Made by a program: the position numbers and the translations under genes
Notes under the pieces: model-generated
Told to the model about the DNA's origin: nothing
The model's input: the letters and a program-made list of their open reading frames with translations, nothing else
The model's database searches: none
Shown here: positions 1 to 64,000 of the stretch, in pieces
Numbering within the stretch: the first letter of the stretch is position 1
Layout of the letters: each line of letters begins with the position of its first letter
Source: an uncultured Serinicoccus sp.
GTDB lineage: Bacteria > Actinomycetota > Actinomycetes > Actinomycetales > Dermatophilaceae
Assembly: GCF_947500995.1 (NCBI RefSeq)
Contig: NZ_CANMUA010000008.1
Coordinates: 1 to 64,000, forward strand
Length of the DNA: 64,000 nt
Reading direction: 5' to 3'

Positions 1-3000
1 CCGACGCCGCCGGCGACCCGTCACCGAAGTCCCACGACCACGCCACCACCGAGTCACCACCATCAGGGTCCGAGGACTCCGACCCGTCGAAGGCACACTC
101 CAACAGATCACACACCGGCTCACCGACCACCGCCACCGGCGGCTGGTTGGCGAGGACGTCGATGTCGACCTCCGCGGTGTCGGTCGCCCCGAACTCGTCC
201 TCGACGGTCAGGGTCACCGTGTAGCTCCCCTCCGCGGAGAACTCGTGGGAGACCTGCGGACCCGTCTGCTCGGGCGACCCGTCGCCGAAGTTCCACGAGT
301 AGGACACGATCGAGTCGTCGGGATCCGAGGATGCGGACCCGTCGAAGCTGCACTCCAGGCGGTCGCACACCGGCTCGGCGATCTCGGCCGTCGGGCCCTC
401 GTTGGCGACGACGTCCACCTCGGAGGTCGAGGCTCCGATGGCTCCCCTGTTGTCCGTCACCGTCAGGGAGACGGTGTAGCTGCCTTCGTCGAAGGTGTGC
501 GTCGGAGCGACGTCGGTGGACGTCGTACCGTCACCGAAGTCCCACAGGTAGTCGACGATCTCCCCGTCGGCATCCGTGCTCGCGGACCCGTCGAAGCTGC
601 ACTCCAGACGGTCGCAGCTGACGTCGAAGACCGCGGTCGGAACCTCGTTGGGGGCGGGCGCCGGGCCGTCGGCGAGGAAGGCCGCACGTCCACGCCAGTC
701 CATGTCGTCGATGTCCGGTCCGCTCACGACCACCGGTGCGCCGACGACGGTGCCGTCATCCCACCCGATCCGCGAGAGCGAACCCGTGGCGCGGTTGACG
801 AAGTAGAGGTTCTCGGCTGCCTCGTCGAGGAAGATGCCGCCGAGGTTGGCCGGCGCGAAGCCGGGCACCTCGACCACCTGCTGGCGAAGGACACCGCTGT
901 CGGGGGAGAACCCGCGCGAGTAGATGCGGTTCTGGCCGCTGCGCGTGTAGTACAGGCGCCCGTCGTCGTACGCCATGCCGGTGAGGCTGGGGATCTGGCT
1001 GTAGAACGAGGGCACCGTGCCCCGGAAGGTCTGGCCCGAGCCGGTCTCGATGCCGCTCCAGTAGGGGTCGTTGTAGGGGTCGATCTGCTCGGCCGCACCG
1101 TAGGTCGACCCGTCGAAGGAACGGCGGACGAAGCCACCGGCCGACGTCCCGTAGAACAGCTCACCGTCGATGACGACGGCACCCCTGACCTCGGCCCAGT
1201 CCACGTCGCCCTCCGGCGCCGGCTCGACCGGGTTGGTGACCTGCGCCCCGCCGTACCAGACGCGGCTCAGGTCGGACGCCTCGGGCTGCGGCTCGCCGTC
1301 CGGTGCGACCTCGGCGATCTCGATGGCGTTCACCAGGGGGTTCTCGGTGCGGTGCAGCCACTGCAGGTCGATGGTCCCGTCCGAGGTGACCTCGAAGGAC
1401 TTCATGGTGCCCACCCCGTCACCGACGTCCGCAGCGATGTCGTAGGTGTCGAGGACGGGGTTGCCCTCGAGGGTCACGTCGAAGTTGCGCTGCCCGGGCT
1501 GGGTGGTGCAGGTGCATCGGTTCGCGAAGTAGAGCCGGACGACGACCTCTTCACCCGCGGGCACCGGGAAGGCCCAGGCCATCTCACCGCCGTCGTTCCG
1601 CGAGCCGGGGTCCCAGCGCTCGGTGTCGAAGAGCTGCACCGGCGTCCCCGCAGGAACGCTGCCGTCGAGGGCGGCGGAGGGGCTCCACCCGGCGGCGTTG
1701 CTCCCGCTGTTGCGCAGGGGGTTGGTCGTGCCGTTGTCGGCCGACCAGCTCATCCCGCCATCTCCCGCGGCCACCTCCGGTCCACCGGCGTTGACGCGGT
1801 AGAGCACGTCTCCGACGGCGGCCGCCGGTTGCGGGCTGGCCAGGTACACGTTGGACGGGAGCGAGCCGGTGGAGCCCTCGCCGAGGGGCGAGCCACCAGC
1901 GAGCGGGAAGAAGGCCAGCCGGGGTCGGCGGTAGCGGTAGTGCCCGATCTGCTCCGTGTCGCTGCCCACCCAGAGACCGTCCTCGGTGACCACGACGCTC
2001 TGGGCCCCCACACCCCGAGGGCTGCGCCCTGGGTTCCACGCGATCGGCACTCCGGTGGTCATGTCCAGTCCGCCCAGTCCGGGTCGAGGGACGGCACCCG
2101 GCGCCGGGAAGTCACGGCCACCGGCGTTGTTGTGCCAGCGCTGGTGGCCACCCGTGTAGACGGCAGCCCCGCTGGGCGTGGCGCTGTACAGCGTGTCGCC
2201 GCCCGTGTCGTCGATCCAGGTCGGCTGCACGGACTGCCCGCTGTCCGCGATGTCCCAGCGGGTCGCCGTGTCGCACAGCGACCCCGGGAACGGACCGCCG
2301 GTCGTGGCGACGGTGAAGAACGACCCGTCCGGCGAGGGCTCCACGTCACGGACGTAGGTGTCGAAGGCGTTGGTGGCGCACCCGGGGGCGTACCGGTCGG
2401 TCCGCCAGTCCTCCCGCACGGCCGCCTGCTGACCGGTGAGGTCGATGAGCACCATCTGACGCCGCTCCAGCCCGTCCGCCTTGCGGAAGTTGCCGATGAC
2501 CGCCATCTGGGTGGCCTGCGGGTTCACCGCGATGGCCTTCGCACCGACCGGCGCCTGGGCCTGGCCAGGCTGCCCGGTGTAGTTGTGGTTCTCCGTCAGC
2601 GCGACCTGCAGGAAGTTCTCCCTCGCCCCGGTGGTGGCGTTGAGGGTCACCAGACCCCGGTGCGACTGTCCGCCGACGGTCGTGAACACCCCGCCGACGT
2701 AGAGACGGTTCCCGACGAGGGACAGGTCGTTCACCGCACCGTTCATGGGCGGGGAGACGAAGCTGGAGATGATCTGCCCGGAGGCGAGGTCCATGAGGAC
2801 GACCTTGCGGTTCACCCCGTTGACCCCCTGGAAGGTCCCCCCGATGTACGCCGTCCCCGGGGTCGGGCCTGCTTCGACGGCTCGCACCTGTCCGTTCACG
2901 CTGGGCGCGAAGCTCGTGTTGATGGCGCCGTTGGTGGCGTTGAAGGCGAAGACGTTCGACCTCGCCAGCACCGGGCTCCCGCCGGCCGGTGCGACCTGCG

Positions 3001-3292
3001 AGAAGCTGCCCCCCACGGCGACCCAGTTGCCGCTCTGCGCGATGTCGAGCGTCTGCCCGTCGAGGATCTGGGGCGTCCACGGGGCCGGCACCTCGGACAC
3101 GATGCGGTCGTGCACGGGCAGCGGGTCGACGATCGGGTCCTCGAGGGGGAGCTGCACCGCGGGCACGCCCTGGGAACCGGGCGGGGGGGCCGCCGATGCC
3201 GGCAGGGCCACGAAGACACTGAACATCAGGACGCATGCCGACAAGAGCGACGTCAGCTGGACACGACGACGCGCCGGGGTGGTGAACACCAT
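1..3292 (-). CDS. Secreted beta-propeller/malectin/PKD-domain protein, C-terminus beyond the window
   Basis: The frame is open from the ATG at 3292 to the left edge, about 1097 codons, so the C-terminus is missing. Residues 1-34 are a Sec signal peptide (arginines, hydrophobic stretch, cleavage after PASA). Roughly residues 50-480 contain repeated IGGTF- and VGGVF-type blades of a delta-60/DUF5122-like beta-propeller. About 490-660 is a malectin-like carbohydrate-binding domain starting at LYRVNAGGPEV. After a second repeat-rich stretch come three PKD domains (two complete, one cut), each with a CDRLEC or CDLLEC motif and a WDFGDG or WNFGDG core. The two cysteines around each LE may form a disulfide. 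The role is probably glycan binding or adhesion at the cell surface; no catalytic motif is seen. A large open frame on the opposite strand (245-3343) is a shadow. Confidence 0.85.
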   Translation of the reverse strand, partial: MVFTTPARRRVQLTSLLSACVLMFSVFVALPASAAPPPGSQGVPAVQLPLEDPIVDPLPVHDRIVSEVPAPWTPQILDGQTLDIAQSGNWVAVGGSFSQVAPAGGSPVLARSNVFAFNATNGAINTSFAPSVNGQVRAVEAGPTPGTAYIGGTFQGVNGVNRKVVLMDLASGQIISSFVSPPMNGAVNDLSLVGNRLYVGGVFTTVGGQSHRGLVTLNATTGARENFLQVALTENHNYTGQPGQAQAPVGAKAIAVNPQATQMAVIGNFRKADGLERRQMVLIDLTGQQAAVREDWRTDRYAPGCATNAFDTYVRDVEPSPDGSFFTVATTGGPFPGSLCDTATRWDIADSGQSVQPTWIDDTGGDTLYSATPSGAAVYTGGHQRWHNNAGGRDFPAPGAVPRPGLGGLDMTTGVPIAWNPGRSPRGVGAQSVVVTEDGLWVGSDTEQIGHYRYRRPRLAFFPLAGGSPLGEGSTGSLPSNVYLASPQPAAAVGDVLYRVNAGGPEVAAGDGGMSWSADNGTTNPLRNSGSNAAGWSPSAALDGSVPAGTPVQLFDTERWDPGSRNDGGEMAWAFPVPAGEEVVVRLYFANRCTCTTQPGQRNFDVTLEGNPVLDTYDIAADVGDGVGTMKSFEVTSDGTIDLQWLHRTENPLVNAIEIAEVAPDGEPQPEASDLSRVWYGGAQVTNPVEPAPEGDVDWAEVRGAVVIDGELFYGTSAGGFVRRSFDGSTYGAAEQIDPYNDPYWSGIETGSGQTFRGTVPSFYSQIPSLTGMAYDDGRLYYTRSGQNRIYSRGFSPDSGVLRQQVVEVPGFAPANLGGIFLDEAAENLYFVNRATGSLSRIGWDDGTVVGAPVVVSGPDIDDMDWRGRAAFLADGPAPAPNEVPTAVFDVSCDRLECSFDGSASTDADGEIVDYLWDFGDGTTSTDVAPTHTFDEGSYTVSLTVTDNRGAIGASTSEVDVVANEGPTAEIAEPVCDRLECSFDGSASSDPDDSIVSYSWNFGDGSPEQTGPQVSHEFSAEGSYTVTLTVEDEFGATDTAEVDIDVLANQPPVAVVGEPVCDLLECAFDGSESSDPDGGDSVVAWSWDFGDGSPAAS

Positions 3293-3370
3293 GGGATTGG
3301 CCTAACTCGAACATCTTCGCGCCTGTGTAGCGAAGAACCCTGAGAAGCAGTATGCACGCTGCGGCCGCTG

Positions 3371-3414
3371 TTGACCAGACCCGATCTTGACCTTTTCTTG
3401 ACCTTCTCTTTACT
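3371..3414 (+). promoter_or_regulatory. Candidate promoter with three TTGACC hexamers
   Basis: TTGACC occurs at 3371-3376, 3387-3392 and 3398-3403 in the short divergent region upstream of the PHP lipoprotein gene. The middle copy has a TTTACT-like -10 at 3409-3414 with a 16-bp spacer. The repeated hexamers could be a tandem regulator site or simply alternative -35 boxes. Confidence 0.35.
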
Positions 3415-3476
3415 CTGCTGCAAGGCTCGCCATTGTCTCGTCCCGGTCGAGGCACGGCCTCACGGAGAGGATCTCG

Positions 3477-5354
3477 ATGGGGGCACTGACCAGTCCACGG
3501 GTACCGCGCCGCTCGGTGCTGCTGTCGGGCACGGGCGGACTGCTGCTCGCAGGGGTGGTGGGATGTCGCCCGGCGACCACCGCTCCGGACGACCAGGCCG
3601 CGACGACCACCGCCGCGTCGGCCGCCCCTGAGCCCGCACCGGTGATGTCGGCGCTGCACGTGCACTCGAGCTTCAGCGAGGGCGCCGGCAGCATGCACGC
3701 CCAGCTCGAGCAGGCGGCCGCCCTGGGCGTCCAGGCCCTGTGGTGGACCGACCATGACTGGCGGATGAACGCCCGGGGCTACCTGGACCGCCTGTCACCC
3801 GGTGATCTCGCCGGGGACCGGGTGGCCTGGGAGGTCGACGGCAGCGCTGCAGGACCGGGGGGTTCGCACGCCGTCGTCCAGGAGACATCCGGCCGCGCCG
3901 CCTCGGCGAGCCCCGTCCTCCAGCTCGAGGCCCGCGCCGAGGGCAGACGGCGTGTGGAGCATCGGCTGCAGGCCCGGTCGGAGCGCTCGCTCTACAGCAC
4001 CAGCCTGCACGGCCAGCGGTGGACGCTGGCCGTGCATCTCGAGGAGCGCGTGGATCGAGCCTTCCTGGCGGTGGATCTCCTGACCTCCTGGCGACCCGTT
4101 CTGGAGCAGCGCTCACCCGGCCCCTACCGGCTCTCCTACCGTTTCAGCGACCATCGCGAGGGTATCCAGGTGGTCGACCACGTGGCGGAGGTCTACATCC
4201 GCGTTCCCGTCGGGGCCTGGCAGGAGGTCGTCATCGACCCGGCCCGTGACCTCACGGCGGCCTGGCCGGAGATCGACGGTCGTGACGCCTCGTGCACCCA
4301 GCTCTCCGTCGCCGCCCTCGCGTGGGGCTCCGGTGCCGTCCGGGGCGCCGTGGGCGACATGGAGATCGCGCGCACCCACGTCGAGGGCCAGGAACCGGCG
4401 GCGACGCAGCGTGACGTGATGACGGCGTACGCAGCGCAGTTCCCTGACGTGCGCCAGATGCAGGGGGTGGAGCTGTCGGTGACGACACCGCACATCTGCT
4501 GGTACGGATCCCGCATCCGCCTCCCCGACGAGGACGACGGCGATCCCACGACCCTGGTCCCCGAGATCCGGAGCACGGGCGGGGTGGCCGTCTACGCCCA
4601 TCCCTTCGGGGTGGCAGGGGGCACCTTGCCGCGGACCGACCAGGAGTCGCTCGTCGCGGCTCGGGCGGCTGACCTGGTCGACACCGGGGCGCACGGTTGC
4701 GCCGCCCTGGAGGTCGGCTACCGCCAGCGTGGTGGTGCCGACCTGGACAGCCACGAGCGCCTGTGGGACGAGTGCTCGCGTCGTGGCCTCTTCCTGACGG
4801 GCCTGGGGGTCAGCGACAACCACTCAGGGATGAACTGGGCGACGCAGACGAACAACTTCGTCACCTGGCTGTGGTCCGTCACGGCAGAGCAGGACGACCT
4901 CCTGGCCGCGCTCCTGCGGGGACAGGCGTTCTTCGGTGACCCCACCCTCTTCACCGGCCGGCTCGACATCCGCTGTGGTGACGACTGCCGCATGGGGCAG
5001 GTCGCCGTCGCCGGGAGCGGGTCGACGCGCGTCCGCCTGGTGGCCACGAACCTCCCCCCGCAGTCGAGGCTGGAGCTCGTCCGGGTCGACATGGACGCCT
5101 CGGGCCGCGGGAGCGCGACCGAGACGGCGGTCGTCGACCAGTTCGTGCCGGAGGACCTCGGTGCCGGCGAGGTGGAGGTCGACGTCTCGACGGGCACGGA
5201 CTGCTTCGTCCGGACCCGGGTCCGTCAGGCCTCGGGCGAGGTCGTCGCCCTGTCCAACCCCGTGTGGCTCCTCGAACGACCCCGCGACTACACCGTCCCG
5301 TCCGCCCGCCTGCCCGGCGCCACGGCCCAGGGCCGGGAGCGCCCATGGTGGTGA
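3477..5354 (+). CDS. PHP-domain (polymerase/histidinol-phosphatase-like) lipoprotein
   Basis: 625 aa. The N-terminus has twin arginines (R11-R12), a hydrophobic stretch and a lipobox ending at Cys30 (VVGC), so a lipoprotein, possibly Tat-exported, is predicted. The PHP metal-binding motifs are visible: H61-x-H63 (LHVHSSFSEG), TDHDW, GVELS, VYAHPFG and GVSDNHSG. Such domains bind two or three metals and hydrolyse phosphoesters; the substrate here is unknown. About 150 residues between the first motif and GVELS look like an inserted beta-rich domain, and the C-terminus is another beta domain. GGAG lies about 10 nt before the ATG. The stop overlaps the start of the downstream regulator, suggesting co-transcription. 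Confidence 0.75.
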   Translation: MGALTSPRVPRRSVLLSGTGGLLLAGVVGCRPATTAPDDQAATTTAASAAPEPAPVMSALHVHSSFSEGAGSMHAQLEQAAALGVQALWWTDHDWRMNARGYLDRLSPGDLAGDRVAWEVDGSAAGPGGSHAVVQETSGRAASASPVLQLEARAEGRRRVEHRLQARSERSLYSTSLHGQRWTLAVHLEERVDRAFLAVDLLTSWRPVLEQRSPGPYRLSYRFSDHREGIQVVDHVAEVYIRVPVGAWQEVVIDPARDLTAAWPEIDGRDASCTQLSVAALAWGSGAVRGAVGDMEIARTHVEGQEPAATQRDVMTAYAAQFPDVRQMQGVELSVTTPHICWYGSRIRLPDEDDGDPTTLVPEIRSTGGVAVYAHPFGVAGGTLPRTDQESLVAARAADLVDTGAHGCAALEVGYRQRGGADLDSHERLWDECSRRGLFLTGLGVSDNHSGMNWATQTNNFVTWLWSVTAEQDDLLAALLRGQAFFGDPTLFTGRLDIRCGDDCRMGQVAVAGSGSTRVRLVATNLPPQSRLELVRVDMDASGRGSATETAVVDQFVPEDLGAGEVEVDVSTGTDCFVRTRVRQASGEVVALSNPVWLLERPRDYTVPSARLPGATAQGRERPWW

Positions 5355-6118
5355 TGGCCTCGGACGTGGCACGCATGAACGTCGATGCCTCGGTCTGGCT
5401 GATCCCCGTGGGTGCTGGACCTGTCGAGGTGCGGCGCAGCCGCGACCTGCTCCGACGTCGCGCCCGGGCTGAGCTCATCGACCTCGAGGCGCTGCGCAGG
5501 CTCCTGGACCACCGACGGCCCAGGGCGGCGATCGTGCTCGGAGGGCCGGTCTCGGCCGCCCTCCTCGACGCACAGCGATGGCTCGACGAGTTCAGGGTGG
5601 CCACGCTGGTGGTGGTCGACGACCTCACGCCCCACTTCGAGGCGACCCTGCTCGAGCGAGGCGCGCAGGACGTCGTGAGCTCCTCCACCGCGGCACGCAT
5701 CCTCGCCGCCCGTTTCGAGGCCCTGCTCCGCAATGCCAGCGGGTGGCTCGTGGAGCCCGGACCGGCCGCCATGCGCCTGCACATCGACCCCGAGTCGCGC
5801 TCGGTCCGCCTGGGCACGCAGCACGTGGATCTCACGCGCGCCGAGTTCGACCTGCTCCTGACGCTGACCAGACGCCCCGGGGTCGTGGTGACCCGGGACA
5901 CCTTGGTCATCGACCTCCAGGACCACACCATCAGCCCCAGAGCCCTGGAGTCGCGGGTCAGCCGACTGCGCCAGAAGCTGCGCCGCCACGGCGCCGGGGA
6001 GATGGTGGAGACCGTCCGCAGCGTCGGCTACCGCTTCAACCCCGAGGGCACGTCGGGCCCACCGGACACACGTCCGGGCCTCGGCGACGGGCACCGCCGA
6101 GCCCCGTCGCCGTCCTGA
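5345..6118 (+). CDS. OmpR-type winged-helix regulator with degenerate receiver domain
   Basis: 257 aa from the ATG at 5345, which follows GGGAG by about 5 nt and overlaps the PHP gene; an in-frame ATG at 5354 is an alternative. Residues from about 160 form an OmpR/PhoB winged-helix DNA-binding domain (LTRAEFDLLLTL, the ALESRVSRLRQKLR recognition region, VRSVGYRF). The N-terminal half has the size and rhythm of a receiver domain, but the acidic pocket and phospho-accepting Asp are not recognisable (AAIVLGGPV stands where the acceptor strand should be). It is therefore probably phosphorylation-independent. No histidine kinase is adjacent. It may control the PHP lipoprotein gene it overlaps. Confidence 0.75.
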   Translation: MVVMASDVARMNVDASVWLIPVGAGPVEVRRSRDLLRRRARAELIDLEALRRLLDHRRPRAAIVLGGPVSAALLDAQRWLDEFRVATLVVVDDLTPHFEATLLERGAQDVVSSSTAARILAARFEALLRNASGWLVEPGPAAMRLHIDPESRSVRLGTQHVDLTRAEFDLLLTLTRRPGVVVTRDTLVIDLQDHTISPRALESRVSRLRQKLRRHGAGEMVETVRSVGYRFNPEGTSGPPDTRPGLGDGHRRAPSPS

Positions 6119-6132
6119 CGGGGGCCGTCGTC

Positions 6133-7065
6133 TCAGATCCGTACGGCGATCTTGCCGCCCGGGCTGCCCTCCTGGGAGAGACGGTGCGCGTCGGCGATCT
6201 GGTCGAGGTCGAATGTCGCGGCGACGGTGACGCGCAGCTCCCCGCGGTCGACCAGGTCGGCGAGCGCGTCGAGGTGCGCGCGCTCGGGCCGGACGAAGAC
6301 GTAGTGCCCGCCGATCTGGCCCATCTGCTCGGCGTCGATGACCGAGGCGACCCGGGCGGTGTCCTTCACCTGCGCGGAGATGTCCGCCATGGCGTCGCCG
6401 CCGATCAGGTCGAGGACAGCGTCCACAGGTCCGCCGACGGTGCCGAGCTGCTCGCCGACCGGCCCGGCGCCGTGGTCGAGCACGTGGGTCGCGCCGAGGT
6501 CGCGCACGAGGTCGTGGTTCGCCGGTGAGGCGGTGCCGATGACCTTGGCGCCCAGGGAGCGGGCGATCTGGACGGCGAACTGGCCGACGCCGCCGGACGC
6601 CGCGTGCACGAGCACGCGGTCACCCTCGCCCACGGCGAGGGCCTCGGTCAGCGCCTGGTATGCCGTGAGCCCGGCGAGCGGCACCGACGCCGCCTCCTCG
6701 AAGCTCAGTCCGGCGGGCTTGAGCGACACCGTCCGCTCGGGTGCGGGCACCAGCTCCGCGGCCGTACCGGCGAAGACGTCGTCGCGGCGGACGTAGCCCC
6801 ATACCTCGTCACCGACCTGCAGCCCGGTGCGCACGGCCGGGCCCACGGCCTCGACCACGCCGGCGACGTCCCAGCCCGGGACGATCGGCAGGTGGTGGGG
6901 GAAGGCGCCCTGGAGGTAGCCCTCGCGGACCTTCCAGTCCACCGGATTGACGCTGGTCGCCCGGGCCCGCACGAGGACGGTGTCGGGGCCGACCGGCGGG
7001 TCCGGCCGCTCACCGACGGTGAGGACCTCGGGGCCGCCGTAGGTGTCGTAGCTGGCTGCGCGCAT
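6133..7065 (-). CDS. NADP-dependent MDR-family oxidoreductase (quinone reductase-like)
   Basis: 310 aa. Medium-chain dehydrogenase/reductase of the zinc-free quinone oxidoreductase type. The N-terminal GroES-like fold contains VGPDTVLVRARATSVNPVDWKVREG and PGWDVAGVVEAVG; the Rossmann half has VLVHAASGGVGQFAVQIARSLGA. No structural or catalytic zinc cysteines are seen. It would reduce quinones or enones with NADPH in the cytosol. Two in-frame ATGs exist at 7071 and 7065; AGGAGG is only 2 nt from the first but 8 nt from the second, so 7065 is preferred. It converges on the upstream regulator with a 14-bp gap. Confidence 0.88.
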   Translation of the reverse strand: MRAASYDTYGGPEVLTVGERPDPPVGPDTVLVRARATSVNPVDWKVREGYLQGAFPHHLPIVPGWDVAGVVEAVGPAVRTGLQVGDEVWGYVRRDDVFAGTAAELVPAPERTVSLKPAGLSFEEAASVPLAGLTAYQALTEALAVGEGDRVLVHAASGGVGQFAVQIARSLGAKVIGTASPANHDLVRDLGATHVLDHGAGPVGEQLGTVGGPVDAVLDLIGGDAMADISAQVKDTARVASVIDAEQMGQIGGHYVFVRPERAHLDALADLVDRGELRVTVAATFDLDQIADAHRLSQEGSPGGKIAVRI

Positions 7066-7220
7066 GACCATCTCCTCCTGGGATCGAGGGTGCCCGGACC
7101 GGGCTCGGGGAGGTCAACACCACAGGCTCCTCGCTATTCCGCCGAGGGACGCCCGGGGCCGGGTCAGACCCATGACACGGGCCGGAGGTCCGGGACTTTC
7201 CGTGGGGGCCACGCCGGCCC

Positions 7221-7226
7221 TACGCT
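7221..7226 (+). promoter_or_regulatory. -10 box of a probable leaderless promoter (LysE gene)
   Basis: TACGCT lies 6 nt before the GTG at 7233, and no Shine-Dalgarno is present, so transcription probably starts at the start codon. Confidence 0.5.
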
Positions 7227-7232
7227 GGTCCT

Positions 7233-7883
7233 GTGCTCCTGGGGATCCCTGACTACGGGACGTTCTTCGTCGCCGCCCTGCTCATCGTCCTGCTGCCCGG
7301 TCCGAACTCGATGTTCGTGCTCTCCGAGGCGGCCCGCAGCGGGGTCCGCCGCGGCTGGGCGGCCGCCCTGGGCGTCTTCGTCGGTGACTCGGTGCTCATG
7401 GGCCTCACCTTCCTGGGGGCCGCGTCGCTGCTCCGCGGCAACCCGGTGGTCTTCAGCGTGGTGAAGTACCTCGGCGCCGCCTACCTCGCCTGGATCGGGC
7501 TGCGCCTCGTGCGCGCCGGGCTGGCCGCGCTGCGTCGCCCCACCCGCGCCGAGGCCGCACCGGCCGACGCGCCGACGCGCCGCGGCGGCTCCTTCACGAC
7601 CGCCCTCGTGCTCAGCCTGCTCAACCCCAAGGCGATCCTCTTCTTCGTGGCCTTCTTCGTGCAGTTCCTCCGCCCGGACTCCGCCCGGCCGCTGGCCGAC
7701 TTCCTCGTGCTGGCGGCGACGATGCAGGTGCTGAGCATGCTCTACCTCGGGGCGCTCATCGTCGCCGGCACCGCCCTGGCCCGCGGCTTCCGGCAGCACC
7801 GTCGCACCGCCGGCGGGCTCACCGGCGCCGTGGGCGCCGTCTTCGTCGGCTTCGGCGTCAAGCTCGCCGCCACCTCGCTCTGA
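7233..7883 (+). CDS. LysE/RhtB-family amino-acid exporter
   Basis: 216 aa, the normal family length, with about six hydrophobic segments. The LysE signature region is present at the N-terminus (VLLPGPNSMFVLSEAARSGVRRGWAAALGVFVGD), along with KYLGAAYLAWIGLRL and LLNPKAILFFVAFFVQF. Members export amino acids or homoserine-like metabolites using the proton gradient; the substrate cannot be deduced. The GTG start fits a leaderless transcript. The 3' end overlaps the convergent antiporter gene by 26 bp. Confidence 0.9.
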   Translation: MLLGIPDYGTFFVAALLIVLLPGPNSMFVLSEAARSGVRRGWAAALGVFVGDSVLMGLTFLGAASLLRGNPVVFSVVKYLGAAYLAWIGLRLVRAGLAALRRPTRAEAAPADAPTRRGGSFTTALVLSLLNPKAILFFVAFFVQFLRPDSARPLADFLVLAATMQVLSMLYLGALIVAGTALARGFRQHRRTAGGLTGAVGAVFVGFGVKLAATSL

Positions 7884-9159
7884 GGCCGCCGTCCGGGCCC
7901 TGGGGGCTCACCCGTGCCGGTGCGCGCGCGCCAGCCGCAGCGGCAGGTGGCTGGTATGCCGGTGCTCGGGGCGCTCCCTCGACGCTCGCGCCGTAGCGTC
8001 GGCTGACCCAGGCCGCGCTCAGCCCGTGGAGGTAGACGCTCAGCAGGATGGTCCAGCCGGCGACGACGAAGATCTCCTCGCTCATCGGCAGCCCCGCGGT
8101 CGTGACGACGAGGACGGCGTAGACGATCGAGGCCAGGCCACGAGGGCCCGCCCAGCCGACGTAGAGCACCGTCGCCGCGCTCACCCCGCTGCCGAGCAGC
8201 GCCAGCGCGGTGGCCAGCATCCGCACGACCAGCAGGGACGCCAGGGCGTAGACGACGTAGCGCCACTCCAGGTCGGCGAGGATGTCGCCGACGATGGCCA
8301 CCCCGAAGAGCAGGAAGGTGAGCAGGGCCAGCAGCTGGCCCTCGGACCGGGCGAAGGTCGTCGTGTGCTCCAGCACCGGCCGTGCGGTGGCCCCGACGAC
8401 GATCCCGGCGACGAAGGCGGCCACGAAGCCGTTGCCGCCGAGGACCTCCGCCGCGGAGTAGGCGGCGCCGGCCACGGCGACCACCCCCAGCCGCAGCGAG
8501 GCCGCGGTGGTCCAGGACCGGTCGTGGGCCCAGCTCAGCAGACGGCCGCCCAGCCAGCCGCTGAGGCCGCCGACGAGGAAGCCGAGCCCGACGATCTGCA
8601 CGAGGAGCACGGCGTAGTCGGACAGGGAGCCGGTCCGGTCCAGCGCCACGTCGATGAGGATGACGACGAACGGCACCGCGAGCCCGTCGTTGAGCCCGCT
8701 CTCCACGTTGAGCGTCTGGCGGATGCGGCTCGGCACCGAGGGGCTCTCGACGAAGGACTGGCCCAGGGCCGCGTCGGTGGGGGCCAGGGTGGCGGCCAGG
8801 ACCGCCAGCGCGACGAGCGGCAGGCCCGGCAGCAGCAGCCACCCCGCCCCGGTCCCGATGAGCACGGCGGCCGGCAGCCCGACGAGGAGCAGCCGCAGCG
8901 CCATGCTGTGCTCGCGGAGGACCGTCCGCAGGTCGAGCCGGGAGGCGTCGGTGAAGAGGACGACGACGAGGGTGGCCTCCGCGAGGACGCTGACCAGCTC
9001 GTCGCGGGGGTCGAGGCGCACGACGTCCAGCAGCGCCGGCCCGAGCAGGATCCCCGCCGTGGTGAAGATCATCGGCATGGTGACGGGGGTGCCGCCGAGG
9101 CGGCCGGCCAGGACGCTGAACGCCAGCACGGCCAGGGCCACCACGAGGATGTCGGTCAT
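7858..9159 (-). CDS. CPA1-type cation:proton antiporter
   Basis: 433 aa with about twelve hydrophobic segments. It has the NhaP/CPA1-type core ATLAPTDAALGQSFVESPSVPSRI followed by LNVESGLNDGLAVPF, with the TDA and ESGLNDG motifs carrying the transport acidic residues. It probably exchanges Na+ or K+ for H+ at the membrane. The C-terminal ~40 residues are Ala/Pro/Arg-rich and soluble. The start lies 6 bp after the Lrp-type regulator stop on the same strand, so they form a two-gene unit. The last 26 bp overlap the convergent LysE gene. Confidence 0.9.
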   Translation of the reverse strand: MTDILVVALAVLAFSVLAGRLGGTPVTMPMIFTTAGILLGPALLDVVRLDPRDELVSVLAEATLVVVLFTDASRLDLRTVLREHSMALRLLLVGLPAAVLIGTGAGWLLLPGLPLVALAVLAATLAPTDAALGQSFVESPSVPSRIRQTLNVESGLNDGLAVPFVVILIDVALDRTGSLSDYAVLLVQIVGLGFLVGGLSGWLGGRLLSWAHDRSWTTAASLRLGVVAVAGAAYSAAEVLGGNGFVAAFVAGIVVGATARPVLEHTTTFARSEGQLLALLTFLLFGVAIVGDILADLEWRYVVYALASLLVVRMLATALALLGSGVSAATVLYVGWAGPRGLASIVYAVLVVTTAGLPMSEEIFVVAGWTILLSVYLHGLSAAWVSRRYGASVEGAPRAPAYQPPAAAAGARAPARVSPQGPDGGLRARWRRA

Positions 9160-9165
9160 CTCGCC

Positions 9166-9660
9166 TCAGCGCTCCCACTCGTCGAAGACCAGCCAGGTAC
9201 GGGTGGCCCGCACGCCGGGGACGCCCTGGATCCGCCCCAGGACCACGTCCCGCAGCTCGTGGTTGTCCCGCGCCCGCACCTCCACGAGCATGTCGAACTC
9301 CGCCCCCACCAGCGCTACCTTCTCGACCCCGGGCAGCGTCTCGAGCGCGTCCAGCACCTCGCGCCACGCCCCCTGCTCGATCGAGACCGACACGTAGGCC
9401 GCGGTCGCCAGGCCGAGCTTGTCGGCGTCGACGCGGGCGGCATACCCCGTGATCACCTTCTCGCGGTGCAACCGCTCGAGCCGGGAGTATGCCGTCGCCC
9501 GGCTGATGTGCACCCGTTCGGCGAGGGCGCGGACCGAGAGCCGGCCGTCGCGCCGCAGCTCGGCGACGATGGCGTGGTCGGTCTCGTCCAGGGGTGCGGC
9601 AACCTGTCCGGCCCCCCTCCGGAGGACCGGACCGCTCTCGGACGAACGGTCTTCTGCCAT
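9166..9660 (-). CDS. Lrp/AsnC-family transcriptional regulator
   Basis: 164 aa. An N-terminal tail of about 24 residues precedes a winged HTH (LDETDHAIVAELRRDGRLSVRALAERVHISRATAYSRLERLHREKVI) and a C-terminal RAM effector-binding domain. Divergence from the 2-oxoacid dehydrogenase operon, with about 107 bp between starts, resembles BkdR-type regulators that sense branched-chain amino acids, so it probably controls that operon. The ATG has no clear Shine-Dalgarno; CAGGAT 6 nt upstream could be a leaderless -10. The antiporter gene follows directly. Confidence 0.9.
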   Translation of the reverse strand: MAEDRSSESGPVLRRGAGQVAAPLDETDHAIVAELRRDGRLSVRALAERVHISRATAYSRLERLHREKVITGYAARVDADKLGLATAAYVSVSIEQGAWREVLDALETLPGVEKVALVGAEFDMLVEVRARDNHELRDVVLGRIQGVPGVRATRTWLVFDEWER

Positions 9661-9666
9661 GCCGAC

Positions 9667-9687
9667 ATCCTGCCACCCGTCCAGGAT
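9667..9687. promoter_or_regulatory. Inverted repeat in the Lrp/E1-alpha divergent promoter
   Basis: ATCCTG and CAGGAT flank a 9-bp spacer 7 bp upstream of the Lrp-type gene. A symmetric site here is a plausible binding site for that regulator. It also overlaps the likely -10 of the regulator gene, which would give autoregulation. Confidence 0.4.
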
Positions 9688-9767
9688 CTGCGCTTGATGT
9701 CGTCAGAGTGTGCGCTGGCGCGGGACGATGACCCCTAGACGTCTACGTGAGGACCGAGGACTCGACG

Positions 9768-10895
9768 ATGAGTGACATCACCGAACTGCTCCCCTGCCCC
9801 GCACCGGTGCAGCTGCTCGCCGCCGACGGCACCGCCGTCGACCCGGGCGAGCAGGCCCTTGCCCGCGGATACGCCATGCCGGTCCCCGAGGACCTCCTCG
9901 CCGTCTGGCGCGGCATGGTCGTCGGCCGCCGCTTCGACGCCCAGGCGACGGCGCTCACCAAGCAGGGCCGCCTGGCCGTCTACCCCAGCTCGCGCGGGCA
10001 GGACGCCTGTCAGGTCGCGCCGGTCCTGGCGCTGGCCGAGCAGGACTGGCTCTTCCCGACCTACCGCGACTCCATGGCGCTGGTCACCCACGGCATCGAC
10101 CCGGTCGAGGTGCTCACCCTGCTGCGCGGCGACTGGCACTGCGGCTACGACCCGCGGGCCACCCGGACCGCGCCCCAGTGCACCCCGCTGGCCACCCAGG
10201 CGGTCCACGCCGCCGGCGCGGCGCACGGCCTGACCCGCCGCGGCAGCGACGGTCTCGCGCTGTGCCTCATCGGCGACGGCGCGACCAGCGAGGGGGACTT
10301 CCACGAGGGCCTCAACTTCGCCGCGGTCTTCGAGGCCCCGGCGGTCTTCCTCGTCCAGAACAACAAGTACGCGATCTCGGTGCCGCTGGCCAAGCAGACC
10401 AAGGCCCCGGCCCTGGCCTACAAGGGCGTCGGCTACGGCGTGCGCAGCGAGCAGGTCGACGGCAACGACCCCGCCGCGATGCTGGCGGTCATGCGGCAGG
10501 CCTACGCGCACGCCCGGTCCGGGCACGGTCCGGTGCTCGTCGAAGCGCACACCTACCGCATGGAGGCGCACACCAACGCCGACGACGCCACCCGCTACCG
10601 CACCGCCGACGAGGTCGACGAGTGGACCGGGCAGGACCCGATCGTCCGGCTCCAGGCATACCTCGTCCAGGAGGGGCACCTCGACGACGCGCGCATCCAG
10701 GAGGTCCGCGACGAGGCCGACGCGCTGGCCGCCGACCTGCGCACCCGGATGAACGCCGAGCCGACGGTCGAGCCGCTCGAGCTCTTCGACCACGTCTACG
10801 CCCGGCCGACGCCGCAGCTGCTCGAGCAGCGCGAGATGGTCCGCAGCGAGCTGGACAGCCACGTCACCCAGCAGGAGATGGAGAGCGCGCGATGA
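9768..10895 (+). CDS. 2-oxoacid dehydrogenase E1 component, alpha subunit
   Basis: 375 aa. Thiamine-diphosphate-dependent decarboxylase subunit of a pyruvate or branched-chain 2-oxoacid dehydrogenase complex. The ThDP/Mg motif GDGATSEGDFHEGLNFAAVF...NNKYAISVP is intact at about residues 170-210, and YPSSRGQDACQV and AHTYRMEAHTNADDATRYR are typical of E1 alpha. The ATG at 9768 has AGGA 8 nt upstream; a GTG at 9747 lacks one. It overlaps the E1-beta gene by 4 bp (ATGA). The divergent Lrp regulator favours a branched-chain (Bkd) role, but sequence alone does not separate this from pyruvate. No E3 gene follows. Confidence 0.9.
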   Translation: MSDITELLPCPAPVQLLAADGTAVDPGEQALARGYAMPVPEDLLAVWRGMVVGRRFDAQATALTKQGRLAVYPSSRGQDACQVAPVLALAEQDWLFPTYRDSMALVTHGIDPVEVLTLLRGDWHCGYDPRATRTAPQCTPLATQAVHAAGAAHGLTRRGSDGLALCLIGDGATSEGDFHEGLNFAAVFEAPAVFLVQNNKYAISVPLAKQTKAPALAYKGVGYGVRSEQVDGNDPAAMLAVMRQAYAHARSGHGPVLVEAHTYRMEAHTNADDATRYRTADEVDEWTGQDPIVRLQAYLVQEGHLDDARIQEVRDEADALAADLRTRMNAEPTVEPLELFDHVYARPTPQLLEQREMVRSELDSHVTQQEMESAR

Positions 10896-11911
10896 GCCCG
10901 ACCACCTACGCCAAGGCCCTCAACACGGCCCTGCGCGACGCGCTCACCGAGGACCCGGACGTGCTCGTCCTCGGCGAGGACGTCGGTGCGCTGGGTGGGG
11001 TCTTCCGCATCACCGACGGCCTCACCCGGGACTTCGGCGAGGACCGCTGCGTCGACACCCCCCTGGCCGAGGCCGGGATCGCCGGCTTCGCGGTGGGCCT
11101 GGCCATGCAGGGTTTCCGCCCGGTCGTCGAGATGCAGTTCGACGCCTTCGGCTACCCCGCGTTCGAGCAGGTGGTCTCGCACATCGCCAAGATGCGCAAC
11201 CGCACCCGCGGCGCGCTGCCGATGCCCATCACCATCCGGATCCCGTATGCCGGGGGCATCGGTGGCGTCGAGCACCACTGCGACTCCTCGGAGGGCTACT
11301 ACGTCCACACGCCGGGGCTGCACGTCGTCACCCCCGCGACGCCGGCCGACGCCTACTCCCTGCTGCGCGAGGCCATCGCCTCCGACGACCCGGTGGTCTT
11401 CATGGAGCCCAAGAGCCAGTACTACGCCAAGGCCGAGCTCGAGCTGCCCACCCGCACCGAGCCCATCGGTCAGGCCGTGGTGCGTCGTGAAGGCACCGAC
11501 GTCACCCTCGTCACCTACGGGCCGCAGGTCGCGGCCGCGCTCAAGGCCGCCGAGGTCGCGGCCGCGGAGGAGGACTGGGACGTGGAGGTCGTCGACCTGC
11601 GCTCCCTCGTGCCCTTCGACGACGCCACCGTCGAGGCGTCGGTGCGGCGGACCGGGCGGGCCGTCGTGCTCGCCGAGGCGCAGGGCTTCGCCGGCATGGG
11701 CGCCGAGATCGCGGCCCGGGTGCAGGAGCGCTGCTTCCACAGCCTGGCCGCGCCCGTCCTGCGGGTCACCGGGCTCGACATCCCCTACCCGCCCCCCAAG
11801 CTCGAGCACACCCACCTGCCCGGGATCGACCGGATCCTCGACACCATCGCCCGGCTGCAGTGGGACGACGAGCCGGACCTCACCCACGCCCCTCAGGAGG
11901 TGTCGGCATGA
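10892..11911 (+). CDS. 2-oxoacid dehydrogenase E1 component, beta subunit
   Basis: 339 aa, the usual length. The transketolase-like pyrimidine-binding domain is seen (LNTALRDALTEDPDVLVLGEDVGALGGVFR, DTPLAEAGIAGFAVGLAMQGFRPVVEMQF), as is the C-terminal transketolase domain (VVDLRSLVPFDDATVEASVRRTGRAVVLAEAQ). It pairs with E1 alpha to form the alpha2beta2 decarboxylase. The start overlaps the alpha stop and its stop overlaps the E2 start, giving translationally coupled genes in 1:1:1 order. Confidence 0.93.
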   Translation: MSPTTYAKALNTALRDALTEDPDVLVLGEDVGALGGVFRITDGLTRDFGEDRCVDTPLAEAGIAGFAVGLAMQGFRPVVEMQFDAFGYPAFEQVVSHIAKMRNRTRGALPMPITIRIPYAGGIGGVEHHCDSSEGYYVHTPGLHVVTPATPADAYSLLREAIASDDPVVFMEPKSQYYAKAELELPTRTEPIGQAVVRREGTDVTLVTYGPQVAAALKAAEVAAAEEDWDVEVVDLRSLVPFDDATVEASVRRTGRAVVLAEAQGFAGMGAEIAARVQERCFHSLAAPVLRVTGLDIPYPPPKLEHTHLPGIDRILDTIARLQWDDEPDLTHAPQEVSA

Positions 11912-13542
11912 CGCAGGTCTTCCGGTTACCGGACCTCGGCGAGGGCCTCACCGAGGCGGAGATCGTCGAGTGGCACGTCGCCGCCGGTGACGAGGTCGGC
12001 GTCGACCAGGAGGTCGTCACCGTCGAGACCGCGAAGGCCGCCGTGTCGGTGCCCTGCCCGTATGCCGGCACCGTCGCCCGGGTGCACGCCGAGGCCGGCC
12101 AGGTCCTGCCCGTCGGCGAGCCGCTCATCACCATCGGCGCGCCGGGCGAGTCCGGAGCCGACCGGTCGGGCGCGACCGGCGCGGACGCGACCGGCGCCGG
12201 GGGCGGGGCCGGGGCCGGGGGCGGGGCCGGGGCCGGGGCCGGGGGCGGGGCCGGGGCCGGGGCCGGGGGCGGGGCCGGGGCCGGGGCCGGGGCCGGGGCC
12301 GGGGCCGGGGGCGAGCAGTACCGCGAGGAGGAGCAGGCGGGCGCCCGCCCCGCCGGGGAGGGCGTGGACGGCGAGGGCGAGGACCAGCCGGAGCGTCCCC
12401 TCATCGGCTACGGCGCGGGTGACGGCCCGGCCCGCCGGACGGGCGGCCGCCGCCGGCGTGGCCGCACCACCACGTCCGCTACCGCCCCCACCACCCCACC
12501 GAGCACCGCGAATGGTTCCCCCACCACCCCACCGAGCGCCGAGAGTGGTTCCCCCACCACCCCACCGAGCGCCGAGAGTGGTTCCTCCACCACCCCACCG
12601 AGCGCCGAGAGTGGTTCCTCCACCACCCCACCGAGCACCGCGAATGGTGGCCGTGCGGTGCGGGTCATCTCCCCCCTGGTGCGGCACCTGGCCCGCGAGC
12701 ACGGCGTCGACCTGACCGCGGTGACCCCCGGCCCGACCGGGGTCGTCCGCCGGGCGGACCTGGAGGTATACCTCTCCTCCCGGACGGACCACCCGGCCGG
12801 CGATCCCAGCCCTGCCGCGGCACAGCCCGGTGCGCCCCGCCGCTCGCCGGGTGACACGCGCATCCCCATCCAGGGGGTGCAGCGGCTCATGGTCGAGCGG
12901 CTGTCCACCTCGCGGCGCGAGATCCCGGACGCCACCACCTGGGTCGACGTCGACGCCACCCGGCTGATGAAGGCCAAGGACGCCCTCAAGGCCGCGCGGC
13001 CCGACGCCGGGATCGGCGTGCTGCCCCTCTTGGCCCGGATCACCGTGGCGGGCCTCCGGGCCTACCCGGCGCTCAACTCCTCGGTCGACACCGAGGCCGG
13101 GGAGATCGTCCACCACGGCGCGGTGCACCTCGGTTTCGCCGCGCAGAGCCCGCGCGGGCTCGTCGTGCCGGTCGTGCACGACGCGCACGCGATGACGACG
13201 ACCGAGCTGGCCGCCGCGCTGCGCGAGCTCACCCTCAAGGCGCGGGACGGCAAGGTCTCCCCGGCCGAGCTGACCGGCGGCACCTTCACGCTGAACAACT
13301 ACGGCGTCTTCGGGGTGGACGGCTCGACGCCGATCATCAACCACCCCGAGGCCGCGATGCTGGGCGTGGGGCGCATCGTCGACAAGCCGTGGGCGCACCG
13401 GGGCAAGGTCAAGGTCCGCAAGGTCACCCAGCTGTCCTTCACCTTCGACCACCGGGTGTGCGACGGCGGCACGGCGGGCGGCTTCCTGCGGTTCGTCGCC
13501 GACTGCGTCGAGCAGCCGGCCGCCCTGCTCGCCGACCTCTGA
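11908..13542 (+). CDS. 2-oxoacid dehydrogenase E2 (dihydrolipoyl acyltransferase) with repeat-expanded linker
   Basis: 544 aa. Residues 1-80 are a single lipoyl domain with the lipoyl-accepting Lys43 in VETAKAAVSV. The linker is unusual: about residues 96-136 are almost pure Gly/Ala from a G-rich tract, and residues 194-248 are five perfect-length 11-residue PTTPPSAESGS repeats. A peripheral subunit-binding domain follows (VISPLVRHLAREHGVDLTAV, ~253-290), then the catalytic domain with FDHRVCDGG near the C-terminus (His515, Asp519). GGAGG lies 7 nt before the ATG, which overlaps the E1-beta stop. The flexible linkers should let the lipoyl arm swing; their length may vary between strains because both tracts are repeats. 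Confidence 0.93.
   Translation: MTQVFRLPDLGEGLTEAEIVEWHVAAGDEVGVDQEVVTVETAKAAVSVPCPYAGTVARVHAEAGQVLPVGEPLITIGAPGESGADRSGATGADATGAGGGAGAGGGAGAGAGGGAGAGAGGGAGAGAGAGAGAGGEQYREEEQAGARPAGEGVDGEGEDQPERPLIGYGAGDGPARRTGGRRRRGRTTTSATAPTTPPSTANGSPTTPPSAESGSPTTPPSAESGSSTTPPSAESGSSTTPPSTANGGRAVRVISPLVRHLAREHGVDLTAVTPGPTGVVRRADLEVYLSSRTDHPAGDPSPAAAQPGAPRRSPGDTRIPIQGVQRLMVERLSTSRREIPDATTWVDVDATRLMKAKDALKAARPDAGIGVLPLLARITVAGLRAYPALNSSVDTEAGEIVHHGAVHLGFAAQSPRGLVVPVVHDAHAMTTTELAAALRELTLKARDGKVSPAELTGGTFTLNNYGVFGVDGSTPIINHPEAAMLGVGRIVDKPWAHRGKVKVRKVTQLSFTFDHRVCDGGTAGGFLRFVADCVEQPAALLADL
12194..12312 (+). repeat. G-rich GGGGCC-type tract encoding a Gly/Ala linker
   Basis: About 120 bp of GGGGCCG and GGGGGCG units within the E2 gene, with more than a dozen runs of four or five G on the coding strand. 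It encodes an uninterrupted Gly/Ala stretch and could fold into G-quadruplexes. It is prone to slippage in multiples of 6 bp, which keep the frame. Confidence 0.8.
12487..12651 (+). repeat. Five tandem 33-bp units inside the E2 gene
   Basis: Units start at 12487, 12520, 12553, 12586 and 12619. Each reads CCCACCACCCCACCGAG followed by a GAATGG- or GAGTGG-containing end, and each encodes 11 residues. Units 1 and 5 carry CACCGCGAATGG, the inner three GCCGAGAGTGG. The 24-bp core closely matches the intergenic repeat at 35019-35106. Confidence 0.85.
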
Positions 13543-13558
13543 GAGGGGCGGCGCCCTC
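13543..13558. terminator. Small hairpin between convergent E2 and CWB2 genes
   Basis: GAGGG pairs with CCCTC around a 6-nt GC loop directly after the E2 stop. It lies in a 19-bp gap between convergent genes. The stem is short and there is no T-tract, so termination is only possible. Confidence 0.3.
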
Positions 13559-13561
13559 CGG

Positions 13562-15427
13562 TCAGGAGGTCAGCCGCAGTAGCGTCCGCCGGACGTCCTC
13601 ACCGACCGCACCGGCACCGCCGGTGAGCACGACGCGCTCGGGCCCGATGCGCTCCAGCGCCTCGCGCGTCGCGGTGGGGACCCGGTCGGGCGCCGTCAGC
13701 AGCACCGAGCCGCCCCGGGCGGCCGCGACGGGTCCGGCCGCGAGCGCGTCGGCGAAGGCCACCCCGGACCCGACGTGCAGCACCTCGGCACCCCGCCCGG
13801 CGAGCAGCGCGGCGGTGGCGTAGCGGTCGCTGCCCCCGATCCGCTCGACGCTGCTGCCCAGGTCTTTCAGGTCCTCCTCGACCGTGCTCGCCACGGCCCC
13901 CTCGCCACCGACGACGACGATCCTGGCCGGGTCCAGCTCGCGCAGCGCCGCGGCGGTGGCCTCCGGGACCTCCGTCTGACGCACCAGCAGGATCGGCGCG
14001 CCCTGCTGCCCCGCCCGGCCCGCGGCCGCGAGGGCGTCCGGGAAGCCCGCGCCGGTCGCGACGACGACGATGCCCCGCTCCTGCACCGGCTCGACAAGGG
14101 CGAGCGCTGCCGCGGTCTCGTGCCGGTCGCGGCCCGACACCCGGTCCACCGGGGCCAGCTCGGCGACCTGTTCCACGACCGTCTCGGGGACGGCGTCCTC
14201 GCCACCGACCACCACGACCTCGCTCGGGGCCAGCCGCAGCAGCGCCTCGCGGGTCGCGGAGGGCAGCGCCGGGCCGCCGGTGAGCAGCACCGCCTCGCCG
14301 CGGGCGCCGGCCTTGGCCGCCGCGGCGAGGGCGTCCGGGAAGTCGCGTCCGCTGGTGAGGAAGACCCGGCCACCGGGCTCGACGTCGCGGGTCAGGAGGG
14401 CGGCGGTGGCATACCGGTCCGCGCCGCCCACCCGGTCGACGGAGGGCCGGTATGACGCCACCCCGGCCTCGTGCAGACGCTGGTGCAGCGGGTCGGTCAG
14501 GGTGGCGGTGTAGGTCGGGACGAGGTGGGAGCCGCTGCCGTAGAGCTGGGCGCGGCCGACCACGGCGGCGCACCGCGGGCTGAGGTAGGTCGTGGGGCAC
14601 ACCCAGTCGCGCAGGTCGACGAACATCGCGCCAGGCACCCGGTCGGCCGCCTCGCGTATCGACGGGTTGCCGCTGCGCGACTCCCGCAGCGACACCGCGC
14701 AGGACCTCAGGTCGCCCCCGTCCGCCAGGGTCTCGGCGACGCAGGCCGAGGGGTTGCCGTCGCTGGGGACCGGTGAGTCCCACAGCCCTACGACCTGCTC
14801 CACCCCGAGCTCCTCGCGCAGCCACGTCCAGGTGCGCTCGTAGCCCTCCGGGACCTCGCGTCGCATCCCCCCGGTGATGACGAGGTCGGGCCGGTGGTCC
14901 TCCAGGTGCCCGCGGAGGACGGCCTTGTAGTCGTCGCACTCCGGGTAGGTCGGCTCCGGCTCGTCGACGAAGGAGCAGGCGAGCTTGGTGTACATCCGCA
15001 GCCGCCAGCCCTCGCGCAGCGCGATCTCCTCCAGGGCCGGGAAGTACTGACCCACCTTGGAGGAGCCGAGGACAGCCACCTCCACCTCGCCGTCGGGGTC
15101 GCCGTAGACGCAGCCGGGGGCCACCTCCGTGCCGCGGCGTCCGACGTGGCAGCCGTCGGCGTAGTAGGAGGGGTACATCCGGGTCACGGCGCTCAGCGGC
15201 GGCGTCATGGGGTGGACCGGTGCGGCCTGCGTCAGGTCGGAGAGCTCCAGCGACGGCTCGCTCCATCCCTCGTCCCGCAGCGCCCGGGCGCCCAGGTCGT
15301 CCTCGTCGCCGGTCAGGGCTGTCGCGGGCAGCGCGGTGAGCGCCAGCACGCCTCCGAGCAGGGCGGCGAGGCCGGCGCGCCGGGTGGCGCCACGGCCGTG
15401 GCGCCGTGCGCGGGGTCGGGGGAACAC
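13562..15427 (-). CDS. SGNH-like domain fused to three cell-wall-binding repeats (CWB2)
   Basis: 621 aa. Residues ~15-40 are a signal peptide (LAALLGGVLALTALPATA). The next ~270 residues resemble the C-terminal SGNH domain of OafA-type acyltransferases (VAVLGSSKVGQYFPALEEIALREGWRLRMYTKLAC), but without the membrane acyltransferase. Where relatives have GDSH and DDSH, this protein has GSSK and SGSH, so the catalytic Asp appears lost. Three CWB2 repeats follow (RVGGADRYATAALL, RVSGRDRHETAAAL, RIGGSDRYATAALL), which anchor proteins to cell-wall polymers. The chosen GTG is 7 nt after a TAGACT box and gives a compact signal peptide; an in-frame ATG at 15463 would overlap the divergent promoter. 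It probably works at the envelope, perhaps binding glycans. Confidence 0.82.
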   Translation of the reverse strand: MFPRPRARRHGRGATRRAGLAALLGGVLALTALPATALTGDEDDLGARALRDEGWSEPSLELSDLTQAAPVHPMTPPLSAVTRMYPSYYADGCHVGRRGTEVAPGCVYGDPDGEVEVAVLGSSKVGQYFPALEEIALREGWRLRMYTKLACSFVDEPEPTYPECDDYKAVLRGHLEDHRPDLVITGGMRREVPEGYERTWTWLREELGVEQVVGLWDSPVPSDGNPSACVAETLADGGDLRSCAVSLRESRSGNPSIREAADRVPGAMFVDLRDWVCPTTYLSPRCAAVVGRAQLYGSGSHLVPTYTATLTDPLHQRLHEAGVASYRPSVDRVGGADRYATAALLTRDVEPGGRVFLTSGRDFPDALAAAAKAGARGEAVLLTGGPALPSATREALLRLAPSEVVVVGGEDAVPETVVEQVAELAPVDRVSGRDRHETAAALALVEPVQERGIVVVATGAGFPDALAAAGRAGQQGAPILLVRQTEVPEATAAALRELDPARIVVVGGEGAVASTVEEDLKDLGSSVERIGGSDRYATAALLAGRGAEVLHVGSGVAFADALAAGPVAAARGGSVLLTAPDRVPTATREALERIGPERVVLTGGAGAVGEDVRRTLLRLTS

Positions 15428-15434
15428 GCCGGCG

Positions 15435-15440
15435 AGTCTA
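15435..15440 (-). promoter_or_regulatory. -10 box of a probable leaderless promoter (CWB2 gene)
   Basis: TAGACT on the minus strand ends 7 nt before the GTG at 15427. The divergent kinase gene starts 43 bp away, so the two promoters are interleaved. Confidence 0.45.
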
Positions 15441-15470
15441 CGGTCGGGCTCATCTGGCACCATCGCCCGC

Positions 15471-16412
15471 GTGGAGCAGTCGGAGGTGGTGGCGGTGGCG
15501 CGGGCCCGCCCGTGGGCCGACCAGGAGTGGGCGGCCGCGCTGCTGGAACGCTTCCCGGAGGTCCTGGCCCGGACGGTGCGGCGGTGGGACCTGGTGATCG
15601 AACGGGCGCACACCGACGGCGTCGGCCTCCCCGTGCTCGAGGTCCGGCGGGGCGGGGAGCCGGCGGCGGTGAAGTTCGACGACGCGGGCACCGACCTGGG
15701 CCAGCAGGTGCGGGTCATGCGGGCGGCGGCGGGGCGCGGCTACTGCCGGGTGCTGGACCACGACGCGGACCTCGGCGCAGCCATCCTCGAGCGGCTGGGG
15801 CCCTCGCTCGCCCGCACCACCGCCGACGGTCTCGCCCAGGTCGAGGTCCTCGTCCGCCTGCTCGAGCAGGCCTGGGAGCTGCCGCTGGACGTCGCCCAGG
15901 ACGAGCAGCCCGGGGAGAAGGCCAGCCAGCTGCTCGCCATCGTGGAGACCGAGATCGCCGACGGCGGCTGGGTGCACCGGCACACCGCGGCCTTCGACCG
16001 GGCCGCCGCCCTGTCCCGCGAGCTGGTCGAGCACCCGCACCCGGACCGGGTGGTCGTCCACGGCGACGCCCACAGCCTCAACGCGCTCCAACGCCCCGGC
16101 GGCGGGTACGCCTTCATCGACCCCGACGGCTTCCTCTGCGAGCGCGACTACGACGTCGGCGTCGCGCTCCGCGACCTCATGACCGAGCTGGAGCATATCT
16201 CCAGCGCCGACGGGCCGGCGGCCGCGCGCGAGTGGCACCGCCGCCAGGTCGCCTCGGTGAGCCGGCGCCTCGGGCTGGAGCCGGACCGGGTCGACGCCTG
16301 GGCCTTCGTGGAGCGGGTGACGACGGGGGTGTGGCTGCACCGGCTGGGCTACGTCGAGGAGGGCGAGCGCTGGCTGAGCACGGCCGACCTCCTCGCACGG
16401 CACGCGCGGTAG
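15471..16412 (+). CDS. APH-family phosphotransferase (aminoglycoside/small-molecule kinase-like)
   Basis: 313 aa. Kinase-like fold with a phosphate-anchoring lysine (AVKF, Lys68), the Brenner motif HGDAHSLN at 197-204 with catalytic Asp199, and the metal-binding DPD at 217-219. The architecture matches aminoglycoside/streptomycin phosphotransferases of actinobacteria, many of which phosphorylate other metabolites; there is no sign that it confers resistance. The GTG at 15471 is preceded by CACCAT 7 nt upstream, consistent with a leaderless start. It is divergent from the CWB2 gene. Confidence 0.8.
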   Translation: MEQSEVVAVARARPWADQEWAAALLERFPEVLARTVRRWDLVIERAHTDGVGLPVLEVRRGGEPAAVKFDDAGTDLGQQVRVMRAAAGRGYCRVLDHDADLGAAILERLGPSLARTTADGLAQVEVLVRLLEQAWELPLDVAQDEQPGEKASQLLAIVETEIADGGWVHRHTAAFDRAAALSRELVEHPHPDRVVVHGDAHSLNALQRPGGGYAFIDPDGFLCERDYDVGVALRDLMTELEHISSADGPAAAREWHRRQVASVSRRLGLEPDRVDAWAFVERVTTGVWLHRLGYVEEGERWLSTADLLARHAR

Positions 16413-16437
16413 GTCCGCGCGACCTGGGGCCCTGTCA

Positions 16438-16538
16438 CGCGTCCGGTGCGGCCCCGACGCGCGTCCGGTGCGGCCCCGACGCGCGTCCGGTGCGGCCCGG
16501 GCGCGCGTCCGGTGCGTCCCCGACGCGCGTCCGGTGCA
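16438..16538 (+). repeat. 22-bp tandem repeat, 4.6 copies, between convergent genes
   Basis: Copies of CGCGTCCGGTGCGGCCCCGA plus two bases start at 16438, 16460, 16482, 16504 and 16526, the fourth with small changes. The array fills the gap between the kinase stop (16412) and the etfA stop (16548). It has no spacers. A role in transcription termination or DNA structure is possible. Confidence 0.85.
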
Positions 16539-16547
16539 GATGGAGGG

Positions 16548-17540
16548 CTAGGAGAGCTCCTCCAGGACCGCCGGGATGACCTCGTGCATGTCGCCGATGA
16601 CGGCATACCTCGCCTTGGTCACCATCGGGGCCTCGCCGTCGGTGTTGATCGCGATGATCGTCTTGGACGAGCTGCAGCCGGCCCAGTGCTGGATCGCCCC
16701 GCTGATGCCGCAGGCGAGGTAGAGGTCCGGCGCGATCCGGCTGCCGGTCTGCCCGACCTGCTCGTGGTGCGGACGCCAGCCGAGGCTGGTGACCACGCGC
16801 GAGACACCGACGGCACCGCCGAGCCGCGCCGCCAGGGCCTCGACGTCGTCGAACTGGTCCGCTCCCCCGACACCACGACCCGCGCCGACGACGACGTTGG
16901 CCCCGGTCAGGGCGGAGGTGTCCCCACCCTCCTTGGCCTCCACGCGCACCACCTGAGCGGCGAGGTCGGCCTCGGTCAGCTCGACCGCGACCTCCTCGAC
17001 GCGGGTCTCGCCGGGGCTCGGCGCCGGCTCCGGTGCCACGGCATGCCCGGCCACCGAGGCGATCGCGAGGCCGCCCTCGGCCTGCAGCGCGACGCGCTCC
17101 AGGACGGCGCCGCCGACGACCTGCCGCTCCACCTCGAGCGGCTCCTCCTGCACGACCGCCACGACGTTGCACGGCATCGGCACGCCGCGGGCCGCGGCGA
17201 CGTGGGCCAGCACCTCGTTGCCGCGTGCGGTCCCGGCCGCGACGAGGTATGCCGCTCCGCCCGCCTCCGCGGCGCCCTCGACGACCCGCGCCCAGGCGCG
17301 GGCGGCATACCGCTCCAGCCGGTGCTCCGGGGTGACGTGCAGCGTCCGCACCCCCTGCTCGCGGCAGTGCGCGAGCACCGCCTCGGGCGGCGCGCCCCCG
17401 CAGGGCAGGCCGACGAGCACGGCGTCGACGTCTTCGCCCGGCAGCGTCCGGGCGAAGGTGAGGACCTCCTGGGACACGACCGACAGCCCGGCGCCCTCAT
17501 CGCCCAGGTCCTCCGGCTCCACCACGACCAGCACGCTCAT
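16548..17540 (-). CDS. etfA: Electron transfer flavoprotein, alpha subunit
   Basis: 330 aa. FAD-binding alpha subunit; the C-terminal signature is clear (GRGVGGADQFDDVEALAARLGG, then GSRIAPDLYLACGISGAIQHWAG and KTIIAINTDGEAPM). The heterodimer EtfAB takes electrons from flavoprotein dehydrogenases and passes them to ETF:quinone oxidoreductase. It is the last gene of the operon dehydrogenase-etfB-etfA with 4-bp overlaps, so its likely partner is the dimethylglycine/sarcosine-dehydrogenase-like enzyme encoded upstream rather than acyl-CoA dehydrogenases. Confidence 0.95.
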   Translation of the reverse strand: MSVLVVVEPEDLGDEGAGLSVVSQEVLTFARTLPGEDVDAVLVGLPCGGAPPEAVLAHCREQGVRTLHVTPEHRLERYAARAWARVVEGAAEAGGAAYLVAAGTARGNEVLAHVAAARGVPMPCNVVAVVQEEPLEVERQVVGGAVLERVALQAEGGLAIASVAGHAVAPEPAPSPGETRVEEVAVELTEADLAAQVVRVEAKEGGDTSALTGANVVVGAGRGVGGADQFDDVEALAARLGGAVGVSRVVTSLGWRPHHEQVGQTGSRIAPDLYLACGISGAIQHWAGCSSSKTIIAINTDGEAPMVTKARYAVIGDMHEVIPAVLEELS

Positions 17541-18307
17541 CGCACGACTCCCAGCTCTCGCAGCACGTCGACCAGCCGCGGCGCGGCGGCCTTCCCCTCG
17601 CCGAGCACCTCGACGTTGCTCGCCGGTGGCGGCAGCACGCGCAGCCCCAACCGGCCGCTGCCCTGGGGCACGCCCGAGGGCTCCAGCACCTCCACGCGCG
17701 CCTTCTTGGCCTTCATCCGGCCGCTGATGTTGGGGTAGCGCGGCTCGACCCCGCCCTCCCAGACGGTGAGCACCGCCGGCAGCGGGACGTCGAAGACCTC
17801 CGTCGGCCCCGAGACGCTGGAGCGCACGTCGAGCCGGTCGCCGACGACCGCGACCTCCTGCGCCCCGGCCACGACGGGTCGGTCCAGCAGGTGCGCCAGC
17901 CGGATCCCGACCTGGTGGTCGCCGGTGTCCGCGGCGTCGTTGCCGACGAGCACGAGGTCGAACGGCCGCCCCTCGCTCTCGCGGGCCCGGACGACCTCGG
18001 CGATGGCGGCCGCCACGTCGGCCGGCCCGTAGTCGTCGGCGGGGGCGTCGATGCGCACCGCCTCGTCAGCCCCGACCGCGAGCGCGGCGCGCAGCTGCTC
18101 GACGCTGTCGTCGTCGCCGAGGGTGAGGACGGTGACCGAGCCGCCGGTGTCGCCCGCGACGGAGACCGCGATCTCGACGGCGCACTCCTCGTGGCTGCTC
18201 ATGGTGTAGCCGGCGTAGCGTCCGTCGACGCCGCTGCCGTCGGCGCTCAGGACGACCTCGCCCGAGGTGTCGGGCACCCGCTTGACGCAGACCAGGACGT
18301 CGGTCAT
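17537..18307 (-). CDS. etfB: Electron transfer flavoprotein, beta subunit
   Basis: 256 aa. It starts MTDVLVCVKRVPDTSGEV and contains the family features YTMSSHEECAVEIAVSVA, VLVGNDAADTGDHQVGIRLAHLL and MKAKKARVEVL. It is the AMP-binding subunit that docks the partner dehydrogenase. Its ATG overlaps the dehydrogenase stop and its stop overlaps the etfA start, showing translational coupling. Confidence 0.95.
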   Translation of the reverse strand: MTDVLVCVKRVPDTSGEVVLSADGSGVDGRYAGYTMSSHEECAVEIAVSVAGDTGGSVTVLTLGDDDSVEQLRAALAVGADEAVRIDAPADDYGPADVAAAIAEVVRARESEGRPFDLVLVGNDAADTGDHQVGIRLAHLLDRPVVAGAQEVAVVGDRLDVRSSVSGPTEVFDVPLPAVLTVWEGGVEPRYPNISGRMKAKKARVEVLEPSGVPQGSGRLGLRVLPPPASNVEVLGEGKAAAPRLVDVLRELGVVR

Positions 18308-20904
18308 CAGGCCACCCCCACCGGCTCGACCGCCGCGGCGGACTGGGCTGTGCCGCCGTCGGCGGAGGGCTGCTCGAGCTCGGCGTACCGGCCCTTGACC
18401 CGCAGGTTGTCCGGGTCGAGCAGCGGGGTCGCGTCCACGCTGGCGACGGTCACCGGGTAGAGCTCCTCCATGTAAGACACGGCCAGCTCGGTGCCGACCA
18501 CCGCCTGCTCGGGGGGCAGGAAGGCCATGAGCACGTGCGTGCCGAGACTGGGGGCGGAGGCCGCCGAGGTGACGTAGGGGTGGTGCCCGTGCCCGTCGGT
18601 GAGGGGCTCACCGTCGCGGCCCAGGATCGGCTCGCCACCGAGCATGTAGCGCTTGACCCCGCTCGCCGAGGTGTGGTCGTCGACGGTCAGTGCGCAGAGC
18701 ACCGCCTTCGGCGGCTGCCCCGCCTGGGCCAGCACCGCCTCCTTGCCGATGAAGTCGGCGTCCTTGACCTTGGGCCGCTCCATGCCGGTCTCGGAGAGGG
18801 TGCGCTCGGCGTCCAGCTCGGCACCGTAGGCGCGGTAGCCCTTCTCGATCCGCCCGGTGGCGGTGTAGACCCCGATGCCGACGGGCACGACCCCGTGCTC
18901 GCGCCCGGCCTCGATGAGCCGCTCCCACAGCTGCGCGCCGGTCTCGATCGGCACGTAGAGCTCCCAGCCGAACTCGCCGACGTAGGAGATGCGCGAGGCC
19001 AGCACCGACAGGTCGCCCACCTCGATGAGCCGGCAGGTGCCGAAGCGGAAGGTCTGCGGCGAGAGGTCGTCGTCGGTGAGCGCACCGAGCACCTCACCGG
19101 CGCGCGGACCCCATACCCCGATCGTGGAGTATGCCGAGGTCAGGTCGACGAGCGAGGCCCCCTCGGGCAGGTGGTCGGCGAACCACTTCTTGTCCACCAT
19201 GCCGTGCGCCCCGCCGGTGACGACCCGGAACCGGTCGTGCGCCAGCCGCATCACCGTGAGGTCGGAGCGGAAGCCGCCCGTCTCGTCCAGCACGGGGGTG
19301 TAGACCACCCGCCCGATCGCGACGTCGGCCTGCGCGACGATGATGCGCTGCACCGCGTCGAGCGCGGCCGGACCGACGACGTCGAAGATCGCGAAGGCGG
19401 TGAGGTCGACGATGCCGCCGCGGGCCCGCATGGCCAGGTGCTCGGCGTTGATGATCGGGGACCACCAGCGGGCGTCCCACTCGTGCTCGCGGGGCATGAC
19501 GGCGTCGCCGAACTCCTCGAGCAGCGGCTCGTTGGAGGCGTACCACTGCGGGCGCTCCCACCCGGCGGCCTCGTAGAACACCGCCCCGAGCTCGCGCTGG
19601 CTGGCGTGCATCGGCGAGAGCCGGATGGGCCGGGAGCTCTGCCACTGCTCGGAGGGGTGCACGATGCCGTAGGTCTTGTTGAAGGCCTCGCTGGTGCGGG
19701 CGCGGACGTGGGCGCGGGTGCGCTGGTGGGGGTAGAAGCGGGCGATGTCGCTGTGCCCCAGGTCGATCTCGGGGTTGCCGTGGGTCATCCACTCGGCGAC
19801 CGCCCGGCCGACGCCGGGACCCTCCTTGATCCACACGGCGGCGCAGCTCCACAGGCCCTTGACCTCGGGCGTCTCCCCCAGCACCGGTGCGCCGTCCGGG
19901 GTGAGCGAGAGCAGGCCGTTGATGGCGTAGCGGATCTCGGCACGCTCGTCGCCGAGCAGCTCGGGCATGAGCTCCAGCGCCTGCTCGAGCTGGGGGTCGA
20001 AGTCGTCCTCGGTGAAGGGCATCTCGGTGGGCGACAGCTTGGCCTGCGCGATGGAGGGGATCTCGTCCGGCTCGTGCAGGATCGCGCGGTGCGCGTAGGA
20101 GCCGACCTCCATGTCCGAGCCGTGCTGGCGCTCGTAGCAGAAGGTGTCCATGTCGCGGATGATGGGGAAGCTGATCTCGCCGGGCTTCTCGGCGAGCGGC
20201 TCGCACGGGCCGACCGAGATCATCTGGTGCACGGCCGGGGTCAGCGGGATGTGCGCGCTGGCCATCCGCGCCAGCCGCGGGCTCCACACGCCGCAGGCGA
20301 TGACCACGACGGGGGCCTCGATGTCGCCCTTGTCGGTCTGCACGGCGCTGATCCGACCCTCGGTGACGGTCATCCCCGTCACCTCGACGTTGGCGACGGT
20401 GGTGAGCACGCCCTTGGCCTGGGCGTTCTCCCGCATGATCGTGCCGGCCCGCAGCGAGTCGACCACGCCGACGCTGGGCGTGTAGAAGCCGCCGACGATG
20501 ACGTCCGGGTCGAGGAAGGGCACCATCTCGGCGACCTCCTGCGGCGTCACCATCCGCGACTCGATGCCCCAGGCCTTGGCCGAGGACATCCGCCGTCGCA
20601 GCTCCTCCATCCGCTCCTCGGTGCGCGCGACCTCGATGCCCCCCGAGGTGGTGAGCACGCCCATCTCCTCGTACTGCCGCATCGAGTCCAGGGTCAGGTC
20701 GGTGATCTCCCGGCTGTGGTCCACCGGGAAGATGAAGTTGGAGGCGTGCCCGGTGGAGCCTCCGGGGTTGGGCAGGGGGCCCTTGTCGATCTGGACGATG
20801 TCGGTCCAGCCCAGCTCGGCGAGGTGGTGGACCAGCGAGTTGCCGACGATGCCGGCCCCGATGACGAGGACGTCGCAGCGGTCGGGGAGGGAGGAGGTGC
20901 TCAT
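18307..20904 (-). CDS. Dimethylglycine/sarcosine dehydrogenase-like flavoprotein with GcvT-type folate domain
   Basis: 865 aa, the usual length. Residues ~10-390 are a DAO-type FAD domain with VLVIGAGIVGNSLVHHLAE and GGSTGHASNF; His53 sits where the FAD-attaching His lies in this family. The C-terminal half (~430-850) is an aminomethyltransferase/GcvT-like folate-binding domain (GVWGPRAGEVLGALTDDDL, SYVGEFGWELYVP, KGYRAYGAELDAERTLSETGM). The enzyme should oxidise an N-methyl group of dimethylglycine or sarcosine, pass formaldehyde-level carbon to tetrahydrofolate and electrons to EtfAB, encoded directly downstream. Two GTTGCG-type operator copies lie just upstream. A long opposite-strand frame (18535-21465) is a shadow. 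Confidence 0.88.
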   Translation of the reverse strand: MSTSSLPDRCDVLVIGAGIVGNSLVHHLAELGWTDIVQIDKGPLPNPGGSTGHASNFIFPVDHSREITDLTLDSMRQYEEMGVLTTSGGIEVARTEERMEELRRRMSSAKAWGIESRMVTPQEVAEMVPFLDPDVIVGGFYTPSVGVVDSLRAGTIMRENAQAKGVLTTVANVEVTGMTVTEGRISAVQTDKGDIEAPVVVIACGVWSPRLARMASAHIPLTPAVHQMISVGPCEPLAEKPGEISFPIIRDMDTFCYERQHGSDMEVGSYAHRAILHEPDEIPSIAQAKLSPTEMPFTEDDFDPQLEQALELMPELLGDERAEIRYAINGLLSLTPDGAPVLGETPEVKGLWSCAAVWIKEGPGVGRAVAEWMTHGNPEIDLGHSDIARFYPHQRTRAHVRARTSEAFNKTYGIVHPSEQWQSSRPIRLSPMHASQRELGAVFYEAAGWERPQWYASNEPLLEEFGDAVMPREHEWDARWWSPIINAEHLAMRARGGIVDLTAFAIFDVVGPAALDAVQRIIVAQADVAIGRVVYTPVLDETGGFRSDLTVMRLAHDRFRVVTGGAHGMVDKKWFADHLPEGASLVDLTSAYSTIGVWGPRAGEVLGALTDDDLSPQTFRFGTCRLIEVGDLSVLASRISYVGEFGWELYVPIETGAQLWERLIEAGREHGVVPVGIGVYTATGRIEKGYRAYGAELDAERTLSETGMERPKVKDADFIGKEAVLAQAGQPPKAVLCALTVDDHTSASGVKRYMLGGEPILGRDGEPLTDGHGHHPYVTSAASAPSLGTHVLMAFLPPEQAVVGTELAVSYMEELYPVTVASVDATPLLDPDNLRVKGRYAELEQPSADGGTAQSAAAVEPVGVA

Positions 20905-20919
20905 GGTCGCCCTTCTGGT

Positions 20920-20955
20920 GGTGCGTATCGCGCAACCGTGCGCGTATCACGCAAC
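20920..20955. promoter_or_regulatory. Two tandem copies of the GTTGCG-type operator before the dehydrogenase gene
   Basis: On the minus strand the copies read GTTGCGCGATACGCACC (20936-20920) and GTTGCGTGATACGCGCA (20955-20939), 19 bp apart, 16-52 bp upstream of the ATG at 20904. The same 17-bp pattern covers the starts of the iclR gene at 21875 and the metF-like gene at 36172. Confidence 0.65.
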
Positions 20956-21080
20956 CAGTCTCATCCCGGGGGCACGAGGTGTCAAGGGTCCGCGCGGTCC
21001 GACGGGCACCCTGCGCGGCGACCTGCGGGTATGCCGCCGCCGCGCGCCGTGGTGCCCGTCCCGGCGGCTGGCGGCGCGGC

Positions 21081-21875
21081 TCAGGCCGCGTGCCAGCCCA
21101 GCCGGGCCGAGACGTCGCCGGCCGCCTGCAGGAGCAGCGGCACGATCTCATCGACGCGGGCCTGGTCGATCCGGAAGCTCGGCCCGGAGACGCTGACCGA
21201 GGCGCACACCTCCCCGTGCGCGTTGCGCACCGGTGCCGCCACCGCGGTCAGCCCGACGTCCAGCTCGTCGCGGGCGACGGCATACCCGTGGGCGACGACC
21301 TCGACGACCAGCTCCTCGAGCCGGCGAGGGTCGGTCACGGTCGCGTCGGTGTATGCCGTGAGCTCCCCCCAGGTGGCGCGTCGCTCGGTCGGGGACAGCT
21401 CGCTCACGAGGACCCGGCCGTTGGAGGTGGCGTGCAGCGGGATGTGCTGTCCGACCCAGTTGTAGGAGGTGATCGTCGAGGGACCGATGACCTGGTCGAT
21501 GTAGAGCGCCGAGCGGTCGCCGAGCACGGCGAGGTTGACCGTCTCGTTGGTCTGCGAGGCCAGCAGGCGGCAGACCGGGCGCGCCTCCTGCACGAGGTCG
21601 AGCCGGGCGCTGGTCGCCCCGGCCAGGCGCAGGATGCCCACCCCCAGCCGGACGCGGCCGCGCTCGGTCGGCTGCTCGACGAGGTCGTGGGCGGCGAGGG
21701 CCGCGACGAGCCGGCTCGCGGTCGACTTGTGCACCCCCAGCTGGGCGCCGATCTCCCCGACCCCGGCCTCGCCGCGGGCCAGGATCTCCAGGATGGTCAG
21801 CGCCCGGTCGACGGACTGGACGGCCCCCTGGCTGCGGGGCTCACCGGCGGGCGAGACGTCACTGTCGTTGCGCAT
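21081..21875 (-). CDS. IclR-family regulator, probable controller of the dehydrogenase-etf operon
   Basis: 264 aa. N-terminal winged HTH (VQSVDRALTILEILARGEAGVGEIGAQLGVHKSTASRLVAAL) and C-terminal IclR effector domain (ETVNLAVLGDRSALYIDQV, IPLHATSNGRVLVSEL, GYAVARDELDVGLTAVAAPV). It lies immediately upstream of, and on the same strand as, the dehydrogenase-etfBA operon. A TAGGGT box ends 6 nt before the ATG, so the transcript is probably leaderless, and a GTTGC-N7-GCAAC palindrome overlaps both the box and the start codon, indicating autoregulation. Confidence 0.9.
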   Translation of the reverse strand: MRNDSDVSPAGEPRSQGAVQSVDRALTILEILARGEAGVGEIGAQLGVHKSTASRLVAALAAHDLVEQPTERGRVRLGVGILRLAGATSARLDLVQEARPVCRLLASQTNETVNLAVLGDRSALYIDQVIGPSTITSYNWVGQHIPLHATSNGRVLVSELSPTERRATWGELTAYTDATVTDPRRLEELVVEVVAHGYAVARDELDVGLTAVAAPVRNAHGEVCASVSVSGPSFRIDQARVDEIVPLLLQAAGDVSARLGWHAA

Positions 21876-21887
21876 GCCGCAACCCTA
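21867..21887 (-). promoter_or_regulatory. Leaderless promoter overlapped by a GTTGC-N7-GCAAC operator (iclR)
   Basis: The palindrome GTTGCGGCATGCGCAAC (minus strand, 21883-21867) is centred on the start codon. The -10 TAGGGT (21887-21882) partly overlaps it. A bound regulator would block RNA polymerase directly. Confidence 0.6.
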
Positions 21888-21940
21888 CGCGCCCTGCGCA
21901 CAGATCGGGGGCGGACCCCGCCGGGCTGCAACCACCTCGG

Positions 21941-22651
21941 TCAAGGCACCGTCCGCAACCGCTGCGCCTCGAGTCCGTCCAGCAGCAGGTCGAGGGTGAA
22001 CTCGAACTCCGCCTGGCTGTCGCACCACCCGAGGACGTCCCCGTCGGCGGCGTGCAGCTCCGAGGCCACCATGGCGCTCAGGTGCGGCAGCGCGTCGGCC
22101 ATCGCCGTCAGCTCGGCCTCCGAGAGGTCGACGTCCGTGCTGCCCCCGGCCGTGACGGGCGAGAAGAGCTCCTGGGTGAAGCCGAGCGCCATCGACCCGA
22201 AGGAGTGCAGCGCTCGGTGCGCCAGGTCATACCCCACTCCCCCCTCGACCATCGTCGCCAGCACCTGCTCGAAGTAGGCGTAGACGCTCGGCGGCACCGA
22301 GGCGCGGCTGCTGACCAGTCCCGGGGTCCAGGGATGGCGCACCACGACCGTCCTCGCCGTGAGGAACCGCCGCCGGAGCGCGTCGCGCCAGTCGGCGTCG
22401 GCCGCCGCCTCCTCGCCCTGCGCCTCATCGGCCCGCGCCACGGCTGCCTCGATCTCGGCGACGACCGCCTCGACCAGGCCGTCGAGGAGAGCCTCCTTGC
22501 CCCGCACGTGGTGGTAGAGCGACATGGCCTCCACGCCCAGGTCGGCTGCCAGCCGGCGCATGGTCAGCGCCGGGACGCCGTCGGTGTCGGCGACGGCCAT
22601 GGCGGCCGACAGCACCCGCTCCCGGGTGAGGGGCGTCCTGCTCCGTGTCAC
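21941..22651 (-). CDS. TetR-family repressor
   Basis: 236 aa. The N-terminal HTH is typical (TRERVLSAAMAVADTDGVPALTMRRLAADLGVEAMSLYHHVRGKEALLDGL), and the C-terminal half looks like the TetR_C_1 ligand-binding domain found with tetracycline-type and multidrug regulators. The start is GTG with GGAGG 5 nt upstream. It is divergent from the DUF4386 membrane protein gene, and two TTAC-N3-GTA sites lie between them, so it most likely represses itself and that neighbour. Confidence 0.9.
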   Translation of the reverse strand: MTRSRTPLTRERVLSAAMAVADTDGVPALTMRRLAADLGVEAMSLYHHVRGKEALLDGLVEAVVAEIEAAVARADEAQGEEAAADADWRDALRRRFLTARTVVVRHPWTPGLVSSRASVPPSVYAYFEQVLATMVEGGVGYDLAHRALHSFGSMALGFTQELFSPVTAGGSTDVDLSEAELTAMADALPHLSAMVASELHAADGDVLGWCDSQAEFEFTLDLLLDGLEAQRLRTVP

Positions 22652-22687
22652 GTCGACCTCCGGGATCGGCTCGGCTCTTGACCTACC

Positions 22688-22716
22688 TTACATCGTATGG
22701 TTCCCTTACAACGTAA
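22688..22716. promoter_or_regulatory. Tandem TetR operator candidate
   Basis: TTACATCGTAT (22688-22698) and TTACAACGTAA (22706-22716) are 18 bp apart in the 87-bp TetR/DUF4386 divergent region. The second is a perfect TTAC-N3-GTAA palindrome and the first has one mismatch. They stand out as AT-rich in this GC-rich background. Confidence 0.65.
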
Positions 22717-22738
22717 GTCGCCCGCGAGAGGACCCGCC

Positions 22739-23440
22739 ATGACCACGACCACCAGCACACCGCCCCAGCCCGCCGCGCCGGGGCGGACCGCACCGCCCCT
22801 GGCGACGGCCCGCACCACGGGGTGGCTCTACCTCGGCCTGGGGGTGACCGGGATGCTCGGCTTCCTGCTCATCCGCCCTCGGGTCGTGGGAGCCGACGGG
22901 GCGAGCACCGTCGAGCTCCTGACCGCGCACGAGACCCTCGCCCGGGTCGGCGTCGTGGCCTACCTGGGCACCGTCGTCACCCAGGTCCTCGTCGCCCTGT
23001 GGTTCTTCCGGCTCTTCCGCCGCACCGACGCCTTCGTGGCGAGCACCCTGACCACGTTCGGTCTCTTCAACGCCAGCGTGGTGCTCGCCAGCGCCGCCGC
23101 GTCGGCCACGGCACTCGACCTGACGCCGCTGGGCCCCCAGGCCGCGGGTGAGGTGCACGCCCTCACCACGCTCGCGGAGAACCTCTGGGGTGTCGGCGCC
23201 GTCTTCTTCGGGCTCTGGCTGCTGCCCATGGGCATGCTCGCCCTGCGGGTGGGGATGCCGCGCCCGCTCGGGTGGGTGCTCCTCGTCGGTGGCGGGGGGT
23301 ATGTCGTCAGCTCGGTGCTCGGGTACCTCCTGCCCGACGCCGCGCTGGCTGCGGCGCTCCTCACGGTGCCCGCGACGGTGGGGGAGTTCTGGATGATCGG
23401 CTACCTGCTGCACGGGGGCGTCTTCCGCAGGGCCGCGTGA
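22739..23440 (+). CDS. DUF4386-family membrane protein
   Basis: 233 aa with about six hydrophobic segments after a ~25-residue Thr/Pro-rich start. The order of features (GWLYLGLGVTGMLGFLLIRPRVV, ARVGVVAYLGTVVTQVLVALWFFRLFR, GVGAVFFGLWLLPMGMLALR, PATVGEFWMIGYLLHGGV) matches the DUF4386 family, whose function is unknown. The ATG has GAGAGGA about 7 nt upstream. It is probably controlled by the divergent TetR gene. Confidence 0.82.
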   Translation: MTTTTSTPPQPAAPGRTAPPLATARTTGWLYLGLGVTGMLGFLLIRPRVVGADGASTVELLTAHETLARVGVVAYLGTVVTQVLVALWFFRLFRRTDAFVASTLTTFGLFNASVVLASAAASATALDLTPLGPQAAGEVHALTTLAENLWGVGAVFFGLWLLPMGMLALRVGMPRPLGWVLLVGGGGYVVSSVLGYLLPDAALAAALLTVPATVGEFWMIGYLLHGGVFRRAA

Positions 23441-23444
23441 GGGA

Positions 23445-23469
23445 GGTCCGCGCGGCCTCTGCGCGGACC
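23445..23469. terminator. Bidirectional hairpin between DUF4386 and the ECF sigma gene
   Basis: GGTCCGCGC and GCGCGGACC form a perfect 9-bp stem with a 7-nt loop between the two convergent stops. There is no T-tract, as is common for actinobacterial terminators. Confidence 0.6.
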
Positions 23470-23474
23470 GCAGC

Positions 23475-24716
23475 TCAGCGGTCCAGCTCCTCGATGAGGC
23501 CGTCGAGGTGGCGCTGCTCCCGCATGCTCCGCGTCAGCCTGGCCGCCTCGCCCCAGCTGCGCCGTGCGCCGTCGAGGTCACCGGCCCGGGCGAGCAGGTG
23601 CCCGCGCACCGCGGGCACGCGGTGCCACCTCCTGTCGGTCACCCGGTCCAGCACGGCCAGCCCGGCCGGGGCTCCCTCGACCTCCGCGGTCGCGGTGGCG
23701 AGGGCCACGGTGGTCGCGACCGACGGCGCGACGGCGTCCAGCATGCGGTAGAGGACGAGGATCTGTCGCCAGTCGGTGTCCTCCGGACGCGCGGCCTCGG
23801 CGTGCACCGCCGCGACGGCCGCCTGGAGCTGGAACTGACCCACCCCGCCGCGCGGCAGGCATACCTCGAGCAGGTGCACCCCCTCGCGGATGAGCGCGGG
23901 GTCCCACAGCCGCCGGTCCTGCCGCTCCAGCGGGACGAGGTCGCCGGCCGCGTCCGTCCGGGCCGGGGTGCGCGCCGCCGTGAGCAGCAGGAGCGCCAGC
24001 AGCCCGGCGTTCTCCGGGTCCTCCGGGCACGTGTCGTGGAGCACCCGCGCCAGCCGCAGGGCCTGCTCGACGAAGGCACCGTCCACGACGGTGTCACCGG
24101 AGCTGCGCTGGTGGCCCTCGGTGAAGACGAGCGAGACGACGTGGCGTAGGGCCGCCATGCGCTCCGGGAGCTCGGCAGGGTCGGGCGGCCCGAAGGTCGC
24201 GCCGCCGGAGGCCAGGGTGGCGCGTGCCCGGCTGATGCGCTGCGCCATCGTCGCCTCGGGCACGAGGAAGCCGGCCGCGATCTCCCGGGTGCTGAGTCCG
24301 CCCACGGCCCGCAGCGTCAGCGCCACCCGTGAGCTGGGCGACAGCACCGGGTGGTAGCACCGCAGCATCATCTCCATCACGTCGTCGGGGACGGTGACGG
24401 GCTCCTGCTCGTCCGTCGTGTGCACACCGCGGTGCAGCGCGTCCTCCTCGCGGGCGGCGACCTCCTCCCTGGCCTGCCGGGCCGCGTCGCTGCGCACCCG
24501 GTCGATGAGTCGACGGGACGCGACCCGCACCAGCCAGGCGCCCGGGTCGTCGGGCATGCCGTCCCGGGGCCACTGCTCGGCGGCCGCCAGCACGGCCTCC
24601 TGGGCGGCGTCCTCGCAGTCGCGCACATCACCGTGCCGGCGCGGCAGCGCCCTGACCACCCGCGGCCGGTGGGTGCGCCACGCCGCCTCCAGGGCAGGGT
24701 CAGTCGGCGTCGTCAC
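23475..24716 (-). CDS. ECF sigma factor with C-terminal TPR-like domain (ECF42 type)
   Basis: 413 aa, far longer than a simple ECF sigma. Region 2 is near the N-terminus (DCEDAAQEAVLAAAEQWPRDGMPDDPGAWLVRVASRRLIDRVR), region 4 is at ~115-190 (SRVALTLRAVGGLSTREIAAGFLVPEATMAQRISRAR), and the remaining ~220 residues are a helical, TPR-like extension (LLALLLLTAARTPAR, WRQILVLYRMLDAVAPS). This and the adjacent YciI/DGPF gene are the hallmarks of ECF42, which works without a classical anti-sigma. Of two adjacent GTGs, 24716 is better spaced from GGGAGG. It overlaps the 3' end of the YciI gene by 17 bp. Confidence 0.85.
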   Translation of the reverse strand: MTTPTDPALEAAWRTHRPRVVRALPRRHGDVRDCEDAAQEAVLAAAEQWPRDGMPDDPGAWLVRVASRRLIDRVRSDAARQAREEVAAREEDALHRGVHTTDEQEPVTVPDDVMEMMLRCYHPVLSPSSRVALTLRAVGGLSTREIAAGFLVPEATMAQRISRARATLASGGATFGPPDPAELPERMAALRHVVSLVFTEGHQRSSGDTVVDGAFVEQALRLARVLHDTCPEDPENAGLLALLLLTAARTPARTDAAGDLVPLERQDRRLWDPALIREGVHLLEVCLPRGGVGQFQLQAAVAAVHAEAARPEDTDWRQILVLYRMLDAVAPSVATTVALATATAEVEGAPAGLAVLDRVTDRRWHRVPAVRGHLLARAGDLDGARRSWGEAARLTRSMREQRHLDGLIEELDR

Positions 24717-25092
24717 CACCTCCCATGACCGGCCGCAGCTCGACGGTCTCGCCAGGGCCGCTGAAGGCCCGGGTGATCTCCTCGGCCCGCTCCTGCGACT
24801 CCACGTCGATGAGGAAGAACCCGGCGAGGTGCTCCTTGCCCTCGGCGTAGGGGCCGTCCGTGACGACCCGCTCCCCACCCGACCACCGGAAGAGCCGCGC
24901 GGCGGCCGGGTCGCCCAGCGCCTCGCCGCCGACGAGCTCGCCGCGGTCGCCGAGCTCGCCGAGCATCCGCTCGAAGTCGCCGTTGAGCCGCTCGCGCTCC
25001 TCCTGCGACTGCTCCTGGTAGGCGGGGAGGAAGTCGGACGTGGGGTGGCCCCAGGGCTGGGGGTTGGACTGGATGAGGATGACGTACTTCAT
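24700..25092 (-). CDS. YciI/DGPF-family protein paired with the ECF42 sigma factor
   Basis: 130 aa. YCII-related fold with the DGPF-type signature as TDGPYAEGKEHLAGFFLIDVES (DGPY instead of DGPF). Proteins of this family are encoded next to ECF42 sigma factors and are thought to be their regulated partners; the biochemical role is unsettled. The ATG has AAGGAG 6 nt upstream. The stop overlaps the sigma gene, so the two are co-translated. Confidence 0.85.
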   Translation of the reverse strand: MKYVILIQSNPQPWGHPTSDFLPAYQEQSQEERERLNGDFERMLGELGDRGELVGGEALGDPAAARLFRWSGGERVVTDGPYAEGKEHLAGFFLIDVESQERAEEITRAFSGPGETVELRPVMGGGDDAD

Positions 25093-25185
25093 GCGGGCTC
25101 CTTGGTCGTGGCGTGCGGTTACGCGCCGCCGGTCCGGCGACGTCCACCCAGGACGTCGGAGCGGGCGGGCGGATCTCGACATGGG

Positions 25186-26352
25186 TCAGGTGCGCTCGAG
25201 CACCTCCACGGACAGCACCGTCGGGAGGTGCCGGGCGACCTCCGCCCAGCTCTCCCCCTCGTCCAGGCTGGCGAAGACCGAGCCGGTGTTGGTGCCGAAG
25301 TAGAGCCCCGCCGGGTCGCCGGCGTCGCCCGCCATCGCCTGGCGCAGCACGGTGAAGAAGCACGACTCCTGGGGCAGCCCGGCCCGCTGCGCCTCCCACG
25401 TCGAGCCGCCGTCGGTGGAGCGCCACACCGCGGCGGCGGCGTCCGGCGGGTACCGGCCTTCCATGTCCCCGTTGAGCGGGATGGTCCAGATGGTGTCGGG
25501 GTCGCGCGGGTGGACCCGCATCGGGAAGCCGAAGGTGGAGGGCAGCCCGGCGGTGATGTCGCTCCAGGTGAGGCCGCCGTCGCCGGAGCGCCACACGCCG
25601 ACGTGGTTGCGCTGGTAGAGCACGTCGCCCGGCCCGGGCGCCCTGACGATGTGGTGCACGCACAGGCCCACCTCGCCGCCCCCCGGTCCCCCCGGGTGGT
25701 CAACCGCGGCGGCGGCGTCCGGCTCGTCGGGCAGGGCCAGCGCGTTGCGCCGCTCCCACTGGACCCCGGCGTCCTTGGACGCGAAGACCCCGGCGGCGGA
25801 GATCCCGAGCCACACCCGGGACGGGTCGCCGGGGTCGGCCAGGATCGTGTGCAGCACCAGCCCCGCCGCGCCCGGGTTCCACTCCTCCGCCGACGGGTGC
25901 CGGCGCAGGCTCTCGACCTCGGCCCAGGTCACCCCGCCGTCGTCGCTGGCGAGCAGCGCCGCCGGCTTGGTGCCGGCGTACAGCCGGTCCCCGGCCAGGC
26001 CGAGGGACCACACCTGGCTGAACTCCTCGCCGAACGGCACGTCCTGGGGGCTCCACCCGACCGCGGCGGCGAACTCGGGGTCGGCCGCGGCCCACGCGTC
26101 CATGGCGCCGGTCGTCAGCCGGCTGAGCTCCCAGGTGCCGCCGCCGTCGGTGGAGCGCCACACGCCCGCACCCGACCACTCACCGCCGCCGCCTGCCCAG
26201 ATCGTCCCGGTCACGGGGTCGCCGACGACGTGGTTGATCGGCCACCCGTCGCAGAAGGGGCCCCGCACCGCCCAGCCGACGTCCTCGTCGCGCCGCTCGA
26301 GGACGAACGCCCCCTTGGTCGTCCCGACGAGCAGCACCGGTCGCCTCGCCAT
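25186..26352 (-). CDS. BNR/Asp-box beta-propeller protein (sialidase-like fold)
   Basis: 388 aa with at least five Asp-boxes (STDGGGTW, SDDGGVTW, SGDGGLTW, STDGGSTW, SLDEGESW) spaced along the protein, indicating a propeller of the WD40/YVTN/BNR glycosidase-like group. There is no signal peptide, so it looks cytosolic. The arginine triad and Tyr/Glu pair of true sialidases are not obvious, so an enzymatic role is uncertain. It is 93 bp upstream of the YciI-sigma pair on the same strand and could share regulation. Confidence 0.75.
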   Translation of the reverse strand: MARRPVLLVGTTKGAFVLERRDEDVGWAVRGPFCDGWPINHVVGDPVTGTIWAGGGGEWSGAGVWRSTDGGGTWELSRLTTGAMDAWAAADPEFAAAVGWSPQDVPFGEEFSQVWSLGLAGDRLYAGTKPAALLASDDGGVTWAEVESLRRHPSAEEWNPGAAGLVLHTILADPGDPSRVWLGISAAGVFASKDAGVQWERRNALALPDEPDAAAAVDHPGGPGGGEVGLCVHHIVRAPGPGDVLYQRNHVGVWRSGDGGLTWSDITAGLPSTFGFPMRVHPRDPDTIWTIPLNGDMEGRYPPDAAAAVWRSTDGGSTWEAQRAGLPQESCFFTVLRQAMAGDAGDPAGLYFGTNTGSVFASLDEGESWAEVARHLPTVLSVEVLERT

Positions 26353-26465
26353 GGCTCCGCCCTCTCCGCGCCGCCGCCGTGGCGGCGCCTCGACCTGATC
26401 CTGGCACGTCCCACCGACCGACGTCAGGAATGCGCCTCGGGTCGAGGGTGGGGCAGCAGAGGGCG

Positions 26466-26840
26466 TCAGGGAGTCGGAGGGCGGGTCCCCTCGGGTGGCT
26501 CGGTCTCGCAGTCGGCCCACACCTCGACCATCTCCGCAATGACCCCGTCACGCGCGGTCACGAACATCGCGACCTCGAAGTGCGAATCGGCACCCTCGGA
26601 GGTGCCGGTGACGTGCGCCCGCCCGGCCACCCGGTCACCGGCCCCGACGACCTCCTCCAGCCGCATCCGGCCGAAGCCGGGGTAGTCAGCGTTGAAGCGC
26701 ACCCAGGAGTCGCGGTCGAAGGTCTCACCCGTGTGCACCAGCCGGGACCGGAAGTCCGGCGCCAGCAGGGCAGGCAGGCCGGACCACCGACGGTCGTCGA
26801 TCGTCTCGACCAACGCCCGGAGCAGCGAGACGGCATCCAC
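26466..26840 (-). CDS. NTF2/SnoaL-like small protein
   Basis: 124 aa from GTG 26840, with a fold pattern of the nuclear transport factor 2-like family: a helix (VSLLRALVETIDDRRWSGLPALLAPDFRSR), then strands (VAGRAHVTGTSEGADSHFEVAMFVTARDGVIAEMVEVWAD). Members bind small ligands or act as isomerases/hydrolases; no function can be assigned. TAGCAT sits 7 nt before the GTG, so a leaderless start is preferred; an ATG at 26870 would add ten residues. Confidence 0.75.
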   Translation of the reverse strand: MDAVSLLRALVETIDDRRWSGLPALLAPDFRSRLVHTGETFDRDSWVRFNADYPGFGRMRLEEVVGAGDRVAGRAHVTGTSEGADSHFEVAMFVTARDGVIAEMVEVWADCETEPPEGTRPPTP

Positions 26841-26847
26841 GAGGCCG

Positions 26848-26853
26848 ATGCTA
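26848..26853 (-). promoter_or_regulatory. -10 box of a probable leaderless promoter (NTF2-like gene)
   Basis: TAGCAT on the minus strand, 7 nt before the GTG at 26840. Confidence 0.45.
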
Positions 26854-26885
26854 GGCCAGGCCCACGCCATACCCGCTGAGTCTGC

Positions 26886-27728
26886 TCACCGGAGCGGTTG
26901 ATCACCGCCGAACTCACCGGGGGTCATCCCGGTGACCGCCCGGAAGTCGTGGGTGAAGTGCGCCTGGTCGGCATACCCGAGCCGAGCCGCCAGCTCCGAC
27001 AGCGACTCGGGCCCCGGGCCGACCTTGAGCGCAGCGACGGCGTCGTGCAGGCGGCGTCGCTGGATGAGCCACTTGGGGCTGAGCCCGACCCGCTGCTCGA
27101 TCAGCCGTTGCAACGCCCGCTCCCCCAGCCCCGCCCGCCGCGCCAGCTCGTCCACCCGCGTCACCTCGGGGTGGTCGCGCACCCAGGTCATGAGGTCGTT
27201 GACCAGCAGTCCGGCGTCGTCCACGGGCAGGTACGCCCTCAGCCACCGCTCGGTCTCCGCAATCGCCTCGGCATGCGCGTCCGGCGAGCCGGGCGCGTCC
27301 GCCATCGCGCGGCGGACCTGCACCACCAGGGCCTGGGTGCCCGGCCCGGGCAGCTGAGACAGGTCGAGGTGGGAGTCCCGGACCGTCGCCACCGAGCGCC
27401 CCAGCAACAAGCGGCCAGCCGCGGGCCGGAGCAGGGTGCCGACCGCCCAGCCCTCGCCCTCGAGCGTCACCGAGGACCGGCCACGGACGACCCCAAAGAA
27501 GCGGGCATAGGTGTTGCTGATGACGACGAGGCATGCCGGGTGCTGCAGCGTGCTCTGCGTCGAGGGAACCGCGAGCGACCACACCGGGATCCAGTAGCGC
27601 TCCACGAGGTCGCCCAGGTCGGGAGAAGGCGGATAGCGGTAGATCGGCGGCGAGGGCCGGCTCGCCCCCGTCAGATGGGCTCGGTCGACCGGGTCCGTCG
27701 GTCTGGTGACGCCCTCGTCTCGGGACAT
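26886..27728 (-). CDS. AraC-family transcriptional regulator
   Basis: 280 aa. The C-terminal double-HTH AraC domain is at ~180-275 (RVDELARRAGLGERALQRLIEQRVGLSPKWLIQRRRLHDAVAALK, LAARLGYADQAHFTHDFRAVTGMTPGEF). The N-terminal part resembles DUF6597-type sensing domains (LVERYWIPVWSLAV). It is divergent from the DinB-like gene 51 bp away and is its likely regulator. A GATAAT box 7 nt before the ATG suggests a leaderless transcript. Confidence 0.9.
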   Translation of the reverse strand: MSRDEGVTRPTDPVDRAHLTGASRPSPPIYRYPPSPDLGDLVERYWIPVWSLAVPSTQSTLQHPACLVVISNTYARFFGVVRGRSSVTLEGEGWAVGTLLRPAAGRLLLGRSVATVRDSHLDLSQLPGPGTQALVVQVRRAMADAPGSPDAHAEAIAETERWLRAYLPVDDAGLLVNDLMTWVRDHPEVTRVDELARRAGLGERALQRLIEQRVGLSPKWLIQRRRLHDAVAALKVGPGPESLSELAARLGYADQAHFTHDFRAVTGMTPGEFGGDQPLR

Positions 27729-27735
27729 GTGTCGG

Positions 27736-27741
27736 ATTATC
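27736..27741 (-). promoter_or_regulatory. -10 box of a probable leaderless promoter (AraC gene)
   Basis: GATAAT on the minus strand, 7 nt before the ATG at 27728; the closest match to the sigma-70 consensus in the window. Confidence 0.55.
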
Positions 27742-27779
27742 ACAAGAGGTGGCACCAGTAGAGCGGTCATGGTGGCTGC

Positions 27780-28334
27780 ATGGACCAGACAGCACGCAGA
27801 TTCGCCGAGCGCACCGCGCAGTTCACCCAGATCGTTCGCGGGGTCAAGGACCGATGGGACGCCCCCACGCCGTGCGCAGGCTGGACCGGGCGCGACGTCC
27901 TCGCCCACGTCATCCAGACCGAGCGCGACTTCCTCGGGCAGCAGGGCTTCGACCTCGGGGCCGCCCCCGACCTCGCCGACCCCGCCAGGGACTGGGAGGA
28001 GCACGCCGAGCAGGTCGTGGACATCGTGGACCGGGACGGGGTCGCCGCGCGGGAGTACGACGGCTTCTTCGGCCCGACGACCCTCGGAGCCACGATGGCC
28101 GACTTCTACGGCTGGGACCTTCTCATCCACGGCTCCGACCTGGCCCGCGCGAGCGGGCAACCGTGGTCAGTCGACGAGGAGCAGGCCACCGCGCTGACCG
28201 CCGTGTCCGACGGGTGGGGCGAGGCGCTCTACAGCGAGGGCATCTGCGCCCCTGCCATCGATGTCCCGGAGGATGCCTCACCGACGGACCGGCTGCTCGC
28301 CCGGTTGGGCCGGGACCCGCGCTGGCACCCCTGA
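27780..28334 (+). CDS. TIGR03086-type DinB-like metal-binding protein
   Basis: 184 aa four-helix-bundle protein. It has the actinobacterial DinB/maleylpyruvate-isomerase-N features: TPCAGWTGRDVLAHVIQTERDF (metal-binding His), FYGWDLLIHGSDLARASGQPWSVD, and a final RLLARLGRDPRW. Relatives bind a divalent metal and some are mycothiol-dependent isomerases or transferases; the substrate is unknown. The ATG lacks a clear ribosome-binding site. It is divergent from the AraC gene. Confidence 0.82.
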   Translation: MDQTARRFAERTAQFTQIVRGVKDRWDAPTPCAGWTGRDVLAHVIQTERDFLGQQGFDLGAAPDLADPARDWEEHAEQVVDIVDRDGVAAREYDGFFGPTTLGATMADFYGWDLLIHGSDLARASGQPWSVDEEQATALTAVSDGWGEALYSEGICAPAIDVPEDASPTDRLLARLGRDPRWHP

Positions 28335-28369
28335 GCGGTCCTCACCGCCCTCTCGGGTAGGCCGACGGC

Positions 28370-29809
28370 TCAGTCGCCCAGCTCGGCCCGGCGCCGCACG
28401 ACGAAGGCCTCCAGCTCCTCCCGCACGGCGTCGTCCAGCGGTGGCGCCTCGTAGGCCTCCAGCCGGGAGGCGACGACGGCCGAGGCGCGGGTCGCGGTGT
28501 CCGGCGACCCCTTGGAGGTCCACCGCTCGAAGTTGTCCGCGCTGGACAGGAACGGCCGGTAGAAGCAGGTCCGGAAGCGCTCCATGGTGTGCATCGCCCC
28601 GAGGAAGTGCCCGCCGTGCCCGACCTCGACGTGCGCGTCGAAGGCCAGCGACCCCTCGTCGATCTCCAGCGGCCGGAACTCGTGCTGCAGCATCTCGATG
28701 ATCTGGCAGTCGACGACGAACTTCTCGAAGCTGCTGACCAGGCCGCCCTCGAGCCAGCCGGCCGAGTGCATGACCCAGTTGGTGCCGGCGAGGAAGGTCG
28801 GGAGCAGCGTCATCGTCGCTTCGTAACCCGCCTGGGCGTCCGGCACCTGGGAGCTGGTCAGCCCGCCGCCGCCGCGGAACGGCAGCCCGAAGTGCCGCGC
28901 GATCTGCCCGGTGCACAGCAGCCCCAGACCGGACTCCGGCGTGCCGAAGGTCGGCGACCCCGACTGCATGTCGATGGTGGACAGGAACGACCCGAAGATC
29001 ACCGGCGTCCCGGGCCGGATGGTCTGAGCCAGCGCGATCCCGGAGAGCGCCTCGGTGATCTGCTGGGTCAGGGCCGCGGGGATGGTCACCGGTGACATCG
29101 CCCCCATGAGGATGAACGGGGTGAGGACGACGGGCTGCCCGGCGCGGGCGTACTCGAAGAGCGCCTCGAGCATGCGGTCGTCCCAGCGCAGCGGGCTGTT
29201 GCAGTTGATGAGCGAGATCGAGGCCGGGGTGACCTCGATCGCCTCGCGCCCGCCGAAGAGGATCTCCCCCATCGCGATGACGTCGCGGGCGTTCTGCCCC
29301 GACACCACGTTGCCCATGTAGATCTTGTCGGTCTGCGTCATGAGCGCGAGCGTCATGTCCAGGTGCCGCGAGTCCAGCGGCAGGTCGTTGGGCTCGCAGA
29401 CGACACCACCGGCGGAGTCCAGCACGTCGAAGCTCTGCGCCAGCCGGGCGAAGCGCTGGTAGTCGTCGAAGGTGCCGTCCCGCCGCGCGTCACCCTCGCG
29501 CACGAAGGGCGGGCCGTAGACCGCGCCGAAGGCCATGCTGTCGCCGCCGATGTGGACCGAGCGCTGCGGGTTGCGCGCCTGCACGTCGAACTCCCGCGGC
29601 GCCTTCGCGACCTGCTCCAGCACCCAGTCCGGGTCGAGGTATGCCGTCTCCCCCTCGACCTTCTGCCCCGCCTGGCGCAGCAGCTCGAGGGCGTCCTCGC
29701 TCGCGAACTGCACCCCCACCTCGGTCATCAGCCGGCGCCACGCGCCATCGAGCTGGTCCATCGCCTGCTCCGAGAGCACCTCGTACCTCGGCATGCGGTT
29801 GACGAACAT
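28370..29809 (-). CDS. MttB-superfamily (non-pyrrolysine) corrinoid-dependent methyltransferase
   Basis: 479 aa trimethylamine-methyltransferase-family protein with no in-frame amber codon, so it belongs to the non-pyrrolysine branch that includes glycine betaine methyltransferases. The family core is FGTPESGLGLLCTGQIARHFGLPFRGGGG followed by TSSQVPDAQAGYEATMTLLP. It would transfer a methyl group from a quaternary amine to Co(I) of the corrinoid protein encoded divergently. The dimethylglycine-dehydrogenase-like operon nearby points to glycine betaine, but carnitine, choline or proline betaine are not excluded. GGAGGAG lies just before the ATG. A 32-bp palindrome separates it from iclR. Confidence 0.88.
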   Translation of the reverse strand: MFVNRMPRYEVLSEQAMDQLDGAWRRLMTEVGVQFASEDALELLRQAGQKVEGETAYLDPDWVLEQVAKAPREFDVQARNPQRSVHIGGDSMAFGAVYGPPFVREGDARRDGTFDDYQRFARLAQSFDVLDSAGGVVCEPNDLPLDSRHLDMTLALMTQTDKIYMGNVVSGQNARDVIAMGEILFGGREAIEVTPASISLINCNSPLRWDDRMLEALFEYARAGQPVVLTPFILMGAMSPVTIPAALTQQITEALSGIALAQTIRPGTPVIFGSFLSTIDMQSGSPTFGTPESGLGLLCTGQIARHFGLPFRGGGGLTSSQVPDAQAGYEATMTLLPTFLAGTNWVMHSAGWLEGGLVSSFEKFVVDCQIIEMLQHEFRPLEIDEGSLAFDAHVEVGHGGHFLGAMHTMERFRTCFYRPFLSSADNFERWTSKGSPDTATRASAVVASRLEAYEAPPLDDAVREELEAFVVRRRAELGD

Positions 29810-29876
29810 CCCACTCCTCCTCCCCGCCCCCGGGCGGACCCGGGCGACGCGCCGGACGCCGCACCCTTGCGCCGTC

Positions 29877-29908
29877 TCACGATATGGGCATACGCTCCCA
29901 CATAGTGA
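29877..29908. promoter_or_regulatory. 32-bp palindrome between the mttB-like and iclR genes
   Basis: TCACGATATGGG and CCCACATAGTGA flank CATACGCT; the arms match at 10 of 12 positions. It lies 68 bp before the methyltransferase ATG and 41 bp before the iclR ATG. It is a good candidate operator for the IclR protein, controlling both directions. Confidence 0.65.
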
Positions 29909-29948
29909 GCACTCAGGGAAGAGGGCTCAGAGAAGAGGGACACGAGGA

Positions 29949-30707
29949 ATGGCGACTCAGGGGACCCAGGCGATCGACCGGGCGGCGGACCTCGTCGTGC
30001 GTGTCGTCCAGTCGCCCGACCCGCTGAGCACCCCCGACCTGGCCCAGGCCACCGGCCTGGCTCGCTCGACCGTGTCCCGACTGCTGTCAGCCCTGGAGCG
30101 CTCGCACCTCATCTCGCGCGACGTCGAGGGCAACGGCTACCTGCCCGGCCCGCTCTTCGAGCAGTACGCCGCCCGCACCGACACCCGCGACTGGCTCGCC
30201 CGCGAGGCGCAGCCGACGATGGCCGCCCTCAGCGAGGCCACCGGCGAGACCATCAACCTGGGCGTGCCGGTCGGCACCTCCGTGGTGCAGATCGCCCAGG
30301 TGGACTCCACCTTCCTCATCGGCAGCCGCGACTGGGTCGGGGTGAACCTGCCGGCCCACTCCTCCTCGCTCGGCAAGACCCTGTACGCCTTCGGCGCGCT
30401 GGAGCTGCCCGACCGGCTGCCCTCGCTCACCGCGCGCACGGTCACCGACCCGGACGCGCTGCGCGCCGAGTTCGAGGTCATCCGGGCCCGGGGCTGGGCG
30501 ACCACCGTCGACGAGCTGGAGGTGGCCCTCACCGGCATCGGCGCCCCCGTCCGGCTCCGCGGCCGCCTCGTCGCGGCCATCGGCGTGTCCGGCCCCACCT
30601 CCCGACTGTCCGGCCGGCTCGACGAGCTCGGCCGCCTCGTCTCCGGGCACGCGGACGACCTGTCCGGGCGCCTCACCGAGCCGCACGTGATGAAAGGTGC
30701 CTCATGA
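29949..30707 (+). CDS. IclR-family regulator of the corrinoid methyltransferase cluster
   Basis: 252 aa. HTH (AIDRAADLVVRVVQSPDPLSTPDLAQATGLARSTVSRLLSALERSHLI) and IclR effector domain (GETINLGVPVGTSVVQIAQVDSTF, NLPAHSSSLGKTLYAF, GWATTVDELEVALTGIGAPV). It is the first gene of the operon iclR-corrinoid protein-methyltransferase-RACo-DUF1638, each linked by 4-bp overlaps except the last, and is divergent from the mttB-like gene. An inducer such as the methylated amine is likely. Confidence 0.9.
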   Translation: MATQGTQAIDRAADLVVRVVQSPDPLSTPDLAQATGLARSTVSRLLSALERSHLISRDVEGNGYLPGPLFEQYAARTDTRDWLAREAQPTMAALSEATGETINLGVPVGTSVVQIAQVDSTFLIGSRDWVGVNLPAHSSSLGKTLYAFGALELPDRLPSLTARTVTDPDALRAEFEVIRARGWATTVDELEVALTGIGAPVRLRGRLVAAIGVSGPTSRLSGRLDELGRLVSGHADDLSGRLTEPHVMKGAS

Positions 30708-31381
30708 CTCCCGACGAGCTCCTGCAGGGCCTCTACGACCGCACCCTCGTGGGCAACGGTCCAGGCGTCCTGGAGCTGACCCACCAGGCCCTCAGCATGG
30801 AGATGGAGCCGCAGGTGCTCCTCTTCGACGCCCTCATCCCCGCCCTGGAGGAGGTGGGGGCGCGCTTCGAGCGGGGCGACTTCTTCGTGCCGGAGATGCT
30901 CATCGCGGGCAAGGCCATGGCTGGCTCGATGGAGGTGCTGCGACCCCTGCTGGCCGATACCGGCGTGCAGACCGTCGGCACCTTCCTCATGGGCACGGTC
31001 AAGGGTGACGTCCACGACATCGGCAAGAACCTCGTCAACATCATGCTGGAGGGCGCCGGCTTCGAGGTCATCGACCTCGGCGTGCAGGTGGCGCCGGAGA
31101 AGTTCGTGGCCGCCATCGAGGAGCACCAGCCCGACGTCGTCGGCTTCTCGGCCTTCCTCACGACGACCATGCCGATGTTCAAGGCCAACATGAACGCCCT
31201 CGAGAAGGCGGGCATCCGCGACGAGGTCATCGTCATGGTCGGCGGCGCGCCGGTCACGCAGGAGTACGCCGACGCCGTGGGGGCCGACGGCTACGCCGCC
31301 GACGCCTCCGCGACGGTCAAGAAGGCGAAGGCCCTGCTCAAGGACCGCCGCGCCCGCACCGGGGCGGCGGTGCCGGTATGA
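30704..31381 (+). CDS. Corrinoid (B12-binding) methyl-carrier protein
   Basis: 225 aa. A B12-binding-2 helical domain (~residues 1-90) is followed by a Rossmann-type cobalamin domain with the diagnostic GDVHDIGKNLV motif; His104 is the lower axial cobalt ligand. It continues VIDLGVQVAPEKFVAAIEEHQPDVVGFSAFLTTTMP and VMVGGAPVTQEYADAVGADGYAADA, as in MtgC/MttC proteins. It shuttles the methyl group between the MttB-like enzyme and the methyl-THF methyltransferase encoded next. Start and stop overlap its neighbours. Confidence 0.93.
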   Translation: MTPDELLQGLYDRTLVGNGPGVLELTHQALSMEMEPQVLLFDALIPALEEVGARFERGDFFVPEMLIAGKAMAGSMEVLRPLLADTGVQTVGTFLMGTVKGDVHDIGKNLVNIMLEGAGFEVIDLGVQVAPEKFVAAIEEHQPDVVGFSAFLTTTMPMFKANMNALEKAGIRDEVIVMVGGAPVTQEYADAVGADGYAADASATVKKAKALLKDRRARTGAAVPV

Positions 31382-32283
31382 GCCCGGCGTGGGGGTCGGC
31401 GGCGCTGGCCGGGGGCCCGCTGCACACCGTGCTCCGCTCGGCCACCAAGGAGGTCGTCATCGGGGCCGACCAGCGCTTCTGCGTCATCGGTGAGCGCATC
31501 AACCCCACCGGTCGCAAGGTCTTCCAGACCCAGCTGCGCGAGGGCGACCTGTCGGCGATCGAGAAGGACGTCGAGGCGCAGGTCCTCGGCGGCGCCGACG
31601 TGCTCGACGTCAACATGGGCGTGCCGCTCACCGACGAGGCCGACCTGCTCGTCCGGGCGATCCAGGTCGTGCAGGCCCGCACCGACCTGCCGGTCTGCAT
31701 CGACTCCTCCGTCGTCGAGGCCCTGGAGGCCGGGCTGGAGGCCTACCAGGGCCGGGCGCTGGTCAACTCGGTGACCGCCGAGGACGAGCGGCTCGAGGCG
31801 ATCCTGCCGCTGGTCAAGAAGCACGACGCCGCGGTCATCGCGCTGCCCAACGACGCCGACGAGATCCCCATGGAGTCGGGCAAGCGCCTGGAGCTGGTGG
31901 AGAAGATCGTCCGGGTCGCGACGCAGGAGTACGGCATCGCGCTGCAGGACATCGTCATCGACCCGCTGGCCATGCCGATCGGCGCCGACAGCACCGTCGG
32001 CGTGACGACCCTGGAGACCGTCGCCGGGGTGCACGAGCGCTGGGGCCTCAACATGACCTGCGGCGCCTCCAACGTGTCCTTCGGCATGCCGGGCCGGCAC
32101 GCGATCAACGGCGCCTGGCTGCCGCTCGCGATGGCCGCGGGCATGACCAGCGCGATCATGGACGCCCGGACCGCCGAGGTGGTGGACTCGGTGCGTGCCG
32201 CCGACCTGCTCCTCGGGCACGACGAGTGGGGTATGTCGTGGATCGCCACGCACCGCGCGCGGCAGGCGGCCGCTGCGACGTGA
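31378..32283 (+). CDS. Methyltetrahydrofolate:corrinoid methyltransferase (pterin-binding, MtgA/MtvA type)
   Basis: 301 aa. Pterin-binding TIM-barrel: RFCVIGERINPTGRKVFQTQL, GGADVLDVNMGVP, LPVCIDSSVVEALEAGL, RALVNSVTAEDERLEAILPLV and NMTCGASNVSFGMPGR are all characteristic. In this context it should move the methyl group from methyl-Co(III) to tetrahydrofolate, giving 5-methyl-THF. The first ~25 residues have no family match. Overlaps with the genes on both sides indicate one operon. Confidence 0.92.
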   Translation: MSPAWGSAALAGGPLHTVLRSATKEVVIGADQRFCVIGERINPTGRKVFQTQLREGDLSAIEKDVEAQVLGGADVLDVNMGVPLTDEADLLVRAIQVVQARTDLPVCIDSSVVEALEAGLEAYQGRALVNSVTAEDERLEAILPLVKKHDAAVIALPNDADEIPMESGKRLELVEKIVRVATQEYGIALQDIVIDPLAMPIGADSTVGVTTLETVAGVHERWGLNMTCGASNVSFGMPGRHAINGAWLPLAMAAGMTSAIMDARTAEVVDSVRAADLLLGHDEWGMSWIATHRARQAAAAT

Positions 32284-34337
32284 GGCAGGAGCAGGCGGGC
32301 GCGGCCACGGCGCGTGGCCCGGTGCAGCGCGCGGCGGGCGCGGCCGCCGAGGTGGAGGACGTCGGCGCGGAGGAGACGGTCGACGACACCCAGCCCGCGC
32401 CGGAGGAGCAGCAGGGCGAGACGCCCGTCGCCACGGAGGACGAGTGGCCGGAGCGGGTCGACCTGTCCTACACCCCGTCGGGGGCGACCGTGCGCGTGCC
32501 GGCGGGGGTGAACCTCTTCGAGGCGGCGAGCTGGAACGGCATCGCCGTGGACTCGACCTGCGGCGGGCACGGGACGTGCCGCAAGTGCAAGCTGCGGGTC
32601 ACCGAGGGCGACTGGATGCCCCCGGTAACGCCGCAGGACGAGCGCACCTTCTCCGCAGACCAGCTGGACGCGGGCTGGCGGCTGGGATGCCTCGCCACGG
32701 CCTGGGGGTCGATGACCGTCGACGTGCCGCCGCTCACCACCCGCCCCAAGGCCTCCACCGTGGGAGTGGGCCGGCAGGTCATCCTGCGGCCCTCGGTGCA
32801 GAAGCGCTACGTCGAGCTCGCCGAGCCCACCCTCGCCGACCAGCGACCCGACCTCACCCGGGTGCTCGACGCCATCGAGGACCTCGAGCCGACACCGGAG
32901 CTGCACGCGCTGCGCCGGGTGGGGCCCGCGTTGCGGTCGGCGGACCACAAGGTGACCGCGGTCGTCGCGGACGACCGGCTCATCGACGTCGAGGCGGGCG
33001 ACACCACGGGGCGCTCCTTCGGGCTGGCGGTCGACCTCGGCACCACGACCGTGGTGGCGACGCTGATGGACCTCACGACCGGCACCCCCGTGGCGGTCGC
33101 GTCGATGCTCAACGCCCAGCAGCCCTTCGGCGGCGACGTCATCTCCCGGATCAGCGCGACGATGCTCGACCCCCAGGCGCTCCCGCGGCTGCGGGCCCGC
33201 GCGCACGAGACGCTGGCCGAGCTGGCGGCCGAGGTGTGCGCCGAGGCCGGGGTCGAGCCCGGCGAGGTCTACGACGTGGCGATCGCCGGCAACGCCACGA
33301 TGGTCGCGCTGCTGCTGGGCCAGGACCCCGAGCCCCTCGGCGTGGCGCCCTTCATCCTGGCCGCCGACCGCTGGCCCCTGGTCCCGGCCGTCGAGGTCGG
33401 CCTAAGCTCCTCGGTGCACCCCGCGGCCCGGGCCTTCCTGCACCCGGCCCTCGGGGCCTACGTCGGCGGCGACATCGTCGCCGGCATCCAGGCCTCGGGG
33501 ATGGACCGCGACTCGCGGGTGCGGCTCATGATCGACATCGGCACCAACTGCGAGATCGTCCTGTCCGACGGCACCCAGCTGGTCGCGACGGCCGCTCCTG
33601 CGGGGCCGGCCTTCGAGGGCGCCTCGATCCGGTGCGGCATGCGGGCGGCGGACGGAGCGGTGGAGACGGTGAAGCTGCTCGCCGACTGGCCCGAGGCCGC
33701 CACCGGCGAGGAGGAGCTGCCGGACCCGGTGCAGCTCGGGGTGATCGGTGACGTCGAGCCGCGCGGGCTCTGCGGCTCCGGCCTGGTCGACGCGGTGGCC
33801 GAGCTCAGCCGGGTGGGCCTGCTGGACCCCTCCGGCCGCCTCGTCGACGAGGAGACCGCCCGGTCGCTGGCCCCGGCGCTGGCCGACCGGCTGGCCAGCA
33901 TCGGCGAACCGGGTGAGCGGGTCTTCGTGCTCTACCGCGAGTCGCCGGACGCCCCGGCGGCCGAGTCGGTCTACCTCTCCCAGCGCGACGTGCGCGAGCT
34001 GCAGTTCGCCAAGGCCGCCATCTCGACCGGGTGGACCCTGCTGCTGGAGGAGGTCGGCCTGGAGCCCCGCGAGGTGCAGCAGGTGCTGCTCGCGGGGTCG
34101 TTCGGCTCCTACCTCTCGCCCGCCGCCGCGGTGCGGATCGGGCTGGTCCCGAAGCTGCCCACGCTGCGCATCGTGGCGGCCGGCAACATCGCCGGGGAGG
34201 GCGCCAAGATGGTGCTGCTCTCGGCGACCGAGCGCACCGGCGCCGAGGCCCTGCTCGAGGGGGTGCGCTATGTCGAGCTCTCCGACCGCAGCGACTTCAA
34301 CGACCGCTTCGTCGACCAGCTCTCCTTCCCGGCCTGA
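32280..34337 (+). CDS. RACo-type corrinoid reactivation ATPase with N-terminal 2Fe-2S ferredoxin domain
   Basis: 685 aa from a GTG that overlaps the previous stop. After a ~60-residue acidic/Ala-rich tail comes a plant-type ferredoxin domain with Cys94, Cys100, Cys103 and Cys137, then a linker and an ASKHA ATPase domain (AVDLGTTTVVATLMDL, MIDIGTNCEIVL, GLCGSGLVDAVAEL, VLLAGSFGSYLSPAAA). Such proteins use ATP to reduce inactive Co(II) back to Co(I) in corrinoid proteins. Its presence shows that cobalamin oxidation is an expected problem, in keeping with an aerobic host. Confidence 0.92.
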   Translation: MRQEQAGAATARGPVQRAAGAAAEVEDVGAEETVDDTQPAPEEQQGETPVATEDEWPERVDLSYTPSGATVRVPAGVNLFEAASWNGIAVDSTCGGHGTCRKCKLRVTEGDWMPPVTPQDERTFSADQLDAGWRLGCLATAWGSMTVDVPPLTTRPKASTVGVGRQVILRPSVQKRYVELAEPTLADQRPDLTRVLDAIEDLEPTPELHALRRVGPALRSADHKVTAVVADDRLIDVEAGDTTGRSFGLAVDLGTTTVVATLMDLTTGTPVAVASMLNAQQPFGGDVISRISATMLDPQALPRLRARAHETLAELAAEVCAEAGVEPGEVYDVAIAGNATMVALLLGQDPEPLGVAPFILAADRWPLVPAVEVGLSSSVHPAARAFLHPALGAYVGGDIVAGIQASGMDRDSRVRLMIDIGTNCEIVLSDGTQLVATAAPAGPAFEGASIRCGMRAADGAVETVKLLADWPEAATGEEELPDPVQLGVIGDVEPRGLCGSGLVDAVAELSRVGLLDPSGRLVDEETARSLAPALADRLASIGEPGERVFVLYRESPDAPAAESVYLSQRDVRELQFAKAAISTGWTLLLEEVGLEPREVQQVLLAGSFGSYLSPAAAVRIGLVPKLPTLRIVAAGNIAGEGAKMVLLSATERTGAEALLEGVRYVELSDRSDFNDRFVDQLSFPA

Positions 34338-34374
34338 CGCCTCCGCAGGGCGGCTACGGCCCGGCGGAGCACGC

Positions 34375-34965
34375 GTGGCGCTCGTCGCCTGCGGGGCCCT
34401 GGCGACCCACGCCGCGGCCGCCGCGGCACGGCATACCCCTCCCCTGCCCGTCGACGTGCACCCGCTGCCACCCCTCCTGCACAACCACCCGGAGCGGATC
34501 GCCGGCGAGGTCGAGGCGGTCGTCGACCGGCTCGCCGGACGCTACGACCGGGTCGCCGTCGGGTATGCCGACTGCGGCACCTACGGCGCGCTGGACGCGC
34601 TGTGCGCCCGCCGCGGGGTCGCGCGGCTGCCCGGGCTGCACTGCTACGACCTGTACGCCGGAGAGGCGCGCGTCGCCGCGCTGCTGGAGGAGGAGCCCGG
34701 GACCTACCTGCTCACCGACTTCCTGGTCCGCAGCTTCGACCGCACGGTGTGGGCCGAGCTGGGGCTGGACCGGTACCCCGGGCTGCGGGACGACTACTTC
34801 GGCCACTACACGCGGTGCGTCTGGCTGGCCCAGGAGCCCGACGACCCCGAGCTCACCGCGCTGGCCCTGCGCGCCGCAGGCCGGCTGGGGCTGGCGCTGC
34901 AGGTGGAGCGGACCGGCACCGCCGGCCTCGACGACGCCCTCGCCCGCCTCGTCCTCGGGCCCTGA
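34375..34965 (+). CDS. DUF1638-family protein, last gene of the corrinoid operon
   Basis: 196 aa. It starts MALVACGALATHAAAAAARH and contains LPPLLHNHPERIAGEVEAVVDR, VAVGYADCGTYGALDALC and LPGLHCYDLYAGEARVAALLEEEPGTYLLTDFLVRSFDRTVW, the pattern of DUF1638 proteins, which often lie beside MttB-type methyltransferase genes. The conserved Cys and His residues suggest metal or corrinoid handling, but the function is not known. The GTG has GGAG 5 nt upstream and follows the RACo stop by 37 bp. Confidence 0.8.
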   Translation: MALVACGALATHAAAAAARHTPPLPVDVHPLPPLLHNHPERIAGEVEAVVDRLAGRYDRVAVGYADCGTYGALDALCARRGVARLPGLHCYDLYAGEARVAALLEEEPGTYLLTDFLVRSFDRTVWAELGLDRYPGLRDDYFGHYTRCVWLAQEPDDPELTALALRAAGRLGLALQVERTGTAGLDDALARLVLGP

Positions 34966-35018
34966 CGTCGCGGTGGCCTGACCAACGGCTGGCCGACCGT
35001 CCCCCCTCGCCCCTGCCT

Positions 35019-35106
35019 CCGACCGAGCGCCGCGAATGGTTCCCCACCGACCGAGCGACGCGAATGGTTCCCCACCGACCGACCGAGCGACGCGAATGGT
35101 TGTCCC
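35019..35106 (+). repeat. Three GAATGGTTCCCC tandem units
   Basis: Units start at 35019, 35047 and 35079 and contain CCGACCGAGCG followed by MCGCGAATGGTT. The first unit differs from unit 1 of the E2-internal repeat at about one base in 24. The third unit is preceded by an extra CCGA. Confidence 0.8.
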
Positions 35107-35176
35107 CTGACCCGCCGACCTTCGTGCCGTCCTCAGGACGTGTCCGCGCGCAGTCTTCGGCCCCGCCCGGAAGGTC

Positions 35177-35241
35177 GCGACTGCACAGGGTATGTCGTGG
35201 AATCGCCCTCGCGGGCGACGTATCCGCTGCAGTCGCGCACC
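35177..35241. repeat. 65-bp hairpin repeat, copy 1
   Basis: Inverted arms of 21 bp (35177-35197 and 35216-35236, four mismatches, some G-U compatible) around an 18-nt loop. The 65 bp match copy 2 at 47090-47154 except at three positions. It lies between convergent genes and could act as a terminator or a REP-type element. Confidence 0.8.
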
Positions 35242-35314
35242 ACGGGACACGGGATCGGGCCGCATCGGACGTCGTGACGAATCAGAGGAGCATCCTGGTC
35301 CGCGTTCGGGCCGC

Positions 35315-36172
35315 CTAGCCTGAAGGCCGGCGCAGCGCCGCGACCTCGGCGAGCTGCTCGCGCCGCCACGCCTCGGTCTTCTCGACCTGGTTGAAGCTGT
35401 AGAGGTGCAGGCCGCCGATGCCCAGGCGCTCGGTGCCGGCGAGCGCGGCGATGCGGTGCGCGAACCGGGTGGTCGAGAAGCCGGGCAGCGCGATCCGGGT
35501 GAAGACCCCGCGCTGCTTGCGCAGGAAGCGCATGGAGTCGCCGACCCCGATGACCGTCGCCATCTTCAGCAGCTTGGCCGGGTCGACCGGGCCGGGCACC
35601 CCGACCCACACCGGGTGCTCGATGCCGCGTCGGCGGACCCGCTCGAGCCACTGACCGACCTGCTCGTCGTCGAAGGTCATGTTGGACACGATGTCGGTGG
35701 CGTAGCGCCGCTTGTCCCACATGGACTGGACGATGACGTCGTCGTCGATGCCCGGGTGGGACTCGGGGTAGCCGGTGATCCCCACCCGCTCGAACGGCCC
35801 GCCCAGCTCGGCCAGCTCCACCAGCAGGTCCAGGGCGTTGCCGAACGTGGTGTCCGTCGGCGTGGCGTCCCCGCCGGGCACGAAGATCTCGGTGACACCC
35901 GCCTCGCGCAGCCGCGCGACGAGGTCGGGCAGCTCGGCCCGCTCGACCATGCGCGCGGCCAGGTGGGGCACGACGTGGTAGCGGTCGGCCAGCTGCTCGG
36001 TGAGCGCCAGCGTGGCCTCCAACCCCTTGGCGGGGGACGCCGTGACGGTGACGGTCCGGCCCGGCTCGACGTGCGCGTGCACCTGCTCGGCCACGGAGTC
36101 TGTCGGCAGGATCTCCAACCGCGCGCCCAGCAGCAGCCGCTCCAGCGCCGCCGAGGGATACTTGTTGCTCAT
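35315..36172 (-). CDS. metF: Methylenetetrahydrofolate reductase-family protein
   Basis: 285 aa MTHFR TIM-barrel. It shows the folate/FAD pattern: LEILPTDSVAEQV, TVTASPAKGLEATLALTEQLA, VVPHLAARMVERAELPDLVARLREAGV, ERVGITGYPESHPGIDDDVI, and the C-terminal GGLHLYSFNQVEKTEAWRR. In this locus the likely direction is oxidation of 5-methyl-THF to methylene-THF during methyl catabolism rather than methionine synthesis; this is inferred from context and from the operator shared with the dimethylglycine-dehydrogenase operon. The start is ATG 36172 (a GTG at 36175 precedes it), without a Shine-Dalgarno. Confidence 0.85.
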   Translation of the reverse strand: MSNKYPSAALERLLLGARLEILPTDSVAEQVHAHVEPGRTVTVTASPAKGLEATLALTEQLADRYHVVPHLAARMVERAELPDLVARLREAGVTEIFVPGGDATPTDTTFGNALDLLVELAELGGPFERVGITGYPESHPGIDDDVIVQSMWDKRRYATDIVSNMTFDDEQVGQWLERVRRRGIEHPVWVGVPGPVDPAKLLKMATVIGVGDSMRFLRKQRGVFTRIALPGFSTTRFAHRIAALAGTERLGIGGLHLYSFNQVEKTEAWRREQLAEVAALRRPSG

Positions 36173-36180
36173 CACGCAAC
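36164..36180 (-). promoter_or_regulatory. GTTGC-N7-GCAAC operator over the metF start codon
   Basis: GTTGCGTGATGAGCAAC on the minus strand (36180-36164) spans the ATG. Its first ten bases are identical to one of the copies before the dehydrogenase gene, and its symmetry matches the site over the iclR start at 21875. Confidence 0.65.
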
Positions 36181-36289
36181 GCGATTCGCCATACGCACAA
36201 CCCCAGCGTAGAAGCAGCCCGGCGCCCTGACAAGAGCCGTCCGGGCGAGATCCACCCCGGCCGACCCTCGTCGGTCGGGGCCCGGCCCG

Positions 36290-36982
36290 TCAGCCCCGCA
36301 GGTGGGCGGCGAGGAACGCCAGGGTGCGCGGCCACGCCGCCGCCGAGGCCTCCGAGTGGTGGAAGGCGGGGTGCGGGTTGTCGAAGGCGTGGCCGGCGCC
36401 CTCGTGCCACACGAACTCCACCCCGTCGCGGTCCAGGGCGCGCTCGATCTCTTCGACCGTGGCCCGGGGGATGAACGCGTCCTCGGTGCCCCAGTGGTGC
36501 AGGCTCGGAGCGGTGACCTGGGGCGCGAGCTCCAGCAGCTGCGGCAGCGCGGACCCGTAGTAGGACACCAGGGCGTCGACCTCGGTCCGCGCGGCGGTCG
36601 CGAAGGCGACCCCGCCGCCGTAGCAGAACCCGACCAGACCGACCCGTCCCGAGAGCTCGCCGCGCAGGTGCTCCACCGTGGCCAGGGTGTCCCCGACCGC
36701 GTCGTCCCAGTCGGTCGCGGCCATGAGCTCCATGCCCCGCTCCAGCATCCCCTCGCCCCCCTCGTCGACCTCGTGGTCCGGGATCCGCCAGTAGAGCTCG
36801 GGGACGTGCACCTCGTACCCCTGCTCGGCGAGGCCCCTCGCCCGGTCGCGCACGTAGGAGGAGACGCCGAAGATCTCCTGCACGAGGACGATGCCGGCGC
36901 CGGAGGGCTCGGTGGGGCGGAAGCGGTGCACCGGCAGGTCGCCGTCCGGTCGGGGCAGGGTGATGACGTCAGGAGTCGACAT
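36290..36982 (-). CDS. Dienelactone hydrolase-family protein
   Basis: 230 aa alpha/beta hydrolase. The catalytic triad is visible: nucleophile Cys120 in GLVGFCYGGG, Asp168 in HWGTEDAFIP and His198 in HEGAGHAFDNP. Cys as nucleophile is the mark of dienelactone hydrolases. No catechol-degradation genes are nearby, so the natural substrate is open. CAGACT 6 nt before the ATG suggests a leaderless start. Confidence 0.9.
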   Translation of the reverse strand: MSTPDVITLPRPDGDLPVHRFRPTEPSGAGIVLVQEIFGVSSYVRDRARGLAEQGYEVHVPELYWRIPDHEVDEGGEGMLERGMELMAATDWDDAVGDTLATVEHLRGELSGRVGLVGFCYGGGVAFATAARTEVDALVSYYGSALPQLLELAPQVTAPSLHHWGTEDAFIPRATVEEIERALDRDGVEFVWHEGAGHAFDNPHPAFHHSEASAAAWPRTLAFLAAHLRG

Positions 36983-37053
36983 GGGCCCAGTCTGCGGGGA
37001 GGGGCGCGCGAGGGCCACCGGACCGGGGCCCCGGGTCCGTCGGTCGGCGTGGA

Positions 37054-37059
37054 TAGGGT
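37054..37059 (+). promoter_or_regulatory. -10 box of a probable leaderless promoter (recCBD)
   Basis: TAGGGT, 7 nt before the recC GTG at 37067; no Shine-Dalgarno. Confidence 0.5.
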
Positions 37060-37066
37060 CGGCGCC

Positions 37067-40000
37067 GTGACCCTGTTCGTGCATCGCGACACCAGCACGG
37101 CGGCCCTCGCGGAGGGCCTGGCCGACCTGCTGGCGACGCCGCTGCCCGACCCCTTCGCGGAGGAGGTGGTGGCCGTCCCCGCCAAGGGGGTGGAGCGTTG
37201 GCTGGCGCAGCGGCTCTCGCACACGCTCGGAGCCGGGCCGTCGGGGCACGACGGGGTGTGTGCCGGGGTCCGCTTCCTCCACCCCCACTCGCTGGTCTCG
37301 ATGGTCCTGGGCATCGAGCGCGACGACCCGTGGCACCCGGACCGCCTCGTCTGGCCGGTGCTGGAGTCGATCGACGCCAGCCTCGACGAGGAGTGGGCGG
37401 GCACCCTCGCCACCCACCTGGGTCACGGCCTCACGGAGCCGGCCGCCCGGCTGCGCCGCGGTCGACGGTATGCCGTGGCGCGCCGCCTCGCGGGCCTGTT
37501 CGCCGCCTACGCCTCCTCCCGTCCGGCGATGCTCACCGACTGGCGGGGTGATGGAGACGGCGACGGGATCGGCGGTCGGGTCGACCCGGACCTCGCCTGG
37601 CAGCCACCGCTGTGGCGGGAGGTGCTGCGCCGGGTGGACGCCGAGCCACCGGACGTGCGTCACGACCGGGTGGTCAGGGCGCTGCGCGCGGCCCCGGAGG
37701 ACCTGACCGAGGACGGCGCGGCCGGCGTCCCGCAGCTCGACCTGCCCGGCCGGCTCTCGCTCTTCGGGCACACCCGCATCGCGCGCAGCGAGGTCGAGGT
37801 CATCGCGGCGATCGCGCAGCGCCGCGACGTCCACCTGTGGCTGCCGCAGGCCTCCCCGGCGGCCTGGGACGCCCTGGCGGGCACCGCCCCTGGCGGGCCG
37901 GTCCCGCGCGAGGAGGACACCAGCGCCCTGCTCGTCGAGCACCCGCTGCTCGCCAGCCTCGGGCGGGACGCCCGCGAGCTGCAGCGCACCCTGGCGCTGG
38001 CCCCGCACACCCCCGGTGAGAGGCACCCGCGGACCGCCCCGGCGGGCGCCGGGCCCGCTCACGTCGAGACCCGCACCCCCTCCACCCCCTCGATCCTGCA
38101 GCTGCTCCAGGCCGACCTCGAGGCCGACCACGTCCCCACGGACGCCGAGCGGGCCGCCCGGCACGTCCCCGCCGCGGACCGCAGCATCCAGGTGCACGCG
38201 TGCCACGGGCGGTCGCGGCAGGTCGAGGTCCTGCGTGACGTGCTCACCGATCTGCTGGAGCACGACCCCACCCTGGAGCCGCGCGACATCCTCGTCATGT
38301 GCCCGGACATCGACACCTACGCACCCCTCGTCCACGCCGGTTTCGGGCTGGGCGAGGTGGTGCGCGAGACCGGCCCCGGCGGGGCGGTGCCCGCCACCCA
38401 CCCCGCGCACACGCTGCGGGTCCGGCTGGCGGACCGCTCCCCGACCGTGGCCAACCCGCTGCTGGCGCTGGCCGCCGGGCTGGTCGGGCTCGCGGGGGGC
38501 CGGTTGGGCGCGGGCGAGGTGCTCGACCTCGCCCGCAGCGCGGCGGTGCGTCGCCGCTTCGGGCTGGACGACGACGACCTCGAGCGGATCGGTGACTGGG
38601 TGGGGGCGGTCGCGATCCGGTGGGGTCTGGACGACGCCCACCGCGGGGACTACGCCCTGCCCGGGCTGAGCCAGAACACCTGGGAGTCCGGGCTCGCCCG
38701 GGTGCTCGTCGGCGCCGCCGTCGACGGCGAGGAGCTCGACCACCTCGGCACGACCCTCGGCCTCGACGACCTCGACAGCGCCGACCTCGACCTGGCCGGA
38801 CGGATGGCCGAGCTGGTCGCCCGGCTGGGTGCCACCCTGCGCGCCCTGCGCCGTGCCGACACGGTCGGCGAGTGGGTCAAGACGCTCACCGACGGCGTCC
38901 TCGGGCTGGCCGACGTCGCCCCGTCGGAGGCGTGGCAGGTCACCCAGCTGCGCCGCGAGCTCGACCTCGTCGGGGCGCACGCCGGCCCCCGCTCCGGCGA
39001 CGGGCCGGGGCTGTCCCTGTCCCTCTCCGACGTGCACGCGCTGCTGGACGAGCACGCGGCCGGGCGGGCCACCCGGTCCAACTTCCGCACGGGCACGCTC
39101 ACCGTCTGCACCATGGTGCCCATGCGCTCGGTCCCGCACCGGGTGGTCGCCCTGGTCGGCCTCGACGACGGCGTCTTCCCCCGCACCACCGCCCCGGACG
39201 GTGACGACGCCACGGCACGACGCCCGGTCACCGGGGAGCGCGACCCGCGCAGCGAGGACCGTCAGCTGCTGCTCGACGCGGTCATGGCGGCCGGCGACGC
39301 CCTCGTCATCACCTACACCGGCTTCGACGAGCACACGGGGGCACCACGCCCACCCGCGGTGCCGCTGGGCGAGCTGCTCGACGCCGTCCGGCGGACCGCG
39401 GACCCCTCCTCCCCGGGGGTGCTCCGCGTGCTCGCCCACCACCCGCTGCAGCCCTTCGACCCGCGCAACCTCGGTGCGGCGCGTCCGGGTGCCCCGGCGC
39501 TGCTGCCCGGCGGCGGGCCGTTCAGCTACGACCCGGCGGCACTGGCCGGCGGCCGGGCCGCCGTCTCGCACCGGGCGCCCCGACCCCGGCCCGTGGACCC
39601 GGCCCTGGAGCCGCTGCCCGGTGACACGGTCGAGCTGGACGCGCTGCTGCGCTTCTTCGACCACCCGGCGCGCGCCTACCTGCGCGACCGGCTGGGGCTC
39701 GTGCTCCCCGAGGTGCCCGAGGAGCAGGGCGAGGGCATCCCCATCGACCTGGGCGGGCTGCAGAAGTGGGCGGTCGGCGACCGGGTGCTGCAGGCGGTGC
39801 TGGCCGGGCGCGACCCCGGGGCGACCGTCGACGCCGAGCTCTGGCGCGGCGAGCTGCCGCCCCGGGCGCTCGGTGCCGGCGTCCTCCGGGAGATCACCGA
39901 GCAGGCCCAGATCGTGGCCGAGGCCACGTGGCGCACGGCCGGGCGGGGCGGCTGGGGGCTGCCGCTGGAGCGGGAGACCCTCGACGTCGACCTCGTGCTG

Positions 40001-40606
40001 CCCAGCGGCACCCGGCTGACCGGCACCCTCACCGGGCTGGTCGGCACCCGCGTGGTCACCGCGACCTACTCCACGGTGCGGGCCAAGCAGCGGCTGCGCT
40101 CCTGGATCACCTCCCTGGTCCTCGCCGCCGCGCTCGGCCCGGAGGCGACCAGCCACCTGCTCGGGGCCCAGAAGCGCGGGCGCCGTCCGGGCGGGGTGCA
40201 CCTCACCCACGGGCCGCACGACCCCGGCCGCGCCCTCGAGCTGCTGGACCAGCTCGTCGACCTGCGCTCCCGCGGCCTCGTGGAGCCGCTCCCGCTTCCT
40301 CCACGGACCGCTCTGACCTGGGCGGAGGCATACCTGCGGGGCCCGGGTGACGCGCAGGCCGCGACCCTCGACGCGGTGCGCGAGTGGCGCACCGACGACA
40401 CCTTCGAGACGGCCTTCCCCAAGGAGCAGGACGACCCGAGCCACGCCTACGTCCACGGCGACGGGGTGCCCCTGCGCGACATCCTGGGGGTGCCCCGGGA
40501 CGACGAGCGGTGGACCCCGGGCGTGGGGCACCGGCTGGGGCAGCTGGCGCTACGGGTGTGGGGCCCGGTGCTCACCGACGGTGCCGAGCGCAAGGAGCGG
40601 CTGTGA
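37067..40606 (+). CDS. recC: Exodeoxyribonuclease V, RecC subunit
   Basis: 1179 aa, a typical length. It begins VHRDTSTAALAEGLADLLATPLPDPFAEEVVAVPAKGVERWLAQRLS and has RecC features such as FLHPHSLVSMVLG, LSLFGHTRIARSEVEVIAAIAQRRDVHLWLPQASP, QVHACHGRSRQVEVLRDVL and CTMVPMRSVPHRVVALVGLDDGVFPR. RecC is the inactive-helicase subunit that splits the DNA duplex and scans for Chi. The GTG overlaps no neighbour and is leaderless-like. recC, recB and recD overlap by 4 bp each. An opposite-strand open frame covering it (36290-40531) is a shadow. Confidence 0.93.
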   Translation: MTLFVHRDTSTAALAEGLADLLATPLPDPFAEEVVAVPAKGVERWLAQRLSHTLGAGPSGHDGVCAGVRFLHPHSLVSMVLGIERDDPWHPDRLVWPVLESIDASLDEEWAGTLATHLGHGLTEPAARLRRGRRYAVARRLAGLFAAYASSRPAMLTDWRGDGDGDGIGGRVDPDLAWQPPLWREVLRRVDAEPPDVRHDRVVRALRAAPEDLTEDGAAGVPQLDLPGRLSLFGHTRIARSEVEVIAAIAQRRDVHLWLPQASPAAWDALAGTAPGGPVPREEDTSALLVEHPLLASLGRDARELQRTLALAPHTPGERHPRTAPAGAGPAHVETRTPSTPSILQLLQADLEADHVPTDAERAARHVPAADRSIQVHACHGRSRQVEVLRDVLTDLLEHDPTLEPRDILVMCPDIDTYAPLVHAGFGLGEVVRETGPGGAVPATHPAHTLRVRLADRSPTVANPLLALAAGLVGLAGGRLGAGEVLDLARSAAVRRRFGLDDDDLERIGDWVGAVAIRWGLDDAHRGDYALPGLSQNTWESGLARVLVGAAVDGEELDHLGTTLGLDDLDSADLDLAGRMAELVARLGATLRALRRADTVGEWVKTLTDGVLGLADVAPSEAWQVTQLRRELDLVGAHAGPRSGDGPGLSLSLSDVHALLDEHAAGRATRSNFRTGTLTVCTMVPMRSVPHRVVALVGLDDGVFPRTTAPDGDDATARRPVTGERDPRSEDRQLLLDAVMAAGDALVITYTGFDEHTGAPRPPAVPLGELLDAVRRTADPSSPGVLRVLAHHPLQPFDPRNLGAARPGAPALLPGGGPFSYDPAALAGGRAAVSHRAPRPRPVDPALEPLPGDTVELDALLRFFDHPARAYLRDRLGLVLPEVPEEQGEGIPIDLGGLQKWAVGDRVLQAVLAGRDPGATVDAELWRGELPPRALGAGVLREITEQAQIVAEATWRTAGRGGWGLPLERETLDVDLVLPSGTRLTGTLTGLVGTRVVTATYSTVRAKQRLRSWITSLVLAAALGPEATSHLLGAQKRGRRPGGVHLTHGPHDPGRALELLDQLVDLRSRGLVEPLPLPPRTALTWAEAYLRGPGDAQAATLDAVREWRTDDTFETAFPKEQDDPSHAYVHGDGVPLRDILGVPRDDERWTPGVGHRLGQLALRVWGPVLTDGAERKERL

Positions 40607-43600
40607 ACGCACCGACCCCCTTCTCGATCACCGACCCGTTGCCCACCGGCACCATCCTGCTGGAGGCCAGTGCGGGGACCGGCAAGACGTGGACCATCGC
40701 GGCACTGGTGACCCGCTACGTCGCGGAGGGCGTCGTGACCCTCCCGGAGATGCTCGTCGTGACCTTCGGCCGGGCCGCGAGCCAGGAGCTGCGGGCCCGG
40801 GTGCGCGAGCAGCTCGTCGCGGCGGAGCGCGCGCTGGCCGACCCCCCGGCCGAGGGCGGGGGCGACGACCTGGTCACGCTCCTGCTCGACGCGGACGAGC
40901 AGGAGCGGGAGGTCCGCCGTCGACGGCTGCGGACCGCGCTCTCCGACATCGACGCCGCCACCATCGCCACCACGCACCAGTTCTGCCAGCAGGTGCTGCG
41001 CAGCCTCGGCGTCGCGGGGACGGCGGACGCCGACGCCGAGCTCGTGGAGGACCTCGACCGGCTGCTCGTCGAGGTCGTCGACGACCTCTACCTGCGTGCC
41101 TTCGCGCTGCGCGACGACGAGCCCTTCTTCACCCGCCGCGAGGCGCTGCAGATCGCCCGCACCGTCGTCGACGACGTCCACGCCGAGCTGCGCCCCACCG
41201 CCGCCGAGCCGCGCTCGGTGCCCGACCGGCGGGTCCGCTTCGCGCGGGCGGTGCGCGAGGAGCTCGACCTGCGCAAGCAGCGGCTGCAGGTCCTGCACTA
41301 CAACGACCTGCTCACCCAGCTCGCCGAGGCGCTGGAGGGCGAGCACTCGCCCGCGCGGGCACGCATGCGCCAGCGCTGGCGGGTCGTGCTCGTCGACGAG
41401 TTCCAGGACACCGATCCCGTCCAGTGGTCGGTGCTCGACAGGGCCTTCTCCGGCCACGCCCACGCGATGGTGCTCATCGGCGACCCGAAGCAGGCGATCT
41501 ACGCCTTCCGGGGCGGCGACGTCCCGACCTACCTCACGGCCGCGGGCACGGCGGACGAGCGGCGCACCCTCCTGCGCAACTACCGCTCCGACCCGGGCGT
41601 GGTGGCGGCACTCGGCGCCATGCTCTCCGGGGCCCGGCTCGGTGACGAGCAGATCGTCGTGCACCCCGTCACGGCGCACCGGGACGGGCCGCGGCTGCAT
41701 CACGCCCCCAGCACCGCGCCGGTGCGGCTGCGACAGGTGCTCCTGCGTGACCACCTCGGTGGCGACACCCGGATGCCGACCGTCCGCCCCTGGATCGCGC
41801 GCGACCTCGCGCACGACGTCGCCGCGCTGCTGGCCTCCGGCGCCACCTTCGACGGGCGACCCGTCCAGGCCCGCGACGTCGCCGTGCTGGCGCACCGCGC
41901 CAAGGACCTGCACGAGGCGCAGCGCGCGCTGCGCGAGCTCGGGATCCCCGCGGTGAGCACCGGGGGCTCCACCGTCCTGCACAGCCGCGCGGCGCACGAG
42001 TGGCTGGCGCTGCTCGAGGCGATGGCCGCGCCGCACCGCCCGGTGCTGACCCGGGCGGCCGCGCTCACCGACCTGCTCGGGTATGCCGTCGCCCGGGTCG
42101 GCGACCGCGGCGAGCGGCAGGACGACGAGCTCGAGGACGAGCTGGCCCTCACCTGCCGGGAGCTGGCCGGCCTCTACGCCCGGCAGGGCATCGCCGCGGT
42201 CCTCGAGCTGCTCACCGCCCGTGGCCTGCCCGGACGGGTGCTGGCCCAGGTGGGCGGCGAGCGCACGCTCACCGACCTGCGGCACGTCGCCCAGCTGCTG
42301 CACGAGACGGCCCGGCGCGACCAGCTCGGCCTGGTGGCGCTGCTGGAGTGGCTGCGCGCCGGGATGGCCGAGGACTCCCCGCAGAGCGCCGGCGCCCGGA
42401 CCCGCCGCCTCGACAGCGACGCCGCCGCGGTGCAGCTGGCGACCATCCACGGCAGCAAGGGCCTGCAGTACCCCGTCGTCTACCTGCCCTCGCTCGGCGA
42501 CCGGTGGGTCAGCGACTCCCCCGCCATCCCGCTCTTCCACGACGAGCCGCCGGAGCGCACCCGCTGCCTCGACGTGGGGGGAGACCACCGCGCCAACCCG
42601 GGCTGGTCGGAGGCCGTGCGACGGCACAAGGACGAGGACGCCGGGGAGTCGCTGCGGCTGCTCTACGTCGCCCTCACCCGGGCGCAGAGCCAGGTGGTGA
42701 CCTGGTGGGCGCCGGTCAACAACGCCAGCAGCTCGGGACTGCACCGGGTGCTCTTCGGGCGCGAGCCCGGTGAGGGTGAGGTGCCGCACCAGGTGCGGGT
42801 GCAGCGCCAGGACGACGCCGCGACGCAGCGGCTGGCCCGGTGGGCCGAGGAGGGGGCCTTCACCCTCGAGCGGGCGGACCACGCGAGCGACGTCGTCCCG
42901 GCGCCGTCGCCGGAGGCGCCCGAGCTGGCGGTCGCGCGATGGACCCGCCGGGTCGACCACGACTGGCGGCGCACGTCGTACACCGCGCTGTCCACGCCGT
43001 CGGAGACCAGCCTCGACACCGCCGCGGGGGTCACCACCGAGCCGGAGGTCGGTCTCACCGGCCGCGAGGACGAGCCCGGCGGACCGGACCCGGTGGCCGA
43101 CAGCGTCCCCGCCCTGCCCGGCCTGGGCGAGGTGGTGCCCGCACCCGGCGCCGGGGTGCTCTCACCCATGGCCGAGCTCCCGGTCGGCGCGACCTTCGGC
43201 TCCCTCGTGCACGCGGTGCTGGAGCACGCCGACCCCGGGGCCGAGGACCTGGCCGGTGAGCTGCGCACCCATCTGCACGAGCAGCGCGTCCAGTGGCCGG
43301 TGGACCTGGGCGAGGGCGGCGAGGACCTCCTCGTCGACGCCCTGGTCGCCGTCTGCCGGACGCCGCTGGGGCCGCTGGCCGGAGGCACCACGCTGCGCGA
43401 GGTCGGGAGCTCGGACCGTCTGTGCGAGCTCGACTTCGAGCTGCCGCTGGGCGGCGGCGACCTGCGTCGTGGCCGCGCCGGCGACGGCGCGGCCGTGCTC
43501 GGTGACCTGGTGCCGCTGCTGCGGGCCCACCTCCCCCCGGGGGACCCGGTGCGCGGGTGGGCCGAGGTGCTCGAGGCGGCCCCGGACCTCGCGGGTCAGC

Positions 43601-44028
43601 AGCTGCGCGGCTACCTCACCGGGTCGGTCGACGTCGTGCTGAGAGTGCGGTCCACCGGTGGCGACTCCTTCCTCGTCGTCGACTACAAGACCAACTGGCT
43701 GGGAAGCCCGGAGGAGCCGTTGACCGCGGCGGACTACCGACCGGAGCGGTTGGCGGAGGCCATGGGGCACTCCTCCTACCCCCTGCAGGCGCTGCTCTAC
43801 GCCGTCGTCGCCCACCGCTTCCTGCGCTGGAGGTTGCCCGGCTACGACCCGGAGCAGCACCTCGGCGGGGTGCTCTACCTCTACCTGCGCGGGATGTGCG
43901 GCCCGGACACCCCGGTCGTCGACGGTATGCCGTGCGGCGTCTTCTCGTGGCGGCCGCCGGTGGCGCTGGTCGTCGGCGTCTCCGACCTGCTCGACGGGGC
44001 GGACCGGACGACGGGGGTGGTCGCGTGA
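40603..44028 (+). CDS. recB: Exodeoxyribonuclease V, RecB helicase-nuclease subunit
   Basis: 1141 aa. UvrD-type SF1 helicase with Walker A EASAGTGKTW (residues 21-30), motif II VLVDEFQDTDPVQWSVLD, IGDPKQAIYAFRGGDV, and motif V TIHGSKGLQYPVVYLPSL. The C-terminal nuclease domain has VVDYKTNWLG with catalytic Asp1027 and Lys1029. It processes double-strand breaks with RecC and RecD. The start GTG overlaps the recC stop and the stop overlaps recD. Confidence 0.95.
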   Translation: MNAPTPFSITDPLPTGTILLEASAGTGKTWTIAALVTRYVAEGVVTLPEMLVVTFGRAASQELRARVREQLVAAERALADPPAEGGGDDLVTLLLDADEQEREVRRRRLRTALSDIDAATIATTHQFCQQVLRSLGVAGTADADAELVEDLDRLLVEVVDDLYLRAFALRDDEPFFTRREALQIARTVVDDVHAELRPTAAEPRSVPDRRVRFARAVREELDLRKQRLQVLHYNDLLTQLAEALEGEHSPARARMRQRWRVVLVDEFQDTDPVQWSVLDRAFSGHAHAMVLIGDPKQAIYAFRGGDVPTYLTAAGTADERRTLLRNYRSDPGVVAALGAMLSGARLGDEQIVVHPVTAHRDGPRLHHAPSTAPVRLRQVLLRDHLGGDTRMPTVRPWIARDLAHDVAALLASGATFDGRPVQARDVAVLAHRAKDLHEAQRALRELGIPAVSTGGSTVLHSRAAHEWLALLEAMAAPHRPVLTRAAALTDLLGYAVARVGDRGERQDDELEDELALTCRELAGLYARQGIAAVLELLTARGLPGRVLAQVGGERTLTDLRHVAQLLHETARRDQLGLVALLEWLRAGMAEDSPQSAGARTRRLDSDAAAVQLATIHGSKGLQYPVVYLPSLGDRWVSDSPAIPLFHDEPPERTRCLDVGGDHRANPGWSEAVRRHKDEDAGESLRLLYVALTRAQSQVVTWWAPVNNASSSGLHRVLFGREPGEGEVPHQVRVQRQDDAATQRLARWAEEGAFTLERADHASDVVPAPSPEAPELAVARWTRRVDHDWRRTSYTALSTPSETSLDTAAGVTTEPEVGLTGREDEPGGPDPVADSVPALPGLGEVVPAPGAGVLSPMAELPVGATFGSLVHAVLEHADPGAEDLAGELRTHLHEQRVQWPVDLGEGGEDLLVDALVAVCRTPLGPLAGGTTLREVGSSDRLCELDFELPLGGGDLRRGRAGDGAAVLGDLVPLLRAHLPPGDPVRGWAEVLEAAPDLAGQQLRGYLTGSVDVVLRVRSTGGDSFLVVDYKTNWLGSPEEPLTAADYRPERLAEAMGHSSYPLQALLYAVVAHRFLRWRLPGYDPEQHLGGVLYLYLRGMCGPDTPVVDGMPCGVFSWRPPVALVVGVSDLLDGADRTTGVVA

Positions 44029-46055
44029 GCGGGCCGCCGGACCACACCACCAGCACGGACGACACCGTCGCCACCGGAGTCGTCGCCGGCACCGCGGCCG
44101 GAGCCCGTGCGGACGTCGAGGCCGGTGCGGCCGTGCTGGACCTCTTCGAGCGGGTCGACGAGCACGACCGGCGCCTGGCCCTGACCGTGACCAGCGGGTC
44201 GGCGCTGGGCGCGTTCAACGAGGCCGGCCTGCTCACCGCCGCCGACGTGCACGTGGCCACCGGGCTGGCCCGGGCCGCCGGGGAGAAGGACGCCGACGTC
44301 GTCCTCGCCGCGGCGGTGGCGACCCGGGCGGTGCGCTCGGGGTCGGTGGCCGTCGACCTCGCGGTGCTCGCGACCCAGGGGGCGCAGGCGCTCCCCGACC
44401 TGCCGTGGCCGGACCCGGCGGGGTGGACCGCGCTCGTCTCCGGCAGCCGGCTCGCCGCCGAGGGCGGGCTGGTCGTCGAGGAGGCCAGCGGGCTCGTCTA
44501 CCTCCAGCGCTACCACCACCAGGAGGTGCAGGTGGCGGCCGACCTGCGGGCGCGGGCCGCGCTCGGCCCTCCCGAGGTCGACGAGGAGGTGCTGAGCGCC
44601 GGGCTGGCCCGGATCTTCCCGGGGGAGGGGTACGCCGAGCAGCGCGCGGCGGCCGAGGTGGTGGTGCGGTCGCGGACCGGCGTCATCACCGGCGGCCCGG
44701 GCACCGGCAAGACGACGACCGTGGCGGGCGTCCTGACCCTGCTGGCCGAGCAGGCCGCCGCCGCCGGCGAGCGGCCGCCCCGGGTCGGGCTGGCCGCGCC
44801 GACCGGCAAGGCCGCCGCCCGGGTCAAGGCCGCGGTGGACCGGGCGCTGGACGACATCGAGGCACGCTCGCCGGCGTCGTCGGGGATGGCGGTCGTCGAC
44901 CGGCTGCGTGAGGTCGAGCCGCGCACCCTGCACCGGCTGCTGGGGTGGCGACCCGGGTCCCGCAGCCGCTTCCGCCACCACCGCGGCAACCGCCTCCCCC
45001 ACGACGTCGTGCTCGTCGACGAGGCCTCGATGGTCTCGCTCACCCAGATGGCCCGGCTGCTCGAGGCGCTGCGCCCCACCGCCCGCCTCGTCCTCGTCGG
45101 GGACGCCGACCAGCTCGTCTCGGTCGAGGCCGGCGCGGTGCTGGCCGACCTGGTGGCCGCCGTCCCCGAGCGCGACGCCGCCGGGCGGGACACAGCCGAG
45201 GGCAGCGCCGCCGCGCGGGACACAGCCGGGCACGACGCGCCCGAGACCTCTGCCCGCCAGGACGGCCCCGCCGAGGCGCGGCGGCCGGCTCCCCTCGCCC
45301 TCGCCCGGCTGCGCACGGTCCACCGCTTCGGGGAGACCATCGGCGCGCTCGCCCACGCGCTGCGGGTCGGTGACGCGGACGCCGTGGTGGATGCGCTCTC
45401 GGCGGGCAGCGAGGAGGTGCGCTGGGAGAGCGGGTCCGAGCCGGAGGCATACCTGAGGGGGATCCTCACCGGGCAGGCCCTCGACATCCTGCGGGCCGCC
45501 CGGACGGGCGACGACGACGCCACCCTCGCGGCGCTGCACCGCCACCGCCTGCTCTGCGCCCACCGGGAGGGTGAGCGCGGCGTGCGCCGGTGGAACCACC
45601 TCATCGAGACGTGGATGGCCGAGGAGACCGGGCTGAGCTTCTACGAGCCGATGTACCTCGGCCGGCCGCTGCTCGTCACCGCCAACGACTACGCCACCGG
45701 CGTCCTCAACGGCGACACCGGCGTGGTCGTGGCCTCGCAGACGCCCGCCGGGGTCCCGGTGCGGATGGCGGTGATCGACGGCACGGGGGGACGCACCAGG
45801 TATGCCCCCTCCCGCCTCGGTGACGTCGAGACCATGCACGCGATGACGATCCACAAGGCGCAGGGCAGCCAGGCCCGGGAGGTCACCGTGCTGCTCCCCG
45901 AGCTCGACAGCCCGCTGCTGACGCGGGAGCTGTTCTACACCGCCGTGACCCGCGCCGAGCGGCAGGTGCGGGTGGTCGGGTCCGAGGAGGAGGTGCGCGC
46001 CGCCGTCCGGCGACGGGTCGTCCGCGCCAGCGGGTTGCGCCAACGGCTGAGCTGA
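44025..46055 (+). CDS. recD: Exodeoxyribonuclease V, RecD helicase subunit
   Basis: 676 aa. SF1B helicase with Walker A GGPGTGKT at 223-230, VLVDEASMVSLTQMARLLEAL, LVGDADQLVSVEAGAVL, RFGETIGALAHALRVGDADAV and the C-terminal TIHKAQGSQAREVTVLLP. Between the LADLVAAVPERDA strand and LRTVHRFGE is a ~45-residue Ala/Asp/Pro-rich insertion that looks unstructured. The ~40-residue N-terminal tail is Thr/Ala-rich. It forms the recCBD operon. Confidence 0.94.
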   Translation: MSGPPDHTTSTDDTVATGVVAGTAAGARADVEAGAAVLDLFERVDEHDRRLALTVTSGSALGAFNEAGLLTAADVHVATGLARAAGEKDADVVLAAAVATRAVRSGSVAVDLAVLATQGAQALPDLPWPDPAGWTALVSGSRLAAEGGLVVEEASGLVYLQRYHHQEVQVAADLRARAALGPPEVDEEVLSAGLARIFPGEGYAEQRAAAEVVVRSRTGVITGGPGTGKTTTVAGVLTLLAEQAAAAGERPPRVGLAAPTGKAAARVKAAVDRALDDIEARSPASSGMAVVDRLREVEPRTLHRLLGWRPGSRSRFRHHRGNRLPHDVVLVDEASMVSLTQMARLLEALRPTARLVLVGDADQLVSVEAGAVLADLVAAVPERDAAGRDTAEGSAAARDTAGHDAPETSARQDGPAEARRPAPLALARLRTVHRFGETIGALAHALRVGDADAVVDALSAGSEEVRWESGSEPEAYLRGILTGQALDILRAARTGDDDATLAALHRHRLLCAHREGERGVRRWNHLIETWMAEETGLSFYEPMYLGRPLLVTANDYATGVLNGDTGVVVASQTPAGVPVRMAVIDGTGGRTRYAPSRLGDVETMHAMTIHKAQGSQAREVTVLLPELDSPLLTRELFYTAVTRAERQVRVVGSEEEVRAAVRRRVVRASGLRQRLS

Positions 46056-46154
46056 CTGCGTGCTGCTCGGAGCGGTCGCCATGGTGACGGGCGAAGGGTT
46101 TCCGGCGTACGTCTCTACGGGCAGTCGGAGGAGGGCCGGCAACTGACGGACTTC

Positions 46155-46949
46155 TCAGCTGGGTGGGGTCGCCCATTCCGGTAGTGGGGCCGACGAGTCA
46201 TCCGCCTCCCATGACTCCAGGATCTCGAAGCCGCTGGCGGTGCCCGTGAGTCGGAGAGCGCCGTTGGGTTCTGGACCAGGAGCCCCTGGCAACCTGCCCA
46301 CGGCGATGACCTCGGTGTTCCCCGAGGTGTACCAGGTGTCCAGGCACGGGTTCTGCAGCGACGCCACGTCGCACGTCTGGACCTCTCCCAGCTCCCAGAA
46401 GTCGCTCACCGCGACCCGCGGGTCCCACCCCTCCAGGACCTCCCCCACCGGGTAGTTCGCCAGCCGCTCCTCCTCAGCGGCCTCGGCCTCTGACTCCTGG
46501 GCGTCCAGTTGTGTCTGGTATTCGTGAAGGCCCAGTGCGAAGCCTGCTCTGTAGGCCTGCTCCGCCTCCACCCCGGCGAACGAGCCCTGCTCGCTCACGG
46601 TCCTCGGGTCGTAGTAGTCCTCCCGACCGTAGAGCCCTGCCTGGTGGCCGCTGCGGAACGCCCCTTCGAATCCTGGATGGTCGTCAGCCGACGCGTCACC
46701 GTCCGGCTCCGGCGGCGTGTCCATGTCGACGGCAGCACTCACCTCGACGGCGGACTCGGAGCCGTCGTTCGCTTCATCGGTGACAGCGCCCTCCGACGAC
46801 TCCTCTTCGGACTCGGCGTCCTCGGTTGGCGCCGCCACATTCGCGGACTCGCCCTCACCTCCGACGTCATCACTCTCGCCGCAACCAGCCAGGATGACCA
46901 GCAGAGCCAGGGCGGGGATCGATGACGTGCCGTACGAAACTCGAGTCAT
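46155..46949 (-). CDS. Acidic lipoprotein of unknown function
   Basis: 264 aa. A signal peptide ends in the lipobox LAGC with Cys23 as the lipidated residue. A ~70-residue Glu/Asp/Ser/Ala-rich spacer follows, then a region with FRSGHQAGLYGREDYYD, AYRAGFALGLHEYQ (an RxGxxxG-like pair), and a C-terminal beta domain with two Cys (VQTCDVASLQNPCLDTWY). I recognise no named family. GGGAGG lies 7 nt before the ATG. It probably sits on the outer face of the membrane. Confidence 0.8.
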   Translation of the reverse strand: MTRVSYGTSSIPALALLVILAGCGESDDVGGEGESANVAAPTEDAESEEESSEGAVTDEANDGSESAVEVSAAVDMDTPPEPDGDASADDHPGFEGAFRSGHQAGLYGREDYYDPRTVSEQGSFAGVEAEQAYRAGFALGLHEYQTQLDAQESEAEAAEEERLANYPVGEVLEGWDPRVAVSDFWELGEVQTCDVASLQNPCLDTWYTSGNTEVIAVGRLPGAPGPEPNGALRLTGTASGFEILESWEADDSSAPLPEWATPPS

Positions 46950-47272
46950 GTGCGCCTCCCACGGATGAGGTGCAGCGAGCGTAGCGGTGCCGACGTCCAC
47001 GCGCCAGTGTCCGATGGAATGCGTGAAGGCCGATGCGACACCCGTCCCGACGGTGCCCTCGGCCCGGTCCTCCCCCGGCCCGGGAGGGCGCGACTGCACC
47101 GGGTATGTCGTGGAATCGCCCTGGCGGGCGACATATCCGCTGCAGTCGCGCACCCCGAGGGGCGTCGGGCCGGCCGGGAGTCCCTGCCCGGCCGGCCCGT
47201 GAGGGCCTGCCACCCGCCACGCGGGGAGACCCTGGTCGGGGGCGGTGAGTCCCTGCACCGCCCCCGACCGGA
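46950..47272. other. 323-bp gene-free region carrying hairpin repeat copy 2
   Basis: The gap lies between the lipoprotein start and the FtsX-type gene stop. It holds the 65-bp hairpin repeat and a GC-rich CCTCCC/GGGAGG dyad just before it; I see no gene. Confidence 0.7.
47090..47154. repeat. 65-bp hairpin repeat, copy 2
   Basis: Arms 47090-47110 and 47129-47149 pair with only two mismatches (23 bp if extended by two bases each side) around an 18-nt loop, itself flanked by TCGCCC and GGGCGA that could form an alternative hairpin. It is 62/65 identical to copy 1 at 35177. Confidence 0.82.
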
Positions 47273-49756
47273 CTACGCCGCGGCCAACCCCTCCGCGGGG
47301 CTCACCCGGGCCGCCCGCCGGGCCGGCAGCACGCTGGCCAGGACCCCGGCCAGCAGGGCCACGCCCACGATGACGCCGACACGGGCCCAGGGCACCGCCA
47401 GCGCCAGCGGGGTGCCCGCCGGGAGGATCGTCTGGACGCCGAGCGCGGCATACCCGATCCCGAGCGCGAGGCCGAGCCCGGCGCTGACCAGCGCCAGCAG
47501 CACCCCTTCGGTGAGCAGCATCGCGCGCATCTGGCCACGGGTGAGCCCGAGCCCGCGCAGGAGGGCGTGCTCGCGGTGCCGCTCGATGACCGACAGCGAC
47601 AGGGTGTTCGCGATCCCGACGACCGCGATGAGGACCGCCACCCCCAGCAGGGCGGTGGCGACGAGCACCATGACGTCCAGCACCTGGGCGACGAGCGCGC
47701 GCTCGGCGGCAGCCCCCTGGACGGTCATGCCGCCGTCCTCGGCGACCTCGCCGACGGCGGTCATCGTGTCGCCGACGTCCGCGTCGTCGTCCAGCCGGAG
47801 CAGGACCGCACCCGGCTGCAGGTTCGCCCCGCCTCCGGACAACGACTGCAGGTCCTCGGGCTGCAGCGCCAGCCCGGCGGCACCCAGGCCGAGCTCGACG
47901 ACCGTGAGGTCCCGGCTCCCGCCCGGTCCGCCGACCGTCAGGGTGTCGCCGGCCTCGACGCCGTAGGCGACCCGGTCGTAGGACCCGAGGCCCACGGTGC
48001 CCGGTGCCAGGGCGGCGACGAGCTCCTCGCTGCGCAGGACCTGCTGCGCCGTGGCCGGGGCGAGGGCCGCGGCCGGGACGCCCTCCATGGCGCCCACGTC
48101 GAGGTATGCCGTCTGCACCACCTCCGCGGCGGCGACGCCGTCCACCGCGGACAGCCGGTCGACCAGTCCTGGCTCGACGGCCGTGGGCACGGGCACGTCC
48201 CCCTCCAGCCCCGGCTCGGTCTGGGCCACCAGGTCGACGGCGAACGCCTGGTCGATCTCGCCGAGCGCGGTGCGCTCGCCCGAGGCGGCGCCCACCGAGG
48301 TCATGGTGATGAGCGTGACCCCGACGAGCAGAGCGGCGCTGGTGGCGGCTGCCCGGCCCGGGTTGCGCACGGCCCCGCTGACCGCGAGGCGGCCGGGCAC
48401 ACCGGCCGGACGTGCGGCCAGGCCGAGCAGACGCACGAGCGCGGGCACGAGCACCACCGCCGCCAGCAGCACGCCGACGAAGGAGACCAGGCCGCCGGCG
48501 ACGCCGAGCAGCACCTGCCGCAGGAGGGCCGCGAGCACCATGAGACCGGTGCCCCCGGCGACGAGGAGCAGCGCGAGCAGCACCCGCACCCGGCTCACCC
48601 GGGAGGTGGCGGCTGGCTCCCCGGCCGGCCGCAGCGCGGCCAGCGGCGACACCCGGGTGGCCCGTCCCGCAGGCCACCAGGAGGCCAGCAGGGTGATCGC
48701 CAGTCCCACGAGCACCGGCACCACCAGGCTGAGCCACCCGACCTCGAGACCGGTGCCCAGCGGGATGCCGAGATCGGCCCCGCGGGCCAGGCCCAGCAGC
48801 AGCTGGGCGACCCCGAGCCCGGCGCCCACCCCGACCACCGAGGCCGCCGTCCCGAGGACCAGCGCCTCCAGGAGCACTGAGCGGCGCACCTGACCGCGGG
48901 TGGCTCCGACGCAGCGCAGCAGCGCGAGCTCCCCGGTCCGCTGGGCCAGGGTGATGGTGAAGGTGTTGGCGATGACGATGGCCGCCGTGGCCAGCGACAC
49001 CGCACCGAAGCCGAGCAGGACCGACCCGAGCACGAAGGTCTGACCGGTCAGACCGGCGACCCGGTCCGCGGCGGCCTCCGGCCCGGTCCGGAGCGCGGCC
49101 CCCGGCACCGCCTCGGCCAGCGCCTCGCGCACCTCGTCGACGGTCGCCGTCCCGGCCACCGTGACCTGCGCGGACTCGTAGGACACCCCGGGGTCCAGCT
49201 CGCGCAGCGTGGCGTCGGTGGTGAGGAACCCCTCGGTGTAGCTGAGCGTGTGCACCTCCCCCGGGTCCACCACCCCGACCACGGTGAGCGTCAACGGGTC
49301 ACCGACCGCGCCGTCCACGGTGCGCGTGGCGAGCGTGAGCTCGTCCCCGACCGCGACCTGGCCGGCGAGGGCCTGGTTGACGGTCGCCTCGTCGGCACCC
49401 GTCGGCATCCGGCCCTCGAGCAGGGTCATCCCCCCGGCCGGCACCGAGGTCGCGGCGAGGAAGCTGCTGCCGTGGTCGACGCCCACCGTCGCGTCCGCGA
49501 CGACCCGGTCCACCCCTGGCGTCCCGGCCACCCGGTCCACGTCGTCGGTCGCCAGCCACGTGTCGTCCGCCCCGGTCACGACCAGGTCGGCGTCGCGCAG
49601 CCCACCGGCCACCGCGTCCTCGAGCCCGGCCTGGGCGGTCGAGACGACCACCAGGCTGGTGGTGAGGAAGCCGACCCCGATGAGGATCGCCACCGCCGCC
49701 GAGGCCAGCCGCCGGCCGCGGGAGGCCAGCCCGGCGGCCATCCACCGGGCCGCCAT
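47273..49756 (-). CDS. Two-domain FtsX-family ABC transporter permease
   Basis: 827 aa. A membrane segment at ~18-40 (ASAAVAILIGVGFLTTSLVVVS), a large extracytoplasmic domain, then two FtsX modules of four-segment type: the first around FVLGSVLLGFGAVSLATAAIVIANTFTITLAQRTGELALLRCVGATRGQV, the second near the C-terminus (LLGVAVLIAVVGIANTLSLSVIERHREHALLRGLGLTRGQM). This is the duplicated MacB/LolCE-like layout. With the ATPase encoded upstream it would export or release a lipid-linked or peptide substrate. The ATG overlaps the ATPase stop. Confidence 0.9.
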   Translation of the reverse strand: MAARWMAAGLASRGRRLASAAVAILIGVGFLTTSLVVVSTAQAGLEDAVAGGLRDADLVVTGADDTWLATDDVDRVAGTPGVDRVVADATVGVDHGSSFLAATSVPAGGMTLLEGRMPTGADEATVNQALAGQVAVGDELTLATRTVDGAVGDPLTLTVVGVVDPGEVHTLSYTEGFLTTDATLRELDPGVSYESAQVTVAGTATVDEVREALAEAVPGAALRTGPEAAADRVAGLTGQTFVLGSVLLGFGAVSLATAAIVIANTFTITLAQRTGELALLRCVGATRGQVRRSVLLEALVLGTAASVVGVGAGLGVAQLLLGLARGADLGIPLGTGLEVGWLSLVVPVLVGLAITLLASWWPAGRATRVSPLAALRPAGEPAATSRVSRVRVLLALLLVAGGTGLMVLAALLRQVLLGVAGGLVSFVGVLLAAVVLVPALVRLLGLAARPAGVPGRLAVSGAVRNPGRAAATSAALLVGVTLITMTSVGAASGERTALGEIDQAFAVDLVAQTEPGLEGDVPVPTAVEPGLVDRLSAVDGVAAAEVVQTAYLDVGAMEGVPAAALAPATAQQVLRSEELVAALAPGTVGLGSYDRVAYGVEAGDTLTVGGPGGSRDLTVVELGLGAAGLALQPEDLQSLSGGGANLQPGAVLLRLDDDADVGDTMTAVGEVAEDGGMTVQGAAAERALVAQVLDVMVLVATALLGVAVLIAVVGIANTLSLSVIERHREHALLRGLGLTRGQMRAMLLTEGVLLALVSAGLGLALGIGYAALGVQTILPAGTPLALAVPWARVGVIVGVALLAGVLASVLPARRAARVSPAEGLAAA

Positions 49757-50538
49757 CAGGCGACCTTCCCGAGGTCGCGGATCCCGGCCAGCACGGTGTC
49801 GGCGTCCGGGTCGAGGATCTCCCCGGCGATCCCGCCGTCGGCGAGCAGCAGCACCCGGTCGGCGACCGCCGCGGCGTTCGGGTCGTGGGTCACCATGACC
49901 ACCGTCTGGTGCCACTCGTCGACCGACCGGCGCAGCAGGGCGAGGACCTCCGCGCCGGTCGTGCTGTCCAGGGCGCCCGTCGGCTCGTCGGCGAAGATCA
50001 CCTCCGGCCGGGTCACCAGGGCACGGGCCAGGGCGACCCGCTGCTGCTGGCCACCGGAGAGCTCGCCGGGGCGGTGGTCCAGGCGGCCACCCAGGCCCAG
50101 GGCCTCGACCACCGTGCCCTCCCAGCCGGCGTCGACAGAGCGGCCGGCCAGGTCGAGCGGGAGGCGGATGTTCTGCCGCGCGGTCAGCGTCGGCAGCAGG
50201 TTGAAGGCCTGGAAGACGAAGCCGACGGAGCGCCGGCGCAGCCGGGTGAGCTGGGCGTCGGACAGCGAGGTGAGCTCGTGCTCCCCGAGGTAGCTCCGCC
50301 CGCTGGTCGGGGTGTCGAGGCCGGCCAGCAGGTGCATGAGGGTCGACTTGCCCGAGCCGCTGGGCCCCATGATCGCGGTGAACCTGCCCGCCTCGATCCC
50401 GACGGACACGCCGTCGAGGGCGGTGACCGCGGCCTCGCCGCGGCCGTAGGTCTTGGTGAGGTCGAAGGCGCTCGCGGCCAGGGTGCTGCCCTGCCGGGTC
50501 GTGCCGGTCCGGCCGTGCTGAGGTGTCGTGGTCGTCAT
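49756..50538 (-). CDS. ABC transporter ATP-binding protein (MacB/LolD type)
   Basis: 260 aa. Walker A GPSGSGKST at 58-66, Q-loop FVFQAFNLLPTLTARQNI, signature LSGGQQQRVALARAL, Walker B VIFADEPTGALD, and H-loop MVTHDP. It powers the FtsX permease encoded next. A TAGCGT box 7 nt before the ATG suggests a leaderless start. The two-component genes lie 137 bp upstream on the same strand and may control it, as in bacitracin- or envelope-stress modules. Confidence 0.93.
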   Translation of the reverse strand: MTTTTPQHGRTGTTRQGSTLAASAFDLTKTYGRGEAAVTALDGVSVGIEAGRFTAIMGPSGSGKSTLMHLLAGLDTPTSGRSYLGEHELTSLSDAQLTRLRRRSVGFVFQAFNLLPTLTARQNIRLPLDLAGRSVDAGWEGTVVEALGLGGRLDHRPGELSGGQQQRVALARALVTRPEVIFADEPTGALDSTTGAEVLALLRRSVDEWHQTVVMVTHDPNAAAVADRVLLLADGGIAGEILDPDADTVLAGIRDLGKVA

Positions 50539-50545
50539 ACCCAGG

Positions 50546-50551
50546 ACGCTA
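50546..50551 (-). promoter_or_regulatory. -10 box of a probable leaderless promoter (ABC ATPase)
   Basis: TAGCGT on the minus strand, 7 nt before the ATG at 50538. Confidence 0.5.
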
Positions 50552-50675
50552 GGGACCGGCCACCGCTCGCGACATCATCCACCGGTCGTGACCTGCGGCT
50601 GCGCGGGTCCACCCCGGGTATGACGTGGGCCGGCCCGACCCGGCGGCGGGCGGCCCGCCCGTCGCTCGGGCGGAC

Positions 50676-51377
50676 CTACTCCGGCCGGCCGACGAGGCCG
50701 GTCTGGTAGGCGGTGATGACCATCTGCACGCGGTCGCGCAGGTCGAGCTTGGCGAGGACCCGGCCGATGTGGGTCTTGACGGTCGCCTCGGCCAGGAAGA
50801 GCTCCGCGGCGATCTCACCGTTCGTCAGGCCCCGACCGACCGCCTCGAGCACCTCGCGCTCCCGCTCGGTCAGCGGTTCCAGCCGCGCCACGGCGGCACG
50901 CCTGCCGGCGGCCCGGGTGCTCTCGGCCCCGGCATCGGGAAGCTCCGGCACGAAGCGTTCCAGCAGCCGCCGCGTCGTCGAGGGCGCCATCGCCGCGTCC
51001 CCGGCGCGCACGGCCCGGATCGCGGCCAGCAGCTCTTCCGGACCCGCGTCCTTGAGCAGGAAGCCGGAGGCGCCCGCCCGCAGCGCGGCGAAGACGTAGT
51101 CGTCGAGGTCGAAGGTCGTCAGCACCAGCACCTTGGGCGGCTCCAGCGGTCCGGGGTCGCGCAGCAGCCGGCGGGTGGCCTCGACCCCGTCCATGCGGGG
51201 CATCCGGATGTCCATGAGCACGACGTGGGGGCGGGTCTCGGCGATCGCGTCCAGCGCGGCGGACCCGTCGCCGGCCTCGCCGACCACGGTCATGTCGTCC
51301 TGGGCGTCGAGCACCATCCGGAACCCGGCACGCACGAGCGCCTGGTCGTCGACGAGGAAGAGGCGGATCGGGGTCAT
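50676..51377 (-). CDS. NarL/LuxR-type response regulator
   Basis: 233 aa. Receiver domain with the acidic pair Asp10-Asp11 and phospho-acceptor Asp56 (VVLMDIRMPRMDG); LuxR-type HTH near the C-terminus (LTEREREVLEAVGRGLTNGEIAAELFLAEATVKTHIGRVLAKL). The linker is longer than usual and Arg/Ala-rich. It overlaps the kinase gene by 4 bp. The ABC exporter genes downstream are its likely target. Confidence 0.94.
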   Translation of the reverse strand: MTPIRLFLVDDQALVRAGFRMVLDAQDDMTVVGEAGDGSAALDAIAETRPHVVLMDIRMPRMDGVEATRRLLRDPGPLEPPKVLVLTTFDLDDYVFAALRAGASGFLLKDAGPEELLAAIRAVRAGDAAMAPSTTRRLLERFVPELPDAGAESTRAAGRRAAVARLEPLTEREREVLEAVGRGLTNGEIAAELFLAEATVKTHIGRVLAKLDLRDRVQMVITAYQTGLVGRPE

Positions 51378-52690
51378 CGGGTCCCTCCTGAGGTATGCCG
51401 TGCCGCCGGCTCGGCGCCGTCCGACCGGTCGCGCGGTGGGCCCGCCTCGGCGGAGGCGCGCACGACCGGCAGGGTGGCCACGACCTCCCAGCCCCGTCGG
51501 GTCCGTGGCCCGGCGCTCACGCTGCCCCCGAGGACCTCGACCCGCTCGCGCATGCCGATGAGACCGTTGCCCTCGCCGTCGTGGTCACCCTGGGTAGCCC
51601 CGTCGCCGTCGTCGGTGACCCGCACGAGCAGCACCTCGGGCGTGCGCAGCAGGTCGACGTCGACCGAGGCGCCCGGCCCCGCGTGCTTCATGGCGTTGGT
51701 CAGGGCCTCCTGCACCACCCGGTAGGCGGCCAGGTCCACGTCGCGGGGCAGGTCGGCGACCTCCCCGCGGACGTGCGCCTCCACGTCGACGCCCGACCCG
51801 CGGACCCGCTCGACGAGCTCCTCCAGGTGCCCCACCCCCTCCAGGGGCGCGTACTCCGCGCCGCTGCCGGTGTCCCGGAGCACCCCCACGAGCCGCCGGG
51901 TGTCCGCCAGCGAGGTCCGCGCCGTCTCCGCGAGGGTCTCCAGCGTCCCGGCCGCCCGCTCCAGCGCCGCCCGGTCCGCGGCCATGCCCGGCTCCTTCGC
52001 CAGCGCCTGGCGCGCGGCATACAGCCCGCCGTCGGCCTGGACCACGACCACGGCGAGGGAGTGGGCGACCACGTCGTGCATCTCCCGCGCGATGCTGGCG
52101 CGCTCGTCCTGGGCGGCGAGCCGGGAGCGCTGGGCCTGGTCGCGGGCGAGGGCCCGGTTCTGCTCCTGGAGCCGCGCCACCACCTCGCGGCGACGCCGCA
52201 TGACGTCCCCCAGCGCCCAGGCGACGCCGACGAAGCAGACCATGAAGACCGTCTGCACCGTGACGATGCCGATGTAGGAGCCGAGCCCGAAGTAGGCGGA
52301 CCAGCGCAGGGCCCCGAGCAGGGCGCCGGCCACGGCCAGGGCGAGGACCGCCCGGGCGGTCCGCCGGCTGCCGAAGGCGGCAGCGCTGTAGACCACGACG
52401 AGGACCGCGATGTTGGTGGGCATCGGGCCGTCGCTGAGCAGCAGCTGCAGCAGGCAGCCGGCCGCGACGACGGCGGCCACCGTCATGGGGTGCCGGCGCC
52501 GCCAGAAGAGGGGCACGATCTGCAGCAGGCTGACGACGGTGCGCCCCGGCCCGTCCCAGCCGACGCCGGTGACGAGGTAGAGCAGCAGGAAGGCCGCCAC
52601 CACGGCCGCGTCCGGCAGCCACGCGCGGGAGCGCAGGCCGCGCGCCAGGTCGGCCGCCTGCTCCCGGGCGGCCTGCAGCGTGTCGCTCAT
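51374..52690 (-). CDS. HisKA_3-type sensor histidine kinase
   Basis: 438 aa. Four or five membrane segments in the first ~160 residues with almost no extracellular loop, so it may sense from within the membrane or through a partner. The dimerisation/phosphoacceptor region is ERASIAREMHDVVAHSLAVVVVQ (His in EMHDVVAHS), and the ATPase motif GDGDG/GLIGMRERVEVLGG is at the C-terminus. It phosphorylates the response regulator encoded next. TAGGCT lies 7 nt before the ATG. Confidence 0.94.
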   Translation of the reverse strand: MSDTLQAAREQAADLARGLRSRAWLPDAAVVAAFLLLYLVTGVGWDGPGRTVVSLLQIVPLFWRRRHPMTVAAVVAAGCLLQLLLSDGPMPTNIAVLVVVYSAAAFGSRRTARAVLALAVAGALLGALRWSAYFGLGSYIGIVTVQTVFMVCFVGVAWALGDVMRRRREVVARLQEQNRALARDQAQRSRLAAQDERASIAREMHDVVAHSLAVVVVQADGGLYAARQALAKEPGMAADRAALERAAGTLETLAETARTSLADTRRLVGVLRDTGSGAEYAPLEGVGHLEELVERVRGSGVDVEAHVRGEVADLPRDVDLAAYRVVQEALTNAMKHAGPGASVDVDLLRTPEVLLVRVTDDGDGATQGDHDGEGNGLIGMRERVEVLGGSVSAGPRTRRGWEVVATLPVVRASAEAGPPRDRSDGAEPAARHTSGGTR

Positions 52691-52697
52691 CCATGGG

Positions 52698-52703
52698 AGC
52701 CTA
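52698..52703 (-). promoter_or_regulatory. -10 box of a probable leaderless promoter (two-component operon)
   Basis: TAGGCT on the minus strand, 7 nt before the ATG at 52690; no Shine-Dalgarno. Confidence 0.5.
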
Positions 52704-52768
52704 GGTGCTCGGGGCGGGGCCGCGCGTCATACCGGGGTCGTGGCCGGGTCCACCCACGGGCGGACGGC

Positions 52769-53971
52769 TCAGATCTCCAGCGCCCGCACGATCGGCACCC
52801 CCACGCGGTAGGGGATGTGCAGGACGCTGGGGGCGGCGACCACCGCCAGGTCGGCGCGGCGGCCCACGCGCACCTGCCCGACGTCGTCGCGGCGCAGGGC
52901 GCGCGCACCGCCGACGGTGGCTGCGCGCAGCGCCTCCGCGGGGGTCATGCCCATCTCCCGGACCGCCAGCGCGATCATCAGCGGCATCGACGAGGAGCTG
53001 CACGTCCCGGGGTTGCAGTCGCTGGCGAGGGCGACGTCGACGCCGGCGTCGATGAGGCGACGCGCGTCGGGATAGGGCTGGCGCGTCGAGAACTCGACGC
53101 CGGGCAGCAGGGTCGCGACCGTGCCGCTGCCGGCCAGGGCGTCGACGTCGGCGTCGGTGAGGAAGGTGCAGTGGTCCACGCTGGCCGCACCGAGCTCGAC
53201 CGCCAGCTGCACGCCCGGGCCCTCGGACAGCTGGTTGCCGTGCACCCGCAGCTCGAGCCCCGCCGCCCGGCCCGCCTCGAGGACGCGCCGCGACTCCTCG
53301 CCGTCGAAGGCATACCTGCTGGCCGGCTCGCAGAAGACGTCGACCCAGCGGGCGTGCGGCGCGCAGGCCGCGAGCATCTCGCCGCAGACCAGGTCGAGGT
53401 AGGCCTCCCGCCCGCCCTCGCCGCGGGCGTCCGGCGGCACGACGTGGGCGCCGAGGAAGGTGGTCTCGGTGGTGACCTCCCGGGCCAGGCGCAGTGCGCG
53501 GACCTCGTGCTCGACGTCGAGGCCGTAGCCGCTCTTGATCTCGACGGTGGTGGTGCCCTGCGCGCGCATCTCGGCGACCCGCGCCTGCAGGAGGGCCCGG
53601 AGCTGGGCGTCGGTGGCCTCCCGCGTCGCGGCCATGGTGACGGCGATGCCGCCGCCGTCGTAGGGCTGCCCGGTCATCCGGGCCGCGAACTCGGCCGACC
53701 GGTCGCCCGCGAAGACGAGGTGGGAGTGGCTGTCGACGAAGCCGGGGATGACCGCCTGGCCGCCGAGGTCGATGGCCCAGTCGGTGTCGGGCGCCTGGGC
53801 AGCCGGCCCGACCCACTCGACGACGGGGGCCGAGTCCTCACCGCCGCCCCCGACCACGAGGGCGGCGTCCTCGACCACCCCCAGCCCCCGGGTCAGCGGC
53901 GACCCGCTGCCGTCCTCGACCGTCTCGTCACAGGTGACGAGCTCACTGATGCCGGTGATGAGCATGCTCAT
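52769..53971 (-). CDS. hutI: Imidazolonepropionase
   Basis: 400 aa amidohydrolase. It shows the N-terminal metal-binding [23 protein letters not shown], then [34 protein letters not shown] and [32 protein letters not shown], all typical of HutI. It opens the imidazolone ring to give formiminoglutamate, the third step of histidine breakdown. GAGAGGA lies 6 nt before the ATG. It follows hutF by 101 bp on the same strand. Confidence 0.95.
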
Positions 53972-54072
53972 GCGTCGATCCTCTCGCGTCGTTTCCTCAT
54001 GCGTCGTCCCGCTCGCACCTCACGCCGCCCCGCGCCCTCCTGCACCGGGCGGGCGGGGAGGGCGGGCACGGG

Positions 54073-55491
54073 TCAGTCCCGCCACAGCGGGCCGATCGCG
54101 TCGGCGAGCAGGCGGCCGACGTCGCCCAGGCGGTGCCGTCCGCCCTCGACGACGACCGCGCCGCCCACCACCACCGTGTCGACGTCGGCGGCGCCGGCCG
54201 CGAGCAGGAGCTGCGCGGCGTCGGCGCCCGCCGTCCGCACGGTGTCGTCACGGACGGCGACGAGGTCCGCCCGCGCACCGACCTCGAGGCGCCCCGCGTC
54301 GGGCCAGCCGATGCTCTCGTGCGCGGTCGCGGCGGCCAGCAGGTCGGCCGGGCCGAGACGACCGCGCTCCAGCGTGGCGAGCCGCTCGTGCATCTCCAGC
54401 GCCCGCGCCTCCTCGACGAGGTCGACGACGGCGTGCTGGTCGGACCCGAGGGACAGGCGGGCCCCGGCCTCCCGCAGCGCCCGCGCCGGGCCGATGCCGT
54501 CGGCCAGGTCGCGCTCGGTCGTGGGGCAGAAGCAGGCCCAGGCCCGGTGCCGGCCCAGGAGCTCGACATCGGCCCCGGTGAGGTGGGTGGCGTGCACGGC
54601 GGACAGGTCCGGGCCGAGGACCCCCTCCGCTGCGAGCAGCCCGGTCGGGGTGAGCCCGTGCGCGGCGAGGCAGGCGTCGTTCTCGGCGGGCTGCTCGGAC
54701 AGGTGCAGGTGCAGTGGTCGCCCGGCCCGGTCGGCCCCGCTCCCGGCCCCGCCGTCCACCGCCGCCCGGCGGCGGCCCGCGGCGTCCGCACCCTGGTCCG
54801 CCCGCGCCCAGTCGGCCACGACCCGCAGCTGGTCCCGCGGCACGGCCCGCACCGAGTGGATCGCCGCCCCGACCCGCAGGTGCGCCGGGCCGCCGTCGGT
54901 GTGGTCACGCAGGTCCTCCGCCCGTAGCGCCCACGCCTGCGCGTCCAGGTCGCCGAAGCGCAGCTGCGGACCCTCCAGCTCGGCGTACCCCGCGCCGTCC
55001 AGCCCGCCGGCGAGGTAGCACGTGTCGAGCAGCGTCAGCCGGATGCCCGCGTCCGCCGCAGCCTGCACCAGCGCGTGCCCCATGGCGTTGGGATCCATGT
55101 AGCGCCGGCCGCCCGGTGCGTGGTGCAGGTAGTGGAACTCCCCCACCGCCGTGATCCCGGCGAGCGCCATCTCGGCGTAGACCGCCCGCGCGAGCCCCAG
55201 GTAGGAGTCCGGGTCGAGCCGCGCGGCCACGGCATACATCCGCTCGCGCCACGTCCAGAACGTCCCGCCGCCGTCGTGCGTCCGCCCGCGCAGCGCCCGG
55301 TGGAAGGCGTGGCTGTGCGCGTTCGCGAGGCCGGGGAGGACGACGCCGGGCAGCCGGTGGTCACCGTCCTGCGCGGGTATGCCGTCGCCCACCTCGACGA
55401 GACGCCCCGCCTCCACGACGAGCCGGACGTCGCGGCGCACCCCGTCGGGAAGGTGCGCGGCGGCGGCGTGGAAGGCGGTGCGCCCGCTCAC
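54073..55491 (-). CDS. hutF: Formimidoylglutamate deiminase
   Basis: 472 aa amidohydrolase-superfamily enzyme. VLPGLANAHSHAFHRALRGRTHDGGGTFWTWRERMY near the N-terminus is diagnostic for HutF; later VGEFHYLHHAPGG, LHLHLSEQPAENDACLAAHG and LSLGSDQHAVVDLVEEARALEMHERL follow. It converts N-formimino-L-glutamate to N-formyl-L-glutamate and ammonia, so this organism uses the five-step branch of histidine catabolism. The GTG start overlaps the stop of the upstream amidohydrolase gene (GTGA). Confidence 0.95.
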   Translation of the reverse strand: MSGRTAFHAAAAHLPDGVRRDVRLVVEAGRLVEVGDGIPAQDGDHRLPGVVLPGLANAHSHAFHRALRGRTHDGGGTFWTWRERMYAVAARLDPDSYLGLARAVYAEMALAGITAVGEFHYLHHAPGGRRYMDPNAMGHALVQAAADAGIRLTLLDTCYLAGGLDGAGYAELEGPQLRFGDLDAQAWALRAEDLRDHTDGGPAHLRVGAAIHSVRAVPRDQLRVVADWARADQGADAAGRRRAAVDGGAGSGADRAGRPLHLHLSEQPAENDACLAAHGLTPTGLLAAEGVLGPDLSAVHATHLTGADVELLGRHRAWACFCPTTERDLADGIGPARALREAGARLSLGSDQHAVVDLVEEARALEMHERLATLERGRLGPADLLAAATAHESIGWPDAGRLEVGARADLVAVRDDTVRTAGADAAQLLLAAGAADVDTVVVGGAVVVEGGRHRLGDVGRLLADAIGPLWRD

Positions 55492-56741
55492 GACGGCTCA
55501 CCGACGAGGTCGGCCACGCACGCGGCGAGGGCGTCCACGCCCGCGTGGCAGTCGTCGGGCTCGGCGTGCTCGGCCGGGCTGTGCGACACCCCGGTGGGGT
55601 TGCGCACGAAGAGCATCGCCGTCGGGACCCCGGCCCCGGCGAGGATCCCGGCGTCGTGCCCCGCCCCGGTCCCCAGCACCGGCACGCTCAGCTCGGCCCG
55701 GGTGCCGAGCACCCCGCGCAACCGGTCGGCGAGGTCGGCGTCGAAGCGGGTGGTGGGGGTCCACGACTCGCGGGTCACCGTGGCGCCCGCCGCGGCCGAG
55801 CCCTCGGTGAGGTCGGCGACGAGCGCCTCGACCTGCGCCTCGTCGGCGCCGCGGGCATCGAGCCAGCCGGTGACGTGGGAGGGGATGGCGTTGACCCCGC
55901 CCGGGGTGACGGCGACCTTGCCCACCGTCGCGACGCACCCACGGCGCCCGGCGGCCTCGCGGGCCCCGAGGACGAGGTCGGCATACCCGAGCATCGCGTC
56001 CTGACGGTCCTCCAGCAGCGTGGTGCCGGCGTGGTTGGCCTCCCCCGGGAAGTCGAAACGCCAGCGTCCGTGCGGCCAGATGTCGCTGCCGACCGCGACC
56101 GGGGCGCCGAGGTCGACGAGCGCGCGGCCCTGCTCGACGTGCAGCTCGACGAAGCACCCGACCCGGGATAGGGCCTCCTCGTCGCGGCCGAGCTGCGCGG
56201 GGTCCCGCCCGGCCGCCGCCAGGGCCTCGGCGTAGGTCAGGCCGTCGACGTCGGTCAGCGCCCTGGCCCGGTCCGCGTCCAGCGCCCCGGTGAGCACGCG
56301 GGACCCGGCGCAGGCGATCCCGAAGCGGGCCCCCTCCTCGTCGACGAAGTGCGCGACGGCGACCGGCACGGCGGGGAGGACCCCCTGGGCGCGCAGCGCG
56401 TCCAGGGCGGCGAACGAGCTGACCACCCCGAGCGGCCCGTCGAAGGCGCCGCCGTCGGGCACCGAGTCGAGGTGCGACCCGATGACGACTCCCCGACGGC
56501 CGGAGCGCGCGGCCTCGTCGACGCTGCCGGGCCCGTCCCACCACCAGGCCCACTGGTTGCCGACGCGGTCCTCCACGAGGTCCAGCCCGCGGGCGACCGC
56601 CTCACCGGCGAACCACTCCCGCAGCTGCGCGTCCTCCCGGGTCCAGACGAAGCGGCGGTAGCCCCCGCTCCCCACCCGGCCGACCCGGTCGAGGTCGGCC
56701 CACAGGCGGTCGAAGGTCCGGAGGTGCTCGGCGTCGCTCAC
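55488..56741 (-). CDS. M20-family amidohydrolase (allantoate amidohydrolase-like), possible N-formylglutamate deformylase
   Basis: 417 aa. M20 metallopeptidase of the allantoate amidohydrolase/N-carbamoyl-amino-acid hydrolase group. Metal ligands are visible in GSHLDSVPDGGAFDG, HFVDEEGARFG and VELHVEQG, plus GTGAGHDAGIL near the C-terminus. It is translationally coupled to hutF. No hutG-type deformylase is found in the window, so it may remove the formyl group from N-formylglutamate, the missing final step. This is inference; true allantoate or ureidoglycolate activity remains possible. TAGAGT lies 7 nt before the GTG start. Confidence 0.85.
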   Translation of the reverse strand: MSDAEHLRTFDRLWADLDRVGRVGSGGYRRFVWTREDAQLREWFAGEAVARGLDLVEDRVGNQWAWWWDGPGSVDEAARSGRRGVVIGSHLDSVPDGGAFDGPLGVVSSFAALDALRAQGVLPAVPVAVAHFVDEEGARFGIACAGSRVLTGALDADRARALTDVDGLTYAEALAAAGRDPAQLGRDEEALSRVGCFVELHVEQGRALVDLGAPVAVGSDIWPHGRWRFDFPGEANHAGTTLLEDRQDAMLGYADLVLGAREAAGRRGCVATVGKVAVTPGGVNAIPSHVTGWLDARGADEAQVEALVADLTEGSAAAGATVTRESWTPTTRFDADLADRLRGVLGTRAELSVPVLGTGAGHDAGILAGAGVPTAMLFVRNPTGVSHSPAEHAEPDDCHAGVDALAACVADLVGEPS

Positions 56742-56748
56742 CTGCCCG

Positions 56749-56754
56749 ACTCTA
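56749..56754 (-). promoter_or_regulatory. -10 box of a probable leaderless promoter (M20-hutF-hutI)
   Basis: TAGAGT on the minus strand, 7 nt before the GTG at 56741. A second leaderless-type promoter faces the other way at 56817. Confidence 0.5.
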
Positions 56755-56816
56755 GGGGCGCCGACGCCCGGGCGGCAGGGGCGCCGCAGCCCCGGAGTCT
56801 CGGATGCCGGACGGCA

Positions 56817-56822
56817 TACCCT
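56817..56822 (+). promoter_or_regulatory. -10 box of a probable leaderless promoter (YbaK-like gene)
   Basis: TACCCT, 7 nt before the ATG at 56830; the box overlaps a GGCATAC motif copy. Confidence 0.45.
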
Positions 56823-56829
56823 GGGCACC

Positions 56830-57315
56830 ATGAGCGAGGAGCGCGCCGTCGCGGCGGTCGAGGCCGCCGGGCTGGAGTATGCCGTGACCCGGCACGGTCG
56901 GGTCGGGAGCCTGGAGGAGGCGGCCCGGGCCCGGGGTGTCGAGCCCCGCGACATCGTCAAGACGCTGGTCGTGCGCCGTGGCGAGGGCGACCACCTCTTC
57001 GTCCTCGTGCCCGGCGACCGCGAGATCTCCTGGCCCAGGCTGCGCGCCCTGCTCGGGGTCAACCGGCTCTCCATGCCGGACGCGGAGACGGCACGGGAGG
57101 CGACGGGCTACGAGCGCGGCACGATCACGCCGTTCGGCTCGACCACGGCCTGGCCCGTCGTCGCCGACGCCTCGCTGGTCGGCGACCCGGGGCGGCTCAT
57201 CTCCCTCGGCGCCGGCGCCCACGGCGTCGCGGTCACCGTGCAGGCCGAGGCCGCGCTGCGGGCCCTGGACGCGCAGGTCGCCGAGGTGACCGAGGTCGGC
57301 GGCACCGGCGGATGA
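56830..57315 (+). CDS. YbaK/EbsC-family aminoacyl-tRNA deacylase
   Basis: 161 aa. Prolyl-tRNA-editing-like domain: LEYAVTRHGRVGSLEEAARARGVEPRDIVKTLVVRRGEGDHLFVLVPGDREISWPRLRALL, then TGYERGTITPFGS and the C-terminal LISLGAGAHGVAVTVQAEAAL. Such free-standing proteins hydrolyse mischarged tRNAs such as Cys- or Ala-tRNA(Pro). It is divergent from the M20-hutF-hutI operon with no obvious functional link. Confidence 0.9.
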   Translation: MSEERAVAAVEAAGLEYAVTRHGRVGSLEEAARARGVEPRDIVKTLVVRRGEGDHLFVLVPGDREISWPRLRALLGVNRLSMPDAETAREATGYERGTITPFGSTTAWPVVADASLVGDPGRLISLGAGAHGVAVTVQAEAALRALDAQVAEVTEVGGTGG

Positions 57316-57352
57316 GGGCGGCAGGCCCCGTCGTCCCCAGCCGCACCGCCGG

Positions 57353-57778
57353 TCAGGCGGCGACGTCCTCCTCGGGCCGGACGAGCACGACTACGTCGCC
57401 GTAGCTCAGCTTCTTGCGGCGGCTCGCGAGCGTGCCGAGGACGCGGAACACCCGCGTCTGCCAGCCGTACTTCTCCCGCACCCCGGCCTGGACCTCCTCG
57501 AACTCCGGCCCGCTCTGCACCATCTCGGCGGTGCCCTGCACCGGGAGGGTGCCGGGTGTCGGGGTGCCGCCGCGCGAGCACGGCTGCACGAGCACGCGCG
57601 GGGTGTGACTCATGCGCTTGGTCTTGCCGGTGCCCATCGTCGTGTAGAACCCGATGCGCTCGCCGTCGCGCAGCGTCACCACCCAGACCGGCGTCGGCAC
57701 GCCCTCGCCGCTGCGCCGGAAGGTGGTGAGGAGGATGAACTCCTCGGCCCCGAGCCGCTGGACCTCTGGTGACGTCAT
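57353..57778 (-). CDS. PPOX-class (F420-dependent type) oxidoreductase-like protein
   Basis: 141 aa split-barrel flavin/F420-binding protein: FILLTTFRRSGEGVPTPVWVVTLRDGERIGFYTTMGTGKTKRMSHTPRVLVQPCSRGG, followed by VQGTAEMVQ. This matches the small actinobacterial PPOX class F420-dependent oxidoreductases; the substrate is unknown. TAGGTT is 7 nt before the ATG, indicating a leaderless transcript. It converges on the YbaK-like gene with a 37-bp gap. Confidence 0.85.
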   Translation of the reverse strand: MTSPEVQRLGAEEFILLTTFRRSGEGVPTPVWVVTLRDGERIGFYTTMGTGKTKRMSHTPRVLVQPCSRGGTPTPGTLPVQGTAEMVQSGPEFEEVQAGVREKYGWQTRVFRVLGTLASRRKKLSYGDVVVLVRPEEDVAA

Positions 57779-57785
57779 GGTCCCG

Positions 57786-57791
57786 AACCTA
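57786..57791 (-). promoter_or_regulatory. -10 box of a probable leaderless promoter (PPOX gene)
   Basis: TAGGTT on the minus strand, 7 nt before the ATG at 57778. Confidence 0.5.
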
Positions 57792-57851
57792 CGCCGTGCT
57801 CAGCGTCCCGTGGGAGTCGGCCACGGTCACGACGTCCACGGGACGCTCGTG

Positions 57852-59171
57852 TCAGAACAGCAGCAGCCCCACCGGGATGGCGAGGACCAGGCTGAGCACC
57901 ACCCGCTCGAACCAGATCACCAGCAGCCGCGGGATCGACACCGGGATCTGCGTGCCGACCAGCGAGGGGACCATCGCCGAGAAGAAGATGACCTGGCTGA
58001 CGCAGACCACGCCGACGACATACTTCACCGACATCGCCGACTCGGCGACCAGCGCGGCCGGCAGGAACATCTCGGAGACGCCCAGCGCCGCGGCCTTGGC
58101 GACGAGCAGCGGCTCCGGGATCTGCAGCGCCCAGGTGATCGGGTAGAAGAGGTACCCCAGCCAGTCGAACAACGGGGTGTACTCCGCCAGCACCAGCCCC
58201 AGCAGCCCGATCGACAGGATGCTCGGCAGGATCGCCATGGCCATCTTCACCCCGTCGACGAAGGTCGAGGCGACCACCCGGCCGATGCCCGGGTCCGCGG
58301 CGACGGTATGCCGTGCCTCGTCCCACGCGGCGGCGACCCGGCTGCCCTCGACCTCGCGCTCGGGGCGCGCCTCGACGCCGGGCGCCGTCTCGTCCGGCAT
58401 CCGGCCCAGCGGTGGGATGCGGACGGTGACGGCGGTCACGACGAAGGTGATGAGCAGGGTGGACCAGAAGTAGAGCGACCAGTGCTGCATGAGGTCGAGG
58501 GCGTTCGCCACGACGATCATGAAGGTCGCCGACACGGTCGAGAAGCCCGTCGCGATGACCATCGCCTCGCGACGCGAGTACTTCCCCTCCAGGTAGACCC
58601 GGTTCGTGATGAGCAGGGCCAGGGAGTAGGACCCGACGAAGCTGGCGACCGCGTCGATGGCCGAGCGGCCCGGGGTCCGGAAGACGGGGCGCATGACCGG
58701 TCGAGCCAGCACCCCGATGAACTCCATGAGCCCGTAGCCGGTGAGCAGCGCCAGGAAGATCGCCCCGATCGGCACCAGCAGGCCCACGGGGACGACCAGC
58801 GCGTCCAGCAGGAACGGGCCCATGCCGTCGGCGAAGAGCCAGGCCGGACCGACGCCGAGGACAAGCATGACGCCGACGACCAGCCCCACGACGCGGGCCG
58901 CCGAGAAGACGAGGTCGGTCGTGCTGCGCCGCCAGCTGCCGGTGACCCACGGCTGCACGGCGCCGGCGAGGATGAGCGCGAGGGCGTACCACGGCAGGAC
59001 GGCCGGGACCGCCTCCCGCAGCCAGGACACGACGTGGTCCAGCGGGATGGTGCTGCGGCCACCGAGGGTGACGGGCACGAAGAACATGAGGACGCCGATG
59101 GCGGAGTAGACGAAGAACTTCCACATCGGGGCCCGCTCGGGCGCGACGACGCCCCCGGTCTCGGTGCTCAT
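57852..59171 (-). CDS. YjiH-family membrane protein, probable transporter of the hut operon
   Basis: 439 aa with roughly ten membrane segments. It has nucleoside-recognition (Gate)-type features: FRTPGRSAIDAVASFVGSYSLALLITNRVYLEGKYSRREAMVIATGFSTVSATFMIVVANAL and LVAKAAALGVSEMFLPAALVAESAMSVKYVVGVVCVSQVIFFSAMVPSL, as in the YjiH family. It starts 1 bp after hutU, with GGGAG inside the hutU end, so it is in the hutH-hutU operon and probably imports histidine, urocanate or a related compound. The assignment of substrate rests only on context. Confidence 0.85.
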   Translation of the reverse strand: MSTETGGVVAPERAPMWKFFVYSAIGVLMFFVPVTLGGRSTIPLDHVVSWLREAVPAVLPWYALALILAGAVQPWVTGSWRRSTTDLVFSAARVVGLVVGVMLVLGVGPAWLFADGMGPFLLDALVVPVGLLVPIGAIFLALLTGYGLMEFIGVLARPVMRPVFRTPGRSAIDAVASFVGSYSLALLITNRVYLEGKYSRREAMVIATGFSTVSATFMIVVANALDLMQHWSLYFWSTLLITFVVTAVTVRIPPLGRMPDETAPGVEARPEREVEGSRVAAAWDEARHTVAADPGIGRVVASTFVDGVKMAMAILPSILSIGLLGLVLAEYTPLFDWLGYLFYPITWALQIPEPLLVAKAAALGVSEMFLPAALVAESAMSVKYVVGVVCVSQVIFFSAMVPSLVGTQIPVSIPRLLVIWFERVVLSLVLAIPVGLLLF

Positions 59172-59172
59172 C

Positions 59173-60831
<1,659 letters not shown>

Positions 60832-60861
60832 GGTGGTCTCCTTCGACGTGGCGGTGTGCGG

Positions 60862-62469
60862 TCAGCTGAGCAGCCCGGTGACCCGCTCGGCGGCGGCGCG
60901 GACGCGGCCGTCGAGCACGAGGTCGATGACGGTCTCGATCTCCGGGCTGAGCTGGCGGTCTGGGCCGGGGCCCTCGACCCCGGATCCGCGGAGCAGCGCC
61001 ACGACGGCGGCGGTGGCGGGGGCGGGCGCGAGCGGGGCGCGCAGGTCGAGGGCGCGGGCGGCGGTGAGCACCTCGATCGCCACGACCCGGGCGAGGGCGT
61101 CGACGGCGCGGCGCAGCTTGCGGGCGGCCCCCCAGCCCATGCTCACGTGGTCCTCCTGCATGGCCGAGGAGGGTATGGAGTCCACGCTCGCCGGGGCGGC
61201 GAGCCGCTTCAGCTCGGCGACGAGGGCGGCCTGGGTGTACTGCGCGATCATCAGCCCGCTGTCGGTGCCGGGGTCGTCGGCGAGGAAGGGCGGGAGTCCG
61301 TGGCTGCGGGCCACGTCGAGGAAGCGGTCGGTGCGCCGCTCGCTGATCCCGGCGACGTCCGCGGCCACGATCGCGAGGAAGTCCAGCACGTGCGCGACGG
61401 GGGCGCCGTGGAAGTTGCCGTTGGACTCCACCCGCCCGTCGAGGGTCACGACCGGGTTGTCGACGGCGGCGGCGAGCTCGTGGTCGGCGACGGTGCGGGC
61501 ATACCCGCAGGTGTCGCGGGCCGAGCCGTGCACCTGCGGCGAGCAGCGCAGGGAGTAGGCGTCCTGGACGCGGGTGCACGCCTCCGTGCGGTGGGACTCC
61601 CGGATCGCGCTGCCGCTCAGCAGGGCGCGCAGGTTCTCGGCGGAGCGGGCCTGGCCGGGGTGCGGGCGCAGGGCCTGCAGGTCGGCGGCGAAGACGTCGT
61701 CGGTCCCGAGCTGGCCCTCGACGCTCATGGCGGCGGCGACGTCCGCGGTGGTGAGCAGGGTGCCGAGGTCGTGGAGGGCGAGGACGAGCATCCCCAGCAT
61801 GCCGTCGGTGCCGTTGATGAGGGCCAGCCCCTCCTTCTCGGCCAGCTCGACGGGCGCGATGCCCGCGCGGGCCAGGGCCTCCCCGGCCGGGAGCAGCTCC
61901 TGGGGCGTCTGCGTCCAGGTGGCGTGGTCGGCGCCCGCGGCCGGGCCGACCCGCACCATGCCCTCGCCCATGACGGCGAGCGCGCAGTGGGCCAGCGGGG
62001 CGAGGTCGCCCGAGCACCCGAGGGAGCCGTGCTCGCGCACGACCGGGGTGATGCCGGCGTTCAGGAGCGCGGCATACGCCTGGGCGGTCTCGAGCCGGAC
62101 GCCGGTCCGGCCGGTGGCCAGCGTCGAGAGCCGGAGCAGCATGAGGGCCCGGGTCACCTCGCGCTCCACCTCCGGGCCCGAGCCCGCGGCGTGGCTGCGG
62201 ACCAGGCTGCGTTGGAGCTGCGCGCGCTTCTGCGGCGGGATGCTCGTCGTGGCGAGCGCGCCGAAGCCTGTCGAGATGCCGTAGTGCGGCCGGCTGTCGC
62301 CGGCCAGCTCCTCGATGATGCGGCGGGTGGCGGTGATGCCCTCGGCGGCCTCGTCGGACAGGGTGACGCGGGCACCGTGCCGGGCGACGGCCACGACCTC
62401 GGTGAGCGACAACGGGCCGACGCTGGCGACCACCTCGGTCGGGCTGTCGGGTTCGGGAAGGCGGCTCAT
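60862..62469 (-). CDS. hutH: Histidine ammonia-lyase
   Basis: 535 aa from ATG 62469. It has YGISTGFGALATT (63-75) and the MIO-forming loop GSLGCSGDLAPLAH, where the cyclising tripeptide is Cys152-Ser153-Gly154 instead of the common Ala-Ser-Gly. Later come LINGTDGMLGMLVLAL and QEDHVSMGWGAARKL. It deaminates histidine to urocanate. CTTAAT 7 nt before this ATG favours a leaderless start; a second ATG at 62478 overlaps the box. It is first in the order hutH-hutU-transporter. A long opposite-strand frame (59164-62481) is a shadow. Confidence 0.96.
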   Translation of the reverse strand: MSRLPEPDSPTEVVASVGPLSLTEVVAVARHGARVTLSDEAAEGITATRRIIEELAGDSRPHYGISTGFGALATTSIPPQKRAQLQRSLVRSHAAGSGPEVEREVTRALMLLRLSTLATGRTGVRLETAQAYAALLNAGITPVVREHGSLGCSGDLAPLAHCALAVMGEGMVRVGPAAGADHATWTQTPQELLPAGEALARAGIAPVELAEKEGLALINGTDGMLGMLVLALHDLGTLLTTADVAAAMSVEGQLGTDDVFAADLQALRPHPGQARSAENLRALLSGSAIRESHRTEACTRVQDAYSLRCSPQVHGSARDTCGYARTVADHELAAAVDNPVVTLDGRVESNGNFHGAPVAHVLDFLAIVAADVAGISERRTDRFLDVARSHGLPPFLADDPGTDSGLMIAQYTQAALVAELKRLAAPASVDSIPSSAMQEDHVSMGWGAARKLRRAVDALARVVAIEVLTAARALDLRAPLAPAPATAAVVALLRGSGVEGPGPDRQLSPEIETVIDLVLDGRVRAAAERVTGLLS

Positions 62470-62476
62470 GCACACC

Positions 62477-62482
62477 ATTAAG
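62477..62482 (-). promoter_or_regulatory. -10 box of a probable leaderless promoter (hutH)
   Basis: CTTAAT on the minus strand, 7 nt before the ATG at 62469. Confidence 0.5.
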
Positions 62483-62579
62483 CCGCTGCCGGCCCGCCGC
62501 GTCACCAGCCTCCGGCGCCTCGGTGTCTCAGATCCCGGACTCCATGCCGCGCGGGTCACGCCGGCCCACCCCCGAGGGG

Positions 62580-62649
62580 ACCTGAGCAGAGAAGGATGCC
62601 CGACGCAGGTGGTGCACCCCCTGCCTCGGGCGGTTCTCTCTGCTCAGGT
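62580..62649. terminator. 70-bp hairpin at the 3' end of the glutamine amidotransferase gene
   Basis: Outer arms ACCTGAGCAGAGA and TCTCTGCTCAGGT (62580-62592, 62637-62649) are perfectly complementary. Inner arms GCCCGACGCAGG and CCTGCCTCGGGC pair at 11 of 12 positions. The right outer arm includes the last codons and stop of the amidotransferase gene. It would serve as that gene's terminator upstream of hutH. Confidence 0.6.
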
Positions 62650-63381
62650 CGCGGTCGGGCGCCCGAAGCGCTCGACGAAGGCGGGCAGCAGGCCCCGGAC
62701 GGGCCCGAGGTCCACCGACCTCGCCTGGGCCACGATGGGCGCGACCTCCTCGGGCTCGCAGTAGCCGTGCCCGGCGTAGATGTGCAGCCGGCGCTCCAGC
62801 GACTCCGCGTCCAGCTCGGGGTGGAACTGCGTGGCGTAGACATGCCGCCCGATCCGGAACATCTGCGTCGGGCAGCCCGCCGAGGAGGCGAGCAGCACGG
62901 CCCCCGGCGGCAGGACGGCGCAGGCCTCCTTGTGGCCGACGATCGCGTGGAACGGGTCCGGCATACCCGCGAGCAGCGGGTCGGCCCGGCCCTGCTCGGT
63001 GAGCGAGACCTCCACCGCCGCCGGCGCCTCGCCGTACCTGCGGTCGACCGTCCCTCCGCAGGCCAGCCCCAGCAGGCCGATCCCGTAGCACGCCCCCAGG
63101 AACGGCACGTCCGCCTCGACCACCCGGCGGACCAGCGCCGCCAGGTCGCGCTCGACCCGCTGCTGCACCTCCCCCTTGTGCTCGTCGGAGGCGTTGAACG
63201 GGCTGCCGCCCAGGACGATCCCGCTGTAGGCCTCGAGGTCGACCGCCGGCAGCGGCGCCGCCTCGACCCGCACCCGGTGCAGCTCGGCCTCCGCCAGGCC
63301 GGCGTAGCGCAGGAACCCGGCGTACTCGTCGTCCGCGGCGTCGTCCTCGGCGCGCGTGCCGAGCAGCAGGAAGGGCCTCAC
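62644..63381 (-). CDS. Class-I glutamine amidotransferase (GMP synthase-like domain)
   Basis: 245 aa. Catalytic triad of class-I amidotransferases: Cys98 in PFLGACYGIGLLGLA, His187 and Glu189 in YATQFHPELD, with GIVLGGSPFNASD near residue 54. Stand-alone proteins of this type release ammonia from glutamine or hydrolyse gamma-glutamyl bonds; the substrate is not evident. TAGGCT 8 nt before the GTG implies a leaderless start. It is divergent from the ASCH gene with only 25 bp between start codons. Confidence 0.88.
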   Translation of the reverse strand: MRPFLLLGTRAEDDAADDEYAGFLRYAGLAEAELHRVRVEAAPLPAVDLEAYSGIVLGGSPFNASDEHKGEVQQRVERDLAALVRRVVEADVPFLGACYGIGLLGLACGGTVDRRYGEAPAAVEVSLTEQGRADPLLAGMPDPFHAIVGHKEACAVLPPGAVLLASSAGCPTQMFRIGRHVYATQFHPELDAESLERRLHIYAGHGYCEPEEVAPIVAQARSVDLGPVRGLLPAFVERFGRPTAT

Positions 63382-63389
63382 ACCCGCAG

Positions 63390-63399
63390 AGCCTAGGGT
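63390..63399. promoter_or_regulatory. Overlapping divergent -10 boxes sharing a CCTAGG core
   Basis: AGCCTAGGGT contains TAGGCT (minus, 63395-63390) for the amidotransferase gene and TAGGGT (plus, 63394-63399) for the ASCH gene, each 7-8 nt from its GTG. Two polymerases could not occupy both at once. Confidence 0.55.
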
Positions 63400-63406
63400 G
63401 GGCGGT

Positions 63407-64000
63407 GTGGACGAGCCGACACCGACCGACCAGGAGCAGAGCCGGCGCGACCGCGCGATCGCGGCCTTCTGGGCCGACGCGCGCATCCGCGGCAAGCTCA
63501 ACCGCATCGAGGTGTATGCCGGGGGGCAGGTGAGCGACACCCTCCCGCCCCCGGCGTGGAGCTTCGGTGACGAGGACGACCCGACCACCGCGGACCGGCT
63601 GCTCGAGCTCGTCCTGGACGGCCGCAAGACCGCGACCGCGAGCGCCTACCGCGACTACGAGGAGGAGGCGCGGCAGCGGGGGGCCGGACCCGTCGACGAC
63701 ACACCCGGCGACACCCTCACCCGGGCCCGGGTCGGCCTCGACCTGGCCCTGCCCGAGCCGGGCCTGCTGTCGATCATCCTCGACGGGTCGGGCCAGCCTC
63801 GGGCCCTGGTGCGGATCACCGACGTGGAGGTGTGCCGCTTCGCCGACGTCACCGAGGAGCACGCCCGGCTGGAGGGCGAGGGCGACGAGAGCCTCGAGCA
63901 GTGGCGGGCCGTCCACCGCGAGGCCTTCGCCGCCACCGCGCCGCACGGCGAGCCGGTCGACGACGACACCCTCGTGGTCCTCGAGCGGTTCGAGGTGCTG
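63407..64000 (+). CDS. ASCH-domain protein, C-terminus beyond the window
   Basis: 198 codons are visible and the frame is open at the right edge. After a ~25-residue charged start come AFWADARIRGKLNRIEVYAGG, PPPAWSFGDEDDPTTADRLLELVLDGRKTATASAYRDYEEE, PGLLSIILDGSGQPRALVRITDVEVCRFADVTEEHARLEGEGDESLEQWRAVHREAF, the pattern of ASCH proteins (PUA-like fold with the GRKTAT motif). Members bind RNA or hydrolyse N4-acylcytidines. The GTG is 7 nt after TAGGGT. Confidence 0.85.
   Translation, partial: MDEPTPTDQEQSRRDRAIAAFWADARIRGKLNRIEVYAGGQVSDTLPPPAWSFGDEDDPTTADRLLELVLDGRKTATASAYRDYEEEARQRGAGPVDDTPGDTLTRARVGLDLALPEPGLLSIILDGSGQPRALVRITDVEVCRFADVTEEHARLEGEGDESLEQWRAVHREAFAATAPHGEPVDDDTLVVLERFEVL

Follow-up and report, generated by a model that had tools for sequence, protein, structure and literature searches.

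The 64-kb stretch of DNA analysed here (the window), from a Serinicoccus-like actinobacterium, carries a paired operator that is shared by three promoters, and our results make it likely that through this operator the IclR-family protein encoded at 21081-21875 on the minus strand (IclR1) represses both its own gene and the genes of a betaine/C1-oxidation regulon. The operator unit is a pair of GTTGCG-N5-CGCAAC boxes with a centre spacing of 19 bp, located just downstream of a -10-like element. Before the dimethylglycine dehydrogenase-etf operon (20920-20955, minus strand) the boxes at 20939-20955 and 20920-20936 are spaced by 19 bp and show 0 mismatches, the best match in the genome. The operator over the iclR1 start (21867-21902, minus strand) combines a box with perfect 6-bp arms (21867-21883) with a weak second box, TGTGCGCAGGGCGCGTA (21886-21902), and the operator over the metF start (36164-36199, minus strand) is made up of boxes at 36164-36180 and 36183-36199 (TGTGCGTATGGCGAATC), again with a centre spacing of 19 bp. 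An earlier note on this DNA had proposed four 17-mers as a 17-bp operator. All four are present where it had placed them and on the same strand, so the sites are real, but the unit is the box pair, and the second boxes at iclR and metF had been overlooked.

Promoter-like elements were called from the sequence and from likeness in relatives. At the dehydrogenase (20957-20985, minus strand) TTGACA (20985-20980) and GAGACT (20962-20957) are separated by a 17-bp spacer and end 1 base upstream of the operator, and at metF (36205-36233, minus strand) TTGTCA (36233-36228) and TACGCT (36210-36205), also with a 17-bp spacer, end 5 bases upstream of it. A strict promoter scan reported no promoter at the dehydrogenase or metF. 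At these two genes the pairs begin 1 to 5 bases downstream of the -10-like element and cover the expected transcription start, and at metF and iclR the pair covers the start codon too, a position from which IclR1 would act as a repressor. The claim that the sites are centred on the start codon is correct for iclR, where the A of the ATG is at 21875; for metF it holds if translation starts at ATG 36172, where an ATG is found in 26 of 28 aligned genes, but not if it starts at GTG 36175.

The first gene of the dehydrogenase-etf operon (18307-20904, minus strand) encodes an enzyme of the dimethylglycine dehydrogenase/oxidase type (DAO, FAO_M, GCV_T and GCV_T_C), whose best solved relative over the full length is the N,N-dimethylglycine oxidase 1pj5 (E 3.6e-151), which we take to be from Arthrobacter. 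Unlike that oxidase, it is followed by two electron transfer flavoprotein genes, for a beta subunit (17537-18307, minus strand; from gene order and best NCBIfam matches) and an alpha subunit (16548-17540, minus strand), which suggests a dehydrogenase that uses ETF and not oxygen. The MetF-like methylenetetrahydrofolate reductase (35315-36172, minus strand, likely start ATG 36172) has its nearest solved MTHFR in 7xg9 (E 1.1e-27, vs. 7.9e-6 for 1v93), presumably the Sphingobium lignivorans SYK-6 enzyme, and reaches 55 of 293.7 bits against the fadh2 equivalog. Its gene context predicts that it probably oxidises methyl-THF. IclR1 itself contains the IclR HTH (PF09339, 7.7e-13) and IclR_C (PF01614, 1.9e-43), and its best NCBIfam models are BhcR and PcaR, although it stays below every equivalog cut-off shown (BhcR 171/350, PcaR 133/284.75 and KdgR 128/275 bits). 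It has the same domains as the local catabolic regulators BhcR, PcaR/PcaU, KdgR and E. coli IclR, but its predicted targets are betaine/C1 oxidation genes. That IclR1 reads the paired operator we infer from the site at its own promoter, from co-occurrence, from a well kept HTH helix and from the absence of the rival IclR2 from relatives that keep the operator.

In the window GTTGCGNNATNNGC has exactly four matches, the four sites, as compared to a shuffle expectation of 0.04, and none of 100 shuffled windows reached four. In the whole 3.8-Mb genome GTTGCGNNATNNGCNNC matched three times, all inside the window, with 0 matches for the reversed-pattern control, and the three matches to TTGCNNNATNNGCAA were iclR, metF and a place on contig C10. 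The earlier note had proposed a genome-wide scan, with enrichment only at C1/betaine genes as support. The two best genome-wide matches to the paired form are the dehydrogenase (0 mismatches) and iclR (1 mismatch) promoters; loose single boxes are at control level (GTTGCGNNATNCGCAAC with up to 2 mismatches, 15 matches vs. 12). When up to 3 mismatches were allowed, the paired pattern too was no commoner in the genome than its control (110 vs. 116), and the metF site, with 3 mismatches, is distinguished solely by matrix and conservation. A matrix trained without this genus placed the three promoters at the top of the window (36.1, 35.8 and 20.1), followed by shifted readings of those same sites (5.1, 4.9 and -1.9). 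With a matrix from the dehydrogenase promoters of other genera only, metF came second in the window at 34.4 and nothing outside the three promoters exceeded -1.4; a matrix trained on metF only gave the dehydrogenase 32.1. Markov sequence of 12 Mb held 0 matches at 20 or above, with a matrix whose training took in the window's sites. Furthermore, the spacing of 19 bp is specific at the dehydrogenase and metF: pairs scoring at least 18 of 24 occurred at this spacing in 25 of 30 and 21 of 28 regions, respectively, vs. no more than 3 and 2 at each of the remaining spacings between 17 and 30. At iclR1 the preference is less sharp, with 14 of 30 regions at 19 bp and as many as 5 at another spacing.

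Promoters were also compared in related genomes; 200 bases upstream were scored and a paired site was defined by at least 16 of 24, own genome included. The proposal of the earlier note withstood the conservation test that it had set: the pair is kept at the orthologous dehydrogenase (26 of 30) and metF (27 of 28) genes and less uniformly at iclR1 (19 of 30, some second boxes by chance); shuffled upstream regions reached this score in 0.8-1.4%. No paired site was found upstream of mttB (0/15), upstream of the activase gene as a control (0/18) or at the control ORF 34354-35265 on the minus strand (0/20), which offers internal sequence only. In the metF operator columns the majority letter accounts for 86%, vs. 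48-51% upstream (one genome per genus, 11 genera). Of 149 genomes, 24 have both IclR1 and metF, 1 and 3 are exceptions, and the P values ignore kinship; G022 has IclR1 without a close dehydrogenase or a full metF, and G128 and G033 have metF with no IclR1 detected. In four same-genus genomes IclR1 adjoins metF. With up to 1 mismatch the paired pattern was found in 12 of 13 genomes with IclR1 (7 perfect) vs. 3 of the 17 genomes lacking the three genes (none perfect), a count that takes in untraced matches (G006 C242, C21 and C237; G022 C3; G095 C114; G145 C28), and its reversed control in 3 of 13 and 6 of 17. A match beginning TTGCGCTCCTCGCGGTC, shared by the control genome G032 with G106 and G022, seems to have nothing to do with the regulon.

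The relatives have additional strong paired sites upstream of betaine transporters, formate-THF ligase and a DmdA-like demethylase; for some matrix matches (L199, L202) the nearby genes have no evident role in C1 metabolism. In the own genome neither the formate-THF ligase gene nor any of the five BCCT genes has a paired site scoring 8 or above; they were rejected as members, and the regulon in this genome may comprise only three units.

The four 17-mers were chosen after reading the sequence and loose single boxes are not enriched in the genome, as a chance likeness picked by eye would have it. We regard this as next to impossible, given the conservation of paired sites outside the genus, the window count, the genome matches, the cross-trained matrices, the contrast between genomes with and without IclR1 and the specific spacing. 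It is also very improbable that the metF site is a conserved start-codon context (Met-Ser-Asn) with translation signals and a merely accidental likeness to the operator. One metF box is coding and conserved over half its length (ATGAGCAAC), but conservation in 11 genera extends to its non-coding half, GTTGC, and to the other box, 19 bp further upstream, and with training on dehydrogenase promoters from other genera the matrix puts metF in second place in the window (34.4 vs. -1.4).

A real operator could also have a different reader, with IclR2 (29949-30707, plus strand) as the most plausible candidate, or else another IclR of the genome: IclR2 lies closer to metF, at the head of the operon expected to make methyl-THF, and two more IclR-like proteins match IclR2 at 33%. 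However, five same-genus genomes (G145, G047, G127, G139 and G133) without an IclR2 orthologue (nothing above 37% identity) keep the paired site at the dehydrogenase, four of them also at metF. In addition, the mttB/iclR2 gap holds a different conserved palindrome (14/15) and no paired GTTGCG site (0/15), and the presumed recognition helices differ, with VHKST in 30 of 30 IclR1 rows and ARST or AKST in IclR2 rows. IclR2 was therefore rejected, owing to its absence from site-keeping relatives and its own gap palindrome, and we consider control by any regulator other than IclR1 unlikely. As for the mode of action, IclR proteins are described as repressors, activators or both (PMC4340878), and in Phycicoccus relatives the formate-THF ligase sites lie upstream of a -35-like element, which is a poor fit to simple repression and speaks for an activator or dual role. 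Such a role of IclR1 is conceivable, yet less probable than plain repression, since the pair takes a repressor position, starting 0-12 bases past the chosen -10 at the dehydrogenase (26 of 26) and -1 to 12 bases past it at metF (24 of 27), with -10 and -35 elements in relatives sought only next to the operator.

Between the two ends of the IclR1 regulon lies a corrinoid methyltransferase cluster (28370-34965) with its own IclR and a different palindrome. The mttB gene (28370-29809, minus strand), with a promoter without a paired site, encodes a glycine-betaine-type methyltransferase of the non-pyrrolysine MttB superfamily, as judged from PF06253 (614 bits), an open 479-aa frame with no in-frame TAG, a score below the TIGR02369 cut-off (288/525) and a full-length match to 9yce 'Glycine betaine methyltransferase' (1.1e-118), behind 4yyc and 2qne ('putative'); its betaine substrate is predicted. 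The palindrome CTCACGATATGGGC-N6-TCCCACATAGTGAG (29876-29909) between mttB and iclR2, kept with at least 18 of 24 letters in 14 of 15, is a candidate IclR2 operator. A GCGTATG likeness between this gap and the second metF box was rejected as a shared element, as the conserved palindrome differs. IclR2, the second IclR-family regulator, is encoded by the first gene of the corrinoid operon and is followed on the plus strand (30704-34965) by genes for an MtgC-like corrinoid protein (30704-31381), a methyl-THF:corrinoid methyltransferase type protein (31378-32283), a corrinoid reductive activase (32226-34337) and DUF1638 (about 34375-34965). The ORF at 34354-35265 (minus strand) overlaps the DUF1638 gene in antisense and is probably no gene.

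Taken together, our results support the proposal of one IclR regulon for demethylation and methyl-THF oxidation with IclR1 as its presumed reader, except that the corrinoid cluster stands outside it under its own IclR. The motif, pairing, position, conservation and gene associations of the paired sites are observed; binding by IclR1, repression, effector, substrates and reaction direction are what we infer from them. On the paired operator IclR1 would block RNA polymerase and, at its own promoter, limit its own synthesis; a metabolite of betaine/C1 breakdown would release it. The regulon would thereby couple oxidative dimethylglycine demethylation, by the dehydrogenase and its own ETF, to the conversion of methyl-THF to methylene-THF by MetF. 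In this genome the methyl-THF would come from the corrinoid MttB/MtgC/MeTr system, under the separate IclR2, and in some relatives perhaps from the DmdA-like enzyme with a paired operator. In four same-genus genomes (L047-L050) the metF neighbourhood is without the MttB/MtgC/MeTr cluster and a gene next to iclR1-metF that has this paired operator too encodes a DmdA-like, corrinoid-free GCV_T protein, while the dehydrogenase and metF sites remain. The cluster and the DmdA-like gene were found together in 0 of 27 neighbourhoods (up to 20 kb, several ended by contig ends). In L066 and L067 metF is beside formate-THF ligase and DmdA-like genes, and no DMSP genes were recognised among 9 ORFs neighbouring the latter. 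Possibly, though we hold this to be rather doubtful, the first betaine demethylase has been exchanged within the regulon, the DmdA-like protein standing in for the corrinoid system as a THF-dependent demethylase of glycine betaine; it could just as well demethylate DMSP.

A literature search on IclR listed no paper that evidently describes this regulon. The IclR-family NdgR acts on a metF in Streptomyces through another motif. Like IclR1, NdgR of Streptomyces coelicolor is an actinobacterial IclR-family protein, with targets genome-wide, and it binds upstream of the metF gene SCO2103 (PMC4340878). Its 15-bp motif is of the GTCCAC-N3-GCGGAC type, unlike GTTGCG-N5-CGCAAC here, and by eye the NdgR-type motif is absent before metF in the window, where GTTGCG-type boxes are found instead. 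The SCO2103 target is listed under methionine, the other targets named are largely branched-chain amino acid and sulphur/methionine genes, and the main text of that paper does not contain the word 'betaine' (PMC4340878). Ruegeria pomeroyi is described as using glycine betaine aerobically by MtgB/MtgC/MtgD with MetF2, a metF paralogue thought to oxidise methyl-THF, with BCCT and dimethylglycine steps induced (PMC12478193). The likeness extends to the MttB-superfamily enzyme, corrinoid protein, pterin-binding methyltransferase and RamA/DUF1638 reactivation, but our organism is an actinobacterium in which the metF operator is common to an ETF-linked dimethylglycine dehydrogenase; the word 'IclR' is absent from the main text of the Ruegeria paper (PMC12478193). 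A methyl-THF-oxidising MTHFR is also described for Sphingobium lignivorans SYK-6, where it belongs with lignin O-demethylation (PMC13001107), whereas the window MetF is placed with betaine-type demethylation.

Dimethylglycine demethylation and methyl-THF oxidation in actinobacteria thereby gain a specific and testable candidate regulator with its operator. With the sites in relatives the regulon reaches to betaine uptake, formate-THF ligase and the DmdA-like enzyme, so that the operator can be used for finding genes of the pathway. In addition, an aerobic corrinoid betaine pathway may have two parts that answer to two different IclR proteins, each with an operator of its own.

The four 17-mers that the earlier note had read as one operator family, at an ETF-linked dehydrogenase gene, iclR1 and metF, are all present as claimed. 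The results showed four matches of GTTGCGNNATNNGC in the window, solely at these four sites, against 0.04 expected, and three occurrences of GTTGCGNNATNNGCNNC in the whole 3.8-Mb genome, all inside the window, with none for a control pattern. The sites are real, but the single 17-bp unit had to be corrected to a pair of boxes. Relatives carry two GTTGCG-N5-CGCAAC boxes, 19 bp from centre to centre, and in the window the pairs lie at 20939-20955 and 20920-20936 (dehydrogenase), at 21867-21883 and, weakly, 21886-21902 (iclR1), and at 36164-36180 and 36183-36199 (metF). Pairs scoring at least 18/24 were found at spacing 19 in 25/30 dehydrogenase and 21/28 metF regions, and no other spacing from 17 to 30 had them in more than 3 and 2, respectively. 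For iclR1 the figures were 14/30 at spacing 19 and up to 5 at other spacings; the Phycicoccus IclR1 boxes seem, judged by eye, to be 18 bp apart. Possibly, a single box inside the iclR1 coding region (21215-21231, score 11.3), with a second box at 19 bp absent from the top list, is a chance resemblance.

One set of 149 family genomes was searched for MetF, the dehydrogenase and IclR1, and upstream regions were taken from the best loci returned rather than from every match (30 dehydrogenase, 28 metF and 30 IclR1, own genome included). The comparison of promoters in relatives, for which the earlier note had called, bore the sites out: a pair with at least 16/24 letters was present at 26/30 dehydrogenase, 27/28 metF and 19/30 IclR1 regions, some of the 19 including a chance second box, and shuffled upstream regions reached this threshold in 0.8-1.4%. 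The dehydrogenase set contains six distant homologues (36-38% identical), three of them with the pair, and the metF pair keeps its position relative to the start in 26/28. Operator columns average 86% majority letter vs 48-51% upstream and 59% in the following coding columns (11 genera, one genome each). The genome is Serinicoccus-like: among the named relatives of IclR1, those from Serinicoccus come first (94 to 76%), followed by Ornithinimicrobium and Phycicoccus.

When only other genera were used to train the matrix, the three window promoters scored 36.1, 35.8 and 20.1, and below them came shifted readings of these sites (5.1, 4.9 and −1.9). With dehydrogenase promoters alone as training set metF scored 34.4, and with metF promoters alone the dehydrogenase scored 32.1 and iclR1 only 9.6. 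Random Markov sequence totalling 12 Mb scored 17.9 at its highest place, short of 20, with a matrix whose training included the window's own sites. The genome's two best places for the paired pattern are the dehydrogenase (0 mismatches) and iclR1 (1 mismatch); metF has 3 mismatches, a level at which the pattern is genome-wide no more frequent than the control and does not set this promoter apart. No such paired site was found at the own-genome formate-THF ligase gene or at five BCCT genes.

With presence thresholds that we set at 57% or more for IclR1, 50% for metF and 75% for the dehydrogenase, IclR1 and metF occur together in 24/149 genomes (1 and 3 exceptions), IclR1 and the dehydrogenase in 22/149 (3 and 2) and metF and the dehydrogenase in 23/149 (4 and 1), with Fisher values <1e-20 that ignore kinship. 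One genome, G022, is a genuine exception; for those in G128, G033, G087 and G118, gaps in the assembly or an incomplete genome may be the cause. The paired pattern (at most 1 mismatch) occurs in 12/13 genomes with IclR1, perfectly in 7, and in 3/17 genomes that lack all three genes, never perfectly. A reversed control pattern occurs in 3/13 and 6/17, respectively. Several of these matches are not placed at a gene, and one recurring match (G032, G106, G022) looks unrelated.

The dehydrogenase pair begins 1 base past a promoter-like TTGACA-17-GAGACT and the metF pair 5 bases past TTGTCA-17-TACGCT, neither of which is detected by a strict promoter scan. In relatives, where elements were sought only beside the operator, this gap is 0-12 bases in 26/26 dehydrogenase regions and −1 to 12 bases in 24/27 metF regions, many of the latter with poor −35 picks. 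A pair directly after the promoter-like element would be a repressor position at both genes, and at metF and iclR1 the operator additionally covers the start codon. IclR proteins can act as repressors, as activators or as both, and they bind DNA as dimers or as dimers of dimers (PMC4340878). Unlike at other promoters, the pair at the Phycicoccus formate-THF ligase lies upstream of a −35-like element (L200:4967, L217-L220).

The window encodes two IclR-family proteins, IclR1 (21081-21875) and IclR2 (29949-30707), and the probable reader of the operator is IclR1, whose own start it overlies. IclR1 also adjoins metF in four same-genus genomes, and its HTH carries VHKST, presumably the recognition helix, in 30/30 aligned homologues (VHKSTASR in 25/30). 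An IclR2 orthologue was not found in five same-genus genomes, which keep the dehydrogenase pair in 5/5 and the metF pair in 4/5; in the fifth, G133, metF is a different one, and a paired site instead precedes the DmdA-like gene of this genome. IclR2 belongs to a corrinoid demethylation cluster between the two regulon ends (28370-34965; MttB-type enzyme, IclR2, MtgC-like protein, a protein of the methyl-THF:corrinoid methyltransferase type (MeTr), corrinoid activase, DUF1638), and mttB promoters had the paired site in 0/15. The mttB/iclR2 gap holds a palindrome of another type, TCACNATGTGGAA-N6-TTCCACATNGTGA (29876-29909), which differs from the paired GTTGCG operator. In relatives this gap has TCACNATGTGGAA-N5 to N8-TTCCACATNGTGA with at least 18/24 letters in 14/15, and other genes reach 17/24 at most, with an arm consensus derived from the same sequences. 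The earlier proposal of one IclR regulon joining demethylation to methyl-THF oxidation was right in its observation and largely so in its interpretation, and is corrected in two points, the paired form of the operator and the corrinoid cluster, which appears separately controlled. The cluster is missing from the metF neighbourhood in four same-genus genomes (L047-L050). A minus-strand ORF at 34354-35265, antisense to the DUF1638 gene and with homology matches in relatives, is likely spurious. A BNR-repeat protein gene lies at 25186-26520, and the same neighbourhood carries one in L045-L048.

Over its full length the cluster's MttB-superfamily enzyme, which has no pyrrolysine, matches 9yce ('Glycine betaine methyltransferase'), ranked third behind two 'putative' enzymes. 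The best match of the dehydrogenase is 1pj5, and 7xg9 is closest to MetF among solved proteins. The MttB product dimethylglycine would pass to the ETF-linked dehydrogenase and the methyl group to methyl-THF. An MTHFR subfamily oxidising methyl-THF is described in PMC13001107, and methyl-THF oxidation during betaine growth is proposed for Ruegeria MetF2 in PMC12478193.

A matrix scan of relatives covered the window and 45 loci and is not an unbiased genome-wide scan, since these were picked around metF or earlier matches. Among genomes with a close copy in the scanned loci, BCCT betaine transporters have the paired site in 7/10 (present in G083, G106, G140, G051, G103, G012 and G045; absent in G060, G056 and G006). 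It also precedes ProV in 4/8 (G083, G106, G140, G146), betaine-aldehyde dehydrogenase in 1/3 (G051) and a DmdA-like gene in 5/6 (L047-L050, L067); at L066 it precedes metF, itself upstream of the DmdA-like gene. Formate-THF ligase has the site in G083 and G051, with pattern matches adding G106, G120, G140, G146 and G103, and the formate-dehydrogenase gamma subunit has it in G051, the sole genome inspected. The pathway has no clear place for the sites at a carboxymuconolactone decarboxylase family gene (L199) and an amino acid permease gene (L202). The DmdA-like single GCV_T protein (L047:15276-16676, L050:15312-16817) has a paired operator and is encoded next to iclR1-metF, in a neighbourhood without MttB; that of L047 scores 231 bits vs the DMSP demethylase cut-off of 410.

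In Streptomyces coelicolor the IclR protein NdgR binds a GTCCAC-N3-GCGGAC type motif upstream of metF SCO2103 (PMC4340878), and because of this precedent an IclR protein acting on an actinobacterial metF is not new as such. Here, in contrast to NdgR, the motif and the companion genes are others and the probable role of metF is different. The predicted regulon, well supported by comparison of these genomes, would be of a kind already known and yet itself new.
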